Source: Dokdonella sp. (lineage in GTDB: Bacteria > Pseudomonadota > Gammaproteobacteria > Xanthomonadales > Rhodanobacteraceae). From it: DNA of 64,000 bases. Made by a program: the position numbers and the translations under genes. Location of the stretch: NCBI GenBank assembly GCA_024707225.1, contig JANQAE010000001.1:1364001-1428000 (forward strand), in the 5' to 3' direction. A model generated the notes under the pieces. That model made no database searches. It was given only the letters and a program-made list of their open reading frames with translations, and had not been told where the DNA came from. Numbering within the stretch: the first letter of the stretch is position 1; the number at the start of each line of letters is the position of its first letter. Shown piece by piece: positions 1 to 64,000 of this stretch.

Positions 1-1357
1 CGCGGGCGCGGCCGAGCGTCGCGAACAGCCGCGCCGCGACGCCGGGCGTGCCGGCCATGCCGTCGCCGACCGCGGCCAGCACGCTGATGCCCGGCGTGAC
101 CGTGATCGCCTGGATCTGGCCGCTGGCGAGCTCGGCCGCGAACGCGGCGGTCAGGCCGTCGCGTGCGCGCTCGACGTCGCCGGCGCGCACGACGCAGCAG
201 ATCGAATGCTCCGAGGAGCCCTGCGAGATCATCACGACCGACACGCCGGCTTCGCGCAGCGCGGCGAATACACGCTCGGCCGTGCCGGGCACGCCGATCA
301 TGCCGGCGCCCTCGACGTCGACGATCGCCAGATGATCGGCCAGCGACAGGCCCTTGACCGGCGCCGGCGGCGCGTCGTCGGCTCCGATCCGCGTGCCGGC
401 ATGGTCGGGCCGGAACGTGTTGCGGATGCGGATCGGCAGGCCCAGCGCCATCGCCGGCAGCATCGTCTGCGGATGAATCACCTTGGCGCCGAAATAGGCC
501 AGTTCGCAGGCTTCCTCGTAGGACAGCGACGCCAGCGGCACCGCCTCGGGCACCAGGCGCGGATCGGCCGACAGCACACCGTCGACGTCGGTCCAGATGT
601 TGAGTTCCTGCGCGCCGAACAGCGCCGCGAAGATCGCGCCGGAATAGTCGCTACCGTTGCGGCCGAGCACGGTCGGCCGGCCGGCCGCATCGCGCGCGAC
701 GAAGCCGGTCGCGACCACGCGCGTGGCCGGATGGCGCTCGCGCCAGTCGGCCAGACGTGCCGCGCTGGCCTGCCAGTCGACCGCGACGCCGAGTTCGCCG
801 TGGCGCACGACCAGCACTTCGCGCGCGTCGAGCATCGCGCAGTCGCTGCCGTCGGCTGCCAGCAGCGCCGAGAGCAGGCGCGCCGACCAGACTTCGCCCA
901 GTCCCTGGATCCGCTCGAGCGCCTCGCGCGCCGGAAAGCCGAGCACCGCCAGCGCCTGCAGCAGCTCGGCCAGCGCGGCCTGGCCGGTGTCGAGCCAGGC
1001 CTCGACCGGTGCCGCCGCCGCGCCGAGCAGGTCGCGCGCGGTGTGCCGGTGGCGCTCGTGCAGCGCGGCCGCCGCTTCGCGCCAGCCGGTGCCGCCGGCG
1101 GCCGCCTCGCCGGCCAGCGCGATCAGCGTATCGGTGACGCCCTGCATCGCCGAGACCACGGTGATCTGCCGGTCTTCGGGCTGCTCGCGCAGGATCGCCG
1201 CGACCGCGCGGTAGCGCGACGCATCGGCCAGCGAGGAGCCGCCGAACTTGTGGGCGACGATGCGGGCGTCGGCGGACAGGCCGGCCAGGCCGGCGCGGCG
1301 CGCTGCGGCGAGCGGATCGACGGCGGCGGGGTCGATCGAGGGGACGTGCGGTTTCAT
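1..1357 (-). CDS. thrA: Bifunctional aspartokinase/homoserine dehydrogenase I (partial, 3' end outside window)
   Basis: Catalyses the first and third steps of threonine biosynthesis (aspartate phosphorylation; aspartate semialdehyde to homoserine). About 452 residues are visible, covering the aspartokinase half and its ACT regulatory region. The kinase start reads HKFGGSSLADASRYR, the catalytic core has VLGRNGSDYSGA and IWTDVDGV, and SYEEACELAYFGAKVIHPQT closes the domain. The ACT segments (VKGLSLADHLAIVDVEGAG, VSVVMISQGSSEHSICC) resemble ThrA rather than LysC. The dehydrogenase half would lie beyond base 1, so its presence is inferred from the family and from the threonine leader upstream. 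The ATG at 1357 has GGAGG about 5 bases before it. Upstream lie the attenuator and thrL, which suggest control by threonyl-tRNA supply. Confidence 0.88.
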   Translation of the reverse strand, partial: MKPHVPSIDPAAVDPLAAARRAGLAGLSADARIVAHKFGGSSLADASRYRAVAAILREQPEDRQITVVSAMQGVTDTLIALAGEAAAGGTGWREAAAALHERHRHTARDLLGAAAAPVEAWLDTGQAALAELLQALAVLGFPAREALERIQGLGEVWSARLLSALLAADGSDCAMLDAREVLVVRHGELGVAVDWQASAARLADWRERHPATRVVATGFVARDAAGRPTVLGRNGSDYSGAIFAALFGAQELNIWTDVDGVLSADPRLVPEAVPLASLSYEEACELAYFGAKVIHPQTMLPAMALGLPIRIRNTFRPDHAGTRIGADDAPPAPVKGLSLADHLAIVDVEGAGMIGVPGTAERVFAALREAGVSVVMISQGSSEHSICCVVRAGDVERARDGLTAAFAAELASGQIQAITVTPGISVLAAVGDGMAGTPGVAARLFATLGRAR

Positions 1358-1403
1358 CGGGCCTCCGGTCAGGAAACCCCGCACACCGGGAGGAAGGGGA
1401 GTG

Positions 1404-1427
1404 CCCGCTTCCTCGTCGAGGAGCGGG
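1404..1427 (-). terminator. Candidate thr-operon attenuator hairpin
   Basis: Read on the minus strand this is a 24-base hairpin: six pairs (CCCGCU with AGCGGG), a bulged A, four more pairs (CCUC with GAGG) and a GAC loop. It lies between the stop codon of the Thr-rich leader peptide and the thrA start, where an attenuator terminator belongs. The following bases are pyrimidine-rich but poor in T, so termination is plausible but not a textbook intrinsic terminator. Confidence 0.55.
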
Positions 1428-1445
1428 ACGGTCGTCGAGCGGGTG

Positions 1446-1514
1446 CTACGCGCGCACGACCGACCGCCCCTGCGGGGTAGTCGTCGTCGTGGTCGTGGTG
1501 CGGCGCATCAACAT
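1446..1514 (-). CDS. thrL: thr operon leader peptide (22 aa, eight consecutive Thr)
   Basis: A 22-codon ORF from ATG at 1514 to TAG at 1446-1448. It encodes MLMRR, then eight threonines in a row (ACC, ACG, ACC, ACG, ACG, ACG, ACT, ACC), then PQGRSVVRA. It sits just upstream of thrA and is followed by a stable hairpin. This is the classic arrangement in which ribosome stalling at Thr codons, when charged tRNA-Thr is low, prevents termination. No Shine-Dalgarno is visible before either ATG (1514 or 1508), and the candidate promoter places the transcript start within a few bases of the first ATG, so the leader may be translated leaderless. The enterobacterial ThrL also contains Ile codons; this one has none. 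Confidence 0.85.
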   Translation of the reverse strand: MLMRRTTTTTTTTPQGRSVVRA

Positions 1515-1521
1515 GGCGCCG

Positions 1522-1551
1522 AGTTGATCCGATCCGACCGGATGCTGTCAA
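1522..1551 (-). promoter_or_regulatory. Candidate sigma-70 promoter of the thr operon
   Basis: The minus strand has a perfect TTGACA -35 box (1551-1546) and, 18 bases on, a weak -10 box TCAACT (1527-1522, three of six consensus positions). Transcription would begin around 1514-1516, essentially at the thrL start codon. Confidence 0.5.
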
Positions 1552-1678
1552 GCCGGTCGCGGCCGCACCGGCGGGTATGTGGGCTCGTCGGATCGCGGCC
1601 ACGTCGCTGCCGCGCACGCCGAGGATCGCGGGCCGGGCCGCGCGGCCAGACGGCGCTGCGTTGCGGTAGCATGCGCCG

Positions 1679-2431
1679 ATGAACGATCCGCAGCGCACCA
1701 CCCATTTCGGCTACCGCGACGTACCCGAGGCCGACAAGGCCCGCCTGGTCGGCGAGGTCTTCAGCTCGGTCGCCGGCCGCTACGACCTCATGAACGACCT
1801 GATGTCGTTCGGCCTGCACCGGCTCTGGAAGCGCTATTTCGTCGGCACCAGCGGCGTGCGTGCCGGCGATGCCGTGCTCGATCTGGCCGGCGGCACCGGC
1901 GACATCGCGGCGCTGCTGCTGCCGAAGGTCGGTCCGGGCGGACGCATCGTCGTGGGCGACATCAACGGCGAGATGCTGCGCGTCGGCCGCGACCGCCTGA
2001 CCGATCGCGGCCAGGTGCAGGGCCTTGCGTATACCCAGCTCGACGCCGAGGCGCTGCCGTTCCCGGATGCGAGCTTCGACTGCGTGACGATGGCGTTCGG
2101 CCTGCGCAACGTCACGCACAAGGACCGGGCGCTCGCCGAAATCCATCGCGTGCTCAAGATCGGCGGCCGCGCGCTGGTGCTCGAGTTCTCGGCGGTGCGC
2201 GCCGAATGCCTCAAGCCGCTGTACGACTTCCATTCGTTCCAGGTGCTGCCGCGCCTCGGCGCGCTGTTCGCCGGCGATGCCGACAGCTACCGCTATCTGG
2301 CCGAATCGATCCGGCGCCATCCGGACCAGGCCACGCTGAAGGGCATGATGGAGGCGGCCGGCTTCGCGCGCGTGGATGTGCGCAACCTCTCGGCCGGCAT
2401 CGTCGCGATCCATCGCGGCTATCGCGTCTGA
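1679..2431 (+). CDS. ubiE: Demethylmenaquinone / 2-polyprenyl-6-methoxy-benzoquinol methyltransferase
   Basis: A 250-residue SAM-dependent C-methyltransferase of the UbiE/COQ5 family, acting in ubiquinone (and, where present, menaquinone) synthesis. The N-terminus has the family signature [19 protein letters not shown] and the motif [19 protein letters not shown]. The SAM-binding glycine loop is [16 protein letters not shown] at about residues 66-81. The C-terminal signature reads [20 protein letters not shown]. Length matches the family. It is transcribed divergently from the thr operon and converges with baeR. Its usual partners ubiJ and ubiB are not adjacent here. Confidence 0.95.
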
Positions 2432-2600
2432 CGCGCCGTCGCGCGGCCCGTCGCTGCGGCTGAAGATCGCATCGGCTTCGATCGATCGCCCTTCCGGATT
2501 TGGCGCGCAGGCGGTCGCCGGCCCGGCCCTGCCGGTATCTGTTCCCTGCCCTCGCTCGAGCGCCGCTGCCGCGCCGTCGCTTACGCGGCGTGGGGCACGC

Positions 2601-3290
2601 TCAGCCCGGCACGTCCGGCTCGGGCACCTCGTAGCGATAGCCCACACCGTAGACCGAGCTGACCGGATCGACACCGGCCTCGGCCAGCTTGCGGCGCAGG
2701 TTCTTGACGTGGCTGTCGACGGTGCGGTCGCTGACGACGCGGTTGTCCAGATACAGCGCATCGATCAGCTGGCTGCGCGAGAACACCCGGCCCGGCTGGC
2801 CCGCCAGCTTGTGCAGCAGGCGGAACTCGACCGGCGTCAGCGTCAGCGGCCGGCCGCGCACGCGCGCATCGAAGCGCTCGGCGTCGAGCGAGACCGGATC
2901 GGCCGCCGGCGTCGCGCCCGCCGCGGTACGGCGCAGCACCGCCTTGACGCGCGCGACCACCTCGCGCGGACTGAACGGCTTGCAGATGTAGTCGTCGGCG
3001 CCGAGCTCGAGTCCGAGCAGGCGGTCGATCTCCTCGACGCGCGCGGTCACCAGCAGCACCGGCACCTGCGAGAACGCGCGCACGCGGCGGCAGATGCCGA
3101 GACCGTCCTCGCCGGGCAGCATGACGTCGAGCAGGATCGCCGCCGGCGCATGGCGGCGTATCCAGTCGACCGCGAGCGCGCCGTTGCCGAGCGTCTCGAC
3201 GCGGTAGCCGGCGGCGACCAGATAGTCGCGCAGCAGCGCGGCGATCTTCGGCTCGTCCTCGACGATCAGGATCGGCGGCGCGTCGGTCAT
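2601..3290 (-). CDS. baeR: Envelope-stress response regulator BaeR
   Basis: A 229-residue OmpR/PhoB-type response regulator. The receiver domain spans about 1-120, with acidic pocket EDE near residue 12, phospho-acceptor Asp in LLDVMLPGEDG, and the Lys in YICKPFSPREVVARVK. That last stretch, together with EEIDRLLGLELGADDY, is distinctively BaeR-like. The C-terminal winged helix (about 133-225) contains RVFSRSQLIDALYL and DSHVKNLRRKL. The start overlaps the end of baeS by 4 bases, so the two are cotranscribed and translationally coupled. In the family, BaeR activates efflux and periplasmic chaperone genes such as spy; the Spy-like gene just upstream of baeS fits this. Confidence 0.9.
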   Translation of the reverse strand: MTDAPPILIVEDEPKIAALLRDYLVAAGYRVETLGNGALAVDWIRRHAPAAILLDVMLPGEDGLGICRRVRAFSQVPVLLVTARVEEIDRLLGLELGADDYICKPFSPREVVARVKAVLRRTAAGATPAADPVSLDAERFDARVRGRPLTLTPVEFRLLHKLAGQPGRVFSRSQLIDALYLDNRVVSDRTVDSHVKNLRRKLAEAGVDPVSSVYGVGYRYEVPEPDVPG

Positions 3291-4807
3291 CGGACGCTAT
3301 CCGCGGCGGGCAGGACGATCTCCACGCGCAGGCCGCCGAGCGGCGAATGCAGGGCCTCGATGCGGCCGCCGTGCGCCTCGACGATCGCGCGGCAGATCGC
3401 CAGCCCGAGGCCGGCGCCGCCGCTGGCACGGTCGCGCGAATCCTCGACGCGATAGAGCCGGTCGAACAGGCGCGGCAGCGCCGCGTCGGGCACGCCCGGC
3501 GCGGTGTCGTCGACGCTGACCCGCACGTATTGGCCGTCGCCGCGCAGGCCGAGCCGGATCCGGCCCGGCGCGTCGGTGTAGCGGCGCGCATTGCCGAGCA
3601 GGTTGTCGATCAGCTGCGCGATGCGCCGCGCGTCGGCGCGCACCGGCGCCGCCTCGGCGAGCGCGACGTCGAGCGCGAGGCCGGCATCGGCGAATGCGGC
3701 CCGCTGCAGCTCGGCCGCCTCCTGCAGCAGCGGCGCCAGCGCCAGCGTCTCGAACCGGTACTCGAGCGCGCCGGCGTCGGTCAGAGCGAGCTGGTAGAGG
3801 TCCTCGACCAGCGCGGTCAGGCGGTCGCATTCGGCGTGCAGCGAGGCCAGCGCCTCGGCGCCGACCGGCCGCACGCCGTCCTGCAGCGCCTGGATCTCGC
3901 CGCGCAGCACGCTGATCGGCGTGCGCAGCTCGTGCGCGATGTCGGCCCCCCAGCGCCGGCGCTGCTCGCGATGCGATTCCAGGCTCGCCGCCAGATGATT
4001 GAAGTCCGCCGCGAGCGCGCCGAACTCGTCGCGACGGCGCGCGTCGACGCGGAACGCATAGTCGCCGGCCGCGAGCCGAAGCGTGCCCTGCGCGAGCGCG
4101 CGGATCGGCGCGAGCAGGCGGCGCGCCAGCGCCAGCGCCAGAAGCAGTGCCACCGCCAGCACGCTGCCGCCGGCGATCAGCGCATCGCGGCGCTGCGCGG
4201 CAGCGAAGGTCGTGTCGAGGCCGCCGATCAGCCGCGGCAGTCGCGCCAGGCGCAGCCGTCCGACGACCGCACCGTCCCAGCTGACTTCGACCACGGCCGC
4301 ATCGTCCGGCGGGTCCGGACGACCGGCGACGAACGCGCCGTCGGCATCGCTCAGCGTCACGCGGTGCACCCACGGCAGCGGCGGGTCGCCGCCCGGGCGC
4401 GGCGGGAACGGCGGCCGGCCGGCTTCGAATCCGCCGCGATCGATCCGGTCCCACGGCGGCGCGCCGGCCGGCGCCGGCCCCGGTACGCCGGTGTCGGCAC
4501 GCTCGCGGCCCGGGCCGCGCGGCAGATCAGGCGGCGGACCGGGCGGATGCGGACGGCGCCAGAGCGCGCCGGGATCGAGCAATCCGGCCAGCCGGTCCGG
4601 ATCGGCGCGCAGGAAGTCCCAGTTGGCGGCCTCGCCGTAGCGCGCGGCCAACGCCGGCGCCGCGGCGCGCAGCCGTTCCAGTTCGACGCCGTTGAGATAG
4701 TCGAGAAAGCCGCGCCGGAAGCCGAGCTGCTGCCAGCCGACGAAACTGGCCAGCGCAAAGGCGCTGAGGACCGCGAAAGCGAGGAACAGGCGTTGCCAGA
4801 GGCGCAC
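3287..4807 (-). CDS. baeS: Envelope-stress sensor histidine kinase BaeS
   Basis: Inner-membrane sensor kinase partnered with BaeR. From the GTG at 4807 it has a transmembrane segment (LFLAFAVLSAFALASFVGW), a large Pro/Gly/Asp-rich periplasmic region, a second transmembrane segment (ALIAGGSVLAVALLLALAL), a HAMP linker and a catalytic core. The core holds the phosphorylated His in ADIAHELRTPISVLRG, the N-box LIDNLLGNARRYTDAPG, the DDTAPGVPD segment typical of BaeS, and the ATP lid GGAGLGLAICRAIVEAHGG. An in-frame TTG at 4879 would add 24 residues of non-membrane sequence. I prefer 4807 because it puts the first membrane helix at the N-terminus, but neither start has a convincing ribosome site. 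Confidence 0.85.
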   Translation of the reverse strand: MRLWQRLFLAFAVLSAFALASFVGWQQLGFRRGFLDYLNGVELERLRAAAPALAARYGEAANWDFLRADPDRLAGLLDPGALWRRPHPPGPPPDLPRGPGRERADTGVPGPAPAGAPPWDRIDRGGFEAGRPPFPPRPGGDPPLPWVHRVTLSDADGAFVAGRPDPPDDAAVVEVSWDGAVVGRLRLARLPRLIGGLDTTFAAAQRRDALIAGGSVLAVALLLALALARRLLAPIRALAQGTLRLAAGDYAFRVDARRRDEFGALAADFNHLAASLESHREQRRRWGADIAHELRTPISVLRGEIQALQDGVRPVGAEALASLHAECDRLTALVEDLYQLALTDAGALEYRFETLALAPLLQEAAELQRAAFADAGLALDVALAEAAPVRADARRIAQLIDNLLGNARRYTDAPGRIRLGLRGDGQYVRVSVDDTAPGVPDAALPRLFDRLYRVEDSRDRASGGAGLGLAICRAIVEAHGGRIEALHSPLGGLRVEIVLPAADSVR

Positions 4808-4965
4808 GGGGACGGGACGGCCGGTCGGATGCGCGCACGATACCGGCGCCCGGCGCGGCGCGGAACGGCCGGCGTGCAATCTCCATCAAGTCTCCATGGA
4901 ATCTTGCGCATGCCTGCACCGGTGCGGCCGATGCTGCAGGTTCTCACCGATCCTGGAGCATCCCG

Positions 4966-5390
4966 ATGAAAACCCTGATCGCCCTGGCCGTCGCGAGCGC
5001 GTTCGCCGCCGCGCCGGCCCTCGCGCAGCCCGGTCGCGCCGCAACCGCGCCGCTCGAAGCGCTGGCGACGATTCCGGACCTGAGCTTCGCGCAGCAGACC
5101 GCGCTGCGGCGCATCCTGGTCGAGCAGGAAGACGCCGAGCGCGCCCAGCACGACAAGCTCCGCGGCGAGCTGGAGCGTATCCGGGCGCGCACCGCCGCAC
5201 GCATCCACGAATTGCTCGGCGAGGACGGCTACCGGCGCTACGCGCAATGGCGTGCCGATGCGGACCGCCGGCCGCCGGCGCTGGGATCCGGTCGCGGCCG
5301 CCGGGCCCACCGGCGCCGCCGGCACTGCGTCCGGAACCGGGCGCGCCGGGCACGGCCGAGGCGGTCCGGCCGGCGCGGCCGCCACGCTGA
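4966..5390 (+). CDS. Spy/CpxP-like periplasmic protein (probable frameshift in C-terminus)
   Basis: It starts with a clear signal peptide (MKTLIALAVASAFAAAPALAQ). The mature part is a charged helical segment, IPDLSFAQQTALRRILVEQ then EELEHDK-like helices ending HELLGEDGYRRYAQW. The L-S-x-x-Q-Q element and helical layout resemble the LTxxQ repeats of Spy/CpxP periplasmic stress proteins. The gene diverges from baeS, supporting a role in the Bae response (inference). After about base 5260 the original frame becomes Arg-rich and would run antisense into the next gene to 5625. The neighbouring frame gives a Pro/Ala-rich tail ending at a TGA at 5388-5390, just short of the convergent gene. I therefore annotate the end at 5390 and suspect a one-base indel near 5250-5265. 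Confidence 0.55.
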
Positions 5391-5414
5391 GCGGCCTGCG
5401 GCGGCGGCGCCGAT

Positions 5415-6275
5415 TCAGACCGGCGGTACGGCCTGTTGTGCCTGCGCCTGCGCGTGCAGCGCCGTCGCGGCCTCGGCCGGCACCGCCGTAGCCTGCTGCA
5501 GCGGTGCCGCAGCCGCACTCGACACCGGCGCGGCATCGGCCGGTACCGGCTCCCAGGCGAAGCGCGGCAGGCTATGCACGGCGCTTTCGAGCTTGCGAGA
5601 CCAGCTGTCGCGGATTTCTGCGTAAAGCGGCGTGTCGCCGTCCAGCCGCATCTGCGCCATCAGACGCAGCGCATCGACGCGCAGCAGTGCCAGGTCGATC
5701 GGCAGGCCGACCGACAGGTTCGAGCGGATCGTCGAATCGAGCGAGACCAGCGCGCAGCGCGCGGCGTCCTCCAGATGCGTGGCCGGCCGCACGATGCGAT
5801 CGAGGATCGGCTTGCCGTACTTGGATTCGCCGATCTGCAGGTAGGGCGTCTCCGGCGAGGCGGCGATGCAGTTGCCGAGCGGGTAGATCAGATACAGCCC
5901 CATCGCGTCGCCGGCGATCTGGCCGCCGAGGATCAGCGTCGATTCGACGTTGACGCGGCTCTGCTCGGCCTGCGCGGCCAGCTGCGTCTGCACGGCGACC
6001 AGGGTGCGACCGACGTACTCGGCCGCGTCGACCAGACGCGCGACGGTGCGCAGACTGGTCGGTGCCGCATCGTCGACGTCGCGACGCAGCCGCGCGAGCA
6101 CCGCCTGGCTGGTCGCGAGATTGCCGGCCGTCATCAGCACCAGCACGCGCTCGCCCGGAAACTCGAACACGTGCAGCTTGCCGTGCACGCGCACATCGTC
6201 GAACGAGGCGCTGGTGCGCGTGTCGGCCGCGAACACCAGTCCTTCGTCGACTTCGATTCCCACGCAATAGGTCAT
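5415..6275 (-). CDS. Anbu-type proteasome-like peptidase
   Basis: A 286-residue protein of the Ntn-hydrolase fold, related to HslV and the proteasome beta subunit. It begins MTYCVGIEVDEGLVFAADTR, so after Met removal Thr2 would be the N-terminal nucleophile, as in the Anbu (ancestral beta subunit) family. Further family features are LVLMTAGNLATSQAVL, LILGGQIAGDAMGLYLIYP and the region GESKYGKPILDRIV. The last 40 or so residues are an Ala/Gln/Pro-rich tail with no clear fold. In many bacteria anbu sits with transglutaminase-like, alpha-E and ATP-grasp genes; none is adjacent here. It converges on the Spy-like gene and diverges from folB. Its substrates are unknown. Confidence 0.88.
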   Translation of the reverse strand: MTYCVGIEVDEGLVFAADTRTSASFDDVRVHGKLHVFEFPGERVLVLMTAGNLATSQAVLARLRRDVDDAAPTSLRTVARLVDAAEYVGRTLVAVQTQLAAQAEQSRVNVESTLILGGQIAGDAMGLYLIYPLGNCIAASPETPYLQIGESKYGKPILDRIVRPATHLEDAARCALVSLDSTIRSNLSVGLPIDLALLRVDALRLMAQMRLDGDTPLYAEIRDSWSRKLESAVHSLPRFAWEPVPADAAPVSSAAAAPLQQATAVPAEAATALHAQAQAQQAVPPV

Positions 6276-6396
6276 GACCGGCCGAACTCACGGAAAGGGC
6301 GCGTGCATTCTAGCCCGCTGCGCGAGACGTGCCCGATGCCGGACGGCCTGCCGCGCGGGCGTTGAAGCGCGCGGTCGCATCGGCGATCCTGCGCGC

Positions 6397-6759
6397 ATGG
6401 ACATCGTATTCATCGAAGACCTGCGCATCGACACCGTCATCGGCATCTACGACTGGGAGCGGCGCATCCGCCAGACCGTCGCGTTCGATCTGGAAATGGC
6501 GTTCGACAACACGCGCCCGGCCGCCAGCGACGACATCGCCGACACGCTCGACTACAAGGCGGTCTCCAAGCGCCTGATCGGCTACGTCGAGGCCGCGCAG
6601 TTCCAGCTGGTCGAGACCCTGGCCGAACGCTGCGCGGCGATCGTGCGCGAGGAGTTCGGCGTGGCCTGGGTGCGCCTGAAGCTGGCCAAGCCCGGCGCGG
6701 TGCGCGGTGCGCGCGCGGTCGGCGTCTGCATCGAGCGCGGTGTGCGGCCGGCGTCCTGA
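6397..6759 (+). CDS. folB: Dihydroneopterin aldolase
   Basis: A 120-residue enzyme of tetrahydrofolate synthesis, converting 7,8-dihydroneopterin to 6-hydroxymethyl-dihydropterin. It shows MDIVFIEDLRIDTVIGIYDWERR at the start (the ATG at 6397 gives the normal family length), then DTLDYKAVSKRLIGYVE, FQLVETLAERCA and the catalytic Lys region VRLKLAKPGAVRGARAVGV. The gene ends 4 bases before the folK ATG, so the two consecutive folate enzymes are cotranscribed. Confidence 0.93.
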   Translation: MDIVFIEDLRIDTVIGIYDWERRIRQTVAFDLEMAFDNTRPAASDDIADTLDYKAVSKRLIGYVEAAQFQLVETLAERCAAIVREEFGVAWVRLKLAKPGAVRGARAVGVCIERGVRPAS

Positions 6760-6763
6760 GCGC

Positions 6764-7264
6764 ATGGCGCGCGCCTACCTGAGCCTGGGCAGCAACATCG
6801 AGCCGGAGCGCAATCTGTGCCTGGCGATCGAGGCGCTGCGCGAGCGCTTCGGCGCGGTCGCGCTGTCGCCGGTCTACCGCAGCGCGGCCGTCGGCTTCGA
6901 TGGCGCGGACTTCCTCAACGCGGCGGCCGCGCTCGACAGCGATCTCGCGCCGGCCGCGCTGGCCGGCTGGCTGCGCGAGCAGGAGGCGCGCCAGGGCCGC
7001 CGCCGCGGCGAGGCGCGCTACACGAGCCGGCCGATCGATCTGGACCTGCTGCTCTACGGCGACCAGGTCAGCGAGGTACCGCCGCTGCCGCGGCCGGAGC
7101 TGGCGACCGACGCGTTCGTGCTGCGGCCGATGGCCGATCTGGCGCCGGGTCTGCGCCATCCCACGCTCGGACTCGATCTGGCCACGCTGTGGGCACGCTG
7201 CACGGACACGACGGCGCTGACGCGCGTGACGCTCGACTGCGCGACAGCGGCCGCCGCGCGCTGA
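6764..7264 (+). CDS. folK: 2-amino-4-hydroxy-6-hydroxymethyldihydropteridine pyrophosphokinase
   Basis: A 166-residue HPPK, which transfers pyrophosphate from ATP to the FolB product. It has the N-terminal signature AYLSLGSNIEPERNL, VSPVYRSAAV-type substrate-binding sequence, and the hallmark RYTSRPIDLDLLLYGD with its metal-binding Asp residues. The ATG at 6764 follows the folB stop closely. It converges with a pteridine-reductase-like gene, making a small folate/pterin cluster. Confidence 0.93.
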   Translation: MARAYLSLGSNIEPERNLCLAIEALRERFGAVALSPVYRSAAVGFDGADFLNAAAALDSDLAPAALAGWLREQEARQGRRRGEARYTSRPIDLDLLLYGDQVSEVPPLPRPELATDAFVLRPMADLAPGLRHPTLGLDLATLWARCTDTTALTRVTLDCATAAAAR

Positions 7265-7274
7265 GCCGCGCCGC

Positions 7275-8023
7275 TCAATCGACGACCGAGCGCCCGCCGT
7301 CGACCGCGAGTACCTGCCCGGTCACGTAGGGCGCCTCGCGCAGCAGCCAGCGCACGGCCTCGGCGACGTCCTCGACGCGGCCGAGCCGGCCCAGCGGCGT
7401 GCGCGCGAGCAGGGCTGCGCGCGCGCCGGCATCGGCATCCTGCTCGGGCCAGAGGATCGCGCCGGGCGCGACCGCATTGACGCGCACCGCCGGCGCCAGC
7501 GCGATCGCGAGACTGCGCGTCAGACTGACCAGGGCGGCCTTCGCGGCCGAGTAGACCAAATGGTCGACCTTCGGCCGCTCGGCGTAGACGTCGGCGAGAT
7601 TGACGATCGCGCCGCCGGCAGCCGTCAGATGTGGCGCCGCAGCCTGCGCCAGCAGCAGCGGCGCACGTGCATTGGCGTCGAACGAGGACCGCCACTGCGC
7701 CGCGCTGATCCGGCCGAACGGCGTCGCCTCGAAACTCGAGGCGTTGTTGACGAGGCCGTCGAGCCGGCCGAAACCTGCGACGGCCGCGTCGACGAGGCCC
7801 GGCAACGCCTCGGCGTCGGACAGATCGGCCGCGACGCACAGCGTCGAGCGCGGGCGCGCGGTCTCCAGTTCGCGGCGAGTGCGCGGGCCTGTGCCTCGGA
7901 CCGGCGGTAGTGCACGACGATGTCGCAGCCGGCCGCGTGCAGATGCCGCGCGATCGCCGCACCGATGCGGCGCGCCGCGCCGGTCACCAGGATCGCAGGT
8001 CGCTCGGTTTCGGCGTCGCTCAT
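7275..8023 (-). CDS. Pteridine reductase (FolM/PTR1-like SDR), frameshifted
   Basis: A short-chain dehydrogenase in two frames. The N-terminal frame (from 8023) has the NADPH-binding ILVTGAARRIGAAIARHL and VVHYRRSEAQARALA. Near 7868-7875 the reading moves to the other frame, which continues LETARPRSTLCVAADLSD, VDAAVAGFGRLDGLVNNAS, the catalytic region YSAAKAALVSLTRSLA and a C-terminus GQVLAVDGGRSVVD. HYRRS in place of the usual SDR acidic residue indicates NADPH use and is typical of pteridine reductases, and the folB-folK neighbourhood agrees. A missing G in the GCCGCGAACTGG stretch would restore one frame. ATG at 8023 has GAGG seven bases upstream; ATG 8026 is the alternative. Confidence 0.8.
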
Positions 8024-8212
8024 CATCCGGCCTCGTGGGAACCGGGGCGATTATGCGCGAGGCGCGGCGACGGCGTGCCGGCCGGTGACTTTCCACACGC
8101 GCGTCGCGACGCGCGGCAGGTTCTACAATGGCCGCACACCGGCAGGCCCCGGTGTCACCCGTTCGCATCGGGCGCCGACGGCCTGGTCGGACCGCCGGGA
8201 GGAATCGCCGAC

Positions 8213-9058
8213 ATGGCTGGACGTTTCGCACGTAGCTGGGAGCTGGTCAAGGCCAGCGCAGCGGTCCTGCGCGCCGACAAGGAACTGCTGGTGTTTCCGC
8301 TGCTGTCGCTGCTGTGCACGCTGGTCGTCGCCGCCAGCTTCGTCGTGCCGGCTGCGTTCGCGGGGCTGTTCGCCGATCTTCGCCACGGCACCGCGCCGGT
8401 CGCGTTCTGGCTGCTGACGTTCGTGTTCTACGTCGTCCAGTACGCGGTGATCTTCTATTTCAACTCGGCCCTGGTCGCGGCCGCGACGATACGGCTGGCC
8501 GGCGGCGATCCGACGCTGTCGGACGGCTTCCGCGCCGCCAATGCGCGCCTGCCGGCGATCCTCGGCTATGCGCTGATCGCCGCGACCGTCGGCATGGTGC
8601 TGCGCGCGCTGCAGGAGCGCGCCGGCCTGATCGGCCGCTGGATCGTCGGCCTGATCGGCGTCGCCTGGACCGTGGCCTCGTTCCTGGTCGTACCGGTGCT
8701 CGTCAACGAGCGCGTCGGTCCGGTGGACGCGGTCAGGCGCAGCGCCGAGCTGCTGCGCACGACCTGGGGCGAGAACCTGGTCGGCAACCTCGGCCTCGGC
8801 TTCGTGTTCGGCGCGGCCGTATTCGCGGTGGTGATGCTCGGCGGCGGACTCGTCGTCCTGGCCGCCACGCAGGGCGCCGGCTACTGGGTGCTGGCGCCGA
8901 TCGCGCTGACCGCCGCCGCGCTGCTGCTGCTCGGCCTGCTGCAGGCGGCGCTGCAGGGCGTCTACTCGGCCGCGCTGTACCGCTACGCGGCCACCGGCGA
9001 AGGCGGTGCCGGCTTCGATCAGGCGCTGATCACCGACGCGTTCCGCGTCAAGGCCTGA
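8213..9058 (+). CDS. Polytopic inner-membrane protein, DUF6159-like
   Basis: A 281-residue membrane protein with about six hydrophobic helices (for example LLVFPLLSLLCTLVVAASFVV, ILGYALIAATVGMVL, FVFGAAVFAVVMLGGGLVVL, ALLLLGLLQAALQGVYSAAL). The N-terminal RFARSWELVKASAAVLRADKELLVFP and the ending SAALYRYAATGEGGAGFDQALITDAFRVKA match the DUF6159 pattern as I recall it. GGAGGA lies upstream of the ATG. The function is unknown. It stands alone between the pterin reductase (divergent) and the methyltransferase downstream. Confidence 0.75.
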   Translation: MAGRFARSWELVKASAAVLRADKELLVFPLLSLLCTLVVAASFVVPAAFAGLFADLRHGTAPVAFWLLTFVFYVVQYAVIFYFNSALVAAATIRLAGGDPTLSDGFRAANARLPAILGYALIAATVGMVLRALQERAGLIGRWIVGLIGVAWTVASFLVVPVLVNERVGPVDAVRRSAELLRTTWGENLVGNLGLGFVFGAAVFAVVMLGGGLVVLAATQGAGYWVLAPIALTAAALLLLGLLQAALQGVYSAALYRYAATGEGGAGFDQALITDAFRVKA

Positions 9059-9311
9059 GGGTGCTGCACGCGGCCGGTCGCGACGGCGACCGGCCGCTGC
9101 GACCGGCCCGGACCGTTCGCCGCGCGCTTTCGGCACCGGCCGACATGCCGCGGCGTTGGCGCGGGCGCCGCGCTCCCCCTGACGCGCGGCGCAGCGGAGG
9201 GCACGTGCTCGAAGACATCCGCAACCGGCAGCGCTCGCGGCGGCCGGTCCGGTCCGGCCGCGGCGGCCGCTGCGCTATGCTGGCGGCCGCGACCGTCCGA
9301 TACCGCCGCAC

Positions 9312-10496
9312 GTGAAGACCTCCCTGCCCGCTCCGGGCGCCGAAGAACTCGAACACGCCGAGCGCCTGCTCGCGGCGATCCGGGCCGAGATCGTCCGCGA
9401 CGGACCGATGCCGTTCTCGCGCTACATGGAGCGCTGCCTGTATGCGCCGGGCCTGGGCTACTACAGCGCCGGCCGCACCAAGTTCGGTCGCGACGGCGAC
9501 TTCGTCACCGCACCCGAGCTCGGCGAGCTGTTCGCGCAGTGCGTCGCACAGGCGATCGCACCGGTGCTGCGCAGCCTCGGTGCCGGCGCCGATCTGATCG
9601 AGCTCGGCGGCGGCAGCGGCGCGTTCGCCGAGACCGCGCTGACCGCGCTGGCCGGCCACGACGCACTGCCGCGCCGCTACGCGATCCTTGAACCGAGCGC
9701 GGACCTGCGCGAGCGCCAGCACACGCGCCTGCACGAGCGCCTGCCGCCGGCGCTGGCCGATCGCGTGCACTGGATCGACCGGCCGCCCGAGGAGGACTGG
9801 GACGGCGTGCTGTTCGCCAACGAGGTCATCGACGCGCTGCCGACGACGCGCTTCACGCTGCGCGACGGCGAAGTCTACGAGGAGCACGTCGCGCTGTCCG
9901 GGACCGGCCTGATCCGCATCGACCGCCCGGCCGATCCGCTGGTCGGCGGCGCGGTACGCCATCTGGAGCGCGACCTCGGCCGCACGTTCGACGACGGCTA
10001 CCGGTCCGAAGTGCTGCCGCAGCTGCCGTACTGGATGCAGGCGGTGCTCGGCGGCCTGCGCCGCGGCGTCGCGCTGTTCGTCGACTACGGCTATCCGCGC
10101 GCCGAGTTCTATCACCCGGGACGGACCGACGGCACGCTGATCGCCCATTACCGGCACCGCGCGCATGCCGATCCGCTGTTCCTGCCGGGCCTGCAGGATC
10201 TGACCGCATTCGTCGACTTCACCGCGCTGGCCGAGGCCGGCAACAGCGCCGGCTTCGGCCTGGCCGCCTATACCGACCAGATGCATTTCCTGATTGCCAA
10301 CGGCCTGGCCGAGCATCATGCGCGCGCGATCGAGGGCGCCGACGCCGCGGCGGTCTACCGGCTCGGCCAGCAGGTCAAGCGGCTGACCCTGCCCGAGGAG
10401 ATGGGGCAGCGCTTCCGCGCGATGCTGTTCGCGCGCGCGATCGATCCGGACGCGCTGCCGCCGCTCGGCGGCATCGACCGGAGCGATACATTGTGA
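9312..10496 (+). CDS. Class I SAM-dependent methyltransferase, MidA/NDUFAF7 family
   Basis: A 394-residue DUF185-type methyltransferase. It starts at a GTG (9312) and has the family opening GPMPFSRYMERCLYAPGLGYY, GDFVTAPELGELF, and the SAM-binding loop DLIELGGGSGAFAETAL. FANEVIDALPTTRF and RGVALFVDYGYPRAEFYHPG are also characteristic. In eukaryotes this family methylates an Arg of complex I subunit NDUFS2; bacterial targets are not established. It is followed 13 bases later by the YdcF-type gene on the same strand, so cotranscription is likely. Confidence 0.85.
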   Translation: MKTSLPAPGAEELEHAERLLAAIRAEIVRDGPMPFSRYMERCLYAPGLGYYSAGRTKFGRDGDFVTAPELGELFAQCVAQAIAPVLRSLGAGADLIELGGGSGAFAETALTALAGHDALPRRYAILEPSADLRERQHTRLHERLPPALADRVHWIDRPPEEDWDGVLFANEVIDALPTTRFTLRDGEVYEEHVALSGTGLIRIDRPADPLVGGAVRHLERDLGRTFDDGYRSEVLPQLPYWMQAVLGGLRRGVALFVDYGYPRAEFYHPGRTDGTLIAHYRHRAHADPLFLPGLQDLTAFVDFTALAEAGNSAGFGLAAYTDQMHFLIANGLAEHHARAIEGADAAAVYRLGQQVKRLTLPEEMGQRFRAMLFARAIDPDALPPLGGIDRSDTL

Positions 10497-10509
10497 GTCC
10501 ACTCCGGCG

Positions 10510-11282
10510 ATGATCGGCGCCTGGCTGTCGCCGCTGCGCTTCGGCGTGCTGTTCGGTCTGCTGGTGCTGCTGACCTGGCGCTGGCTGCCGCGCTGGGCGC
10601 GCCGGCTCGCCGCCGCGGCCGGCCTCGCGCTGGTCTGGCTGACGACGCCGTTCGGCGCCAACGTGCTGGTCGGCCTGCAGGAATCGCGCGTACCCACCGA
10701 GCCGGTCTGCGCCACGCCGCCGCTGACGATCGTCGTGCTCGGCGGCGGCATGGCCTATGCGCCGCAATCGGAGCAGGACTACGGCGCGCTCGGTGTCGAA
10801 AGCCTGCGCCGCGTGTTCGCGGCGCTGACGCTGCGGCGCGATCATCCCGACACGGACCTGGTCTTCAGCGGTGCCAGCCGCCACGCGGTCGCCGAGAGCA
10901 CGACGATGTCGCATCTGGCGCAGGCGCTCGGCGTCGACGCCGACCGGCTGCGCAGCGAGACCGCCTCGCGCACGACCTGGCACAACGCCCAGGCCGTGGC
11001 CGCGCTCGAGCCCCGATTCCGCGGCGGATCTGGCTGGTCACCTCGGCCCTGCACATGCCGCGCGCGCGCTACGCGTTCGAGGCCGCCGGCTTCGAGGTCT
11101 GTGCGGCACCGGCGCCGCCGCTGTACGCGGAGCCCGCCGGTGCGGGCTATTTCCTGCCGATCGCCTCGGCCGCCGCGAAATCCGAAGCCGTGCTGCACGA
11201 ATGGGCCGGCGAGGCGGCCTACCGGCTCGGCCTGTTCCGCACCACCGAACGCGATCCCGAGCCGGCCAGCGGCGAACGCTGA
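10510..11282 (+). CDS. YdcF/ElyC family (DUF218) protein, frameshifted
   Basis: The first frame has two N-terminal hydrophobic helices (FGVLFGLLVLLTWRWLP and LAAAAGLALVWLTTP), then the DUF218 core PLTIVVLGGGMAY, HPDTDLVFSGAS and SETASRTTWHNAQAVAAL. At about 11019-11028 the frame shifts, and the second frame supplies the missing piece IWLVTSALHMPRARYAFEAAGF and an end ...RTTERDPEPASGER at 11282. Read in one piece it is about 257 residues, as expected for ElyC/SanA-like proteins linked to envelope or peptidoglycan precursor metabolism. The long continuation of the first frame, antisense through cca, is an artefact. Confidence 0.75.
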
Positions 11283-11355
11283 ACCGCGCGCCGGTCCGGC
11301 CCGCCGGGCCCGCCCTGCGATCCACTTGGCGCTGCGTCGCCGCCGACGCGAACGC

Positions 11356-12582
11356 TCATTCGGGTCTGGGCACCGCCGCGATCGCGCGCACGCGCGCCGC
11401 GCGCATCGCCTCGGCGATCGCCGGACCCGTCAGGCCCGCGGCGACGAACGGCGCCGCGGTGACCGCGCAGGCCGCCGCATGTGCGGCGCGCAGATAGCCG
11501 GCCTGCGGATAGGCGCTGTCGGCGAAGCCGGTGCGGCCGCGCTTGTCGGCCTCGCAGACCGTCAGCAACCGGTCGAGCCGCTTCGGCTTGCGGAAGCCGT
11601 CGAGCCGTTCGAACAGCTTCAGCACGGTCGACGGCTTGAGTTCGAGCGCGCGATGCACCAGCAGATGCAGGCGGCAGCACAGCACGGCCAGCGCGGCGTG
11701 CTCGGCCGGTACGCGCAGCCGCGCGGCGAGCGCCTCGACCGGTGCGACGCCGCGCTCCTCGTGCATGACGTGGCGCGGCAGTTCCTCGGCCGGCGTCAGC
11801 GCCTTGCCGAGGTCGTGCACCAGCGCGCACCAGCCGATCAGATCGTCGCCGGGCGCGAGCTGCGCGGCCATGTCCACGACCAGCTCGACGTGAATGCCGG
11901 TGTCGACCTCGGGATGGAACTCGGCGCGCTGCGGCACCCCGTAGAGCGCATCGACCTCCGGAAACAGCACGCGCAGCGCGCCGCAGTCGCGCAGGCTCGA
12001 CAGGAACGCCGAGGGCCTCGGTTCGCCGAGCGCCTTGCGCGTCTCGGCCCAGACGCGCTCGGGCACCAGATGATCGGCCTCGCCGGCGGCGACCATGCCG
12101 CGCATCAATGCCAGCGTCTCCGCGGCGATCCGGAAGCCGAGCGGCGCGTAGCGCGCCAGGAACCGCGCGACGCGCAGGATCCGCACCGGATCCTCGGCGA
12201 ACGCCGGCGAGACGTGGCGCAGCACGCGCGCCTGCAGATCGGCGATGCCGCCGAACGGATCGATCAGCCGGCCCTCGGCGTCCTCGGCGATCGCGTTGAT
12301 CGTCAGGTCGCGGCGCTCCAGATCCTGCTCGAGCGTGACCGAGGGATCGGCGTCGAACGCGAAGCCGTGATAGCCACGGCCGGTCTTGCGCTCGGTACGC
12401 GCCAGCGCGTACTCCTCGCCGCTGTCCGGATGCAGGAACACCGGAAAGTCCTTGCCGACCGGCCGGTAGCCGCGCTCGAGCAGATCCTCGGGCCGGGCGC
12501 CGACGACGACGTGATCGCGATCGGCCACGGCGCGGCCGAGCAGTTTGTCGCGGACGGCGCCGCCGACCAGATAGGTGCGCAT
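11356..12582 (-). CDS. cca: Multifunctional CCA tRNA nucleotidyltransferase
   Basis: A 408-residue enzyme that adds or repairs the 3' CCA of tRNA. The nucleotidyltransferase domain opens [17 protein letters not shown], with metal-binding acidic residues in the EEYALARTE segment and [12 protein letters not shown]. The tRNA-binding region has [15 protein letters not shown]. An HD domain ([27 protein letters not shown]) marks the bacterial multifunctional form with phosphohydrolase activity. The ATG at 12582 gives the conserved start; an upstream in-frame start at 12615 would add only an Arg-rich stretch. It is convergent with the YdcF-type gene and downstream of phaC on the same strand. Confidence 0.93.
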
Positions 12583-12634
12583 CGCACCGATTGTGCCACG
12601 CCGCCGGCGCCGCAACGCGGCACCGGCGCGTCGG

Positions 12635-13699
12635 TCAGGGACGCGCGGCGAGCCAGTCGTGGATCGTCGGCGGCACCTCGCGCTGCGCGCGACCGGACAC
12701 GTAGATGCCGATGTGGCCGCCCTTGAACGCGAGCTGCGTGTAGTCCTCGCTGCCGGTCGCGCCGTCGAGCGCGCGCGAGGCGGCCGGGGGCACCAGATGG
12801 TCCTGCTCGGCGAAGATGTTGAGGATCGGGTGGTCGATCATGCGCAGGTCCACCGCGCGGCCGCCGATGGTCAGTCCGCCGCGCAGCAGCTTGTTGCCCT
12901 GGAAGAAGTCGCGGATGAACTCGCGAAACGCCTCGCCGGCCTGGTCGGGCGAGTCGAAGATCCATTTCTCCATGCGCAGGAAGTTCTCGAGCTCGGCCTT
13001 GTCGTCGAGGATGTCGACCAGTCCGACGTACTTCTGCTGGAACAGCCGCATCGGCTTGAGCGTCAGGTAGCACCAGTTCATCAGGTCGGCCGGCACGTTG
13101 CCGAGCGTGTCGACGAACAGGTCGACGTCGAGCTGGCGCGTCCAGTGCGAGAGCAGGTTGTCGGGCGTGTGGAAATCGACCGGGGTCACCATCGTGATCA
13201 GGTTGCGTACCTTCTCCGGATGCAGCGCCGCGTAGCACAGCGAGAACGCGCCGCCCTGGCAGATGCCGAGCAGATTGACGCGATCCACGCCGGCGTGCGC
13301 GGCGACCGCTTCGACGCTGCGATCGATGTAGCCGTTGATGTAGTCGTCGAGGTTGAGCCAGCGGTCGGCTCCGTCCGGATAGCCCCAGTCGATCAGGTAC
13401 ACGTCCTCGCCGAGCGCGAGCAGGTTGCGTACCAGCGAACGGTCGTCCTGCAGGTCGACCATGTAGGGCCGGTTGACCAATGCGTAGACGATCAGGATCG
13501 GCCGCTTCGCGGTCGGCTTGCGGTCGCCCTTGAAGCGATAGACCACGAGCTTGTCCTCGCGGTAGACGGCTTCCTTGTCGGTCACGCCGAAGTCGACGTC
13601 CTCGACCTCGCGCAGCGTGCGGAAGCCCTCGGCGAGCTTGCGCTGCAGATTCAACGCTTCGTCCAGCGCCTTGGCCGGGTCGATCTTGATCGGTTCCAT
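12635..13699 (-). CDS. phaC: Class III poly(R)-hydroxyalkanoate synthase catalytic subunit
   Basis: A 354-residue alpha/beta-hydrolase polymerase that joins hydroxyacyl-CoA units into storage polyester. The short length is typical of class III PhaC. The lipase-like box [14 protein letters not shown] supplies the catalytic Cys, with the Asp in AEQDHLVPP and His in [30 protein letters not shown] and [20 protein letters not shown] are strongly conserved PhaC segments. It lies 9 bases downstream of phaE on the same strand, and the two subunits form the active synthase. No phaAB or phasin genes are visible nearby. Confidence 0.94.
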
Positions 13700-13708
13700 G
13701 GCGGGTCC

Positions 13709-14893
13709 TCAGCGCTTCTTGTCGGTGGGGCGGGCGGCCTTGCGTGCGCGCGGCGCCGCTGGCTGCGCGGTCCGCGCGAACTGCGCGACGCGCGCCTCGA
13801 AACCGCCGGCGGCCTTCTTGGCCGGGCGGCGCGGCTTGGGCGCGGCGGTCTTCTTGGCGGCGCGCGCGCGCGGTGCCGGTGGCGGACGTTCGGTCTTGGC
13901 CGTCCTGGCGCGCGCCGGCGCAGGCGCCGCGCCGCCGGCCTTCAATGCGGCGATCTCGGCACGCAACGCCTCGACCTCGGCGGCGAGACTGCGTCCGCCG
14001 GCATCAGCCCCGCCACGCAACTCGCGGCGCAGCTCCTGCAGACGGCGGCCGATGCTGTCGACCTCGCTGCGCGTCGGGATGCCGAGGTCGACGCTGATCC
14101 GCTCGACGTCCTCGCGCAGCAGCGAGCGCAGCCGCATCTGTGCGTTGACGAGCGCCCCGTAGGCCTCGCGGAACTCCATCGACGCGGCGACTTCGGCATA
14201 GCCCTCCTCGGCCGCATCGACCCACAGGTCGTACAGCGCCCGCAGCGATTCGACCGGCCGCTCGCTCGCGGCCCGCTCGGCGAGCTTGTCCTGGAAGCGC
14301 GTCGCGCCGAGCTGGCCGGCGCGCATCATCAGCGCGTCGTAGCGGCGTGTCTGGGTCTGGTAGTCGATCAGCGACTGGGCGACGCGCTGCTGGTGTTCCT
14401 GGCGCTCGCGCAGGAAACCGAACGCCGGCCGGTCGAACGCTGCGCGCGCCTCGGCGCTGAGCGTGCCGAACACCGGCGCGAGGCCGGCCGCGAGCTGCTC
14501 GAAGCCGCGCGCACCGTCGGCGCCGAGCTTGCGCAGCGCCTCGGCGATGCCGTCCTGGCCGAGCGCACCGCCGGTCGCGTCGAAGCCGCCGTGCATGAAC
14601 CGGCCGAGCTGGGCGGCGATCGCCTCGGGTCCCGCAGCGCCGGCCGCGAGCAGGGTCTGGGTCTGCTCGAGATAGGCCTTGACCGCGCCGAGCAGGCGTT
14701 CGCCGAGCGCGCCCTGCGCACCGGCATCGCCGAACAGCTGCGACCACAGCCCCAGGCCCTGCTGCCAGGGCTGCGTGCCGGCCGGCGCGGCGCTCGCCGC
14801 GGCCTGCTGCCACTGCTGCACGGCATCCCAGTACTGCCGCGACAACGTTTCCCACTCCCGGCTCCCGGCGGGTCCGGCACTGCGATCGACCAT
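13709..14893 (-). CDS. phaE: Class III PHA synthase subunit PhaE with a long basic C-terminal tail
   Basis: A 394-residue accessory subunit required by class III PhaC. It starts MVDRSAGPAGSREWETLSRQ (ATG 14893); upstream in-frame sequence to 14947 is unlikely. It has PhaE-like features WLQLFGD-type helices (GLGLWSQLFGDAGAQGALGE), FMHGGFDATGGALG and the conserved C-domain EGYAEVAASMEFREAYGALVN / RLRSLLREDVERISVDLGIPTRSEVDSIGRRL (given in parts). After about residue 320 comes a low-complexity Ala/Lys/Pro/Arg tail with AKKTAAPK and RPAKKAAGG motifs, resembling histone-H1-like and PhaF-type DNA-binding tails. It is first in the phaE-phaC operon behind a sigma-54 promoter. Confidence 0.9.
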   Translation of the reverse strand: MVDRSAGPAGSREWETLSRQYWDAVQQWQQAAASAAPAGTQPWQQGLGLWSQLFGDAGAQGALGERLLGAVKAYLEQTQTLLAAGAAGPEAIAAQLGRFMHGGFDATGGALGQDGIAEALRKLGADGARGFEQLAAGLAPVFGTLSAEARAAFDRPAFGFLRERQEHQQRVAQSLIDYQTQTRRYDALMMRAGQLGATRFQDKLAERAASERPVESLRALYDLWVDAAEEGYAEVAASMEFREAYGALVNAQMRLRSLLREDVERISVDLGIPTRSEVDSIGRRLQELRRELRGGADAGGRSLAAEVEALRAEIAALKAGGAAPAPARARTAKTERPPPAPRARAAKKTAAPKPRRPAKKAAGGFEARVAQFARTAQPAAPRARKAARPTDKKR

Positions 14894-15134
14894 CGGCTGG
14901 CTCCTGCGCGCTTGCGCGTCCGGTCGGCCGGATGCCGAGGAACGCAAGGCTAGTCTGGACGCGCGATGCTACGCCGAGGCGACCGCCGCTGGCAAAAACG
15001 CGGCTGCCGCGGACACCGCCGCGTGCGGATGCGTCATCGCGCGCATCGCCTCCGGACCGCGTCGATGCGGCGCCGGCGCTGGCGCGCGGCGAACGCGCCT
15101 GCTTCGACGATGGTCGATTTTGCTGCACTGCGGT

Positions 15135-15152
15135 TTGCACAATGAATGCCAA
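15135..15152 (-). promoter_or_regulatory. Candidate sigma-54 promoter of phaE-phaC
   Basis: The minus strand reads TTGGCA (-24 element, 15152-15147), ten bases between the invariant GG and GC, then TGCAA (-12 element). This matches YTGGCAC-N5-TTGCW at nearly every invariant position. Transcription would start near 15125 and give a 5' leader of about 230 bases before phaE. The divergent neighbour encodes a sigma-54 activator. Confidence 0.6.
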
Positions 15153-15164
15153 AGAACGACCCTT

Positions 15165-15190
15165 GCGGCGTTATGCCGCTTCGCAGCGGC
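15165..15190. promoter_or_regulatory. Inverted GCGGC/GCCGC repeats, possible activator site
   Basis: Three alternating half-sites, GCGGC (15165-15169), GCCGCT (15175-15180) and AGCGGC (15185-15190), lie between the phaE -24 element and the start of the sigma-54 regulator. The last two form a perfect 6-bp inverted repeat with a 4-base TCGC spacer. They may bind the regulator or simply form a hairpin in its 5' leader. Confidence 0.3.
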
Positions 15191-15213
15191 GATCTTCATC
15201 CGGGAGCCAAGTC

Positions 15214-17184
15214 ATGGGTGTGTCCGCACTCACCGCGAGCCACGCCTCGCGCGTACTCAGTCTGGTCAACGGCAAGACCAAACCGACCAGTCAGATCGCC
15301 GCGCACGTCAGCAGCTCGTGGGAACGCTGCCTGACCCAGTACGGCATCGAACCGACCCGCTCGCGCGAGACCGTGGTGCTCGAGGCCCATCAGCTGCGCG
15401 AGCGCCAGCAGAGCTTCGGCGACCTGCTCGGCGTGGCCCGCGCCGAGATGGAGAGCCTCTACGACCAGATCGCCGGCTCCGGCTACGCGGTGATCCTGAC
15501 CGATGCCGAAGGCGCGATCCTCAACACGATCACCGATCCGACGCTCAAGCGCGAGTTCCGCCACGCCGGCCTCTGGCACGGCGCGCTCTGGGACGAGCGC
15601 CACGAAGGCACCAACGGCATGGGCACCTGCCTGGTCGAGCGCGCGCCGGTCACGGTCCATCGCGAAGAGCACTTCATGGGCTACAACATCGGCCTGTGCT
15701 GCTCGGCCGCGCCGATCTTCAACGCGCACGGCGAGGTCATGGCCGTGCTCGACACCTCCTCGGCGAGCTGCGGCGTCACCCGGCTGATCCACCGCCACAC
15801 GATGGCGCTGGTCAACATGTCGGCGCGGCTGATCTCACGCTGCCAGTTCCTGCGCGAGTTTCCGGAAGCCAACATCCTGCGCTTCCACGGCCGCCCGGAA
15901 TTCGTCGGCCTGCTGCATGAGGCGCTGCTCGCGATCGACGCCGAGGGCACGATCCTGGCCGCCAACGACAGCGCGCTCGAACAGCTCGGCCACAGCCACC
16001 GTGCCGCCCTGGTCGGACGTCCGGTCGAGTCGGTGTTCCAGTTCTCGACCGGCACGATGCAGCACCGCGCACTGACCGAGCCCGGCACGATCTGGTCGAT
16101 CCGCGACACCGAGAACGGCCGGCGCTACTTCGCCAAGGTCAGCGCGCCGCATCAGCCCTCGCGCACGGTCGCGCCGATCACCGCGCCGATCACGACGCCG
16201 GTCGCGCCGGTCACGCGGATCGAGCCGGTCGGCCGCCACGTCGGCACCGACTCGCGCATGCTGCACAACTTCCACTGCGCGCAGCAGCTGTTCGCGCGCC
16301 GCGTCTCGATCCTGCTGCAGGGCGCCACCGGCACCGGCAAGGAAGCGTTCGCCAAGGCGCTGCACAAGGCCTCGCTGCGCGCCGACAAGCCGTTCGTCGC
16401 GGTCAACTGCGGCGCGATCCCCGAATCGCTGATCGAGAGCGAGCTGTTCGGCTACACGCGCGGCGCGTTCACCGATGCGAACCGCGAGGGACGCCCCGGC
16501 AAGATCCTGCAGTCCAGCGGCGGCACGCTGTTCCTGGACGAGATCGGCGACATGCCGCTGCCGCTGCAGACGCGCCTGCTGCGCGTACTCGAGGAACAGG
16601 AGATCGTGCCGCTCGGCGGCGACAGTCCGATCCCGGTCGACCTGCACGTGATCAGCGCCAGCCATCACGACGTGCGCCAGATGTGCGCATCCGGTGATTT
16701 CCGCAGCGATCTCTACTACCGGCTCAACGGCACCACGCTGTACCTGCCGCCGCTGCGCGACCGCGAGGACAAGACCGAGCTGATCCAGTCGCTGCTGACC
16801 GAGGAGTGCCGCGACCAGGAGCCGGTCACGATCCGGCCCGACGCGCTGCGCGTACTGCTCGAATACAGCTGGCCCGGCAACATCCGCCAGCTACGCAACG
16901 TGCTGCGGACCGCCGCGGCGCTGTGCGACGAGCGCGTGATCCGGCCGTCGAACCTGCCGCAGGAACTGCTCGACGAGACCGCCGACGCCGCGCCGGCCGC
17001 GCTGTCCGCGCCCGACGACGGTGCGGCCGCGCGCGCACCGCTCGACTCGGCCGAACGTGCCGCGCTGCTGCGCGAGCTCGAGCGGATGCGCTGGAACATC
17101 ACCCATACCGCCGATGCGCTCGGCATCAGCCGCAACACGCTGTATCGCAAGCTGCGCAAGCACGACATCCCGCTGCCGGACTGA
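15214..17184 (+). CDS. Sigma-54-dependent AcoR-like transcriptional activator (GAF-PAS-AAA-Fis)
   Basis: A 656-residue enhancer-binding protein. The N-terminal GAF region carries [20 protein letters not shown] and [14 protein letters not shown], as in AcoR/DhaR regulators of acetoin and diol catabolism. A PAS segment ([22 protein letters not shown]) follows. The AAA core shows Walker [19 protein letters not shown], the loop [14 protein letters not shown], Walker [14 protein letters not shown] and an Arg-finger region. The Fis-type helix-turn-helix is [20 protein letters not shown]. The sigma-54 contact loop is GAFTDA instead of GAFTGA. The ATG at 15214 has GGAG upstream; the frame is open further upstream but without domain content. 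It is divergent from phaEC, which it probably controls (inference). Confidence 0.87.
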
Positions 17185-17411
17185 GCGTCCGGCTGTGCGA
17201 GCGCCGGACCGGCCGCGCCCGGCCGCTGCCGCATGTGCACTCGGCGCCATGCGCCGCGGCGAGCCGGCCGTCAGGCCCCGACAGCCGGTGGCGATATCAC
17301 GCTAGAAGCGAGCGGCCGGCGCGCGCGCCGCGCCGCTTCGGCATGCCGCCGCGCCCTCGCCTCGTCGTCGCGCGGTGAGGTGGCAGGCTCCGCGCGGCGC
17401 TGGCGCCGCGC

Positions 17412-17756
17412 TCAGCCCGGCGGCCAGGCCAGACGGCGGCCGCCGAGCAGGTGCAGGTGCAGGTGGTAGACGCTCTGTCCGCCGTCGCCGTTGCAGTTGA
17501 TCACGCAACGGTAGCCGTTCTCGGCGAAGCCCTGCGCCTTGGCATATGCGGTTGCCGCCAGCACCAGGCGGCCGATCAGCAGCGCGTCGTCCTCGCCCAG
17601 ATCGTTCAACGTCGCCACCGGCTTGCGCGGAATGAACAGCACGTGCTGCGGCGCCTGCGGATTGATGTCGCGGAACGCGAGCACGTCCTCGTCCTCGTAG
17701 ACGATGTCGGCCGGAATCTCGCGGCGGATGATCTTGCTGAAGAGGGTGTCGCTCAT
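17412..17756 (-). CDS. hinT: HIT family purine nucleoside phosphoramidase-like protein
   Basis: A 114-residue histidine-triad protein that hydrolyses AMP-lysine-type phosphoramidates. It begins MSDTLFSKIIRREIPADIVYEDEDVLAF, contains the HVLFIPRKP segment, and ends with the triad QSVYHLHLHLLGGRRLAWPPG (His-x-His-x-His). It lies 8 bases downstream of recR on the same strand, probably the last gene of the dnaX-ybaB-recR operon. Confidence 0.92.
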   Translation of the reverse strand: MSDTLFSKIIRREIPADIVYEDEDVLAFRDINPQAPQHVLFIPRKPVATLNDLGEDDALLIGRLVLAATAYAKAQGFAENGYRCVINCNGDGGQSVYHLHLHLLGGRRLAWPPG

Positions 17757-17764
17757 CGGAGTCC

Positions 17765-18373
17765 TCAGGTGTCGGCCAGGGGCTGGCGGCTGCCGAATGC
17801 GTGGGCCAGCGTACCGCGATCGATGAATTCGAGTTCGCCGCCGAGCGGCACGCCGTGCGCGAGCCGCGTCGCGCGGATGCCGGCCGCGGCCGCGAGCTGC
17901 GCGAGCAGATGCGCGGTCGCCTCGCCCTCGACCGTGGGATTGGTCGCGATGATCAACTCCTGCACCTCGCCCTCGCCGAGGCGCGCGGCGAGCAGATCCA
18001 GGCCGAGTTCGCGCGGACCCAGGCCGTCCAGCGGCGAAAGCCGTCCGAGCAGCACGAAATAGCGGCCGCGATAGCCGGTGGCCTGCTCGATCGCGACCTG
18101 GTCGACCGGCGTCTCGACGATGCACAGCAGCTGCGCGTCGCGTACCGGCGAGGCGCACAGCGCACAGACCGGCGCCTCGCTGAAGGTCCGGCAGCGCGAG
18201 CAGTTGCCGATCCGCTCGACCGCGGCGCTCAGGCGCTCGGACAGCCGCCGCGCGCCGGGCCGGTCGCGCTCGAGCAGATGAAACGCCATGCGCTGGGCGG
18301 TCTTGGCGCCGACGCCTGGCAAACAGCGCAGCGCCTCGATCAGCTCGGCCAGCAGCGGTGATCCGGTCGACAT
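17765..18373 (-). CDS. recR: Recombination mediator protein RecR
   Basis: A 202-residue RecFOR-pathway protein that helps load RecA onto gapped DNA. It has the N-terminal helix-hairpin-helix ([24 protein letters not shown]), a C4 zinc finger ([16 protein letters not shown]) and a Toprim domain beginning [20 protein letters not shown]. The start codon overlaps the ybaB stop by one base (TGATG), indicating coupling. Confidence 0.96.
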
Positions 18374-18696
18374 CAGAACGGCAGCTTGAATCCGGGCGGC
18401 AGGTTCATGCCGGCACCCAGGCCGCTCATGCGCTGCTGGGTCAGCTCGGCGACCTTGTTGACGGCGTCGTTGAACGCGGCGGCGACCAGATCCTCGGCCA
18501 TTTCGGGATCGTCGGCGAAGGCCTGGCGATCGACGTGGACGCGGCGCACCTCGTGACGGCCGCTCATCACGACGCTCGCCAGTCCGCCGCCGGCCTGGCC
18601 GGTGACTTCGAGCGTCGCCAGCTCGTCCTGCGCGCGTTTGAGTTCTTCCTGCATGCGCTGGGCCTGCTGCATCAGGCCGGCCAGGGGTCCACGCAT
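18373..18696 (-). CDS. ybaB: YbaB/EbfC family nucleoid-associated protein
   Basis: A 107-residue DNA-binding protein of the YbaB/EbfC family. It reads [20 protein letters not shown], then the Gly-rich centre [20 protein letters not shown] and an end [18 protein letters not shown], all typical. The gene order dnaX-ybaB-recR is one of the most conserved in bacteria. Confidence 0.95.
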
Positions 18697-18718
18697 CGTC
18701 GGTCTCCTCGTAGATGGA

Positions 18719-20462
18719 TCAGTTGCCGGACGGACGGATGCTGTTGGGCACCAGCCGTCCGGAGAAATGCTCGATCAGCGACTGCACCTGCGGATCGCTG
18801 CGCAGGGCCTCCTCGGCTTCCTGCAGGCGCGTCGCCTCGATGCGCGCGCGGCGCGCGGCCGGGCTCTCGGCGTCGCCGCCCTGCTTCTCGAAGCGCACGC
18901 GGACCGGCCGGCCGAGTGCGTCGGACAGGCGGCCCTCGAGCATCTCGACCAGCGGACCTGCGGCCAGATGCTCGTGCTCGGCGCGCAGGCCGAGCCGCAC
19001 GACGCCCGCCTCGATGCCGAGCAGGACCGAATGCTGCGCGAGCTGGCCGAGCGGACCGCCGAGCCGGGCACGCTCGATCAGCGCCTCCCAGGATTCGACC
19101 GGCGCGCCGGCCGGTGGAGCGACCGGCCGCATCGAAGCCGGCGGTGCCGCCACGATCGGTGCCGGCTTCATCGTCATCGCCTCGATCGGCGCCGGCGCCG
19201 CTGAGGGCGGCGGCGCTGTCGCCGGCTGCCCGGCACGCACCTCGGCCCCGGCGGCGGCCGGCCGCGGTGCGGTCTCGAACGCTGCGGCGGTCGGTTTCGG
19301 CGCCGAGGCGTCGCGCTGCGGCGACGGCGACCCGGCCGGTGCCGGTGCCGCGGACGTCGTGCGTACCGGACCGCCGCCGCGCCCGGCCGAGGCCGGCGCG
19401 AACGCGAGCATGCGCAGCAGGCACATCTCGAAACCGGTCCGCGGCGTCGGCGCGATCGGCAGATCGCGGCGGCCGCCGATCGCCATCTGGTACCACAGCT
19501 GCACGTCCTGTGGATCGAGCCGCTCGGCCAGCGCGGCCGCCGCTGCATCGTCTTCGCCGGCATCGGGCACCAGCTGGCGCAGCTGGATCCGGTGCAGCAG
19601 CGAGGCCACCTCGTCGAGCACCTGGCCGAAGTCCGGCGCGAACTCGGCGATGCGCCGGATCTCGGCGAGCAGGCCGGCACCGTCGCCGCCGGCGACCGCC
19701 TCGACCAGCACGCGCACGCGGCCGCGCTCGACCGTGCCGAGCATCGCGTGCACGTCGGCCGCGTGCACCGCGCCGCCGCCGTGCGCGATCGCCTGATCGA
19801 GCAGCGACAGACCGTCGCGCAGCGAGCCGTCGGCCGCGCGTGCGAGCGCGTCGATCGCCTCGCCGTCGCCCTCGATCGTCTCGGCCGACAGGATGTGGTG
19901 GATCTGCCCGCCGATCTGCTCGGGCGTCAGCCGCTTGAGGTTGAACTTGATGCAGCGCGAGAGCACCGTCACCGGCAGCTTCTGCGGGTCGGTCGTCGCG
20001 AGCAGGAACTTGACGTGGCCGGGCGGCTCCTCGAGCGTCTTGAGCAGCGCGTTGAACGCCGACTTGGACAGCATGTGCACCTCGTCGATGAGGTACACCT
20101 TGTAGCGGCCGCGCGTCGGCGAGTACTGCGCGTTGTCGATCAGCTCGCGCACGTTGTCGATGCCGGTGTTGCTGGCCGCGTCGATCTCGAGCAGGTCGAC
20201 GAAGCGTCCGGCGTCGACCTCGCTGCACACGCCGCACACGCCGCAGGGCTCGGCCGACTGGCCCCGCTCGCAGTTCAGCGACTTGGCGAAGATGCGCGCG
20301 ATCGTGGTCTTGCCGACGCCGCGCGTGCCGGTGAACAGGAACGCATGGTGGATGCGGTCGCGGTCCAGGGCGTGCGTGAGCGCCCGCACCACGTGCTCCT
20401 GGCCGACCAGTTCGGAAAAAGCGGCGGGGTCGCCACTTGCGGGCGAGGGCTTGATAGGACAT
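18719..20462 (-). CDS. dnaX: DNA polymerase III subunits gamma and tau (frameshift at codon 15, probable error)
   Basis: Clamp-loader ATPase. The true N-terminus, MSYQALARKWRPRRF, begins at ATG 20462. The rest (SELVGQEHVVRALTHAL, Walker A GTRGVGKTTIARIFAKSL, zinc site CGVCGVCSEVDAGRF, Walker B YKVYLIDEVHMLS, arginine finger LSRCIKFNL) is in another frame. The switch falls at a run of five A (plus strand 20416-20420); four would restore one frame. A long Pro/Ala-rich linker (about residues 375-460) leads to a tau-type C-domain. The gene is essential, so the break is most likely a homopolymer sequencing error. It heads the dnaX-ybaB-recR-hinT cluster. Confidence 0.92.
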
Positions 20463-20663
20463 CGGGGGGTCCGCGGCGGGGAGCGCGATTGTGCCACCGC
20501 GGCCGGCCGGGACAAAGGCGCGATTTCGTTCAGGGTCGCGGCACTTTATGCCCCGCGCCGCATATGAGAGCCTTCGTAGTTCGGAAGAGCCCGGATCGCG
20601 CTTCCGAGCGCCGTTCGTGCCGCATGCCGGATCGGCATTCTTCTTTCGTCTACGGGGACCACC

Positions 20664-23531
20664 ATGCATTTCGATCAATCCAAGAAGGCGATGTTCGCCT
20701 GGCTGGCGTTGCTGCTGTTCGCGATCGGCAGCGCGCATGCCGCCGATACGCGCAGCTACTGGCAGGACGCGCAGGCCCGTCCGCTGGCCGCCGAAGCGCC
20801 GCAGCCGGCGGCCTACCGCGCACTGCAGCTGGACGTGGCCGGCCTCAAGGCCGCGCTGGCGGCGTCCGACGCGGCGCTGTCGCTGCCGCATCCGGACGGC
20901 GGCTTCGCCGACTTCACGCTGACCGATTCGGGCACGCTGCCGGCCGAGCTGGCCGCGCGCTATCCGCAGATCCGCAGCTACGTCGGCGTCGACGGCCGCG
21001 GCAACCGCGCCCGCATCGACGTCTCGCCGCTCGGCGTCAACGTCATGGTGTTCGAGCGCAGCAGCGGCCACGGCATCTGGGTGATCCGTCCGGACCTGCC
21101 CGGCGACGGCAGCGGCTACCTCAGCTTCTACCGCAAGGAACTGGCCGTGCCCGACGGCATGTTCAGCTGCGGCGTGCACAGCGAGATCGATCCGTCCGGT
21201 CAGAACCTGATCGATGCGCCGGCCACGCAGACCGGCGTCGTGCGGCGCACCTATCGCGCCGCCGTGGCCGCCAACCGCCAGTACACCAACGCCGTCGGCG
21301 GCGGCACGGTCGCCGGCGGCCTGGCCGCGGTGGTCGTCGCGATGAACCGCGTCAACGAGGTCTACGAGAACGACTTCTCGGTGCACATGACGCTGATCCC
21401 GAACAACGACCAGATCATCTACACCGACGCCAATCCGGGCCCGTACAGCAACAGCTCCAGCGCGATCAACCAGAACCAGACCAATCTGGACGCGGTGATC
21501 GGCAGCGCCAACTACGACATCGGCCACGTCTTCACGACCGGCAGCGGCGGTGTCGCCGGCCTCGGCGTGGTCTGCCGCGCCAACCAGAAGGCGCGCGGCA
21601 CGACCGGCCTGGGCAGCCCGCTCGGCGACGTGTTCTACATCGACTACGTCGCGCACGAGATGGGCCACCAGTTCGGCGGCAACCACACCTTCAATGCGAC
21701 CACCAGCAGCTGCGGCGGCGGCAACCGCGCCGCGTCGGCCGCCTACGAGCCGGGCAGCGGCTCGACGATCCAGGCCTACGCCGGCATCTGCGGCTCGCAG
21801 AACCTGCAGTCCAACTCCGATGCGTACTTCCACGCCGAGAGCCTGCGCGAGATGGGCAACTACATCAGCACCGGCGCCGGCGCCGGCTGCGCGGTGACCG
21901 CGGCCAATCCGAACACGCCGCCGATCGTGACCACGCATGCCGCACGCACGATTCCGGCCAATACGCCGTTCGAGCTGACCGGCGCGGCGAGCGGCGGCGG
22001 CAGCGGCCTGACCTACGCCTGGGAGCAGTACGACCGCGGCGCGGCCAACAACGACTTCAACGTCGATCCCGGCAACGGCCCGATCATCCGCTCGCTGATG
22101 CCGACGTCGAGCCCGAACCGCACCGTACCGCGGATCGACCAGCTGCTGGCCGGCACCCATCTGCGCGGCGAGATCCTGCCGACGACCAACCGCACGCTGA
22201 CGTTCCGGCTGACCGTGCGCGACAACGCCACCGGCGGCGGCATCACCGAGAGCGCCGACGTCGCGCACACGGTCGTCAACAGTGCCGGCCCGTTCACGGT
22301 CACCGGCCCGGCCGGCGGCACGACCTGGAACTACCTCGACGGTGCCGGCACCGGCAGCGTGAGCTGGAACGTCGCCAGTACCGACGTCGCGCCGGTCTCC
22401 TGCGCCGCGGTCGACGTCAAGCTCTCGCGCGACAGCGGCCTGACCTATCCGGTGACGGTCGCCACCGGCCTGCCGAACACCGGCAGCGCCACGGTGCCGG
22501 TGCCCAACGAGATCACCACGCAGGCACGTGTGCGCGTGCAGTGCTCGAACAACATCTTCTTCAACGTCTCGCCGGGCGACTTCACGATCGCCGGCGGCAG
22601 CGACGTGCTGTTCGCCGACGGTTTCGATGGTGCGGGCGGCCCGGTGCCGCCGACGCTGGCCAAGGCGTTCACGCCCGATACCGTGACCGCCGGCGCGACC
22701 AGCACGCTGACGATCACGCTCGGCAACGGCAATGCCACGCCGGCGACGCTGAGCGCGGCGCTGACCGACACCTTCCCTGCGGGCCTGGTCGTCGCGGCCA
22801 CGCCGGCCGCATCGACCACCTGCAGCGGTACGCTGAGCGCCGCGGCCGGTGCCGGCTCGATCAGCCTCGGCAGCGGGGCGGTGATTCCGGCCTCGGGCAG
22901 CTGCCAGGTCCAGGTCGACGTCAGCGCGGCCGCGGCCGGCAGCTACGTCAACACGCTGGCCGCCGGCGCGCTGCAGACCGACCTCGGCGCCAGCGCCGCT
23001 GCGGCGACGGCGACGCTGACGGTCACCGAAGGCACCGGCGCCTGCCCGGCCCAGCTGATCGAGGACACCAGCTTCGAGGCGACGACCGGCGATGGCGGTG
23101 CCAATCCGTTCTGGAACTCGACGACGACGCAGGGCGACTCCACCTTCTGGAGCACCGGCGGCGGCGCCACCGTGCGTACCGGCAGCTGGGCCGCGTGGTT
23201 CGGCGGCTACGGCACCGTGACCACCGAGACGCACGAGTTCTCGCAGACCGTGACGATCCCGGACGCCAGCGGCGCCACGCTGAAGTACTGGCGCAACATC
23301 GCCCGCACCGGCGCCAATACCAACACCGTCACCTTCAGCGTCGACGGCACCGTGCTGCGCACCGAGAACCTGGTGACGTTGGGCGTGTCGGGCTGGACCG
23401 AGCAGAGCCTGGACCTGTCGGCCTATGCCGACGGCCTGCCGCATCTGATCAAGGTCAGCTACACGCACAGCGGCGGCGGCCAGGACGCGAACTACTTCCT
23501 GGACGACATCACGCTCGACTGCAGTCCGTGA
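20664..23531 (+). CDS. Secreted reprolysin-like zinc metallopeptidase with C-terminal extensions
   Basis: A 955-residue exported protein with a signal peptide (MFAWLALLLFAIGSAHA). A propeptide-like region is followed by a catalytic domain with the zinc site HEMGHQFGGNH (His331, Glu332, His335, His341), an M12B/metzincin-type signature. Next come Ig-like or P-domain-like sequence, the motif LFADGFDG at about residues 649-656, a DUF11-like repeat (TLAKAFTPDTVTAGATSTL onward) and a terminal jelly-roll-like domain (ACPAQLIEDTSFEATTGDGG to YFLDDITLDCSP). The ATG at 20664 follows an ACGGGGA site. It ends just before a clear intrinsic terminator, so it is monocistronic. Substrates are unknown. Confidence 0.88.
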   Translation: MHFDQSKKAMFAWLALLLFAIGSAHAADTRSYWQDAQARPLAAEAPQPAAYRALQLDVAGLKAALAASDAALSLPHPDGGFADFTLTDSGTLPAELAARYPQIRSYVGVDGRGNRARIDVSPLGVNVMVFERSSGHGIWVIRPDLPGDGSGYLSFYRKELAVPDGMFSCGVHSEIDPSGQNLIDAPATQTGVVRRTYRAAVAANRQYTNAVGGGTVAGGLAAVVVAMNRVNEVYENDFSVHMTLIPNNDQIIYTDANPGPYSNSSSAINQNQTNLDAVIGSANYDIGHVFTTGSGGVAGLGVVCRANQKARGTTGLGSPLGDVFYIDYVAHEMGHQFGGNHTFNATTSSCGGGNRAASAAYEPGSGSTIQAYAGICGSQNLQSNSDAYFHAESLREMGNYISTGAGAGCAVTAANPNTPPIVTTHAARTIPANTPFELTGAASGGGSGLTYAWEQYDRGAANNDFNVDPGNGPIIRSLMPTSSPNRTVPRIDQLLAGTHLRGEILPTTNRTLTFRLTVRDNATGGGITESADVAHTVVNSAGPFTVTGPAGGTTWNYLDGAGTGSVSWNVASTDVAPVSCAAVDVKLSRDSGLTYPVTVATGLPNTGSATVPVPNEITTQARVRVQCSNNIFFNVSPGDFTIAGGSDVLFADGFDGAGGPVPPTLAKAFTPDTVTAGATSTLTITLGNGNATPATLSAALTDTFPAGLVVAATPAASTTCSGTLSAAAGAGSISLGSGAVIPASGSCQVQVDVSAAAAGSYVNTLAAGALQTDLGASAAAATATLTVTEGTGACPAQLIEDTSFEATTGDGGANPFWNSTTTQGDSTFWSTGGGATVRTGSWAAWFGGYGTVTTETHEFSQTVTIPDASGATLKYWRNIARTGANTNTVTFSVDGTVLRTENLVTLGVSGWTEQSLDLSAYADGLPHLIKVSYTHSGGGQDANYFLDDITLDCSP

Positions 23532-23598
23532 CGCGCGGGGCCGCGGCCCCCGATGATCCGCAGCGGCGGCCCGCACGGCCGCCGCCGCTCGAACCGGA

Positions 23599-23623
23599 GG
23601 CGGGGGAACTCCCCCGCCTTTTT
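23599..23623 (+). terminator. Intrinsic terminator after the metallopeptidase
   Basis: GGCGGGGG (23599-23606) and CCCCCGCC (23611-23618) form a perfect 8-bp stem with an AACT loop, followed directly by TTTTT. It is the clearest rho-independent terminator in the window. Confidence 0.9.
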
Positions 23624-23676
23624 CGTGCCCGCGGTTCGGGCACAATCGCGCCCGACCGTTCGAAAGGAGACGCCCG

Positions 23677-24864
23677 ATGCGCATCGCGATCACCCTGGCC
23701 CTGCTCTCGCTGGCCGGCTGCGGCGCCCGCCCTACCGGCCAGGCGCCGGCTGCCGCCGCCGAGGCGGGCGATGCGCCGCGTCTCCTCGCCGCGCCGACGA
23801 CCGAATCGATCGCCAGCGAAGACGGCCCGTACGGCCTGACCGAGCTGGTGACCGGCCTGTCGCATCCGTGGAGCCTGGCGTTCCTGCCGGACGGCCGCAT
23901 GCTCGTGACCGAACGACCGGGCCGCCTGCGCCTGATCGCCGACGGCGCCGTGTCGGCGCCGCTGGCCGGCGTACCGGCGGTCTATACCGAAGGCCAGGGC
24001 GGCCTGCTCGACGTCGCGGTCTCGCCGCGCTTCGCCGAGGACGGCTGGATCTACCTCTCCTACGCCGAAGCCGAGGGCGATCGCGCCGGCACCGCGGTCG
24101 CGCGCGCGCGCCTGGACGGCCAGGCCCTGCGCGATCTGACCGTGATCTACCGGCAGACTCCGAAGCTCTCCTCCGGCGCGCATTTCGGTTCGCGCCTGGT
24201 GTTCGACGACGCGGGCTTCCTGTTCGTGACGCAGGGCGACCACAACCAGCGCGCGATGGCGCAGGACCTCGACAAGCTGCAGGGCAAGCTGGTGCGCATC
24301 CGCCCCGACGGCAGCACGCCGGAGGACAATCCGTTCGTCGGCCGTCCGTATGCGCGCCCGGCGATCTGGTCGTACGGCCATCGCAACATGCAGGGTGCCG
24401 CTCTGCATCCGGTCACGCGCGCGCTGTGGACCAGCGAGCACGGTCCGCGCGGCGGCGACGAGCTCAACATCCCGCAGGCCGGCAAGAACTACGGCTGGCC
24501 GCTGATCACCTACGGCATCAACTACTCGGGCCTGCCGATCCCCGAGGCGCGCGGCGAAGCCGCCGACGGGCTCGAGCAGCCGCAGCACTACTGGAAGGTC
24601 TCGCCGGGTCTGAGCGGCATGGCGTTCCTGAGCGACACCGGATCGCCGTGGAACGGCAATCTGTTCCTCGGCGCGCTGGCGACGCGCGAGCTGATACGCG
24701 TCGAACTCGACGGCGACCGTGTCGTCCGCGACGAGCGTCTGCTCGGCGACCGCAAGTGGCGGATCCGCGACGTGCGCGAAGGACCGGACCGCAAGCTGTA
24801 TCTGCTGACCGACGAGGACGACGGCCGCCTGCTGCGCGTGGATCCGCCGCGCACGGCGTCGTGA
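23677..24864 (+). CDS. PQQ-dependent sugar (aldose) dehydrogenase family lipoprotein
   Basis: A 395-residue soluble glucose-dehydrogenase-like beta-propeller (YliI/Asd family), expected to oxidise aldoses in the periplasm with PQQ. The lipobox LLSLAGC places Cys15 at the processed N-terminus. Family segments include GLSHPWSLAFLPDGRMLVTER, EGQGGLLDVAVSPRF, SGAHFGSRLVFDDAGFLFVT, GHRNMQGAALHP, WTSEHGPRGGDELN and KNYGWPLITYGINYSG. AAAGGAG lies before the ATG. It is 49 bases upstream of the flavoprotein gene on the same strand. Confidence 0.9.
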   Translation: MRIAITLALLSLAGCGARPTGQAPAAAAEAGDAPRLLAAPTTESIASEDGPYGLTELVTGLSHPWSLAFLPDGRMLVTERPGRLRLIADGAVSAPLAGVPAVYTEGQGGLLDVAVSPRFAEDGWIYLSYAEAEGDRAGTAVARARLDGQALRDLTVIYRQTPKLSSGAHFGSRLVFDDAGFLFVTQGDHNQRAMAQDLDKLQGKLVRIRPDGSTPEDNPFVGRPYARPAIWSYGHRNMQGAALHPVTRALWTSEHGPRGGDELNIPQAGKNYGWPLITYGINYSGLPIPEARGEAADGLEQPQHYWKVSPGLSGMAFLSDTGSPWNGNLFLGALATRELIRVELDGDRVVRDERLLGDRKWRIRDVREGPDRKLYLLTDEDDGRLLRVDPPRTAS

Positions 24865-24913
24865 CCGCCTCGCCACGCACGCGCATCCGAACCGCCCCGC
24901 ACGCGCGCCGCTC

Positions 24914-26149
24914 ATGAGTGACGGCGTGGTGATCGTCGGCGGCGGTCCGGCCGGTCTGATGGCGGCCGAGGCCGCCGCATCCCGCGGCGTGCGGGTGGAC
25001 GTCTACGAGCGCATGGGCTCGGTCGGGCGCAAGTTCCTGCTGGCCGGCAAGGGCGGACTCAACCTGACCCATTCCGATCCGCGCGGCCGCTTCGACGCGC
25101 GCTACGGCGCGCGGCAGGCCGAGGTCGGCCGCTGGCTCGACGCATTCGACGCCGACGCGCTGCGCGGCTGGGCAGCCGCACTCGGTGTCGAGACCTTCGT
25201 CGGCAGCTCGGGGCGCGTCTTCCCGAGCGATCTCAAGGCAGCGCCGCTGCTGCGCGCCTGGCTGCGCCGGCTGCGCGCCGGTGGCGTCGCTTTCCACGTC
25301 CACCATCGCTGGCTCGGCTGGCATGCCGACGGCGCGCTGCGCTTCGCGGCGCCGGCCGGCGAGGTCGCCGTGTCGGGCGCGGCCACGGTGCTCGCGCTCG
25401 GCGGCGGCAGCTGGCCGGTGCTCGGCTCCGACGGCGCCTGGCTGCCGCTGCTGCGCGCGCGCGGCGTCGCGACGGCCGATCTCGCGCCGGCCAACTGCGG
25501 CTTCGACGTCGACTGGTCGACGCATTTCGCCGAACGGCACGCCGGCGCGCCGCTCAAGCCGGTCACGGTGTTCTGGCGCGATGCCGACGACGTCGAACAG
25601 CATCTGCAGGGCGAATGCGTCGTCACTGCCGGCGGCATCGAGGGCAGCCTGATCTACGCGATCTCGGCGACGCTGCGCGAACAGGTGGCCGCGCACGGGC
25701 ACGCGAGGATCGCGCTCGATCTGGCACCGGGGCGCAGCGAGGAGCGCCTCGCGCGCGATCTCGCGCGGCCGCGCAACGGCCGCTCGCTCGCCGAGCTGCT
25801 GCGCCGCCAGGCCGGCATCGGCGGCGTCAAGGCCGGCCTGCTGCGCGAATGTCTGGACGCGGCGGGACTGGCCGATCCGCAGCGGCTGGCCGCGGCGATC
25901 AAGCGCCTGCCGATCGTGCTGCGCCGGCCGCGTCCGCTCGCCGAGGCGATCAGCACGGCCGGCGGCGTCCGCTTCGACGCCCTGCGCGAAGACCTGATGC
26001 TGTCCGCCCTGCCCGGCACGTTCTGCGCCGGCGAGATGATCGACTGGGAAGCGCCGACCGGCGGCTATCTGCTGACCGCGAGCTTCGCCAGCGGCCGCAT
26101 CGCCGGTGCGGGCGCGGCCGACTGGGCGCAGGTGCGCGAGCGCGCCTGA
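24914..26149 (+). CDS. FAD-dependent oxidoreductase, HI0933/BaiN-like family
   Basis: A 411-residue flavoprotein with the FAD-binding Rossmann motif VVIVGGGPAGLMAAEAAASRG and the family signature GRKFLLAGKGGLNLTHSD. Others are FVGSSGRVFPSDLKAAPLLRAWL, VLALGGGSWPVLGSDG, and the C-terminal FAD site GTFCAGEMIDWEAPTGGYLL. This matches the TIGR03862-type branch of HI0933 proteins. The substrate is unknown; relatives reduce organic compounds such as bile-acid intermediates in other organisms, which should not be assumed here. Confidence 0.87.
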   Translation: MSDGVVIVGGGPAGLMAAEAAASRGVRVDVYERMGSVGRKFLLAGKGGLNLTHSDPRGRFDARYGARQAEVGRWLDAFDADALRGWAAALGVETFVGSSGRVFPSDLKAAPLLRAWLRRLRAGGVAFHVHHRWLGWHADGALRFAAPAGEVAVSGAATVLALGGGSWPVLGSDGAWLPLLRARGVATADLAPANCGFDVDWSTHFAERHAGAPLKPVTVFWRDADDVEQHLQGECVVTAGGIEGSLIYAISATLREQVAAHGHARIALDLAPGRSEERLARDLARPRNGRSLAELLRRQAGIGGVKAGLLRECLDAAGLADPQRLAAAIKRLPIVLRRPRPLAEAISTAGGVRFDALREDLMLSALPGTFCAGEMIDWEAPTGGYLLTASFASGRIAGAGAADWAQVRERA

Positions 26150-26371
26150 CGCCAGCCGAGCCCGGGCGGCGCCTGCGCACCGGCGGCCCGAGGCAAGCCA
26201 TCGGACGGCGCCCGATGCCGAACAGCCGCGGCCGTTCGTGGCGCGATCGTCGGCGTCCGCGATAGGCGCGCGCTGCCTTCGGCGACGCCACCCGCCGCGA
26301 GCGGTCGCGGCCTCAGCGCCGCTCCCTCGGGCGAAGCGCATCGGAGCCTGCGCACGATCGAGCGCATCGGA

Positions 26372-27304
26372 TCAGTAGATCGGCGGTTCGCCGGGCGGCC
26401 GCGTCTTGAAGCGCTTGTGGATCCACAGGTACTGCGCCGGCGCCTCGCGCACCATCCGTTCGATCGCCTGGTTGATGCGCGCGGTGTCGGCGACCGGATC
26501 GGCGCTCGGGAAGTCTGCCAGCGGCGCCTCCAGCCGCAGCGCGTAGCCGCCGCCGGGCAGGCGCCGATGGAAGAACGGAATCACGACCGCGTCGCCGAGC
26601 CGCGCCAGATGATGCGTGGCGGTGATCGTCGAGGCCGGTACGCCGAAGAACGGCACGAAGACGCTGTCCTTGCCGCGCATGTCCTGGTCCGGCGCGTACC
26701 AGATCGTGCCGCCGTCGCGCAGGTAGCGCACGGTCTGCCGGATCGCTTCCTTGGTGAACATCGTCACCGCGTAGCGCAGGCGCGCGCGCAGCACCGCGCG
26801 TTCGAACACCGGATCGTCCATGACGCGGTACATGCCGGCGATGCGCAGCCGCTGCGAGACCAGCCGCGCGCACAGCTCCAGATGCGAGAAATGCGCGCCG
26901 ACCAGCAGCACGCCGCGGCCGGCGCGATGTGCGGCCTCCAGATGTTCGAGACCGTCCAGCGTCATCGGCACGCGCGCCAGCGCGCGGTCGGTGCCCATCC
27001 AGGCCAGCGCGAACTCGGCCAGCATGCGGCCGCTGTCGCGCAGGTTCTCCTCGAGCAGGGCCGCACGTGCGTCCTCGCCCAGTTCCGGAAAGCAGATCGC
27101 CAGATTGCGCTCGGCGATGCGCCGCCGCGAGCGCAGCGTGCGCGCGGCCAGATGGCCGGCCGCGCCGCCGAGCGCGAGCAGGACGCGGTACGGCAGGCGC
27201 GCGATCAGCCAGATCGCGCCGACGCCGATCCAGGACAGCCAGTGACGCGGATGCGCCAGCGACGGCGAAGGCCGAGGCGGCGGAGAATGGGAAGCGGCAG
27301 TCAT
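26372..27304 (-). CDS. lpxL: Lipid A biosynthesis lauroyl acyltransferase (LpxL/HtrB family)
   Basis: A 310-residue inner-membrane late acyltransferase that adds a secondary acyl chain to Kdo2-lipid IVA. It has an N-terminal hydrophobic anchor (WIGVGAIWLIARLPYRVLLAL), the active-site HX4E in GAHFSHLELC, and the conserved GGTIWYAPDQDMRGKDSVFVPFFG. The end QYLWIHKRFKTRPPGE is a family signature. It diverges from waaA, the preceding enzyme of Kdo2-lipid A assembly, so the two probably share the 149-base promoter region. Confidence 0.92.
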   Translation of the reverse strand: MTAASHSPPPRPSPSLAHPRHWLSWIGVGAIWLIARLPYRVLLALGGAAGHLAARTLRSRRRIAERNLAICFPELGEDARAALLEENLRDSGRMLAEFALAWMGTDRALARVPMTLDGLEHLEAAHRAGRGVLLVGAHFSHLELCARLVSQRLRIAGMYRVMDDPVFERAVLRARLRYAVTMFTKEAIRQTVRYLRDGGTIWYAPDQDMRGKDSVFVPFFGVPASTITATHHLARLGDAVVIPFFHRRLPGGGYALRLEAPLADFPSADPVADTARINQAIERMVREAPAQYLWIHKRFKTRPPGEPPIY

Positions 27305-27453
27305 CCGCGTCGATTATCGCCGCGGTCCGCCGCGGCGGATAGCGTCCGTGCGCGATCGCCACGGCCCCGCCTCACGACCGGCCTCGTCCGCGCGACGGCC
27401 GCGACCACGGGCGGCAGCCGATATACTCGCCGTCCACCGAACGCCTCCGACCC

Positions 27454-28764
27454 GTGCAACGCTTCTTCTACACGCTCACGATGTATCTGCTGACGCCGGT
27501 GATCCTGTACCGGCTGGCGGCGCGCGGCCTGCGCTATCCGTACTACTTCGAGCGCTGGCGCGAGCGGTTCGGCTTCTTTCCCGATCCAGGCATCCGCGAC
27601 AGCATCTGGATCCACGCCGTGTCGGTCGGCGAGGTCAATGCCGCGGTGCCGCTGATCGAGGCGCTGATGCGCCGCTACGCCGATACCCGGTTCGTGATCA
27701 CGACGGTCACGCCGACCGGCTCCGAACGCGTGCAGAACCTGTTCGGCGACCGCGTCTTCCACGTCTACCTGCCGTACGACCTGACCGCATCGATCGAGCG
27801 GTTCCTCGAACGCGTGCGGCCGCGCATCATCGTGATCATGGAGACCGAGATCTGGCCGAACCTGTTCATGACATGCAAGGACCACGGCATTCCGATCGTG
27901 ATCGCCAATGCACGCCTGTCGGCGCGCAGCCTGCGCGGCTACGGTCCGATCCGCGCCCTGGTACGCAGCGCGATCCGCCACGCACGCTTCATCGCCGCGC
28001 AGTCGGCCACCGATGCCGAGCGGCTGCGCCAGCTCGGCGCCTCGCCGCAGCGTCTGGCGGTGGTCGGCAATCTCAAGTTCGACATGACGGTGCCGGCCGG
28101 CGCACAGGAACAGGGCGCGGCGTTCCGCCGTCACTGGGGACCGGAGCGACCGGTGTGGATCGCGGCGAGCACGCACGAGGGCGAGGAGATGGCCGTGCTC
28201 GAGGCGCACACGATCGTACTGCGCCGCTTCCCTGACGCGCTGCTGCTGATCGCGCCGCGCCATCCGGAACGCTTCAAGCCGGTCGCGGCGGCCTGCCGCT
28301 CGCTCGGCTTCACGACCGCCACGCGCAGCGAGAACGGCCAAGCCGATCCCGGCTCTCAGTGTTTCGTCGTCGACACGATGGGCGAGCTGCTGCGCTGCTA
28401 TGCCGCGGCCGACGTCGCCTTCGTAGGCGGCAGCCTGGTGCCGATCGGCGGCCACAACCTGCTCGAGGCCGCCGCGCTGTCCAAGCCGGTGATCGTCGGC
28501 CCGCACACGTTCAATTTCGCCGAGGTCACCGAAGGCCTGATCGACGACGGCGCCGCGTTGCGCGTCGAGTCGGCCGACGCGCTGGGGCCAGCGATCGTGC
28601 GTCTGCTCGCGCACGAGGACGAGCGCCGTTCGATGGGCGCCGCCGCGCACGCGGCGATGGAGCGCGAGCGCGGCGCGGTCAAGCGGACGATGGCGATCAT
28701 CGAGACGATGCTCGCCGAACGGGAGCCCGCGCCCGGCCGGATCGAGCCGGACGCGGCACGCTGA
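27454..28764 (+). CDS. waaA: 3-deoxy-D-manno-octulosonic acid (Kdo) transferase
   Basis: A 436-residue GT30 glycosyltransferase (KdtA) that attaches Kdo to lipid IVA. It starts at a GTG (27454) and has an N-terminal membrane anchor (FFYTLTMYLLTPVILYRLAAR), WIHAVSVGEVNAAVPLIEAL, ITTVTPTGSERV, YLPYDLTASIERFL and METEIWPNLF. The C-domain carries STHEGEEMAVLEAH, APRHPERF, and FVGGSLVPIGGHNLLEAAAL. It stops one base before the convergent tolC stop. Confidence 0.95.
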   Translation: MQRFFYTLTMYLLTPVILYRLAARGLRYPYYFERWRERFGFFPDPGIRDSIWIHAVSVGEVNAAVPLIEALMRRYADTRFVITTVTPTGSERVQNLFGDRVFHVYLPYDLTASIERFLERVRPRIIVIMETEIWPNLFMTCKDHGIPIVIANARLSARSLRGYGPIRALVRSAIRHARFIAAQSATDAERLRQLGASPQRLAVVGNLKFDMTVPAGAQEQGAAFRRHWGPERPVWIAASTHEGEEMAVLEAHTIVLRRFPDALLLIAPRHPERFKPVAAACRSLGFTTATRSENGQADPGSQCFVVDTMGELLRCYAAADVAFVGGSLVPIGGHNLLEAAALSKPVIVGPHTFNFAEVTEGLIDDGAALRVESADALGPAIVRLLAHEDERRSMGAAAHAAMERERGAVKRTMAIIETMLAEREPAPGRIEPDAAR

Positions 28765-28765
28765 A

Positions 28766-30151
28766 TCACTCCAGCAGCGCGTTGACCGCCTCCAGGTCGG
28801 ACACGTCGATGATGCCGGCCGACTGCTTGAGCAGCAGGCCGTCCAGCACGAAACCGTGGCGCGCCTGGGAGTAGTTGCTCTGCGCGGACAGCAGCTGCTG
28901 CTGGCTGATCAGCACGTCGACGATCGTACGCGTGCCGACCTCGTAGCCGGCCTGGGTCGCGTCGAGCGAGCTCTGTGCCGAGATCACCGCCTGACGCGTC
29001 GCCTCGACCTGCGCGGCGCCGGCGATGACCGCCCGGTAGCCGTTGCGTGTATTGCGCTCGACCAGGCGGCGCTGCACTTCGAACTGGTCCTGCGCGTAGT
29101 CGCGGTTGTAGATCTGCTGGCGCACGCGCGACTGGGTCGCGCCACCGGCGAACAGCGGCACGTTGAGCGTGACGCCGACGGTGGTGTTCCACGACTCGCC
29201 GTTGGTGTGCAGATTGCTGCCGTCGGGCTGCATGCGGTCGGCCCAGGTCGGCGACTTCAGATAGCTGACCTGGCCGTTGAGCGTCGGCAGGTGGCCGGCG
29301 CGCGCGGTGTTGACGTTCGCATTGGCGACGTCGACCTGATACGCGAACGAGCTCAGCGTCGGATTTTCCTTGAGCGCGACGTCGACCCAGGCCTCCGGAT
29401 TCTCCGGATTGGGCCGATCGAGCGGCAGATTCTCGCGCAGCTTCTTGAGGTCGCCGGCCGGCTTGCCGGTCAGCTGGCGCAGCGCCTCGCGATTGTCGTC
29501 GAGCGTGTTCTGCGCGGCGATCACGTTGGACACCGCGGTGTCGTGCTGCGCCTTGGCGTCGTTGACGTCGGTGATCGCCGACAGGCCGACGTCGAAGCGC
29601 TGCTGCGCCTGTTCCATCTGGCGGTTCAGCGCCGCCTCGTTGGACTGCGCGAACTTCAGCGCGTCCTCGGCCGTCAGCACCGCGAAGTAGGCGTTGGCGA
29701 CGCGGATCAGCAGTTCCTGCTGCGCCGCTTCGAGCGTCGCGCTGCCGGCCTGCGCCTGCGCCTTGCTGGCCTTCAGCGCGGTCCAGCGGCTGAGATCGAG
29801 GATGCTCTGATCGAGCGTGCCGCCCCAGCTGCGCGAGAAGACCGTACCGGACGAGGACGTCTGCACGATGATCGGATTGCCGGCCGCGTCGTAGGCGAGC
29901 TCCGGACCGCGCGAGTTGGAATGCTGGCGGCGGTAGCCGTAGGTGCCGTTGAGCTGCGGCAGCAGGGCCGCACGCGCCTGGTCGACGTTCTCGTCGGTCG
30001 CCAGCTTGGTCGCTTCGGCGCCGGCCAGCTGCGGATCGGAACCACGCGCTTCGTGGTAGATCTGCACGAGATCGTCGGCATGCGCCAGCGGCGCGGCCGC
30101 GACCAGTGCGGCCATGAGGGAAAGCGTCAGGGGTCGGATACGCAGGGTCAT
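28766..30151 (-). CDS. tolC: TolC family outer-membrane efflux/secretion channel
   Basis: A 461-residue outer-membrane factor with a signal peptide (LSLMAALVAAAPLAHA). Two TolC repeats are visible: AEATKLATDENVDQARAALLPQLNGTYGY in the first half (given approximately) and an equivalent SLDATQAGYEVGTRTIVDVL in the second. GLSAITDVNDAKAQHDTAVSNV and QFEVQRRLVERNTRNGYRAV are typical helical-barrel segments. It lies 45 bases downstream of the pcm-like gene on the same strand, an arrangement known in xanthomonads. No inner-membrane pump is adjacent, so it probably serves several systems. Confidence 0.92.
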   Translation of the reverse strand: MTLRIRPLTLSLMAALVAAAPLAHADDLVQIYHEARGSDPQLAGAEATKLATDENVDQARAALLPQLNGTYGYRRQHSNSRGPELAYDAAGNPIIVQTSSSGTVFSRSWGGTLDQSILDLSRWTALKASKAQAQAGSATLEAAQQELLIRVANAYFAVLTAEDALKFAQSNEAALNRQMEQAQQRFDVGLSAITDVNDAKAQHDTAVSNVIAAQNTLDDNREALRQLTGKPAGDLKKLRENLPLDRPNPENPEAWVDVALKENPTLSSFAYQVDVANANVNTARAGHLPTLNGQVSYLKSPTWADRMQPDGSNLHTNGESWNTTVGVTLNVPLFAGGATQSRVRQQIYNRDYAQDQFEVQRRLVERNTRNGYRAVIAGAAQVEATRQAVISAQSSLDATQAGYEVGTRTIVDVLISQQQLLSAQSNYSQARHGFVLDGLLLKQSAGIIDVSDLEAVNALLE

Positions 30152-30196
30152 CGGTGGGTCTTCCTGGGGGAATCGTGTCGCGCGCCGCGCGCCGCT

Positions 30197-30856
30197 TCAG
30201 AGCGTGAAGCGGCGCGGCGGTGCCGCGTGGGTGAGATACGGAACATCCGTTTCGAACAGGCTTTCCTCGTGCCAGCGATCGGCGTCGAGGCGGGTCAGCA
30301 GCACCGCCTGCATCGCCGGCGATTCGCCGACGATCGCGAACAGGCGGCCGCCCGGCTTGACCCAGGCGCGGAACCGGTCCGGAATCGTGTAGACCGCGCC
30401 GGTCACGACGACGGCGTCGAAGCTGCCGTCCGGTTCGTAGCCGCGCATCGCGTCGGCGACCGCGAGCCTGACGTTGCGCACGCCGGCCGCATCGAGCCGC
30501 GCAGCGGCGGCATCGGAGAGGTCCGCGTGCTGTTCGACGCTGACGACCTGTCCGGCGAGCGCGGCGAGGCATGCCGTCAAGAAGCCCGACCCGGTGCCGA
30601 TCTCGAGCACGTGCTCGTTCGACTGCGGCTCGACCGCCTGCAGTACGCGGCCCTCCACCACCGGCTTCATCATGACTTCGTCGTGGCCGATCGGAAGGCT
30701 CAGATCGGCGAACGCCATCGCCCGGTAGCGCAGCGGCACGAAGTCCTCGCGGCGCACGCGACCGAGCACGTCCAGTACGCGCAGGTCCAGCACGTCCCAG
30801 GTTCTGACCTGGTTCTCGACCATGTTGGTCCGGGCAAGCTCGATGTCGGCGCTCAT
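30197..30856 (-). CDS. Protein-L-isoaspartate O-methyltransferase family protein
   Basis: A 219-residue SAM methyltransferase. MSADIELARTNMVENQVRTW (ATG 30856), LPIGHDEVMMKPVVEGRVLQ and the SAM loop HVLEIGTGSGFLTACLAAL fit the PCMT fold. The usual substrate-loop Ser/Thr element (…QTIS…P) is altered to IGHDEVMMKP, as in the pcm-like proteins that sit beside tolC, so repair activity is not certain. Upstream in-frame sequence to 31057 looks non-coding. It forms an operon with tolC. Confidence 0.82.
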   Translation of the reverse strand: MSADIELARTNMVENQVRTWDVLDLRVLDVLGRVRREDFVPLRYRAMAFADLSLPIGHDEVMMKPVVEGRVLQAVEPQSNEHVLEIGTGSGFLTACLAALAGQVVSVEQHADLSDAAAARLDAAGVRNVRLAVADAMRGYEPDGSFDAVVVTGAVYTIPDRFRAWVKPGGRLFAIVGESPAMQAVLLTRLDADRWHEESLFETDVPYLTHAAPPRRFTL

Positions 30857-31147
30857 TGCGTGGATTCCATCTGAAGGATTTCGGGACGCCGTTCGATCGC
30901 ACCGGACCGCGTCGCCGCGGTGCGCTCGCGCACCGCTCGACGACCGGCCCGGACCCTCGTCCGGCAACGACCCGAAAGCATAGCAGGCAGTGCCAAAGCA
31001 AACCTCGTGCCGAACCATCGCTTCGCGCATCGAACCGCTCGAAGTGCCGGAAGTCACCGTGCCGCGAAGCGCTGTCGCGAATCGATCGGAAACCCGATCA
31101 GACGCGTGCGGCGGCGTCAGCGGCAGATGAGCGCGCCGACGCCGATA

Positions 31148-31696
31148 TCAAGCCACGTCGGCCGTGGCATAGCCGTCCGCAGGAGCGGCCAGTTCCGCGC
31201 GCACCAGCGGCAACTGGCGACGGATCTGTGCCGCCAGCGCGAGATCGATGCGGGTCAGCGCAGCCAGCACGCGACCACCGAAGCGGCCGTCCTGGATCGT
31301 CGCCACCTGCAGCGCCCACCAGCGTGCGAGCGTGCGCCGACCGTCCGCGGACAGTGCGGACACTATCCGGCGCAGCACGCGCGCGTCCGCGGCGACGGGC
31401 GCCATTCCGGCGCGAACGCCATCGATCAGCTGTGCGGCCGCGCGCTGCGCATACGGCAGCGCCCACTCCGGCCGGCGGCGGACGTCGGGAGCCGATACCT
31501 GCACGACCGGCGCATGGCGCGATGCCGACGGCAGCCGGCGCTGGCGCAGATGCGCGCCGCTCTGCGACGGCGGCCGGACCGGAGCGGCATGGACGGCCAT
31601 CGCCAGCGAGGCCCAATCCGGTTCCGACGCGTCGGGCGCCGTCGCCCGGAACGCGTCGCTGTCGTAGTCGTTGCGCATGGAGCCGATCGTCCTCAT
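31148..31696 (-). CDS. Hypothetical protein (182 aa), not recognised
   Basis: I do not recognise this protein. From ATG 31696 it has GGAGG ten bases upstream, which decides the start over the ORF opening at 31786. It has no signal peptide or membrane segment. The C-terminal two-thirds is Ala/Arg/Leu-rich and helical (for example YAQRAAAQLIDGVRAGMAPV and LARWWALQVATIQDGRFGGR, ending LVRAELAAPADGYATADVA). It lies between pcm and the divergent TetR gene. Its 5' leader holds a strong hairpin. Confidence 0.6.
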   Translation of the reverse strand: MRTIGSMRNDYDSDAFRATAPDASEPDWASLAMAVHAAPVRPPSQSGAHLRQRRLPSASRHAPVVQVSAPDVRRRPEWALPYAQRAAAQLIDGVRAGMAPVAADARVLRRIVSALSADGRRTLARWWALQVATIQDGRFGGRVLAALTRIDLALAAQIRRQLPLVRAELAAPADGYATADVA

Positions 31697-31714
31697 ATAA
31701 GGAATCCCTCCGCC

Positions 31715-31749
31715 GCGCTGCCCAGGGCGGGAGGGAGGGAGGGCAGCGC
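31715..31749. repeat. 9-bp inverted repeat enclosing a five-run G-tract (G-quadruplex motif)
   Basis: GCGCTGCCC (31715-31723) and GGGCAGCGC (31741-31749) pair perfectly. On the plus strand the enclosed bases plus the right-arm start read GGG-C-GGG-A-GGG-A-GGG-A-GGG (31725-31743), five G-triplets with one-base loops. It lies 20-50 bases upstream of the hypothetical gene's start, on its template strand, and also within the divergent region before the TetR gene. Confidence 0.7.
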
Positions 31750-31864
31750 GGGGAGAGATGGGAAACGACGGATCGAACCTTCGCATCGTCCGCCGGCGCG
31801 ACAGATGCGGTCTGGACCGCTACCATCTCCGCGGCCTGCGCCGACCCGCCATTATCGTTCATAA

Positions 31865-31879
31865 ACTAAACGGTATAGT
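31865..31879. promoter_or_regulatory. Candidate TetR-type operator
   Basis: ACTAAAC-G-GTATAGT is an imperfect 15-bp palindrome (six of seven half-site pairs) in the only AT-rich patch of this region. It lies 36 bases upstream of the TetR gene and includes TATAGT, a reasonable -10 box. Autoregulation by the TetR protein is the natural inference. Confidence 0.5.
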
Positions 31880-31914
31880 AAAGTAACATCACGCGTCCGT
31901 CCAGTATCCGAGCA

Positions 31915-32577
31915 ATGAACACAGCCATCGCCAAACCCTGCGGTCCCGGCCGCCCCAAGGACCTCGAGAAGCGCGCGGCGATCCTCGCCGCTGCCAAGCA
32001 GCTGTTCCCGCAGCACGGCTTCGAGGGCACCAGCATGGATGCCATCGCATCGGCCGCCGGCGTGTCCAAGCTGACCGTCTACAGCCACTTCAGCGACAAG
32101 GAAACGCTCTACGTCGAAGCGATCCGCGCGCGCTGCAACGAGCAGCTGCCGGAAGAACTGTTCGAGGTCGCCGCGCGCGGCCCGCTGCGTCAGCAGCTCG
32201 AGTCGATCGCGCGCGCATTCTTCGCGCTGATCACGACCGACGAGGCGATGTCGCTGCACCGCCTGCTGACCAGCGGTGCCGGTGCGTCCTCCAAGCTCGC
32301 GCAGATGTTCTGGGAACAGGGCCCCAAGCTGATCCATGCGGCGTTCGAGAAGTTCCTGCAGGCGCGTATCGCGGCCGGCGAACTGGAGATCGACGACGTC
32401 CAGCGCGCCTCGTCGCAGTTCTTCGCGCTGCTCAAGGGCGAGCTGCACGCGCGCATGCTGTGCGGCTGCTGCGATCCGATACGCCAGGAAGAGATCGACG
32501 CGCACATCCACGCCACCGTGGACTTCTTCCTGCGTGCCTGCCAGCCGCGCTCGGTCGAGGTGCGTCCGGCCGCCTGA
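31915..32577 (+). CDS. TetR/AcrR family transcriptional regulator (AefR-like C-domain)
   Basis: A 220-residue repressor. After a basic start (GPGRPKDLEKRAAILAAAKQ) comes the TetR helix-turn-helix GTSMDAIASAAGVSKLTVYSHFSDKETLY (about residues 39-67, in two parts). The C-domain (ALITTDEAMSLHRLLTSGAG, FEKFLQARIAAGELEIDD, CDPIRQEEIDAHIHATVDFFL) resembles the AefR/TetR_C_7 type found with efflux pumps and stress genes. No obvious regulated operon lies beside it except the divergent unknown gene. Confidence 0.88.
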   Translation: MNTAIAKPCGPGRPKDLEKRAAILAAAKQLFPQHGFEGTSMDAIASAAGVSKLTVYSHFSDKETLYVEAIRARCNEQLPEELFEVAARGPLRQQLESIARAFFALITTDEAMSLHRLLTSGAGASSKLAQMFWEQGPKLIHAAFEKFLQARIAAGELEIDDVQRASSQFFALLKGELHARMLCGCCDPIRQEEIDAHIHATVDFFLRACQPRSVEVRPAA

Positions 32578-32683
32578 GCCGGCCCGGACGTCGCGCACCG
32601 CCGCGCTCCCAGCTGCGGCCAGACACGTCCAGACCCCCTGCTCCGTCTTTTTAGCCGAGGCCGGTCGAGACGCGGGCCGCTTG

Positions 32684-33028
32684 TCAGGCGTGCGCGTCGA
32701 GCCAGGCCGCCAGCGCGGCCGCATCCTCGGCGAGGATGTCGATGATCCGGAAGCCGGCCCAGTAGTGGCCCGGCATGTCGGCGCGATCGGTCCACTGCTC
32801 GTGCACGCCGACCTCGATCGTCCGCGTACCGCCGCCGGGCAGCGGCAGCGGGAATGCGAACTGGTACAGGGCGTCGTTGACGACCGGCTGGTCGACCAGC
32901 AGCATCATGCCGTCGGTCGACAGGTCGACGACCCGGCCGACCGGCCGCCCGCTGATCGAGTCGGTGACCTCGATCACCGACTCGGCACGCCGGCGCGGCG
33001 AACGGCGTTTTTCGTGATGCGCATTCAT
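32684..33028 (-). CDS. PilZ domain protein
   Basis: A 114-residue single-domain protein. It begins MNAHHEKRRSPRRRAESVIEV, giving the RxxxR c-di-GMP-binding motif, followed by VGRVVDLSTDGMMLLVD, the D/N-x-S-x-x-G motif. The remaining strands (TIEVGVHEQWTDRADMPGHYWAGFRIIDI) complete a PilZ barrel. ATG 33028 is chosen because it directly precedes the basic motif. It is 12 bases downstream of the DUF1631 gene on the same strand, so the two are probably expressed together. Confidence 0.8.
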   Translation of the reverse strand: MNAHHEKRRSPRRRAESVIEVTDSISGRPVGRVVDLSTDGMMLLVDQPVVNDALYQFAFPLPLPGGGTRTIEVGVHEQWTDRADMPGHYWAGFRIIDILAEDAAALAAWLDAHA

Positions 33029-33039
33029 CGGCGCGCTCC

Positions 33040-35441
33040 TCAGTTGGGCGCCAGCTGGGCGGCGTCCGCGCTGGGCGCGATGCGCCGCAGCGTCGACAGG
33101 ATCGTGTCCCAGGCGCGATCGACGAACGTGCGCCGCTCGCCCGGCACAGGCCACATCTGCCTGCGTGCCATGTCGCGCGCGACCTGCTCCAGCGTCGAGT
33201 CGTGCGTGCGCAGGCCGCGCTGGTTGACGAACAGGCAGCGGCCGGTCAGCGTCGAGAACCAGGCGAGCTTGCGCCTGACCGTATCGCCCTGCTGATTCGT
33301 GCGGAACTCGAACCAGGTGCCGAACGGCAGCCCCTTGATCTGCTCGAGCATCTGCTGTTCGTCCGTGCTGAGCGGCAGCGGCACGGCGCGCTCGGGCGTC
33401 GCCGCAGCCGACGCTGCCACGGCAGGGGCATCCTCGGGCGTGCGGCCCCAGGCTCCGAGCTTGTCGGTGATGTCCGACAACGCCGCCGCCGCGTCGTCCC
33501 CGCCGCTCGGCGCGGGATCGAACAGCGCGCGCGTGAGCTTGTGCACGTCCTCGCCGTGCATGCCGACCTGGCCCAGACCGTCCTCGACCTCGCGCCGCAG
33601 GGCCTGGTCGACCGGACGATCGTCACCGGACGAGCGGCGCAGCAGCTGATCGGCGACCGCCAGGCGGCGGTGGTAGGCCGCGCTGTCCTCGCCCTGGCGC
33701 AGCAGCGTCAGGGCGAGGACCGGTGCCCAGGTCCGCTCGAGCATGTCGCGCAACGGCGCCGGCGGATCGGCGCGCTCGATCATCCGGGTCAGCGTCGTGC
33801 GCGACCGGCGGCGCGCGAGCTCGAGCCGCTCGCGCCCCTTGGCAGCCTCGATCTGGCGCCGCTCGGCGATCTCGGCGCGGCGCGTCAGCACGCCGACGTG
33901 GCCGGACAGCCCCTTGTGCAGCTCCTCCAGCGCGTCGAGATCGGCCGCGTCGCCGTGCGCGACCTGCTTGACGATCTGGCGCAGCCGCAGCAGCAGATCC
34001 GTATCCGGATCGGCGTCGTCGATCCAGCGCTCGCCGGCCTCGATGACGGTATTGAGCAGCTTGCGCGCCGGATGGTCGGCACGCGTGAAGAAAGCCGGAT
34101 CGGCCAGCGCCACGCGCATCAGCGGCAGCTGCAGCTGCGAGAGCAGGCCTTGCGCGGCCGTGCCGAGGCCGGCGCTGCGCGTCAGTTGACCGAACAGCAT
34201 GCCGACCAGATCGATCGTGTCGCCGTCCTCGCGGCTCAGCGCGAGCGCGCCGTCGGCGCCGCCCATCTGGCGCAGCTGGGCGACCAGGTCGCGCTTCAGA
34301 TGCGTGACGCCGCGCGTGGCCAGCGCCGCGTCGCCACCGACCTGGCGGCCGATACGCGCCTGCAGCTGCATCAAGGCCTCCTGCACGGTGTGGCCGTCGG
34401 CGACGCCGTCCGCGCCCGCGCGCTGCGCCGGCTGCGGCCGCTCGCCCTTGAGCAGGCCGCACAGATGCGTATACAGCCGCAGCGAATCGGTCGCCGCGCC
34501 GGCGTCGCCAGCCATCGGCGGCTGCGGCGCAATCGCGGCCGCCGCGGCCGGCTGCGCGGTCGCGGCCGGGCTGCCCGCGCCGGGGCCCGGTGCCGCAGCC
34601 GCTGCCACCGGTGCCGGCGCGGCCTCCGGCTCGGTCGCGGGCTTCGCCGCCGCGGCCGTGCCGGACGAACCGGCAGCCGCCGCATCGCCGCCGAGCCGCG
34701 CCGCGACCCGCTTCGGCCGCAGGCCCGGCAGGATGCGCTGCTCGACGAAACCGTCGTTGACGTCGGCGTAATACGTGCCGGCCAGCGCCATCGCGACACG
34801 ATCGAACAATCGGTAGATCGTGACGCGGTGGTCGTTGCGCAGGCCGAGCGGCTCGATCGCGGCGCGCAGGGCCTCGCCGAGCCGTACCGGACCGATCGGC
34901 AGCGCGGCCGGCGTCAGGATCGGCTGCGCGACCAGCACCGCGAAGCGATGGCCGAGCAGGAACAGCGCTTCGGCATGGCGAACCTCGCCGCGCGTGGCGA
35001 TGCCCTGCAGCGCGAGCTCCTCTTCGAGCGAGCCCTGATCGACCAGACTGAGCTCGCCGACCGGCGGCGGCGTGCCGGCAGCCGTCGCGGCGATCTCCGC
35101 GCGCGCGGCGGCTCGGCCGCACCGAGCGCGGCCAGACCCGACTCGATCTCGTCGACGAAACGGGCGATCAGCGCCGCCTGCTCGCGGCGCAGCAGGCCGA
35201 GCGTATCGACGATCGCGTTGCGTTCCTCGTTGCTGCGTGCCGCTTCGCCGTTCTGCAGCGCCTGACCGAGCGCGTCGAACGTCGCCTTGAGGCCATCACC
35301 CATATGCGAGGCGGTCGCGGCGAGCACGCGCTCCAGCGCGATCTGCGCGCGTCGCGGAAGCGACCGGCGATCGGCCAGTTTCGACGACGGCGGCGCCCCT
35401 GCCTGCCCGCGCGTCGGAGTTCCCTGCGGCGAATGCCTCAT
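33040..35441 (-). CDS. DUF1631 family protein (frameshifted)
   Basis: A protein of about 800 residues in two frames. The N-terminal part starts at ATG 35441 (MRHSPQGTPTRGQAGAPPSS) and contains LERVLAATASHMGDGLKATFDALG and LLRREQAALIARFVDEIESGLAAL. Near 35106-35122, in a CG-repeat tract, the frame changes, and the rest continues with AEIAATAAGTPPPVGELSLVD and VRHAEALFLLGHRFAVLVAQ. Typical DUF1631 segments follow: LRNDHRVTIYRLFDRVAMALAG, LLNTVIEAGERWIDDADPD, and a C-terminal PilZ-like barrel FGTWFEFRTNQQGDTVRRKL / SWFSTLTGRCLFVNQRG-type sequence. An Ala/Pro-rich low-complexity linker sits near the middle. The function is unknown; the adjacent PilZ gene hints at c-di-GMP signalling. Confidence 0.75.
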
Positions 35442-35504
35442 GTCACGTCCATGCCCCCAGCACGACGTCGAGAAGCGCGATCCTGCCCGTTTCCCGATCG
35501 AACG

Positions 35505-35524
35505 GCACGAGCCCAGGCTCGTGC
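35505..35524. repeat. 9-bp inverted repeat upstream of the DUF1631 gene
   Basis: GCACGAGCC, a CA spacer, then GGCTCGTGC form a 20-base near-perfect palindrome centred about 75 bases upstream of the DUF1631 start. The 2-base centre suits a dimeric regulator site better than an RNA hairpin. No cognate regulator is apparent. Confidence 0.4.
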
Positions 35525-35654
35525 ACCCAACGCGCGCTCCGATCGCTCGCACGATCGGCGCCTGAACGATCCACTCCCTGGACCGCGCCCGCCGGCCGCC
35601 CGCACGATCACGCCGGACGGCTCATGCAGGGCATTCTGGCATGCGCGTTCGGGT

Positions 35655-35686
35655 CCGCGAAAGCCGCACCGCGGCGGCTTTCGCGG
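35655..35686 (-). terminator. Strong hairpin after btuB, probable terminator
   Basis: A perfect 12-bp inverted repeat (CCGCGAAAGCCG / CGGCTTTCGCGG) with an 8-base loop lies about 10 bases past the btuB stop codon. It has no T-run, so it could act as a rho-independent terminator only weakly, or protect the 3' end. Confidence 0.6.
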
Positions 35687-35696
35687 AGGCGCGCCC

Positions 35697-37499
35697 TCAG
35701 CGCTGCGGCTGCCAGATCACCTCGACGAAGCCGGAACGACCCGGGGTGTTGTAGCCGTGGACCAGCTCGTAGTCGCGATCGGTCAGGTTCTCGATACGCG
35801 CGGCCAGGCTCCAGGACGGCGACAGCACGAACGATCCGCGCAGATTGATCAGCGTGTAGGACCCCAGCTGCAGGCCGCCGACGTCGTCGCGGGGGCCGCT
35901 GTAGAGCACCTCGACACCGGCCCGTGCGCGTGTGCCGAACGCATGCTCGACACGACTGGTGAACTTCTGTTTCGCGCGGCGCAGCAGCCGCGTATCGGTG
36001 TCCTCGTCGCGCGCGTCCTGCCAGGTGTAGCCGGCATGCACGAACCAGTCACCGACGCGGCCGTCGTAGGACAGCTCGCTGCCTTCGATCTTGGCGTGCG
36101 CGATGTTCTCGGCCTGGAAGTCCGGACCGGTGAAGCTGATCAGATCGCGCACCCGGGTCGAGTACAGATTGGCCTTGAGGCGATGCTCCGGCGCGAGCGC
36201 GAACTCCAGGCCCGCCTCTGCGCTGCGCGACTTCTCCGGATCCAGATCGGGATTGCCCGCATAGAGTCCCCCGAAGCCCGGCGAGTACTGCTCGTTCAAG
36301 GTCGGGCCGCGGAAACCCTGGCCGTAGCTCACGTAGGCGCGCACGGTTTCGCTGAAACGCCAGCCGAGCGCGGCCGAGCCGGTCGTGGTCGTGCCGAACA
36401 CGCTGTTGTCGTCGTGCCGCGCCGAGACCTCGGCGTCGAGCGCGCCGAAGCCGCCCTGCCAGCCCGCATAGAGACCGGTGTTGTTGCGGCTTTCCTCGTA
36501 GTTAGGCAGGCCGCTGAAGGTGTCGCGGTTCTCGCCCTGCTCGTGCACGTAGTCGATGCCGGCGACCACGGTCTGGGTGTCGCTCGGCGTGAACGTGTGC
36601 TGCCAGCCGACCGTCTCGCGCCGCGTGCGGTACAGCGCGTAGTACGCCGGTGTCTCGTAGTCCTCGCGCGCCGAGCCGGCGCTCAGCGTGTGGGTCCAGT
36701 TGGTGCCGAGCGCGCCGGCCAGCGAGAGGTTCAGCGCCTGCTCGGTGAAGTCGGACTTGCCGCCGGCGAACTCGACCTCGCCCTGGCTGCGCAGCACGAC
36801 GCCGGCGAGCGTCTGCGTGCCCACGCGCAGATCGCCCTGCGCGGTCAGGTGCTGGTTCTCGAGGCCGTGGTCCTTCGGCTCGTACGAGAAGCCGTCGCGG
36901 TTCTGGCTCGGGAAGCCATCGTAGTCGCGCGCGCCGACCTGCACGCTGTAGCCGCCGCGGTCGCCGCGGTCGCCGATGCCGACTGATGCGTTCGCATCGC
37001 CGTAGGTGCCGTAGCCGAGCGCCACGCGCGGCCCCTCGAGCTTGCGCGTGAAGATCTGCACGACGCCGCCGATCGCGTCCGATCCCCAGTAGCTGGCGCG
37101 CGGACCGCGCACGATCTCGATGCGGTCGATCGCGGCCAGCGGCATCGTCTCCCAGGTGAACGCGCCGGTGCCGAGCGCGGCCACACGCACGCCGTCGATC
37201 AGCACCAGCACGTGGTTGTTGTTCGTGCCGCGCAGGAAGACCGAGGTCTGGCTGCCCGACCCGCCGGTGCGCGCGATGTCGACGCCGGTCTCCAGGCGCA
37301 GCAGGTCGCTGAGGTCGCGGGCGGCGCTGGCGTCGATCTCCTCGCGCGTGATGACGCTGACGTCGGCCAGCGTGGTGTCGACGGTCCGCGCGACGCGCGA
37401 GGCGGTCACGACGACTTCGGGTTGGGTTTCGAGTTCGGCCCGGACCGGACCGGCGAGGCCGGCCAGCACGGCCAGCGACAAGTGGGTGATACGCAGCAT
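35697..37499 (-). CDS. btuB: TonB-dependent vitamin B12 outer-membrane receptor
   Basis: A 600-residue TonB-dependent transporter. A signal peptide (LSLAVLAGLAGPVRA) is followed by a TonB box-like EVVVTASRV, a plug domain (DLSDLLRLETGVDIARTGGS, VLVLIDGVRVAALGTGAF, IDRIEIVRGPRASYWGSDAI), and a barrel ending with the aromatic C-terminus GRSGFVEVIWQPQR. The plug pattern is BtuB-like, and the upstream cobalamin riboswitch strongly supports a corrinoid substrate. GGGAGGA precedes ATG 37499. No btuCDF genes are in the window. Confidence 0.92.
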   Translation of the reverse strand: MLRITHLSLAVLAGLAGPVRAELETQPEVVVTASRVARTVDTTLADVSVITREEIDASAARDLSDLLRLETGVDIARTGGSGSQTSVFLRGTNNNHVLVLIDGVRVAALGTGAFTWETMPLAAIDRIEIVRGPRASYWGSDAIGGVVQIFTRKLEGPRVALGYGTYGDANASVGIGDRGDRGGYSVQVGARDYDGFPSQNRDGFSYEPKDHGLENQHLTAQGDLRVGTQTLAGVVLRSQGEVEFAGGKSDFTEQALNLSLAGALGTNWTHTLSAGSAREDYETPAYYALYRTRRETVGWQHTFTPSDTQTVVAGIDYVHEQGENRDTFSGLPNYEESRNNTGLYAGWQGGFGALDAEVSARHDDNSVFGTTTTGSAALGWRFSETVRAYVSYGQGFRGPTLNEQYSPGFGGLYAGNPDLDPEKSRSAEAGLEFALAPEHRLKANLYSTRVRDLISFTGPDFQAENIAHAKIEGSELSYDGRVGDWFVHAGYTWQDARDEDTDTRLLRRAKQKFTSRVEHAFGTRARAGVEVLYSGPRDDVGGLQLGSYTLINLRGSFVLSPSWSLAARIENLTDRDYELVHGYNTPGRSGFVEVIWQPQR

Positions 37500-37633
37500 C
37501 GGTGATTCCTCCCGCAACGCGCAGATGCAAAAAGCCAGCGCACGGACGCGACGAGGACAAGCCGGACACGCGCATGCGCGCCCGAGCCCGCCCGTTGCCC
37601 GCCGCAACGCTGGAGCCGGGGACGCAACGCGTC

Positions 37634-37812
37634 CCGCATGGGCCGGTCTCCGGACTCGCAAGCGATGCGATGCATCGATCGGCCCGCCTTCCCGCTTGCG
37701 CAGTGGCCTGTGGACCGGTTTGACTTGCTTACCGTTGCGGGGGCAGTACCGGGTTTGCGCGTCGTCGTCCGACGTGCGCACCGGTTTCCCGTTTCATCCC
37801 GCATCAGCGGGA
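37634..37812 (-). promoter_or_regulatory. Cobalamin riboswitch
   Basis: On the minus strand, in order: GGGAAACCGGTGCG (P2/P3 entry), GTACTGCCCCCGCAACGGTAAGC, shown here as GTACTGCCCCCGCAAC then GGTAAGC (the most conserved core), GCCACTG (37707-37701), GCGGGAAGGCG, and the B12 box GAGTCCGGAGACCGGCC near 37641-37660. These are the signature elements of the adenosylcobalamin riboswitch in the right order and spacing. About 135 bases separate it from the btuB start, leaving room for an expression platform. Expected effect: corrinoid binding lowers btuB expression. Confidence 0.95.
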
Positions 37813-37989
37813 CACCCAAAGCGGGGCGCAGTGTAGTGGCCGGCCCTGTGCACCGCAACACGAACGCGTTCCCGAGCGGGTGCGCAGCTGCCCTGCCTAT
37901 TTCGACCGGGTGCGACCGGTCGCGCCGCGCCGGCACACCCCCGCGCGCCGAAAGCGCTGAGCCGCCGGCGGCGCGAACGGAGGACCGAT

Positions 37990-38934
37990 CTAGCCGGGAT
38001 CGAAGCCCGACGCGAAGAGGCGCTCGTCGAGCAGGCCGACGTCGAGCAGCAGCGCGCGGTCGAGCGCCGACAGGCCGTAGCGCGTGCCGCGGTAGAACAC
38101 GACGCCGTTCATCAGCTCGTCGATCAGGCCGCCTGCGCCGCGCAGCGCGGCATCGCCCGAAGGCGGCGCGTCGCGTGAGGGCGGCAGTTCGCAGGCCTTC
38201 CACGGCACCGGCGCACCGTCGCGCCACGCGACCGGCAGCGCTGCCCGCACCGCGACGGTCGTCGTGCCGGCATTGCCCCAGTGCTTGTTGTTGCCGGTCG
38301 TCAGATCCGGCGCGCTGCCCCAGCTGAGGCTCGAGGCCGGCCCTGCGAACAGCGTCGGCGTGCCCGGCTGCATCCAGCGGTCGAACGTCGACCAGTACGT
38401 GGCCGGCGGCGCGCCGCTGGTCGGATCGGACCAGCCGTTGTAGGCCAGGACATGACCCCATTCGTGCAGGAACACGCTCATCGCGTCGGTGCGATCGGCC
38501 GGTACCGGCGCGGCACGTGCCAGCGGATCGGGATCGAACCAGAGCTCGTCGCGCAGGTAGGCCAGACCGATGTTGACGATCGCGTCGGCTTGCGCGCCGT
38601 TGACGTCGACGCCGGTGCGCAGCTCGTAGGCGGCGCCCTGCTCGTAGGTGTCGCGCCCGGCGACGACGCCGACCGGAGCCGTCGCGACGCTCGCGCCGTT
38701 CGCGGTCGCGATCGGCGCGATGCCGACGCGCACGTCGATCGTGACCGGACGCGTGATACCGAGCGCCACGGCCCAGAGGCGGCCGGCCGCGACCAGATGT
38801 GAACCGATGTCGGCACGCTCCTGCACGGTCAGCATCGATGCGGACGCGTCGAAGCCGACCTGCACGATCGGCTGCGCGCCGGCCGATGCGGCCGCGAACG
38901 TGAAGGCACCGGCCATGACCAGACAAACGCGCAT
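37990..38934 (-). CDS. Exported putative zinc metalloprotease (HEWGH) with F-x-S-G-F-D tail
   Basis: A 314-residue protein with a signal peptide (MRVCLVMAGAFTFAAASAGAQ). The motif SVFLHEWGHVLAYNG is a zincin HEXXH site. The rest (QVGFDASASMLTVQERADIG at the start, NGVVFYRGTRYGLSALDRALLLDVGLL at the end, given in parts) resembles the bacterial secreted proteases annotated as NF038122-like; this match is from memory. It ends RLFASGFDPG, sharing a tail motif with three other exported proteins in the window. It stands alone between the riboswitch leader and topoisomerase IB. Confidence 0.7.
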   Translation of the reverse strand: MRVCLVMAGAFTFAAASAGAQPIVQVGFDASASMLTVQERADIGSHLVAAGRLWAVALGITRPVTIDVRVGIAPIATANGASVATAPVGVVAGRDTYEQGAAYELRTGVDVNGAQADAIVNIGLAYLRDELWFDPDPLARAAPVPADRTDAMSVFLHEWGHVLAYNGWSDPTSGAPPATYWSTFDRWMQPGTPTLFAGPASSLSWGSAPDLTTGNNKHWGNAGTTTVAVRAALPVAWRDGAPVPWKACELPPSRDAPPSGDAALRGAGGLIDELMNGVVFYRGTRYGLSALDRALLLDVGLLDERLFASGFDPG

Positions 38935-39017
38935 GCAGACTCCCGCAGGATCGCGCCGGCGATCCCGGCTCGTCCGTCACAGGCGCAGGAACGCGCCCGG
39001 ATGTCGCATCGCCGTCG

Positions 39018-40115
39018 TCAGCGCCGCGCGCGGCGCGCGAGCAGACGGACCAGCAGCGTCTCGAGCTGACGCGGCCCGCGTGCGCCGTGCGCGCCGGCTA
39101 GCCGGTGCAGGCGGCCGCTGCGCCAGGCCTCCAGTACACGCGGATCGACATAGGACTTGCGGCAGACCGCCGGTGTATTGCGCAGCACCGCGGCGACCTC
39201 GCGCACGACGGCGGTCTCGACGGCCGCCAGTGCGCGCTCCCCGCCCTGCTCCGGCAGCGGCGTGCGCGCCAGCAGCTCCGCCGCCGCGAGCGTGCCGCCC
39301 CAGGTGCGGAAATCCTTCGCGGTGAACTCCGCGCCGGTCGCTTCGCGCAGATACGCGTTGACCTGGCCCGAGTCGACCGGCTGGCAGCTGCCGTCCTCGC
39401 CGAGGTACTGGAACAGCTGCTGGCCCGGCAGCTGATGGCAGCGCGCGACGATCCGCGTCAGCCGCGCATCGTCGACGACGACATCGTGCGCGAGTCCGCT
39501 CTTGCCGCGGAACCGCAGCACCAGCCGTCCGCCGCGCAGGTTGGCCACGTGCCGGTTGCGCAGCGTGGTCAGCCCGAACGAGCGGTTCTCGCGCGCATAG
39601 GTCTCGTTGCCGACGCGCGCCAGCGTGTCGGCGAGCAGCGAAACGACGACCGCGAGCACTTTTTCGCGAGGTAGGCCCGGCTGCGCGAGATCGCGACGCA
39701 GCCGGCGCCGCAGCTTCGGCAGCGCCAGGCCGAACGCGGCGAGCCGGCTGAACTTGTTGCGGTCGCGCACCAGCCGCCAGCGCGCGTGATAGCGGTACTG
39801 CTTGCGCCGCCGTGCGTCGCGACCGGTCGCCTGCAGGTGGCCGAGCGGATCGCGGCAGATCCAGACCTCGGTATAGGCCGGCGGTACCGCGAGCTTGCGG
39901 ATGCGTGCCAGCGCGTCCTCGTCGCGAATGGGACTGCCGTCGACGTCGCTGTAGACGAAGCCCTTGCCGGCGCGGCGACGCCGGATGCCCGGCGTGCCGT
40001 CGCGGACGTGGATCAGTCCGGCCTCGCGTGCCGCGAGCGCCTCTTCGGCCAGGGTCAGCGTGCGGTCGGAATCGTCGGAGCCCTTGCGACGGGGCCGGTT
40101 CACACGTGCGGTCAT
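39018..40115 (-). CDS. DNA topoisomerase IB (poxvirus type)
   Basis: A 365-residue type IB topoisomerase that relaxes supercoils through a 3'-phosphotyrosine. It has the N-terminal TopIB_N-like IRKLAVPPAYTEVWICRDPLGHLQATGRD, in part, then YHARWRLVRDRNKFSRLAAFG. The catalytic domain shows RVGNETYARENRSFGLTTLR, FRGKSGLAHDVVV, KDFRTWGGTLAAAELL and the nucleophile Tyr in VCRKSYVDPRVL. Bacterial members are scattered and thought to be laterally acquired. A 15-residue basic end follows. Confidence 0.92.
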   Translation of the reverse strand: MTARVNRPRRKGSDDSDRTLTLAEEALAAREAGLIHVRDGTPGIRRRRAGKGFVYSDVDGSPIRDEDALARIRKLAVPPAYTEVWICRDPLGHLQATGRDARRRKQYRYHARWRLVRDRNKFSRLAAFGLALPKLRRRLRRDLAQPGLPREKVLAVVVSLLADTLARVGNETYARENRSFGLTTLRNRHVANLRGGRLVLRFRGKSGLAHDVVVDDARLTRIVARCHQLPGQQLFQYLGEDGSCQPVDSGQVNAYLREATGAEFTAKDFRTWGGTLAAAELLARTPLPEQGGERALAAVETAVVREVAAVLRNTPAVCRKSYVDPRVLEAWRSGRLHRLAGAHGARGPRQLETLLVRLLARRARR

Positions 40116-40471
40116 GGCGATAGCGTCACCGATCGACGATGAATGCAGACCCGGCCGCCGCGGTCCGTTCGCAGCTGATGACGCAAGAGATGATGGATGA
40201 GAGCGGACGCGTCTGCGCTGCCGGCTGCGGCGTCTCGCGCGGCATGCCGTCGCCGAGACGCACCACGGCTGTACTGCGGGCGAAGGCGCGCAGCGGCGAT
40301 CGACGCGCCGCTGCCGCGCGCGTCGCGCCGACGGGCTCGAAACCGTCGGAGCGCGGCCGGCACGGGCCCAATCAGAGTATCGAGTGGCGCGGCGCCGTAG
40401 CGCTCGGCCGAATCAGCGTGAGCTCGAGCGCGCCCGGCCGCCGCATGCGTGGCAGCCGGACGACAGGCCTG
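40116..40471. other. Intergenic region without a recognised gene
   Basis: 356 bases between the topoisomerase start and the end of the DUF6496-type gene. Several frames are open, as expected at this GC content, but none has a domain, a convincing ribosome site or codon bias. It presumably holds the topoisomerase promoter. Confidence 0.6.
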
Positions 40472-40972
40472 TCACGCCGCGCGCTTGCGTGTGCGCGCCG
40501 CCTTTTTCGCAGCGGCCGAGCGGCCCGCGGCGCCCTTTGTCCGTGCGGCCTTCTTCGCGGCGGCCGAGCGGCTGGCCGCGGTGCGCTTCTTGGCCGCGCT
40601 CTTGGCGTGACGCGACAGGGCCGACGCGCTGGCTGCCCGCGTCGGTGCCTTCTCGAGCGCGCGCTTGGTCGCGCGCGAACGCGTCGCCGAGGTCTTCTTC
40701 CTGGCGGCCGCGCTCTGCTCGCCCTTGGCGCTGTCCTGCTCGGCCTTGCGGCGCGTCGAGGCGGACGCCTTCTTCGGCGCGCCGACCTTGACGCCGGCGC
40801 GGCGCGCCTTGGACAGGCCGATCGCGATCGCCTGCTGGGTCGATTGGGCGCCGTGCTTGCCTCCGCGGACGTGCTCGATCTCCTCGTGCACGTAAGCCCC
40901 GGCCTGGGTGCTCGGCGATTTGCCCTCTCGTTTGGCGCGCTGAGCGCGCGCCGCGGTCTTCTTCTCCGGCAT
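40472..40972 (-). CDS. DUF6496-like protein with histone-H1-like Lys/Ala tail
   Basis: A 166-residue, extremely basic protein. The first half has a conserved-looking core, AGAYVHEEIEHVRGGKHGAQ followed by STQQAIAIGLSKARRAGVKV, which I recall as the DUF6496 type. The second half is Ala/Lys/Arg/Ser low complexity with a duplicated unit RSAAAKKAARTKGAAG / RSAAAKKAARTRKRAA, like bacterial histone H1 homologues. A DNA- or RNA-binding architectural role is likely (inference). ATG 40972 follows GGAGG. Confidence 0.75.
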   Translation of the reverse strand: MPEKKTAARAQRAKREGKSPSTQAGAYVHEEIEHVRGGKHGAQSTQQAIAIGLSKARRAGVKVGAPKKASASTRRKAEQDSAKGEQSAAARKKTSATRSRATKRALEKAPTRAASASALSRHAKSAAKKRTAASRSAAAKKAARTKGAAGRSAAAKKAARTRKRAA

Positions 40973-41061
40973 GGAGGCCTCCTGCGGTCGTTCGAGCGAC
41001 GTGGGATCCCCGTGGTAGCAAACCGCCACCAACCGGCCGTGAACGCGATCGACGCGGCTCG

Positions 41062-42084
41062 TCAGCGGGACCGCGACGCAAGCTGCTCGCCGACCGCTTC
41101 GACGGCCTCGACGATCGCGTCGGGCCGATCCTGCGGAATATCGTGCGAGGCGCGATTGACGGTCACGCGCCGGCCGCGCGTCGAGGTCCCGGCCAGCGTC
41201 TCGTGCGTCTTGAGCTGGGCGGCCTCCAGCGCACGCCGTCCGTTCAGCGGCGCAGCGGTATAGGCGTGGCGTGCGGTCAGGACCAGCAGCGGCTTGTCGC
41301 CGTGTCGCTCGGCCGGGTCGACCGGCTCGGCGAACGACGCGGCCTTCGCTTCCGATCCGGATACCAGGGTCTGCCAGAACGCCGGCTTTGACTGGTTCGC
41401 GCGCAGCGCATCGTTGATGCGCTGGCCGAAGCGCGGGTCGGCCGGCCGCAGGCATGCGCGCAGCTCGCCGGTCGGCCGCGTCAGTGCCCCCTCCTGCGCA
41501 CCGCGCTCGCAGCGCTTGAGCATCTCCAGCGCCTGCGGCATCGCATCCATCTCCTGCTTCTCGTACGCCGGCGAGAACTCGCCGATGTGCTGCGGCGGTG
41601 GCTCGACCAGCACCAGCGCGGCCACGTTCTCGCCGTGGCGCTGGTCATAGCGGCGCACGATGTGGCTGCCGAGCGAATGACCGACCAGGATCACCGGCGT
41701 CGCTATGCCGGCCGCTTCGATCAATGCATGCAGGTCGGCCACCTCGGCATCGATGTCGCGCGGCATCGGTCCGGGATCGCTGAAGCCGTAGCCGGCCCGG
41801 TCGTAGGCGCAGACGCGCTGGCGCGCCGCGATCATCGGCTGTACGCGCCACCAGGCCATCGCGTCGGCACCGAAGCCGGCCTCGAGCACGACCGTCGGCG
41901 CGCCCGCGCCGCTGCAGCGCAGATTGAGCTGGCGACCACCGATGTCGACGCGCTGCGACGGCTCCGCATAGTCGGGCGTCGGCCGGTTCGGGGCGGCTGC
42001 ACGCGCCTCGCCGGCACCGGGCGGCGCACAGAACAGACCGGCCGACAGCAGCAAGGCGAGCGAGAGCGGAAACGATCGGTCCAT
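41062..42084 (-). CDS. Exported alpha/beta-hydrolase
   Basis: A 340-residue hydrolase with a signal peptide (LSLALLLSAGLFCAPPGAGEARA). The fold is evident from VVLEAGFGADAMAWW (oxyanion strand), VCAYDRAGYGFSDPG, the nucleophile elbow LVGHSLGSHIV (Ser), and a late His in VNRASHDIPQDRPDAI. Such proteins are often called alpha/beta-fold esterases; the substrate cannot be predicted. It follows the DUF6496-type gene upstream boundary and is transcribed in the same direction. Confidence 0.85.
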   Translation of the reverse strand: MDRSFPLSLALLLSAGLFCAPPGAGEARAAAPNRPTPDYAEPSQRVDIGGRQLNLRCSGAGAPTVVLEAGFGADAMAWWRVQPMIAARQRVCAYDRAGYGFSDPGPMPRDIDAEVADLHALIEAAGIATPVILVGHSLGSHIVRRYDQRHGENVAALVLVEPPPQHIGEFSPAYEKQEMDAMPQALEMLKRCERGAQEGALTRPTGELRACLRPADPRFGQRINDALRANQSKPAFWQTLVSGSEAKAASFAEPVDPAERHGDKPLLVLTARHAYTAAPLNGRRALEAAQLKTHETLAGTSTRGRRVTVNRASHDIPQDRPDAIVEAVEAVGEQLASRSR

Positions 42085-42384
42085 GGACGTGCTGCATCAG
42101 CGGCGCGGAGCGGCCAGCGTCGATGATAGGCCGAGGGCCCCGGCCGCGGGTGCCGATGCTGCACGGTACGTCGCGGCCGGCGCGCGCGGCGGGCGCCATC
42201 GCACACCGCCGGCGCCGCTGCGCGCTGCGGCGAGCGGCACACGCCCGTCGACGGTCCGACCGCACCGGCCGGCGCGCCGTGCCGGATCGCCCGCGCCCCT
42301 TGAAATCGTCCGCATGCGACGCGACAGCAGAGCGACGCGGCGGAGCCACGACGGCACGCCGCCCCCTTTCCGACCGGAACGCCG

Positions 42385-42891
42385 ATGACCCTCTCCCTGC
42401 ACCGCCTTACCGTCCCCGCCTATCTGCGCGGTCTGAACACGCTGGCGCGCTACCTCGACCACGCCGCCGCGCATGCGCGCGCGAACGGCAGCGATCCCGA
42501 CGCGTTGGCGGCTGCGCGGCTGGCGCCGGACATGCTGCCGCTGGCCGGCCAGATCCAGCGCGCCAGCGATACCTCGAAGAACGCGATCGCACGTCTCCTC
42601 GGCACCGACCCGCCGCGCTTCGCGGACCAGGAAACCACGCTCGGCGAGCTGCGCGAGCGCCTCGAGAAGACGATCGCCTACGTCGAGTCGGCCGACCCGG
42701 CCGCAGTCGACGCCGGCGCCGCGCGCGAGATCACGCTGACGTTCGGACCGCTCAGCCGCCGCTTCGACGGCGAGGGCTACGTGCTCGAGTTCGCGCTGCC
42801 GAACTTCTACTTCCACCTCGCGACCGCACACGCGATCCTGCGCCATGCCGGCGTGGCGATCGGCAAGCTCGACTACCTCGGCGCGGCCTGA
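42385..42891 (+). CDS. DUF1993 family protein
   Basis: A 168-residue protein matching DUF1993: YLRGLNTLARYLDHAAAHA, LAPDMLPLAGQIQRASDTSK, FADQETTLGELRERLEKTIAYV, and the end FYFHLATAHAILRHAGVAIGK followed by LDYLGAA. The fold is DinB-like (four-helix bundle), with His residues that could bind metal. The function is unknown. About 300 bases upstream, back to the hydrolase, hold no gene I can support. Confidence 0.85.
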   Translation: MTLSLHRLTVPAYLRGLNTLARYLDHAAAHARANGSDPDALAAARLAPDMLPLAGQIQRASDTSKNAIARLLGTDPPRFADQETTLGELRERLEKTIAYVESADPAAVDAGAAREITLTFGPLSRRFDGEGYVLEFALPNFYFHLATAHAILRHAGVAIGKLDYLGAA

Positions 42892-42942
42892 GCGGTCCGT
42901 CCGCGGCCGTCCGGCCGCGCGCCGTGCCGGACCGGCCCGAGG

Positions 42943-44612
42943 TCATCTCGACTCGAATGCGTCCGCGAAGATCCGGTCCGCCGGAACGGCGACCTGCAGC
43001 TCGTACGCACCGATGTCGCAGCGGCCGCCCTGATCGGGGCGCGGATGATCGATGCAGCGCGGCATCAGCGCGAGATCGAGCTCCTCGTGATCGACCGGTT
43101 CGGCCGCGCAGGCGTCGACGAGCGGACCGTCGGCGCGCGGCCGGTAGTCGCCGGCCGCTGCTTCGGCGAACATGTCCGCCGTCACCGCGCGGTTGCACAC
43201 GCCGTACTGCGACAGCCCGCCGCTCGCCGGCAGCGGGTCGGCCGTCGCGATCGCGTCGACCGCGTAGTGCCAGCGATCGCCGCCGCCGAGCGCGGACGTC
43301 GCATCGGCCGGAAACGTATCGGCACCGCGCACCTCGACATTGCGTGCGAACGTCACGAACGACAGCCGCGCCGCGCCGGCACCGCACCGACGCGCGAGGC
43401 ATAGGAAATCACGCGGCGGCCGGTGTAGTTGGCGCCCTCGCGCCAGGTCAGCCGGTTGCCGGCGACCAGCACGCCCTCCAGGTCGAGCTGCGTACCCCAG
43501 CTGATCGCGCCCGGACTGCCCCAGGCGCAGTTGTCGATCAGCGCGAGCTGGCGCAGCGTGGCGCGCGTGTCGGCCTCCAGATACAGGCCGCCGCCCTCGC
43601 CGCGCGTGCCGGGGCAGCCGTCGCCGGCCTGGTTGCCCTCGATCCGCGCGCAATCCGCGCCGCTGCACTGCACCGCGAAGACGTTCGAGTAGCTGCGCTG
43701 CATGCGCACCTGCGCGCCGCCGCTCGCGTAGAGGCCGCCGCCGGCCTCCTCGGCATGGTTGAACGAAAGCGCGAGCTCGTGCGCGTCGAACAGGGCGCCG
43801 GCCTCGAGGTGGACGCCGCCGCCGCGCTGCGCGGCATTGCCGGTGATGCGCGCGCCGGTCGCGTCGTGCTGGACGTCCGGCTCGCCGACGCTGCCGATGC
43901 CGATCGAACCGCCGACCGCGGCCAGGCCGCCGCCGCGCGCGGCGCGGTTGCCGCCGATCTCGGTCCGGTCGGCGCGGATGCGCGCGCTCGCGCGCTCCAG
44001 ATAGACGCCGCCGCCGGCCTGGCCGGCCACGTTGCCGGCGATGCGGACGCCGGCGTGCAGTTCGAGCACACCGGCCAGATTCGTGCCGGCCAGCGCGATG
44101 CCGCCGCCGTTGCCGTCGACGCGGTTGTCGAGCACCTCCACGTCCTGCAGCACGAGGCGGACGCTGCCGGCCGCATCGATGCCGCCGCCGTGCCCGTCCG
44201 CACCGCCGCTGCCGTCGCGGATCACCAGACGCCGCAGTGTGACGTCGGTATAGAGGCCGTCGGCACGGACCCGCAGCACCGCGTCGGTGCCGGGCGCGCC
44301 GGCCTCGTGGCCGCCGATCAGCGCAGTCGCGCCGACCGGCAGCGCATCGGCCGCGCAGCTGGCCCAGCCGCCCGAGACGGTGACCGACTGCTGCTCGACG
44401 CGCAGGCGTTGCAGCGTGTGCTCGGCCGCGACGAGGCGGATCTCGTCCTCCTCGGGCCCGTTGGCGGCGGCCGCATCGAGCGCGTCCTGAACCCGGACGT
44501 GGCTGCAGTCGGCCCCGGGGCCGACCGTGAACACCGCGGCCGCGGCCGGGCCGGCGGCGAGGACGCAGGCGGCGGCGAACAGCCGGCCGCGCGAAAAAAC
44601 CTGGAACGACAT
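42943..44612 (-). CDS. Exported parallel beta-helix protein (frameshifted) with F-x-D-A-F-E tail
   Basis: A protein of about 556 residues. The signal peptide (LFAAACVLAAGPAAAA) is followed by CSHVRVQDALDAAAANGPEE, typical of right-handed beta-helix exoproteins (pectate-lyase-like or polymorphic outer-membrane type). Repeats of the form G-N-x-A-x-x-x-G-G-G-[VL]-x-[LA] recur (RIAGNVAGQAGGGVYLE, RITGNAAQRGGGVHLE). Near 43386 the frame shifts, and the remainder ARLSFVTFARNVEVRGADTF to the end IGAYELQVAVPADRIFADAF-ESR is in the second frame. No catalytic residues are recognisable, so adhesion or carbohydrate binding is as likely as lyase activity. Confidence 0.75.
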
Positions 44613-44739
44613 GGCGGAAGGATCCTTTCGGGCACGAGATGCACCCTCCAGGACGTAAGCGCACGCCAAAACCTCTCAGCGGCCGGTCCGGCCGCGGTCA
44701 CGGTCTCGGGCGCTCAGCCGGACCGCCTGCCGGCCCCGC

Positions 44740-45003
44740 TCATGACGTCGGCGTCGCGTCGCTGTCGGCGCCGACGAAGAACGGCTCGACCGCGCCCTTG
44801 AGCTTGACCGTCATCGGCCGGCCGCGCCGGTCCAGCGCGCGGCCGGCGGCCACGCGGATCCAGCCTTCGCTGATGCAGTACTCCTCGACGTCGTGACGCT
44901 CGCGGCCGTTGAAGCGGATGCCGATCGGGCGCTCGAGCAAGGAAGCGTCGTGGAACGGACTGCGCGGATCGACGCTGAGGCGGTCGGGAAACGAATCGGT
45001 CAT
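44740..45003 (-). CDS. DUF3297 family protein
   Basis: An 87-residue protein almost entirely covered by the DUF3297 pattern: FPDRLSVDPRSPFHDASLLE, GIRFNGRERHDVEEYCISEG, RPMTVKLKGAVEPFF. ATG 45003 gives the normal family length; open sequence upstream to 45390 is not conserved. The function is unknown. It follows the beta-helix gene upstream region on the same strand. Confidence 0.88.
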   Translation of the reverse strand: MTDSFPDRLSVDPRSPFHDASLLERPIGIRFNGRERHDVEEYCISEGWIRVAAGRALDRRGRPMTVKLKGAVEPFFVGADSDATPTS

Positions 45004-45358
45004 GGGGCGCTGGGTCTGGGGAGAAAACGCGAAGGGTAGCGCGCCCGACCGCGCGCGTCGCCTGCCGATACCGGATCGGCGGGCTCGGCGCGCGACCATC
45101 GCCGCCGTGCGTCCGGCGGCGCGGGGCTCGCGCCGCGGACCGGCCGCGCCCTGCCCGATCGCCGCGACGCCGTACGGCGCGTTACGATCGGAGGCGCACC
45201 GCCGAGCCGCCGTGCGACCGGTCCGAACGCAGCGTGTGCCGGTGCCGTGACGATACGGCTGTGCCGTGTACAGCGCCGCCCGCTGCGGCCGCCCGCGACT
45301 CGCCGAGCGGTTCCACCGCCGCGCCAGTCCTGTCACGCACGTCCAACCGGAGACTTCG
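45004..45358. other. Intergenic region without a recognised gene
   Basis: 355 bases between two divergent genes (DUF3297 and the ASRT-like gene). I see no coding pattern. It must contain both promoters, but none is convincing by eye. Confidence 0.6.
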
Positions 45359-45733
45359 ATGCACGCGATCGGAAAACGCCGCTGGATCATCGCCGAAGGC
45401 TATCTGCCGCCGCCCGACGCCAGCCTCAGCCGGCAGCTGTCGAGCCACGAGACCGCCTGCATGCTCAATGCCGGCGATGTGCCGGCGCAGGTGACGATCA
45501 CGATCTTCTTCGCAGACCGCGAGCCGGCCGGTCCGTATCGCGTCACGATCGCGCCACGCCGCACGCTGCACCTGCGCTTCAACGATCTGACCGATCCGGA
45601 GGCGATCCCGGCCGATACCGACTATGCGAGCCTGATCGAATCGGACGTGCCGATCGTGGTCCAGCACACGCGCCTGGACTCGCGCCGCGCCGGGCTGGCG
45701 CTGATGACGACGACCGCCTACGCCTGCGATTGA
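45359..45733 (+). CDS. Sensory-rhodopsin-transducer (ASRT) family protein
   Basis: A 124-residue protein matching the family of the Anabaena sensory rhodopsin transducer (PF07100): WIIAEGYLPPPDASLSRQLS, SHETACMLNAGDVPAQVTIT, IFFADREPAGPYRVTIAPRR, TLHLRFNDLTDPEAIPADTD and VPIVVQHTRLDSRRAGLALM. It is a beta-sandwich that forms tetramers in the characterised member. No rhodopsin gene is present nearby, and most relatives also lack one; a carbohydrate- or ligand-binding role has been considered for such proteins. Confidence 0.88.
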   Translation: MHAIGKRRWIIAEGYLPPPDASLSRQLSSHETACMLNAGDVPAQVTITIFFADREPAGPYRVTIAPRRTLHLRFNDLTDPEAIPADTDYASLIESDVPIVVQHTRLDSRRAGLALMTTTAYACD

Positions 45734-45808
45734 GCGGAACGACGCCGCGCGTACGCCAGTCGGCAGATGCGGCGTGCGCGCAAACCCACGCGAATGCGGC
45801 CGCGCGAT

Positions 45809-46605
45809 TCACGCATACTGCATCTTGACCGTCATGCCGCCGTCGACGACGAAGTTCTGGCCGGTGATGAAGCCGGCCTGCGCCGACAGCAGATAGACCG
45901 CCAGCGCGGCGATGTCGGGCGGCTCGCCGACGCGGCCGACCGGATGCTGCGCATGATCGCGGCGACCGAGCCTCGGGCGGCGGCGCGTGGCCGGCTTGCG
46001 CCAGGCATCGGTCGCGATCCAGCCCGGCAGGATGCCGTTGACGCGGACCGCGGGCCGGCACTGATCGCCATCGCATGCGTCAGCGCGACCAGTCCGCCCT
46101 TGGTCGCGGCGTAGGCCTCGCTGTCGCGCTCGGACTGCAGCGCTCGCGTCGAGGCGATCTGCACGATCGCGCCGCGCGCCTCGGCCAGCGCCGGCAGCGC
46201 GTGTTTGGCACACAGGAACGCGCCGGTCAGGTTGACCGCCAGATAGCGGTTCCAGTCGGCCAGCGCCAGCTCGGTCAGCGGCCCGGCATGCGGCGCGGCG
46301 ATACCGGCATTGTTGACGAGGCCGTCGATGCGCGACCAGCGCGCCAACGCGGCTTTCGTGAAGGCCTGCACGCTGGCCTCGCGCGCGACGTCCAGGCGCC
46401 GGAATGCGGCGCGCTCGCCGGCCGACCATTCGGCCAGGCAGGCCCGCCCGGCCTCGACGTCGGTATCGCCGATCAGCACCACGCCGCCGGCGGCGAGTAC
46501 GGCCTCGGCGATCGCGCGGCCGATGCCCTGCGCACCGCCGGTGACGAGGACGACCCGATCGGCCAGCGGGCGGGCGTCGAAGGCGGCGATCGGCGGCGGC
46601 TGCAT
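45809..46605 (-). CDS. SDR family oxidoreductase (frameshifted)
   Basis: A classical short-chain dehydrogenase. The first frame (ATG 46605, GGAG upstream) gives RVVLVTGGAQGIGRAIAEAV, the NAD-preferring Asp in IGDTDVEAGRACLAEW, GLVNNAGIAAPHAGPL, and the catalytic Tyr-Lys in SEAYAATKGGLVALTHAMAI. After about base 46055 the other frame continues AVRVNGILPGWIATDAWRKP and ends AALAVYLLSAQAGFITGQNF-VVDGG. A one-base indel in GGCCCGCGGTC-type sequence explains the switch. The substrate is unknown. Confidence 0.82.
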
Positions 46606-46753
46606 CGGCACTGCTCCGGTATCCGAAAAGGCCAGCGTACGCGGTTGCGGCGGCTGCCGACAGGCCGGGACACCGCGGAAATGAATCGATAATTCAGTCA
46701 AAAGATAATCGCTACTTTCCCACCGGATTGAACTCAAACTTCACCGTCCGCGC

Positions 46754-47146
46754 ATGGACGAGAAGAAGCAGTTCGCCGAGCGCCTGCAAGCCGCGATGCG
46801 CGCGGCCGGCTACGAGGCGCGACCGAACGTGCTCGAGCTGCACTTCAACGAGCGCTACTGGGGCCGCTCGGTCAGCTACCAGGGCGCGCGGCGCTGGCTG
46901 AAGGGCCTGTCGATCCCCGAGCAGGACAAGCTGCAGGTGCTCGCGCAGTGGCTCGGCGTCGAGCCGCAGACGCTGCGCTTCGGAACGCCCGCGCAGGTCA
47001 CCAACACGCCGCCCCCGTGGCCGGAAGTGGCCGATCCGGCCGACCGCGCCGCGATCAGCGCGTTCCTCGCGCTGCCGCCGGACCGGCGCAAGCCGCTGCG
47101 CGAGCTGATCGCCCAGCTCGGCACGCCGCCCCGGCGCCGCCGCTAG
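46754..47146 (+). CDS. Small helix-turn-helix (phage-repressor-like) protein
   Basis: A 130-residue protein. The N-terminal part MDEKKQFAERLQAAMRAAGY, then YQGARRWLKGLSIPEQDKLQ and VLAQWLGVEPQTLRFG, fits a Cro/CI-type DNA-binding domain as found in many short proteobacterial regulators. A Pro-rich linker leads to a helical end (AISAFLALPPDRRKPLRELI). It overlaps the convergent macro-domain gene by 4 bases. The AT-rich region before it carries GATAAT repeats that may be its own operator. Confidence 0.75.
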   Translation: MDEKKQFAERLQAAMRAAGYEARPNVLELHFNERYWGRSVSYQGARRWLKGLSIPEQDKLQVLAQWLGVEPQTLRFGTPAQVTNTPPPWPEVADPADRAAISAFLALPPDRRKPLRELIAQLGTPPRRRR

Positions 47147-47724
47147 CGCAGCAGGCCGGCGTGCTGGTTCAGCACGTCGCGTGCGCTGCGCAGCCAGTCC
47201 CTGTCGCCGCCGATGCAGACATCGTAGGCGGCCCGCATCTGCCGCGCGACGCGCTCGAACGGCATCGCACCGACGCCGGCGCCGAGCGCCGGACAGGCCA
47301 GACGGTCGATCGGTGCATGTTCGCGCGGGTGCTCGCGCACCGCGCGCAGCGCCGCACGGAAGGCCAGATAGACGTGGGTGGTGTGGTCGATCGTCATCGG
47401 CACGCGCATCGTCGGCGCGCTGATCATCCACGGAAGCGCCGCGTCGCCGGTCGGCACGATCAGCGCCTGCCCGACCGGCAGTTCGCCGTCGTGATCGGCG
47501 GCCAGGCGTGCGCGCAGCGTGCGCTCGAGGTTCTCGCCGAAGTGGCGCGCATAGTGCAGGTCGAGTCCGCCGCCCATGAGGCCGAAGCTGTTGGCGGCAC
47601 TGACGACCGCGTCGACCGGCTCGGCGAGGATGTCGCCGACGCGGATCGAGACCGCCGTGCCGGCGAACGCGAGGCGCCAGGCCTCGGCCATCGCTTCATC
47701 GAGTGTGCACAGGTGTATCCGCAT
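47143..47724 (-). CDS. Macro-domain protein
   Basis: A 193-residue protein with a macro (ADP-ribose-binding) fold: ISIRVGDI-type opening (VSIRVGDILAEPVDAVVSAA), the binding loop NSFGLMGGGLDLHYARHFG, VGQALIVPTGDAALPWMISA, and the second loop LACPALGAGVGAMPFERVAR. These could bind or hydrolyse ADP-ribose derivatives. ATG 47724 follows CTCCAG without a strong ribosome site. The neighbour is a DNA-binding protein, not a DarT-type ADP-ribosyltransferase. Confidence 0.85.
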   Translation of the reverse strand: MRIHLCTLDEAMAEAWRLAFAGTAVSIRVGDILAEPVDAVVSAANSFGLMGGGLDLHYARHFGENLERTLRARLAADHDGELPVGQALIVPTGDAALPWMISAPTMRVPMTIDHTTHVYLAFRAALRAVREHPREHAPIDRLACPALGAGVGAMPFERVARQMRAAYDVCIGGDRDWLRSARDVLNQHAGLLR

Positions 47725-48092
47725 CGGCTGGAGCGTTCGTAGCGGCCGGGAGCGCCACGCTAGCCCACGCACCGTCCGCGTGCCAGCGCCTCCCGCCCGG
47801 CAGCGACCGCGATACCGCGTCTTGCCGCATGGGCGGTGACGCCGGGGCCGGCGAGAAAGCTCGCGTCCGACTGGCTCGGCATCGGAGTCATGGTCCGATG
47901 AGCAGCGCGCGGTACATCCTCCGGCTCGATGCAGTCGCGGCGGCTGCGCCGTCGCATGAGATCGAAGTCGTGACGGTCAGCGCCGATCGAGCGGGCCGGC
48001 CATATTCACCGGCGCGGTCCTCGACGCCGGCCGGATGCCGCCGATTCCGGCTCCGGCCTAGAATGGTGGCCCGATCGCGACGGAGCCGGCCG
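47725..48092. other. Intergenic region without a recognised gene
   Basis: 368 bases between the macro-domain gene and the GST gene. One frame is open throughout but lacks any domain or codon bias, and I see no RNA gene. Confidence 0.6.
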
Positions 48093-48718
48093 ATGATGAC
48101 GCTCCATGGACGCCCCGGCTGGGGCTCGGCACTGATCGAGGCGCAGCTGCTGCGCTACGGCCTGCCGTTCCGGTTCGAGGAGGTCGGCGATCTGTTCGCG
48201 TCGGCCGAGGCGCGCGCGGCGCTCGCGGCAGTCAATCCGCTCGCACAGGTGCCGACGCTGGTGCTCGACGACGGCCGCGTGATGTCCGAAAGCGCGGCGA
48301 TCACGCTGTACCTGGCCGACCTCACCGGCCGCGACGATCTGGTGCCGGGCCCGCAGTCCCCCGAGCGTGCCGCGTTCCTGCGCTGGCTGGTGTTCCTCGT
48401 CGCCAATCTCTATCCGACCTTCACCTATGCCGACGATCCGCAGCGCTTCGTCGCCGACGCCGCCGCGCCCAGGCGTTCCGGGCGCGCGTGGACGCCCATG
48501 CGCTGTCGCTGTGGCGCATCGTCGAGAGCGCGGCGGCCGCACCATGGTTCCTCGGCGAGCGATTCAGCGCGCTCGATCTGTACGTCGCGGTCATGACGCA
48601 CTGGCGGCCGCGCCGCGCCTGGTTCGCCGGTGCCGCGCCGAAGCTGCACGCGATCGCGCAGGCGGTCGACGCCGATCCCGACTATGCCGACGTGCTGGCA
48701 CGCAATTTCGCGAGCTGA
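48093..48718 (+). CDS. Glutathione S-transferase family protein (frameshifted)
   Basis: About 208 residues. The thioredoxin-like N-domain reads MTLHGRPGWGSALIEAQLLRYG, ALAAVNPLAQVPTLVLDDGR and the glutathione-binding VMSESAAITLYLADLTGRDD. At about 48468 a missing base moves the reading frame, and the helical C-domain continues QAFRARVDAHALSLWRIVES, WFLGERFSALDLYVAVMTHW and ends DYADVLARNFAS at 48718. GGAG lies 7 bases before ATG 48093; ATG 48096 is an alternative. The specific class and substrate are undetermined. Confidence 0.8.
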
Positions 48719-49056
48719 CCGACGCACCTCGCCCGCCGCACCGCGTGTAGCGCGCCTTTGGCGACCGATCGGCGTCCGGCGCGGCGGGCGTGCGGGACGC
48801 CCGTCCGCGCATCGGGCCAGCCCGAAGCATGCGCGCGGCGCGAGCGGCTGATCGGCCCGCACGCGATGTCCGTTTGTGCCGGCGTCCACCGTATCCCCAG
48901 GCAAGGATCGTTCATCGCGATCGCGGCAACGCCGCAGCGCCGGAGGCGACGGTCGCCCCGGAAGCGGCCGGCCGGCGCAGGCATGAACGGCAGCGCGGCC
49001 GGAAACGTCGCGCCTCGCGATCGGCCGCAATCGCCGGCCTTGCCAAGGAGAGCGTC
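48719..49056. other. Intergenic region without a recognised gene
   Basis: 338 bases between the GST gene and the secreted protein gene. Frames are open by composition only. Nothing is recognisable beyond an AAGGAG ribosome site at the right end. Confidence 0.6.
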
Positions 49057-49548
49057 ATGTCGTGCCCCTCGTTCCGCTTCGTCCCACGTCTGGCCGCCGC
49101 ACTGGCCTTCGCGCTGCCGGTCACCGCCGTACAGGCGCAGACCTGCGGCCTGCCGCTGCCGATCGAGATTCCCAATCCGTCGGTCCCGTTCGTGCACAGC
49201 GGCAACACCTGCCTGGCCGGCAATGTCATCGCATATGTGGACGGCATCGAGCTGCCGCATCGCGACATCGTCTATCAGTTCCGCACCGGCGGCAGCGGCG
49301 GCATCGACGCCTCGTCCACGGCTTCGGGCTTTCCGGCGACGATGCTGCTGGTCAAGGGCGACCCGGCGAACGGGTCGAGCACGATCGTCGACTTCGGCGA
49401 TGCGACCGTACCGATGACGACCGGCCCGCTCGCCGATGGCGTCTACACACTGATCGTCACCGGCGACCCGGGCTATGCGACGCCGCAGTGTGGAACCTAT
49501 ACGCTGCAGGTCGGCGGTACGCTGACCGTGCCCGATCCGAACTGCTGA
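49057..49548 (+). CDS. Small exported protein, not recognised
   Basis: A 163-residue protein with a signal peptide (LAAALAFALPVTAVQAQ) and five Cys in the mature part, consistent with the periplasm or outside. I do not recognise a family. The mature sequence is Gly/Thr/Pro-rich and predicted beta-rich (FVHSGNTCLAGNVIAYVDGI, VYTLIVTGDPGYATPQCGTY), ending LTVPDPNC. AAGGAG precedes ATG 49057. It is followed by the tRNA operon. Confidence 0.65.
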   Translation: MSCPSFRFVPRLAAALAFALPVTAVQAQTCGLPLPIEIPNPSVPFVHSGNTCLAGNVIAYVDGIELPHRDIVYQFRTGGSGGIDASSTASGFPATMLLVKGDPANGSSTIVDFGDATVPMTTGPLADGVYTLIVTGDPGYATPQCGTYTLQVGGTLTVPDPNC

Positions 49549-49631
49549 ACGCTCGACGCGCTGCCGGAGGCGTGGGCCCTGGCAGCGCGGGCGCGCAGCA
49601 CGAGGCGCGAAGAGTTCAGCACAAAAAAATG

Positions 49632-49661
49632 TTGACGAAGTCCCCCTTCGGTCTCTATTCT
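49632..49661 (+). promoter_or_regulatory. Sigma-70 promoter of the tRNA operon
   Basis: TTGACG (49632-49637), 18 bases, then TATTCT (49656-49661), with an A-tract (CAAAAAAA) just upstream acting like an UP element and a GC-rich discriminator (CCGCGCC) downstream, as in stable-RNA promoters under stringent control. Transcription would start a few bases before tRNA-Ala. Confidence 0.75.
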
Positions 49662-49674
49662 CCGCGCCTCTCTC

Positions 49675-49750
<76 letters not shown>

Positions 49751-49763
49751 AGGTTCTCTATGC

Positions 49764-49839
49764 GTCCCCATCGTCTAGAGGCCTAGGACACCGCCCTTTC
49801 ACGGCGGCGACGGGGGTTCGAATCCCCCTGGGGACGCCA
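49764..49839 (+). tRNA. tRNA-Glu (TTC)
   Basis: A 76-base cloverleaf. The acceptor GTCCCCA pairs with TGGGGAC; stem CCGCC/GGCGG encloses the loop CTTTCAC, giving anticodon TTC. The T-arm GGGGGTTCGAATCCCCC and an encoded CCA are present. It lies 13 bases after tRNA-Ala. Confidence 0.97.
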
Positions 49840-49941
49840 CGTGTCAGGGGATGAGGCTTCGGCTTCGTCTCGGGTTTTCGGAGGTCTCGAAATCCGGCAT
49901 GTGGAATTGACGTCCTGGGCATGCGGTTGCAGTAAAAATGC

Positions 49942-50018
49942 GGAGCGGTAGTTCAGCTGGTTAGAATGCTGGCCTGTCACGCCGGAGGTCGCGGGTTCGA
50001 GTCCCGTCCGCTCCGCCA
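49942..50018 (+). tRNA. tRNA-Asp (GTC)
   Basis: A 77-base cloverleaf. The acceptor GGAGCGG pairs with CCGCTCC; stem CTGGC/GCCGG (with a mismatch-tolerant end) encloses CTGTCAC, giving anticodon GTC. The T-arm CGGGTTCGAGTCCCG and encoded CCA are present. Last gene of the operon, 102 bases after tRNA-Glu. Confidence 0.97.
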
Positions 50019-50033
50019 CTGCGAGATTCAACG

Positions 50034-50060
50034 AAAAGCCCTGCGCAAGCGGGGCTTTTT
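50034..50060 (+). terminator. Intrinsic terminator of the tRNA operon
   Basis: AAAAGCCC(T)G and C(G)GGGCTTTTT form a stem around CGCAAG, ending in TTTTT. It lies 15 bases after tRNA-Asp and is a good rho-independent terminator. Confidence 0.88.
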
Positions 50061-50160
50061 CGTTTGTGCCGTCCGCGCATCGCACGCATCGCGCCGATGC
50101 GCTGGCCGTCGCCGCGCGATCGGGGGCATCATCGGGGCTTGACCGATCCTGGAGCGGCGC

Positions 50161-50829
50161 ATGGGACAGACGATCAGCATCGCCAGCAGCGGCCTGCAGT
50201 GCATCGGCGCCTACGTAGCGCGTCCGCCAGGCACGCCCAGGGGCGGCCTGGTGATCGCGCAGGAGATCTTCGGCGTCAACGCGCACATCCGCAGCGTCGC
50301 CGACCGGTTCGCCGCTCACGGCTATGTCGCGATCGCGCCGGCGTTCTTCGACCGAGTCGAGCGCGACGTCGAGCTCGGCTACGACGAGGCCGGCTTCCGG
50401 CGCGGCCGCGAACTGATCGCCGAGGTCGGCCTGTCGGCAGCGGTCGAGGACGTCGCCAGCGCCGCCGAGGCGATCGCCTCGGCCGGGCCGATCGGCTGCG
50501 TCGGCTACTGCTGGGGCGGCACGGTCGCGTTCCTCGCGGCGACGCGGCTCGGCCTGCCGGCGGTCAGCTATTACGGCATGCGCAACGTGCAATATTTCGA
50601 CGAGACGCCGCGCGCGCCGCTGATGTTCCATTTCGGCGAGCGCGACGCGTCGATCCCGCCCGAGATGATCCAGCGCCATCGCGACGAGCTGCCCGGCGCC
50701 GAGGTCCATACCTACCCGGCCGGACACGGCTTCAATCGCGACGTCGGTGCCGACTACGAGCCGGCCAGCGCAGCGCTCGCGCTGCAGCGGACCCTGGCGT
50801 TCTTCGCGCGTCATCTGGCGCCGGCGTGA
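50161..50829 (+). CDS. Dienelactone hydrolase family protein
   Basis: A 222-residue alpha/beta-hydrolase. GGLVIAQEIFGVNAHIRSVA is the family's substrate-contact strand and the nucleophile elbow CVGYCWGGTVAFLAA carries a Cys, as in dienelactone hydrolase. The Asp (FGERDASIPPE) and His (YPAGHGFNRDVG) complete the triad. Bacterial DLH-family genes are usually broader esterases than the classical chlorocatechol enzyme. The stop overlaps the GTG start of the next gene, making it the first of a five-gene operon. Confidence 0.9.
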   Translation: MGQTISIASSGLQCIGAYVARPPGTPRGGLVIAQEIFGVNAHIRSVADRFAAHGYVAIAPAFFDRVERDVELGYDEAGFRRGRELIAEVGLSAAVEDVASAAEAIASAGPIGCVGYCWGGTVAFLAATRLGLPAVSYYGMRNVQYFDETPRAPLMFHFGERDASIPPEMIQRHRDELPGAEVHTYPAGHGFNRDVGADYEPASAALALQRTLAFFARHLAPA

Positions 50830-51242
50830 ACGCGGCCGACTTCTCGCTCGATCCGCGCCTGGCCGCCGACACGCATGCGGTCGCCGACCTGCCGCTGTCG
50901 CGCCTGCTGCTGATGGACGATGCGCGCTACGGCTGGCTGATCCTGGTGCCGCGCCGCGCCGGCCTGCGCGAGCTGTCCGATCTGCCGCGCGCCGAGCAGC
51001 ATCGTCTGCTTGAGGAGATCGAGATCGCGCGCACGGCGCTCGGCGCGCTCGGCCCCTACGACAAGCTCAACCTCGGCGCGCTCGGCAACATCGTCGAGCA
51101 GCTGCACGTGCACGTGATCGCGCGGCGCCGCGACGATGCGGCCTGGCCGGGACCGGTCTGGGGCCACGGCGCGCGCGTCGCGCTCGACCCCGAGACATTG
51201 GCCGAACGGCTGCGGCGGCTGCGCGGCGCGCTGCCGCCGTGA
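50826..51242 (+). CDS. HIT domain protein
   Basis: A 138-residue histidine-triad protein from GTG 50826, which overlaps the previous stop (GTGA). It reads LSRLLLMDDARYGWLILVPR, YDKLNLGALGNIVEQLHVHV and IARRRDDAAWPGPVWG. The His-x-His-x triad is HVHVI preceded by QL, with the family's downstream W-P-G-P-V-W. This is the HIT branch commonly annotated only as HIT domain protein. It overlaps pxpB by 4 bases, so it is coupled to the 5-oxoprolinase genes. Confidence 0.85.
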   Translation: MNAADFSLDPRLAADTHAVADLPLSRLLLMDDARYGWLILVPRRAGLRELSDLPRAEQHRLLEEIEIARTALGALGPYDKLNLGALGNIVEQLHVHVIARRRDDAAWPGPVWGHGARVALDPETLAERLRRLRGALPP

Positions 51243-51934
51243 ATCTCGCGATCGAGCCGCTCGGCGAACGGATGCTGCTGCTGCGCTTCGGCGACCGGAT
51301 CGAGCTCGCGTCGAACGCGCAGGTGCACGCGGCCGCCGCGGCGCTGCGCGCGGCCGCCCTGCCCGGCGTCGACGAGCTGATTCCGGCCTATGCGACGCTC
51401 GGCCTGCGCTATCGCCCCGAGGCCTGGCTCGACGCCCGGCGCGCGCCGTGGCAGGCCCTGGCCGAGGCGGTGCGCTTGCAGCTCGCCGATCTCGCGCCGG
51501 CCGTTGCCGTCGCTGCGCGCCTGGTCGAGATTCCGGTCTGCTATGCGCCGCCGTACGCGCCCGACCTCGACCACGTCGCCGCGCACGCCGGTCTCGACGC
51601 CGACGCGGTGATCGCACGCCACAGCGGCACGACCTATCGCGTCGCGATGCTCGGCTTCGCGCCGGGCTTTCCGTATCTGCTCGGCCTGGACGCCGCGCTG
51701 CACACGCCGCGCCGTGCCGATCCGCGGCTGCGCGTGCCGGCCGGCGCGGTGGCGATCGGCGGTGCGCAGACCGGCATCTATCCGCGCGAGCTGCCGGGCG
51801 GCTGGCAGATCATCGGCCGTACGCCGCTGCGGCTGTTCGATCCGGCGCGGTCGCCGGCAGCCCTGCTCGCCCCCGGCGACCAGGTCCGTTTCCGGCCGAT
51901 CGATGCGTCCGCGTTCGAGGCGGCCGCGCGATGA
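51239..51934 (+). CDS. pxpB: 5-oxoprolinase subunit PxpB (KipI family)
   Basis: A 231-residue subunit of the ATP-dependent enzyme that opens 5-oxoproline to glutamate. It starts at GTG 51239. Family features are AYATLGLRYRPEAW, IPVCYAPPYAPDLDHVAAHA, VAMLGFAPGFPYLLGLDAAL, RVPAGAVAIGGAQTGIYPRE and GWQIIGRTPLRLFDPAR. The next gene's ATG overlaps its TGA (ATGA). Confidence 0.93.
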   Translation: MNLAIEPLGERMLLLRFGDRIELASNAQVHAAAAALRAAALPGVDELIPAYATLGLRYRPEAWLDARRAPWQALAEAVRLQLADLAPAVAVAARLVEIPVCYAPPYAPDLDHVAAHAGLDADAVIARHSGTTYRVAMLGFAPGFPYLLGLDAALHTPRRADPRLRVPAGAVAIGGAQTGIYPRELPGGWQIIGRTPLRLFDPARSPAALLAPGDQVRFRPIDASAFEAAAR

Positions 51935-52887
51935 GCATGACCGTGTTGCGCCCGGGTCTGCTGACCTGCATCCAGGACCTCGGCCGCAGCGGCCATGCCG
52001 CCGACGGCATCGGCCGCAGCGGCCCGCTCGACGAAGTCGCCGCACGGCTCGCCAACGCATTGACCGGCAACGCGCAGGATGCGGCCATGCTCGAGATCAG
52101 CCTGCACGGCCCGAGCCTGCGCTTCGACACGGCGGTGACGGTCGCGCTGACCGGCGGCCTCGTCGACGGCCGGATCGACGGACGGCCGGTCGCATCGTGG
52201 CGGCCGTGCGCGATCGGCGCCGGTGGCGTGCTCGATCTCGGCGCGGTCCGGCACGGCGCGCGCGCCTATCTGGCGGTCGCCGGCGGAATCGCGGTCGATC
52301 CGGTGCTCGGCAGCCGCGCGACCGATCTGCACGCCGGACTCGGCCCGTTCGGCGGCCGTGCGCTGCTCGCCGGCGATCGTCTCGCGATCGGCCCGGCGCA
52401 GCCGCTGCGGCTCGATTCACGCTGGTCGCTCGATCCGCAGCCGTGGCTCGATCCGGCGTCCGGCGAGCCGATCGCGCTGATCCGCGGCCGCCATTTCGAT
52501 GCGTTGACGCCCGGCGCGCGCGCGGCGCTGTGGTCGACGCGTTGGCGCATCTCGGCCTCGTCCGACCGCGTCGGTTTCCGGATCGACGGCGCGACGCTGG
52601 CGCTGCGCGAGGCGATCGAGGCGGTCAGCGAGCCGGTCGCGCCGGGTACGCTGCAGCTGCCGCCCGGCGGCCGGCCGATCGCGCTGATGGCCGAGCATCC
52701 GACCACCGGCGGCTACCCGCGGATCGGCCAGATCGCCGCGGTCGACCTGCCGCGGCTGGCCCAGTTGCGACCGGGCGACGCGTTCTCGTTCGAGGAAACC
52801 GACGTCGACACCGCACAGGCGCGCTATCTTTGGCGCGAGCGGCGACTGGCCGCGCTGATCGCCGCGATCGGCGAACGCCTGCGATGA
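51931..52887 (+). CDS. pxpC: 5-oxoprolinase subunit PxpC (KipA family)
   Basis: A 318-residue partner of PxpB. It shows TVLRPGLLTCIQDLGRSGHA, GPLDEVAARLANALTGN, AARLEIT-type NAAMLEISLHGPSLRF pattern, GARAYLAVAGGIAVDPVLGS, the conserved SDRVGFRIDGATLAL and the end PTTGGYPRIGQIAAVDLPRL. In the family this region is often mislabelled urea carboxylase-like or allophanate hydrolase subunit 2. It overlaps pxpA by 4 bases. Confidence 0.92.
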   Translation: MSMTVLRPGLLTCIQDLGRSGHAADGIGRSGPLDEVAARLANALTGNAQDAAMLEISLHGPSLRFDTAVTVALTGGLVDGRIDGRPVASWRPCAIGAGGVLDLGAVRHGARAYLAVAGGIAVDPVLGSRATDLHAGLGPFGGRALLAGDRLAIGPAQPLRLDSRWSLDPQPWLDPASGEPIALIRGRHFDALTPGARAALWSTRWRISASSDRVGFRIDGATLALREAIEAVSEPVAPGTLQLPPGGRPIALMAEHPTTGGYPRIGQIAAVDLPRLAQLRPGDAFSFEETDVDTAQARYLWRERRLAALIAAIGERLR

Positions 52888-53642
52888 CCCTGCGTATCGA
52901 TCTGAATGCCGACATCGGCGAGTCCTACGGCGCGTGGCGGATGGGCCACGACGCCGAGGTGCTGCGCGAAGTCAGCTCGGTCAACGTCGCCTGCGGCTTC
53001 CACGCCGGCGATCCGTCGACGATGCGCGCGACCGTGCGCGCGGCGATCACACACGGCGTCGCGATCGGCGCGCATCCGTCGCTGCCGGACCTGCAGGGTT
53101 TCGGCCGGCGCGAGATGGCGATCTCGCCGGACGACGCCTATGCCCTGGTCGTCTACCAGACCGGCGCGCTGGCCGGCTTCGCCGCGGCCGCCGGCGGCCG
53201 GCTCGCCCACGTCAAGCCGCACGGCGCCTTGTACAACATGGCCGCGCGCGATCCGGCGCTGGCCGACGCGATCGCCGCCGCGGTGCACGACGTCGACCGC
53301 CGCCTGATCCTGGTCGGCCTGGCCGCCAGCGCCTTGACCGAGGCGGCGTCGCGCGCCGGCATCCCGGTCGCCCACGAGGTGTTCGCCGACCGCCGCTACG
53401 AGGCCGACGGCTCGCTGACGCCGCGCAGCCATCCCGACGCGGTCATCCACGATCTGGACATCGCGATCGTGCAGGTGGTCGCGCTGGCGACGCGCGGCGA
53501 GGTGACGACGCGGACCGGCGAGCGGCTGCGCCTGGCCGCCGACACGATCTGCCTGCACGGCGACCGGCCCGATGCCGGCCTGGCCGCGCAGCGGATCCGC
53601 AGCGCATTGACCGAAGCCGGCGTGACCGTCGCGCCGCTGTAG
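52884..53642 (+). CDS. pxpA: 5-oxoprolinase subunit PxpA (LamB/YcsF family)
   Basis: A 252-residue TIM-barrel-like subunit that completes the 5-oxoprolinase complex. DLNADIGESYGAWRMGHDAE, VNVACGFHAGDPSTMRATV, IGAHPSLPDLQGFGRREMAI, HVKPHGALYNMAARD and TICLHGDRPDAG are all diagnostic. It is the last gene of the operon. The common order elsewhere is pxpA-pxpB-pxpC or pxpB-pxpC-pxpA; here it is B-C-A. Confidence 0.95.
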   Translation: MTLRIDLNADIGESYGAWRMGHDAEVLREVSSVNVACGFHAGDPSTMRATVRAAITHGVAIGAHPSLPDLQGFGRREMAISPDDAYALVVYQTGALAGFAAAAGGRLAHVKPHGALYNMAARDPALADAIAAAVHDVDRRLILVGLAASALTEAASRAGIPVAHEVFADRRYEADGSLTPRSHPDAVIHDLDIAIVQVVALATRGEVTTRTGERLRLAADTICLHGDRPDAGLAAQRIRSALTEAGVTVAPL

Positions 53643-53740
53643 ACGGCGGCGACCGGGTCACGCACCGGCGGGGGCGCGGCGACCAGGATCGCGCGCTGCC
53701 CGCCCGGCCGGTGCAAGCGCCGCGGCCGCCACACGCGGCG

Positions 53741-55066
53741 TCAGTCCGGCGCCGGCGCCAGCGAGGACACCAGCAGCCGGTCGATGCGGCGGCGGTCCAT
53801 GTCGACGACCTCGAAGCGCAGGCCGCCCCAGTCGAAATGATCGCCGACCGACGGAATCCGGCCGAGCCGGTCGAGCACCAGGCCGCCGAGCGTGTGATAG
53901 CCCGAGCGCGGATCGGGCGGCGGCGTGCCCGGGAAGATCGTCTGCAGGCGTTCGATCGGCAGCCCGGCATCGAGCAGCCAGGAGCCGTCCTCGCGACGCA
54001 CGGCCTCGTCCTCCTCGTCGCCCGAGGACGCCCACGGCAGGTCGCCGACGATCGCCTCGAGCAGGTCGCTCAGCGTGACCATGCCTTCCAGGCCGCCGTA
54101 CTCGTCGACGATCAGCGCGACCGTCGTGCGGCGGCGCCGGAACGCCTCGATCAGCTGCATCGGCGAGATCGACTCGGGCACGAACACGGCCGGCTGCGCC
54201 ATGCCCTCGATGTCGAGCTCGGCGCCGGCCAGGGCATTGCGCAGCACGTCCTTGGCGTACAGCACGCCGATCACCTGGTCCAGGCCGTCGCGACAGACCG
54301 GCCAGGTCAGGTAATGCGCGCTGGCGAGCTTGTCGCGGTTGACCTGCGGCGGATCGTCGAGGTCCAGATAGGCGATGTCCGGCCGCGGCGTCATGATCGC
54401 GGTCACGCGCAGATCGTCGAGGCGGAACACGTTGCCGACCATCGTCTGCTCGGCGTGCTCGAACACGCCGGCCTCGGTGCCCTCCTTGAGCATCGACTTG
54501 ATCTCCTCCTCGGTCACCGGCGGCTCGTTGGAGTCGCGGGCGCCGAGCAGGCCGAGCAGGAACGTGCTCGACAGGCTGAACAGGCGCACCACTGGATAGG
54601 TCAGCCGCGACAGCCAGTGCATCGGCGCGGCGATCAACGAGGCGATCGTCTCCGGATACTGCAGCGCGAAGCGCTTGGGCACCAGCTCGCCGAGCACGAC
54701 CGACAGGTAGGTGATGATCGCGACCATCGCCACGGTCGCCAGCGCCTTGCTGTACGGCGCGATCAGCGGGTACTGGTCGAACACGGTGATCAGCCGTTCG
54801 GCGATCGCGTTCTCGCCGAATGCGCCGCTGAGGATGCCGATCGTCGTGATGCCGACCTGCACGGTCGACAGGAAGTTGCCGGGATCCTGCGACAGCCGCA
54901 GCGCCATCCGCGCGCCGCCGCTGCCGGCGTCCGCGCGCTGCTGCAGCCGGGCCCGCCGCGAGGACACGATCGCGATCTCGGACATCGCGAACATGCCGTT
55001 GACGAGGATCAGGCCGAGCAGGATCAGAAATTCCACAGGACACGCCGGCAGCCGAGGGACGGCCAT
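53741..55066 (-). CDS. CNNM/CorC-HlyC family transporter-like protein
   Basis: About 441 residues. DUF21 domain at the N-terminus (FLILLGLILVNGMFAMSEIA, with the conserved Asn-Gly and Ser-Glu), GNFLSTVQVGITTIGILSGA, FGENAIAERL and LSVVLGELVPKRFALQYPE. Next comes a CBS pair (IMTPRPDIAYLDLDDPP, VGVLYAKDV-type) and a CorC/HlyC C-domain (IVDEYGGLEGMVTLSDLLEAI, GYHTLGGLVLDRLGRIP). Members relate to Mg2+/Co2+ efflux or, historically, hemolysin; the substrate is unproven. ATG 55066 is chosen; ATG 55135 and GTG 55036 are alternatives. It is divergent from lptD. Confidence 0.85.
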   Translation of the reverse strand: MAVPRLPACPVEFLILLGLILVNGMFAMSEIAIVSSRRARLQQRADAGSGGARMALRLSQDPGNFLSTVQVGITTIGILSGAFGENAIAERLITVFDQYPLIAPYSKALATVAMVAIITYLSVVLGELVPKRFALQYPETIASLIAAPMHWLSRLTYPVVRLFSLSSTFLLGLLGARDSNEPPVTEEEIKSMLKEGTEAGVFEHAEQTMVGNVFRLDDLRVTAIMTPRPDIAYLDLDDPPQVNRDKLASAHYLTWPVCRDGLDQVIGVLYAKDVLRNALAGAELDIEGMAQPAVFVPESISPMQLIEAFRRRRTTVALIVDEYGGLEGMVTLSDLLEAIVGDLPWASSGDEEDEAVRREDGSWLLDAGLPIERLQTIFPGTPPPDPRSGYHTLGGLVLDRLGRIPSVGDHFDWGGLRFEVVDMDRRRIDRLLVSSLAPAPD

Positions 55067-55158
55067 CTTAGGGGGCGCGGGCCGGCCTTGTCGCGGCGCA
55101 ACGGACGGTTTGCCGCCGCCGCGCGGATTGGGCAAGCTACGCCACTGCCCTTCTTTCC

Positions 55159-57475
55159 ATGAAGACGGTCTCCGTGCCGACTACCCGCTCAGTCCTGTTC
55201 CGCGCGCATCCGCTCGCGCTGGCCGTCGCCTTCGCGCTGCCCGCCGCCGCCCAGCCGCCCGACGCCGCGCCCGACGCGGTGCCTTCGGCGATCTCGGCCG
55301 CCACCCCGTCGTGTCCGATCGGGGCGCTGCGCTGCGCGCCCCGCAAGGCCGACTGGTCGCTGTGCAAGCCGGGCGACCTGTTCGATTTCTACGTGCCGGA
55401 CCTGCCGCGCGACGGCGACCGCGACGCTGCGCCGACCGACATCACGGCCCAGAACAGCCGCTCGACCGACGGCAACCGCTTCGAGCTGCAGGGCCAGGCC
55501 CGCGTGCAGCAGCACGACCAGCTGATCCGCGCCGACGCCTTCAGCTACGAACGCGACACCACGGCCTGGACCGCCGAGGGCCACGTCCGCTATCAGGACC
55601 GCAGCCTGCTGCTGTCGGCCGACCCGCGGCGCCGGCCGCACCGAGCCGAGCCAGAGCACGCTCGAGAACGTGCGCTACCAGCTGATCGACGCGCGTGGCA
55701 ACGGGGCGGCCGCGACCGCGACGATGCCGGACCAGACCCACGCGCATCTGACCCAGTCCACGTTCACGACCTGCGACCTGGACGCGCCGCAATGGCATTT
55801 CGCGGTGCGCGACCTGACGCTGGACCAGGACGAGGGCGTCGGCCGCGGCCGCGACGTGACGTTCCACATCGGCGACGTGCCGGTGTTCTGGCTGCCGTAC
55901 GCGCGCTTCCCGCTCGACGACCGCCGCGTGTCGGGCTTTCTCTATCCGACGATCGGCTACAGCAACCAGCGCGGTTTCGACCTGACGCTGCCGTACTACC
56001 TCAACCTCGCGCCGAACTACGACGCCACGCTGTATCCGCGCCTGATGACGCACCGCGGCCTGATGCTCGGCGGCGAATTCCGCTATCTGACCGCCGGCAG
56101 CAACGGCGAGCTCGACTTCACCTACCTGCCCGACGACCGCGACGCCGATCGCGACCGCGGCCTGTTCCACTGGCGCAACGCGACCGTGTTCAACGCCAAC
56201 TGGGGCGCCAGCATCGATCTGAACCATGCCTCGGACGACCGCTATTTCGAGGACTTCGGACGCAGCCTCAACATGGCCGCGACCAGTCTGCTGCCGTCCA
56301 GCGCCTATCTGAACGGCCGCGGCACCTGGTGGACCGCCAGCTTCGGCGCGGACCGCTACCAGATCACCGATCCGGAGCTACCCGGCATCGCCGAACCGTA
56401 CCGCCGCCTGCCGCGCGCGACGTTCGAGGGCGAGAAGGCGCTGTTCGGCGGCCTGGACTGGGGCGTCAAGTCCGAGTTCGTCGCGTTCAGCAAGGACGAT
56501 GCGCTCGACGGCCAGCGCCTGGACCTGTATCCGTATCTGGCCTACCCGATCGAGCGCGCCGGCTGGTTCGTGCGACCGGAGATCGGCTACCGCCACACGA
56601 CCTACAACCTGGACCGCGACCGCAACGACACGCCCGATCGCGGCGTGCCGATCTACAGCCTCGATGCCGGCCTGATCTTCGAGCGCGGCTTCACGCTCGG
56701 CGACCACGCCTGGACGCAGACGCTCGAGCCGCGCCTGTACTACCTGCGTGTGCCGTACCGCAACCAGGACGACATCCCGATCTTCGACACGCAGATCGTG
56801 CCGTTCTCGTTCGGCCAGATGTTCCGCAGCAATGCCTTCGTCGGCGCCGACCGTCAGGCCGACGCGAACAACCTGACGCTGGCGCTGACCACGCGCGTGC
56901 TCGACGACGCGACCGGCGATGAGCGGCTGTCGGCCAGCGTCGGCCAGATCCGCTACTTCGACGAGCAGCGCGTGCAGCTGCCGGGCGTGGCGCCGACCGA
57001 CTGGAACGGCTCGGCCTATGTCGGCAACCTGACGCTGAGCCTCAATCCGCGCTGGCGCCTGACCGTCGACCAGCAGTGGAATCCGAACAGCGACCGCACC
57101 GATCTGTCGGCGGTCGGCGTGCAGCACCGCTTCGGCGCCGAGGGCGTGCTGAACCTGTCGTACCGCTTCCGCCGCGGCTTCATCGAGCAGGCCGACGCCT
57201 CGGCGCTGATCCCGATCGGCACGAACTGGCGCATCGTGGCGCGCAACAACTACTCGCTCAACGAGAGCAAGACGCTCGAACGCTTCGTCGGTCTCGAGCG
57301 CGACAGCTGCTGCACGGCCTGGCGCGTGATCGCGCGCGAGTGGGTGCGCAACGTCGAGGGCGAGCTCGACAAGGCGCTGTTCTTCGAAATCGAGTTCAAG
57401 GGCGTCGGCGCGTTCGGCCAGCGCAGCGAGGACTTCCTGACGCGCGCGGTGCGCGGCTACCAGTCGCGCTGGTAA
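55159..57475 (+). CDS. lptD: LPS-assembly protein LptD (frameshifted)
   Basis: Outer-membrane channel that inserts LPS with LptE. The first frame has a signal peptide (ALAVAFALPAAAQ), a Cys pair (SCPIGALRCAPRKADWSLC) and the OstA/LptA-like region FELQGQARVQQHDQLIRADA. Near 55628-55632 the frame shifts and continues LENVRYQLIDARGNGAAATA, FTTCDLDAPQWHFAVRDLTL and the LptD barrel (LPYARFPLDDRRVSGFLYPT, RLMTHRGLMLGGEFRYLT, FVGLERDSCCTAWRVIAREW with its paired Cys). The end is KGVGAFGQRSEDFL then a short tail. Essential in most relatives, so the frameshift is probably a sequencing error. surA, pdxA and ksgA, the usual downstream genes, are absent. Confidence 0.92.
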
Positions 57476-57533
57476 GCGGCCTACGGCGCGGCTGCCTCGC
57501 GATCGCCTCATCCGCTGGCGCGGCGGCCGAGAA

Positions 57534-57562
57534 CGCGCCCGTACTGTGTCGGCACGGGCGCG
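57534..57562. terminator. Inverted repeat between convergent genes, possible terminator
   Basis: CGCGCCCGT (57534-57542) pairs with ACGGGCGCG (57554-57562), 9 bp with an 11-base loop, midway between the ends of lptD and the convergent phytase-like gene. Without T-runs its strength as a terminator is uncertain. Confidence 0.45.
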
Positions 57563-57571
57563 TCGGTTCGC

Positions 57572-60397
57572 TCAGTACGCGTCGAATCCGTCGCGGAACA
57601 GCACCTCGGCCAGGCTGTACAGCGTGGTCGTGCCGCTGATCTCGTTGGCGACCGCGATCATCGCCTCACCGGTCGGGCTGTCGGCCGCCGGAATGAAGAC
57701 GATGCCCTCCGGACCGAGGTCACCGGCTGCGTCCGGCGCCGCGTCCAGATCGACGACGACGCTAAAGTCGCGGTTGTTGACGTAGCCGGCGAACGTCGCC
57801 GCATACGGATCGGTCACGTCGAACACCGCGATGCCGCCGATCCGCTCCAGGCCGACGAATGCGTAGGTGCGGCCGTTCGGCAGCGTGCCGACAGCCAGCG
57901 CCTCGGGCTCCGGCCCCTTGTTGTCGCTGCGCGAGTCGAAGCTCTGGTTGGCCTCGTTGTCGGCGTTGAAATCGGCCGGATGGCGCACCGCGGTGACCTG
58001 CTCGAGCAGGTCGCCGGAGTCGAACACGAGATTGCCGTATTGATCCCAGATCGCCATCGAGCGGCTGCCGAGGATCTGCAGACGGTCGAAGTCGCCGTCG
58101 CCGTCGAGATCGCCGTCGATCGTCGAGGCGTTGAGGCGGCCGAGCTGCGCATTGGCCTGCAGCGCGGCCGCATCCGGGAATGCGGCCGGATCGAGGTCGA
58201 GACCGGCGATGCGCGCGACCTCGCCGCGATCGTCGCCCTCGCCGGCGCTCGCGTAGAACGTGCGACCGCCGGCGCTGAACGCGGCGATCGAATCGGCCAT
58301 GTGCATGCCGTAGACCGGCCACTGACGGATGTCGATCGAAGGACCGTCGCGGTCGGACGCGTCCAGGCCCGACGGCGTGTCGAAGCTGAGCAGGCCGAGC
58401 TGGATCGGCGTGGGCTGCGCGTCGAGCGGCACGCTGCCGTCCGGCGGTATCGGCAGCGGCTGCGGCGCGATGCCGAAGTCGTTGTCGTTGATCAGCGCCA
58501 GGCGGCCGTCCGGCAGCGCGGCCAGGCCCTCGAGCTTGTCGCCGAGGTGGTAGCCCAGCGACGGCAGGTTGCCGACCTTGAGCTTGGACACCGCGCGGAT
58601 GCCGGCCGCGACCAGATCGTCCGGCGTGTGCTGCTCGAGCGTCCTGCCCGGCAGCAGCGCCGGTGCGCCGGCCGCACGCAGATTGGTCGCGCCGGTCAGC
58701 ATGAACTCGAACAGCATCTTCTTGCCGCTGCGCTCGACCGAATCGTCGCGCTCGACGATCGCGAAGCGGCCGCCACCGAGGTACGCCGCATCGCCGATCT
58801 TGTCGGTGTTCTGCTCGCGAAAGCCGGTCTTGTCGATCAGATAGACGTACTCGGCCACGACCTCGCCGCTGGCCGGGTCGATGCCGAGCATGCGGATGAC
58901 CTTCGAGGCATTGCTGGCCGCCGTGTTCGGGTTCGCCAGCGGCGTCTGGATGAACGCGTAGAGCACGCCGGCATCGGTATCGAGCGCCATGCCCTCGAAG
59001 CCGCGGTTCGGGCGGCGCCTGGCGTACTCGGCCGGCAGCGTCTCGCGGCCGTAGTGGCCGACCGGCTGGCCGCCGAGCGCGGCCGTGCCGGCCGGCACCA
59101 GGCGATCGATCAGACGGCCGTCGGCGCCGACGTGGTAGATCGCCGGCCGGTACTCGTCGACCATCCAGTAGCTGCCGTCCGGCGCGACGACCAGGCCCTC
59201 GATGTCGGCGCCGAGCGGATCGAGCGGCAGCGGCTGCCCGTTCAGATCGACCGGCTCCTCGTCGACGCCGCCGCCGATGTTCGGCAGGCCGGTCATCGGT
59301 GTGACCCCGTCGGCCTGGAACAGCATCAGCTGCTGGCCGAGCGCGATCGCGCCAGTCGCCGGATCGAACGTGAAGCGCACGATGCGCGGCTGATAGTCCG
59401 GCAGCACGAACGGCCGCTCGAGCACGCCGTCGCCGTCGACATCGGTCGGCTCGCCGTTCGGGCCGCGGTCCGGCACCGTCACGAACCTCATCAGGCCGCT
59501 GCTCGCCTCGACACCCTCGAACCACAGACCCGAGAAGCCGCCGAGCCGGATCGTCTGACCGGCCGGCGTCGTGCCGAGCACCGGCAGCGGCGGGAAGTCG
59601 TGCGTCTCCACGCGCGGCAGACCGCGGCCGTGGTCCTTGAGGCCCGCCGCGACGATGTCGAGGATCTCGGCCTTGGCCAGATCGACCACCGCGAACGCAT
59701 TGGCCTCCTGCAGCGAGACGAACGCGACGGCGCCGTCCGGCGCGGCCGCGATGTACTCAGGCTCCAGGTCGACGCTGGCCGCGCGCCCCGGAAACACGCG
59801 CACGCCCTTGGCGCGCAGCTCGGCCTCGCGGCCGTCGAACGCGCCGAAGCCGACCGTCGTCGCGGTCGCCTGCGCGACGCCGGCCGCCAGATCGACGATC
59901 GTCACCGAGCCCGGCGGATCGAGCGCGTCGACCGGCTCGCCCTCGTCGGCCGACATCAGATAGCGGCCGTCCGGACTGAAGCTGACGTGGTCCGGCAGCA
60001 CGCCGGCCGGGAACGTGCGCAGGTGCTGGCCGGCCGTGTCGAACAGCGCGATCGCACCGGCCTGGGTGCCGTCCGCGGCCGGCAGGGCCGCCGCGAGCAG
60101 GCCGTTGCGGACCGCCACGCTGGTCAGGCTGCCGCCGTAGGGCGAGACGTCGATGCTGAAGGCCAGCGCCGGTGCATCGGGATCGGCGACGTCGAGCACG
60201 TCGATGCGATCGGTCGCGCCGTTGGTCACGAACAGGCGCCGCGTCGCGGCGTCGTAGGCGACGATCTCGGCGCCGGCGGTGACGCCGGAGCGGTAGGTAC
60301 CGTGCTGGCGCAGCGCGATCGGTTCGGCCGCGGCGATCGTGGCCAGCGGCAGCAGGGCGGCGAGAATCGCCGCGGACAGGCGCGAGGGCGAGTGCAT
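57572..60397 (-). CDS. Exported esterase-like/phytase-like protein (choice-of-anchor I type)
   Basis: A 941-residue exported protein with a signal peptide (LSAAILAALLPLATIAAAE). The first third is a beta-propeller of choice-of-anchor I type (IVAYDAATRRLFVTNGATDR, HVSFSPDGRYLMSADEGEP, LEPEYIAAAPDGAVAFVSLQ). The middle is an esterase-like phytase domain (PVLGTTPAGQTIRLGGFSGL, FEGVEASSGLMRFVTVPDRG, ADIEGLVVAPDGSYWMVDEY, NRGFEGMALDTDAGVLYAFI). The last third returns to propeller sequence (PEPEALAVGTLPNGRTYAFV) and ends EVLFRDGFDAY. Phosphatase or phytase activity is plausible but untested. ATG 60397; a GTG 12 bases earlier is an alternative. Confidence 0.82.
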   Translation of the reverse strand: MHSPSRLSAAILAALLPLATIAAAEPIALRQHGTYRSGVTAGAEIVAYDAATRRLFVTNGATDRIDVLDVADPDAPALAFSIDVSPYGGSLTSVAVRNGLLAAALPAADGTQAGAIALFDTAGQHLRTFPAGVLPDHVSFSPDGRYLMSADEGEPVDALDPPGSVTIVDLAAGVAQATATTVGFGAFDGREAELRAKGVRVFPGRAASVDLEPEYIAAAPDGAVAFVSLQEANAFAVVDLAKAEILDIVAAGLKDHGRGLPRVETHDFPPLPVLGTTPAGQTIRLGGFSGLWFEGVEASSGLMRFVTVPDRGPNGEPTDVDGDGVLERPFVLPDYQPRIVRFTFDPATGAIALGQQLMLFQADGVTPMTGLPNIGGGVDEEPVDLNGQPLPLDPLGADIEGLVVAPDGSYWMVDEYRPAIYHVGADGRLIDRLVPAGTAALGGQPVGHYGRETLPAEYARRRPNRGFEGMALDTDAGVLYAFIQTPLANPNTAASNASKVIRMLGIDPASGEVVAEYVYLIDKTGFREQNTDKIGDAAYLGGGRFAIVERDDSVERSGKKMLFEFMLTGATNLRAAGAPALLPGRTLEQHTPDDLVAAGIRAVSKLKVGNLPSLGYHLGDKLEGLAALPDGRLALINDNDFGIAPQPLPIPPDGSVPLDAQPTPIQLGLLSFDTPSGLDASDRDGPSIDIRQWPVYGMHMADSIAAFSAGGRTFYASAGEGDDRGEVARIAGLDLDPAAFPDAAALQANAQLGRLNASTIDGDLDGDGDFDRLQILGSRSMAIWDQYGNLVFDSGDLLEQVTAVRHPADFNADNEANQSFDSRSDNKGPEPEALAVGTLPNGRTYAFVGLERIGGIAVFDVTDPYAATFAGYVNNRDFSVVVDLDAAPDAAGDLGPEGIVFIPAADSPTGEAMIAVANEISGTTTLYSLAEVLFRDGFDAY

Positions 60398-60516
60398 GAG
60401 TCGGGACACCGTCAGGGGAGGAAGAGGGCGCGCAAGTAGACCCGCGCGAGTTTTCAGCCGTCTTACGGTCCGTGCGCGAGCCGCGCGGACCGTGACGCCG
60501 ATCGTGCGGACGGACC

Positions 60517-61434
60517 TCAGCGGCCGACGCCTTCGCGCAGCCGGCGCCAGGCGTCGAGCAGGCGGCCCGACAGCGAAGCGCCCGGCGCGCGCGGCGCTTC
60601 CACTTCGTGCCGGCGCTGCAGACGCGGCGTCGCGCGCAGCTGCGTATGGCGTTCCAGCGCCGAGATCAGGCAGCGCCGCAGCAGCTCGCGTACCGGCGGA
60701 TCGAGCAGGAAGCGGAAGATCTGGCCCTCGTTGATCAGGCCGATCGCGAGCCGGCTGTCGCGGATCGACGAGACCGCGATCACCAGCATCGCCGGCCGCA
60801 GCGCCTTCAGGCGCTTGATCGCGTCGACGACGTCGCCGGTCGCGTCGGTCAGCACGGCGACGAGCACCGCCACCTCGCGTCGCGCCAGCTCGCCGAGCGC
60901 CTGCTCGACGTCGGCGGCCCGGCCGACCGCGATCGACGGCGGCAACAGCGCCCGCACGGTCGCGGCCATCGCCGTGTCGGCGTCGAGCACCAGCACCTGC
61001 GCCGCGGCCGGAACCGTCTCGCGAGCCGGCGCTGGCGCCGCCGGTGCCTCGGCCAGATCCTCGCGCGCGATCTGCGCCGCGCGCAGCACCGTGTCGATCA
61101 GGTAGGCGCCGTCCCAGGGCTTCTCGACGAAACGGTAGATCTCGCCGTCGTTGACCGAGGCGGCCACCGCATCCAGATCGGCATAGCCGGTCAGCAGAAT
61201 CCGCATCGTCGCCGGCGAGCGCCGCGCGACCTCGCGCAGCACCTCCACGCCGCTGATCACCGGCATGCGCTGATCGCTGACGACGACGTGGACCGGGCGC
61301 GTGGCGACCCAGCCGTAGACCTCGGCCGCCGAGGTCGTCGCCAGCACCTCGGCGCGGCCGCGCAGCAGCATCCGCAGCGAGCGCAGGATGCGTTCCTCGT
61401 CGTCGATGAAGACCACGGTCGGCAAGGCGCTCAT
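60517..61434 (-). CDS. Response regulator with two receiver domains, the second degenerate
   Basis: A 305-residue protein. Receiver 1 (about residues 1-125) has the acidic pair DDEE, phospho-acceptor Asp in VVVSDQRMPVISG and Lys in NDGEIYRFVEKPWDGAYL. Receiver 2 (about 150-270) has the same layout, including EGQIFRFLLDPPVRELLRR, but lacks the conserved Lys (FLLDP for FVEKP) and its phospho-acceptor region is TDATGD. A basic tail ends the protein. There is no DNA-binding or enzymatic output domain. Its ATG overlaps the stop of the adjacent kinase gene (ATGA), so the pair is coupled. Confidence 0.82.
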   Translation of the reverse strand: MSALPTVVFIDDEERILRSLRMLLRGRAEVLATTSAAEVYGWVATRPVHVVVSDQRMPVISGVEVLREVARRSPATMRILLTGYADLDAVAASVNDGEIYRFVEKPWDGAYLIDTVLRAAQIAREDLAEAPAAPAPARETVPAAAQVLVLDADTAMAATVRALLPPSIAVGRAADVEQALGELARREVAVLVAVLTDATGDVVDAIKRLKALRPAMLVIAVSSIRDSRLAIGLINEGQIFRFLLDPPVRELLRRCLISALERHTQLRATPRLQRRHEVEAPRAPGASLSGRLLDAWRRLREGVGR

Positions 61435-62804
61435 GCGCGCGCTCCGTCCGCGGCCGCCCGGCCGGCCAGCGGCAGCGCAACGACGAAGCGCGTGCCGACG
61501 CCGGGCCTGGACGCGACGCGGATCAGGCCGCCGTGCTGCTCGACGATCTGATGCGCGATCGCCAGCCCCAGGCCAGTGCCCTGCCCGACCGGCTTGGTCG
61601 TGAAGAACGGATCGAAGATCCGCTGCATGTCCTCGGCCGCGATGCCCTTGCCGTTGTCCTCGACCAGGATCAGCAGCCGCTCGCCGAGCACCTGCGTACG
61701 CACGATGATGCGGCCGCGGTCGTGTTCGATCGCCTGCGCGGCGTTGCCGAGCAGGTTCAGCAGCACCTGGTTGATTTGCGCCGGCGCGCAGTCGATCGCC
61801 GGCGCCTCGGCCACTGTGCGCACGACCTCGATGCCACGCCGGTCGAGGATGTGCTGCACGATGCGCAGCGCGCCGTCGATCAGATGGTTGACGTCGGCCT
61901 TCTGCGTGCGCGCCTGGTCGAGCCGGCTGAAATCCTTCAGATGGCCGATCAGCTCGCCGATCTGGGTCAGGCCGTGCAGCGTGTCCTCGAGCAGACCGGA
62001 CAGGTCCGCCAGCGCCGCCGCGTCGATGCGGCCGCGCAGCTCGGCCAGCGCCGCCATGCGCGCCGGCAGATCGGCCGGCGGCTCGCCGCCGTCGAACAGG
62101 GCGCCGAGTACGGCCTCGCCGGCGCCGACCAGTTCGGTCGCGTCGGCCAGCGCCCCGCGCGTCATCTCGACGTTGTTGCGCACGTAGCCGAGCGGCGTGT
62201 TGATCTCGTGCACCAGGCCCGCGACCATCTGGCCGAGCGAGGCCATCTTCTCGGACTGGATCAGCTGCAGCTGCGAGGCGCGCACGCGATCGTAGGCGGC
62301 CTGCAGCTCGCGGTTGCGCTGCGCCAGGCGCGCATCCATCGCGCGCAGCACGTCGAGCACGACACCGGTGCCGAGGTAGGCGCCGTCCGCATCGGTCAGG
62401 ATGAAGTCCTCGGTGATCGGGCTGCGCACGTGCTCGGCGATCAGGCGTGCCGCGTCCTGGATCGGCGTGGCGACCGGCAGTACCAGGACCTCGCGGTTGG
62501 CCATCTCCCCGATCGGGCGCCGGCCGAAGATCTCGCGCCCGTACGGCATCAGGAAGATGCGCATCAGCGCGTAGCGGCTGATCGCGCCGACCGGCCGGCC
62601 CTCGTGCACGATCGGCAGCGACAGCAGGCCTTCGTGGCGCGCATCGAGCATGTGATCGGCCACTGCAGCGACCGGCGTATCGACGCCGAGCGCAGCGGTG
62701 CGGCGCAGCAGGGCCGACAGGCCAGGCGGCTGTGCGGCCTGTGGCGGCCCGGCCGCCGCGGTCGTGGCGGCGGCATCGCTGGATGGAAGAGGATTGGACG
62801 CCAT
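61431..62804 (-). CDS. CBS/ACT-type sensor histidine kinase
   Basis: A 457-residue soluble kinase with no membrane segment. The N-terminus holds a CBS-like pair (VAAVADHMLDARHEGLLSLP, PVGAISRYALMRIFLMPYGR, DFILTDADGAYLGTGVVLDV) that may bind nucleotides. A helical linker leads to the H-box MASLGQMVAGLVHEINTPLG, the N-box NQVLLNLLGNAAQAI, D-box VEDNGKGIAAEDMQRIFDPF and G-box GTGLGLAIAHQIVEQHGG. The kinase core is of the NtrB-like type. ATG 62804 is the first plausible start. It is divergent from the CadC-like gene. Confidence 0.86.
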   Translation of the reverse strand: MASNPLPSSDAAATTAAAGPPQAAQPPGLSALLRRTAALGVDTPVAAVADHMLDARHEGLLSLPIVHEGRPVGAISRYALMRIFLMPYGREIFGRRPIGEMANREVLVLPVATPIQDAARLIAEHVRSPITEDFILTDADGAYLGTGVVLDVLRAMDARLAQRNRELQAAYDRVRASQLQLIQSEKMASLGQMVAGLVHEINTPLGYVRNNVEMTRGALADATELVGAGEAVLGALFDGGEPPADLPARMAALAELRGRIDAAALADLSGLLEDTLHGLTQIGELIGHLKDFSRLDQARTQKADVNHLIDGALRIVQHILDRRGIEVVRTVAEAPAIDCAPAQINQVLLNLLGNAAQAIEHDRGRIIVRTQVLGERLLILVEDNGKGIAAEDMQRIFDPFFTTKPVGQGTGLGLAIAHQIVEQHGGLIRVASRPGVGTRFVVALPLAGRAAADGARA

Positions 62805-63002
62805 GAAGAACCCCGAGCGCGGGCGCGCGACAGCCGGCGGCCCGCTGCCCGCCCCCTGATCGGTCGGTGCATTGCAGATGTGCAACGCCCAGCATGACCT
62901 GCTTGCGCGAAAGCCGTGTGACAGACGCGATGCCGCGCACACGCGATCGGCCGGCCGCGCTTCTATACTGCCGCGGGGCCGGGACGACCCGGCGGGGGAT
63001 GC

Positions 63003-64000
63003 ATGTCGCAACCGGTTCGGGACAATCTGGTCTTCGACGCGGTGGTCGTCGATTTCGCCGGCCGCCGCGTCTCGCGCGCCGGCGTCGAGCAGCCGCTGGA
63101 GCCCAAGGCGTTCGCGGTGCTCGCGCTGCTGACCGCGGCTCCCGGGCGCGCGTTCACGCGCGAGGAAATCCTCGATGCGGTCTGGGGCCACCGCCACGTG
63201 ACGCAGGGCGTGCTGAACCGCGTCATGAGCCTGCTGCGCCAGGCGCTCGGCGAGGACGCGCAGCATCCGCGCCGGCTGCACACCGTCCACGGCGTCGGCT
63301 ACCGGTTCGAGCTGCCCGACGCGGACGCCGGAACCGATGCCGGCATCGCGACGCACCGCGATCAGAGCGAGGCGGGCGATACCGCGTTGCGATCCGCGCC
63401 GGCATCGCCACCGGTACCGGCCGCTGCGCGGCCGGACCGCGCGCGCCGGCCGTGGCTCGGCGCCGCAGCGGCCGTGCTGCTGGCCGTCGCGGCACTCGCG
63501 TGGTGGTCGCGTCAGCCCGCCACGCCTACGGCGGCGGTCGCCGGCTCGCCGTCGGCATCGCAGCGGCCGTCGCTGGCGGTGCTGCCGTTCGCCGACCTGT
63601 CGCAGTCGCGCGATCAGCAGTACCTGGCCGACGGCCTCGCCGAGGACATCCTGCATCAGCTGGCGCAGTCGCCGGCGCTGCGCGTGATCGGACGTACCTC
63701 GAGCTTCTCGTTCAGGGACAGCCGTGAGGATCTGCGCAGCATCGGCCGCGCGCTCGATGCGGCATATCTGCTCGAAGGCAGCGTGCGCCGCGACGCCGAC
63801 CGCCTGCGCGTGACCGCGCAGATGATCCGCGCCGACGACGGCAGTCATCTATGGTCGCGGACCTATGCCCGCGAACTGCGCGACGTCTTCGCGGTGCAGG
63901 CCGAGGTCGCCGCCGACGTCGCACAGGCGCTCAGCGTCACGCTCGACGTCGCGCGCTTCAGCCGCGAACGCGGCGGCACCACCGACGTCGACGCCTACGA
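63003..64000 (+). CDS. CadC-like membrane-bound transcriptional regulator (partial, 3' end outside window)
   Basis: The first 332 residues of a larger protein. A winged-helix DNA-binding domain of the OmpR/CadC type (LEPKAFAVLALLTAAPGRAF, REEILDAVWGHRHVTQGVLN, RRLHTVHGVGYRFELPDAD) is followed by an Ala/Pro-rich linker and one transmembrane helix (PWLGAAAAVLLAVAALAWW). Beyond it is a TolB/FlgO-like segment (LAVLPFADLSQSRDQQYLAD, LQSPALRVIGRTSSFSFR-type) of the kind that usually precedes TPR repeats. The rest is cut off. The signal it senses is unknown. Confidence 0.82.
   Translation, partial: MSQPVRDNLVFDAVVVDFAGRRVSRAGVEQPLEPKAFAVLALLTAAPGRAFTREEILDAVWGHRHVTQGVLNRVMSLLRQALGEDAQHPRRLHTVHGVGYRFELPDADAGTDAGIATHRDQSEAGDTALRSAPASPPVPAAARPDRARRPWLGAAAAVLLAVAALAWWSRQPATPTAAVAGSPSASQRPSLAVLPFADLSQSRDQQYLADGLAEDILHQLAQSPALRVIGRTSSFSFRDSREDLRSIGRALDAAYLLEGSVRRDADRLRVTAQMIRADDGSHLWSRTYARELRDVFAVQAEVAADVAQALSVTLDVARFSRERGGTTDVDAY

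What the first reader, a model, noticed from the sequence alone, without database searches (positions are those of the whole stretch)
20664..60397. A shared F-x-[DS]-[GA]-F-[DE] tail motif in four unrelated exported proteins
Four signal-peptide proteins of different folds carry the same short motif: LFADGFDG in the large metallopeptidase (about residue 650), RLFASGFDPG at the end of the HEWGH protease (37990-38934), RIFADAFESR at the end of the beta-helix protein (42943-44612) and VLFRDGFDAY at the end of the phytase-like protein (57572-60397). In three it is the extreme C-terminus. In the fourth it lies just before added DUF11-like and jelly-roll domains, as if those were fused after an ancestral end. 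I know of no named domain with this motif; a sorting, anchoring or processing signal is possible.
Basis: partly seen in the sequence, partly recalled or inferred. Interest (0 to 1): 0.75.

Follow-up and report, generated by a model that had tools for sequence, protein, structure and literature searches.

The report
Shared tail tag on secreted proteins
Dozens of unrelated exported proteins of this bacterium end in the same nine-residue tail, which within its order mostly occurs together with one particular outer-membrane export machine, so the tail may be an address label for leaving the cell.

Summary
All four window motifs exist. In the window's genome a DNA pattern for F-x-[DNSG]-[GA]-F-[DE] hits 106 times, its reversed control 5 times. 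Of 100 hits read, 73 sit 0-18 residues before a stop; consensus [DE]-x-[ILV]-F-x-[DNS]-G-F-[DE]-(0-4 aa)-stop. The tail is on many unrelated proteins, is disordered in two structure models, is selected as peptide rather than DNA and fits no NCBIfam or Pfam sorting model. Copies also follow signal peptides or lie between domains. In 229 sampled genomes of the class outside the order, hits stay at 0-5; genomes of the order have dozens or almost none. That split largely follows one type II secretion system, "T2SS-A": 66 of 94 genomes with it have ten or more strict motifs, 5 of 106 without. Of the 28 shortfalls 19 are one genus; 6 of 7 checked there are rich in a variant motif. Family f8 holds exceptions both ways. 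Best reading: an export tag read by T2SS-A (about 50%). Recognition is not shown. T2SS substrates have no known universal linear signal.

The parts
20664..23531 (+). M12B reprolysin-like metallopeptidase, then the motif, then DUF7933 and a jelly-roll-like end (the last label is by eye)
   Evidence: Reprolysin_4 at 193-392, DUF7933 at 663-787
22608..22628 (+). motif LFADGFD, internal copy
37990..38934 (-). HEWGH-type exported protease ending RLFASGFDPG
   Evidence: only a sub-cut-off NCBIfam hit to a metalloprotease family, no Pfam hit
37993..38019 (-). C-terminal tail LFASGFDPG
43353..44612 (-). signal-peptide-like ORF of the beta-helix-type gene, out of frame with its tail; no Pfam or NCBIfam hit
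42943..43356 (-). C-terminal part of the same gene (DIGAYE stretch) ending RIFADAFESR
42946..42972 (-). C-terminal tail IFADAFESR
57572..60397 (-). phytase-like / choice-of-anchor I exported protein ending VLFRDGFDAY
   Evidence: Phytase-like, choice_anch_I
57575..57601 (-). C-terminal tail LFRDGFDAY, predicted disordered
   Evidence: residues 932-941 pLDDT below 50, most of the body above 85

Best explanation
The tail [DE]-x-[ILV]-F-x-[DNS]-G-F-[DE] is a short, flexible, exposed address tag on proteins that cross the inner membrane by Sec or Tat and fold in the periplasm. It is read by one type II secretion system of this order, T2SS-A (gspC-gspD-gspE, in several genomes also gspF), most plausibly by its periplasmic GspC/GspD parts, and commits the protein to leave through the secretin, for release or for the cell surface. 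Shown here: the tag, its position, its predicted flexibility, its peptide-level conservation and its co-distribution with T2SS-A. Inferred: recognition by T2SS-A, the component that binds it, and where the proteins end up.
For: Motif on many unrelated families, with a DUF1501 protein whose start RRDFLK looks twin-arginine (label from recall). NCBI choice-of-anchor domains among 74 carriers scanned: Q 9, D 3, I 1. Tails disordered in two folds. Codon usage near background, 53 distinct 18-mers among 73. Two-state distribution inside the order, not seen in 229 genomes outside it. Type-A GspD of 19 genomes form one clade (96/91), apart from type B; motif-poor genera of family f1 had only type-B-like full GspD, except G033. 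In 200 genomes, ten or more strict motifs: 66 of 94 with A, 5 of 106 without, Fisher 3.8e-24; by genus 28 of 34 against 2 of 35, p 2.7e-11. G116, the only motif-rich f2 genome (65 hits), has a clade-A GspD. Genus g35 has A and, in 6 of 7 genomes tested, many F-x-[DN]-x-F-[DE] hits over control. The outgroup-type genomes G033 and G411 lack the motif; G033 has a rhombosortase in its T2SS operon.
Against: Co-occurrence is not binding, and related genomes inflate the p-values; I count only about four concordant transitions (f1, f2, f8 g33, f9 G053). f8 genomes G092, G122, G374, G383 and G406 have 7-15 strict motifs but only T2SS-B; relaxed hits against control 48/8, 19/4 and 36/13 for G092, G122, G374. 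G108, G378 and G115 have type A but little motif. The DUF1501 comparison is mixed, by eye: of 22 readable homologues in A+ genomes 11 have the tail, 3 a degenerate one, 8 none; of 6 in A-less genomes 2 (f8 G092, G122) have it, 1 is degenerate, 3 lack it. Signal-peptide enrichment shrank under a fair start rule. No gene other than gspD and rhombosortase was profiled.
Confidence: 0.5

Rival explanations
1. The tail is a surface-retention or assembly tag: once outside, it docks on an unknown outer-membrane or surface receptor. T2SS-A only co-travels because these bacteria carry large exported proteomes.
For: Choice-of-anchor domains among the carriers; homologues of the window choice_anch_I protein in other phyla end in other C-terminal stretches. 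Low-copy motifs without T2SS-A in f8. Copies also lie near signal peptides and between domains. In Wenzhouxiangella AB-CW3 no protease activity was released into the medium (PMC7691419, passages), but NCBI places that genus in Chromatiales, so its bearing here is uncertain.
Against: No receptor gene was identified; T2SS-A fits much of the distribution.
Confidence: 0.28
2. C-terminal processing signal: an enzyme cleaves or ligates near the [DNS]-G bond, comparable to sortase-type systems.
For: Near-invariant [DNS]-G-F core; many carriers per genome and a two-state distribution, as I recall for other C-terminal sorting signals.
Against: All 73 tails end within 18 residues, 62 within 4, leaving no room for a membrane helix in most; copies near signal peptides and between domains; variants replace G by R, S, D or A. 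Rhombosortase is over cut-off in 4 of 48 genomes: G033, G047, G016 and the f8 genome G122 (10 motifs, no T2SS-A), not in the motif-rich T2SS-A genomes tested, though G024 is just below (80.1 of 84 bits).
Confidence: 0.1
3. The motif packs against its own protein as a last strand or stability element, without a receptor.
For: Alternating hydrophobic residues could form a strand (inference).
Against: Same motif on unrelated families; both models leave it disordered; two-state distribution between related genera.
Confidence: 0.07
4. A repeated DNA element (uptake sequence or mobile repeat) that happens to encode the peptide.
For: 106 pattern hits in the genome.
Against: Codon choice is near background and 53 of 73 core 18-mers differ; most hits are in one frame just before a stop.
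Confidence: 0.01

Closest known systems
GlyGly-CTERM / rhombosortase
   Same: C-terminal tag on secreted proteins, linked to a T2SS in Vibrio cholerae (PMC3237569 and PMC6219818, abstract starts; PMC12369372, passages)
   Different: That tag has a Gly/Ser-rich motif, a hydrophobic region and positive residues; this tail has none of these, and no motif-rich T2SS-A genome tested has a rhombosortase over cut-off
MYXO-CTERM / myxosortase
   Same: Dozens of tagged proteins per genome, T2SS-linked surface display (PMC11980579, passages)
   Different: Needs an invariant Cys, a transmembrane helix and an Arg-rich end; absent here
Type IX secretion C-terminal domain
   Same: C-terminal export label on diverse proteins
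   Different: A beta-sandwich domain (PMC4804311, title and abstract start); here about nine residues, predicted disordered
T2SS substrate recognition through GspC PDZ (EpsC-VesB, OutC-PelI)
   Same: GspC of T2SS-A in the window's genome has a PDZ domain

Membership tests
GlyGly-CTERM / rhombosortase | Hydrophobic helix and basic end after the motif | tested here: not met
   62 of 73 tails end 0-4 residues after the motif, all 73 within 18
GlyGly-CTERM / rhombosortase | Rhombosortase (TIGR03902) in the genome | tested here: not met
   best hit of the window's genome 51 bits, cut-off 84; over cut-off in 4 of 48 genomes (G033, G047, G122, G016)
GlyGly-CTERM / rhombosortase | Many tagged proteins per genome, present in some genomes and absent from relatives | tested here: met
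MYXO-CTERM | Invariant Cys plus transmembrane helix plus Arg-rich end | tested here: not met
   consensus and tail lengths
Curated sorting domains of NCBIfam and Pfam | Match of the tail to a model | tested here: not met
   61 of 73 tails scanned, E up to 10. NCBIfam: choice_anch_Q in 6 (the domain before the tail) and single weak hits to three families, one of them a MYXO-CTERM-anchored protein family at E 0.0091. Pfam: DUF5608 in 2, best E 0.098
Type IX C-terminal domain | Folded domain at the C-terminus | tested here: not met
   tails pLDDT below 50
T2SS substrate | Sec or Tat signal peptide | tested here: met
   Enriched by my own rule: 47 of 73 against 125 of 367; not every carrier passes, and at least the window beta-helix gene is frameshifted
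T2SS substrate | A complete T2SS in the genome | tested here: inconclusive
   GspC, GspE and GspD of T2SS-A identified in G000; its pseudopilin genes were not located
T2SS substrate | Export lost in a T2SS mutant | not testable with these tools
   Needs an experiment
DNA uptake sequence | Conservation of the DNA word itself | tested here: not met

The most novel reading that the evidence does not exclude
This is the first linear, portable secretion signal for a type II secretion system: a nine-residue flexible tag, usable at the C-terminus, after the signal peptide or between domains, that sends up to about a hundred unrelated folded proteins per genome through one dedicated T2SS, with lineage-specific dialects (for example R for G at the fourth place) that co-evolve with the machine.
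Probability: 0.4. Interest if true: 0.95.

Novelty: new variant of a known kind. Interest (0 to 1): 0.84.

Why it matters
How a T2SS tells its substrates from other periplasmic proteins is an open question; in 2025 authors still describe the lack of a linear universal signal (PMC12369372, passages). A short tag tied to one T2SS would make it directly testable with peptides and grafts, would let exported proteomes of this order be predicted from sequence, and could serve as a portable export tag. Even if the reader of the tag is a surface receptor and not the T2SS, it is a large sorting class that NCBIfam and Pfam do not describe.

Tried and rejected
One search was swamped by the herb name fangfeng, six motif strings without that one, found 0 papers; the listings showed no such tag; one search returned none. 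Only open-licence papers are held. Rejected: DNA-level repeat; rhombosortase as the general partner; a folded C-terminal domain; T2SS-B as the sole reader, because motif-poor genera of f1 have it too, although the f8 exceptions keep this partly open. My first signal-peptide test (47 of 73 against 81 of 367) let carriers choose any start and was biased; one search replaces it. Gene calling picked antisense frames and was replaced; one search crashed and was rerun. In one search two of 30 loci (L345, L357) were read in a wrong frame and not counted. Not done: a profile of all genes, peptide-receptor co-folding (single chains only), the T2SS-A pseudopilins, the empty locus in A-less genomes.

Full report
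OBSERVATION. The beta-helix gene is split over two frames.

GENOME-WIDE. The window is part of a 4.37 Mb genome of four contigs. The DNA pattern TTYNNNRRYGSNTTYGA, which codes for F-x-[DNSG]-[GA]-F-[DE] but misses serine codons TCN, hits 106 times, its reversed control 5 times. I read 100 of the 106. By my rules 73 end within 18 residues after the motif with I, L or V before the first F (62 within 0-4), 5 follow a signal peptide, 6 are internal in exported proteins and 16 are spurious or unclear. The window HEWGH protease is not among the 100. Column counts over the 73: three places before the first F, D 47 or E 18; just before it I 40, L 25, V 8; third place D 50, N 16, S 6, G 1; fourth G 71, A 2; then F 73; last D 37, E 36. 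Ends such as FASSFE and FADDFE and FRDGFGG also occur, so the true number is higher; about 100 is my extrapolation.

NATURE OF THE MOTIF. Shuffled tails give 0.016 matches per 371 genes. Codons at the motif are near background, with modest departures at G (p 0.002) and one D place (p 0.004), and 53 of 73 core 18-mers are distinct, so selection is on the peptide. With one start rule for both sets, signal-peptide-like starts are found in 47 of 73 carriers against 125 of 367 background genes (p 2.8e-6), and at a stricter score in 29 of 73 against 81 of 367 (p 0.003) (own rule). An earlier comparison was more favourable but biased. Families among 74 carriers scanned include subtilases, reprolysins, FG-GAP, kelch, HAF, delta-60 and beta-helix proteins (first 25 families shown of 65 and 83), and DUF1501. 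NCBIfam finds choice-of-anchor Q in 9, D in 3 and I in 1 of the 74; that these domains are named for standing before varied sorting signals is recall. AlphaFold2 leaves the tail below pLDDT 50 in a DUF1501 protein (residues 459-469) and in the window phytase-like protein (932-941), while most of both bodies lies above 70.

ORTHOLOGUES. The nearest named relatives of the window choice_anch_I protein are in Dokdonella MAGs (80% and 71% in the best segment), so the genus is very probably Dokdonella, order Lysobacterales. Those proteins and the ones of G005 and G058 keep the tail; G050, G066 and a Lysobacterales MAG have IFNSSFE. In other phyla the homologues end differently, some in what looks to me like type IX, PEP-CTERM, IPTL-CTERM or dockerin-like ends (labels from recall). 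DUF1501 homologues, by eye (30 loci, 2 unreadable): A+ genomes 11 of 22 with tail, 3 degenerate, 8 without; A-less genomes 2 of 6 with tail (f8 G092, G122), 1 degenerate, 3 without (G064, G027, G104). The tail is thus an add-on that comes and goes at a fixed place, but this family alone does not prove the link to T2SS-A.

DISTRIBUTION. With the stricter pattern TNTTYNNNRAYGGNTTYGA, the 10 genomes of the window's genus have 47 to 81 hits; 22 of 25 other genera of the family have 0-2, and g14, g16 and g26 have 33, 56 and 128. Of 229 sampled genomes of the class outside the order none exceeds 5. Reading hits in genomes with few: in G041, G044, G045, G051 and G054, 16 of 19 are near a C-terminus; in G011, G016, G019, G025, G029 and G052, none of 11 is at the end of a gene-sized frame.

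THE CO-DISTRIBUTED MACHINE. A GspD search in 51 genomes showed two kinds of full GspD. In a tree of 38 rows the 19 type-A rows form one clade (96/91): 18 genomes with 6 or more strict motifs and G044 (2 strict, 62 relaxed). G033 and an f2 sequence (G056) lie outside, far from type B. A second tree with f8 and G116 rows keeps a 23-row clade (87/96), puts G116 inside and G411 outside near G033. T2SS-A is gspC-gspD-gspE, in several genomes with gspF, often near rhlB/trxA/rho or ftsE/ftsX (names by eye). GspC, GspD and GspE of the window's genome match their profiles, GspC below NCBIfam's cut-off but above Pfam's for T2SSC and PDZ_2.

ASSOCIATION. In 200 genomes of the order, ten or more strict motifs occur in 66 of 94 with type A and 5 of 106 without (Fisher 3.8e-24; by genus 28 of 34 against 2 of 35, p 2.7e-11). 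Type A was taken as a profile hit at E up to 1e-100 except ten f2 hits of 449-564 bits, of which only G056 was placed in a tree; the 94 include G411, later outside the clade, and several contig-edge fragments. Of the 28 A+ genomes below ten, 19 belong to g35. In the 7 of these searched with F-x-[DN]-x-F-[DE], 6 are rich (hits against control 62/5, 105/5, 43/4, 43/2, 32/0, 37/6) and G115 is not (9/7); of the one hit read per genome, 4 of 7 are C-terminal (FSDRFD, FFDAFE, FRDRFE twice) and 3 internal. Motif-poor genomes in the same search: G018 12/3, G033 3/0, G042 6/3, G052 11/7, G053 19/6, G056 6/3, G071 6/1, G090 6/3. Of the 5 A-less genomes with ten or more, G079, G370 and G375 are drafts of genera in which others have type A; G092 and G122 are f8, and f8 also has G374, G383 and G406 with 7-9 and only T2SS-B. 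In f2 the only motif-rich genome, G116, is also the only one with a strong type-A hit (930.8 bits); the others have 0-2 motifs.

READING. A tag on unrelated exported proteins that is flexible, portable within the chain and largely comes and goes with one T2SS is most simply an export tag for it. GspC-PDZ recognition of substrates is known elsewhere, but through folded domains (PMC12369372, passages). G033 suggests that a related T2SS works with another tag: it lacks the motif and has a rhombosortase beside gspC. That the tail holds proteins at the surface remains open; both may be true, as reported for MYXO-CTERM (PMC11980579, passages).

LIMITS. Relatedness inflates p-values. f8 holds exceptions in both directions. 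One f8 exception, G122, also has a rhombosortase over cut-off, and G024 (56 motifs) one just under it. Signal peptides were judged by my own rule. Only gspD and rhombosortase were profiled.

Noticed in passing
window 42943-44612 (-): The beta-helix gene is split between two frames; signal peptide and tail lie in different frames.
   Followed up: partly
L255:12735-13475 (-), G000:C2: A choice-of-anchor Q protein ending IFRDGFGG lies directly beside gspE of T2SS-A.
   Followed up: no
L051, G000:C2:682127-700000: Seven pattern hits in seven frames within 18 kb, three with near-identical ends ALYRHRL...; the seventh (699792) may be spurious.
   Followed up: no
L260, G033:C47:11000-30900: A T2SS operon of the type-A outgroup holds a rhombosortase gene next to gspC and a second rhomboid-like gene before the pseudopilins; this genome lacks the motif.
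   Followed up: partly
L046 and L043, G000:C2: A DUF1800 protein carries the motif right after its signal peptide, while a DUF1501 protein carries it at the C-terminus; the genes are about 190 kb apart.
   Followed up: no
L015, L048, L049, L060, L121: Longer tails often have one or two cysteines after the motif (for example IFLDGFELCAGCPSH, IFKDSFECVPALCP).
   Followed up: no
G045:C70, G041:C124, G058:C58: Pairs of motif hits exactly 39 bases apart, suggesting tandem tags; not read.
   Followed up: no
G053 (f9 g41): A 4.7 Mb genome of the order with no GspD hit at all and no strict motif.
   Followed up: no
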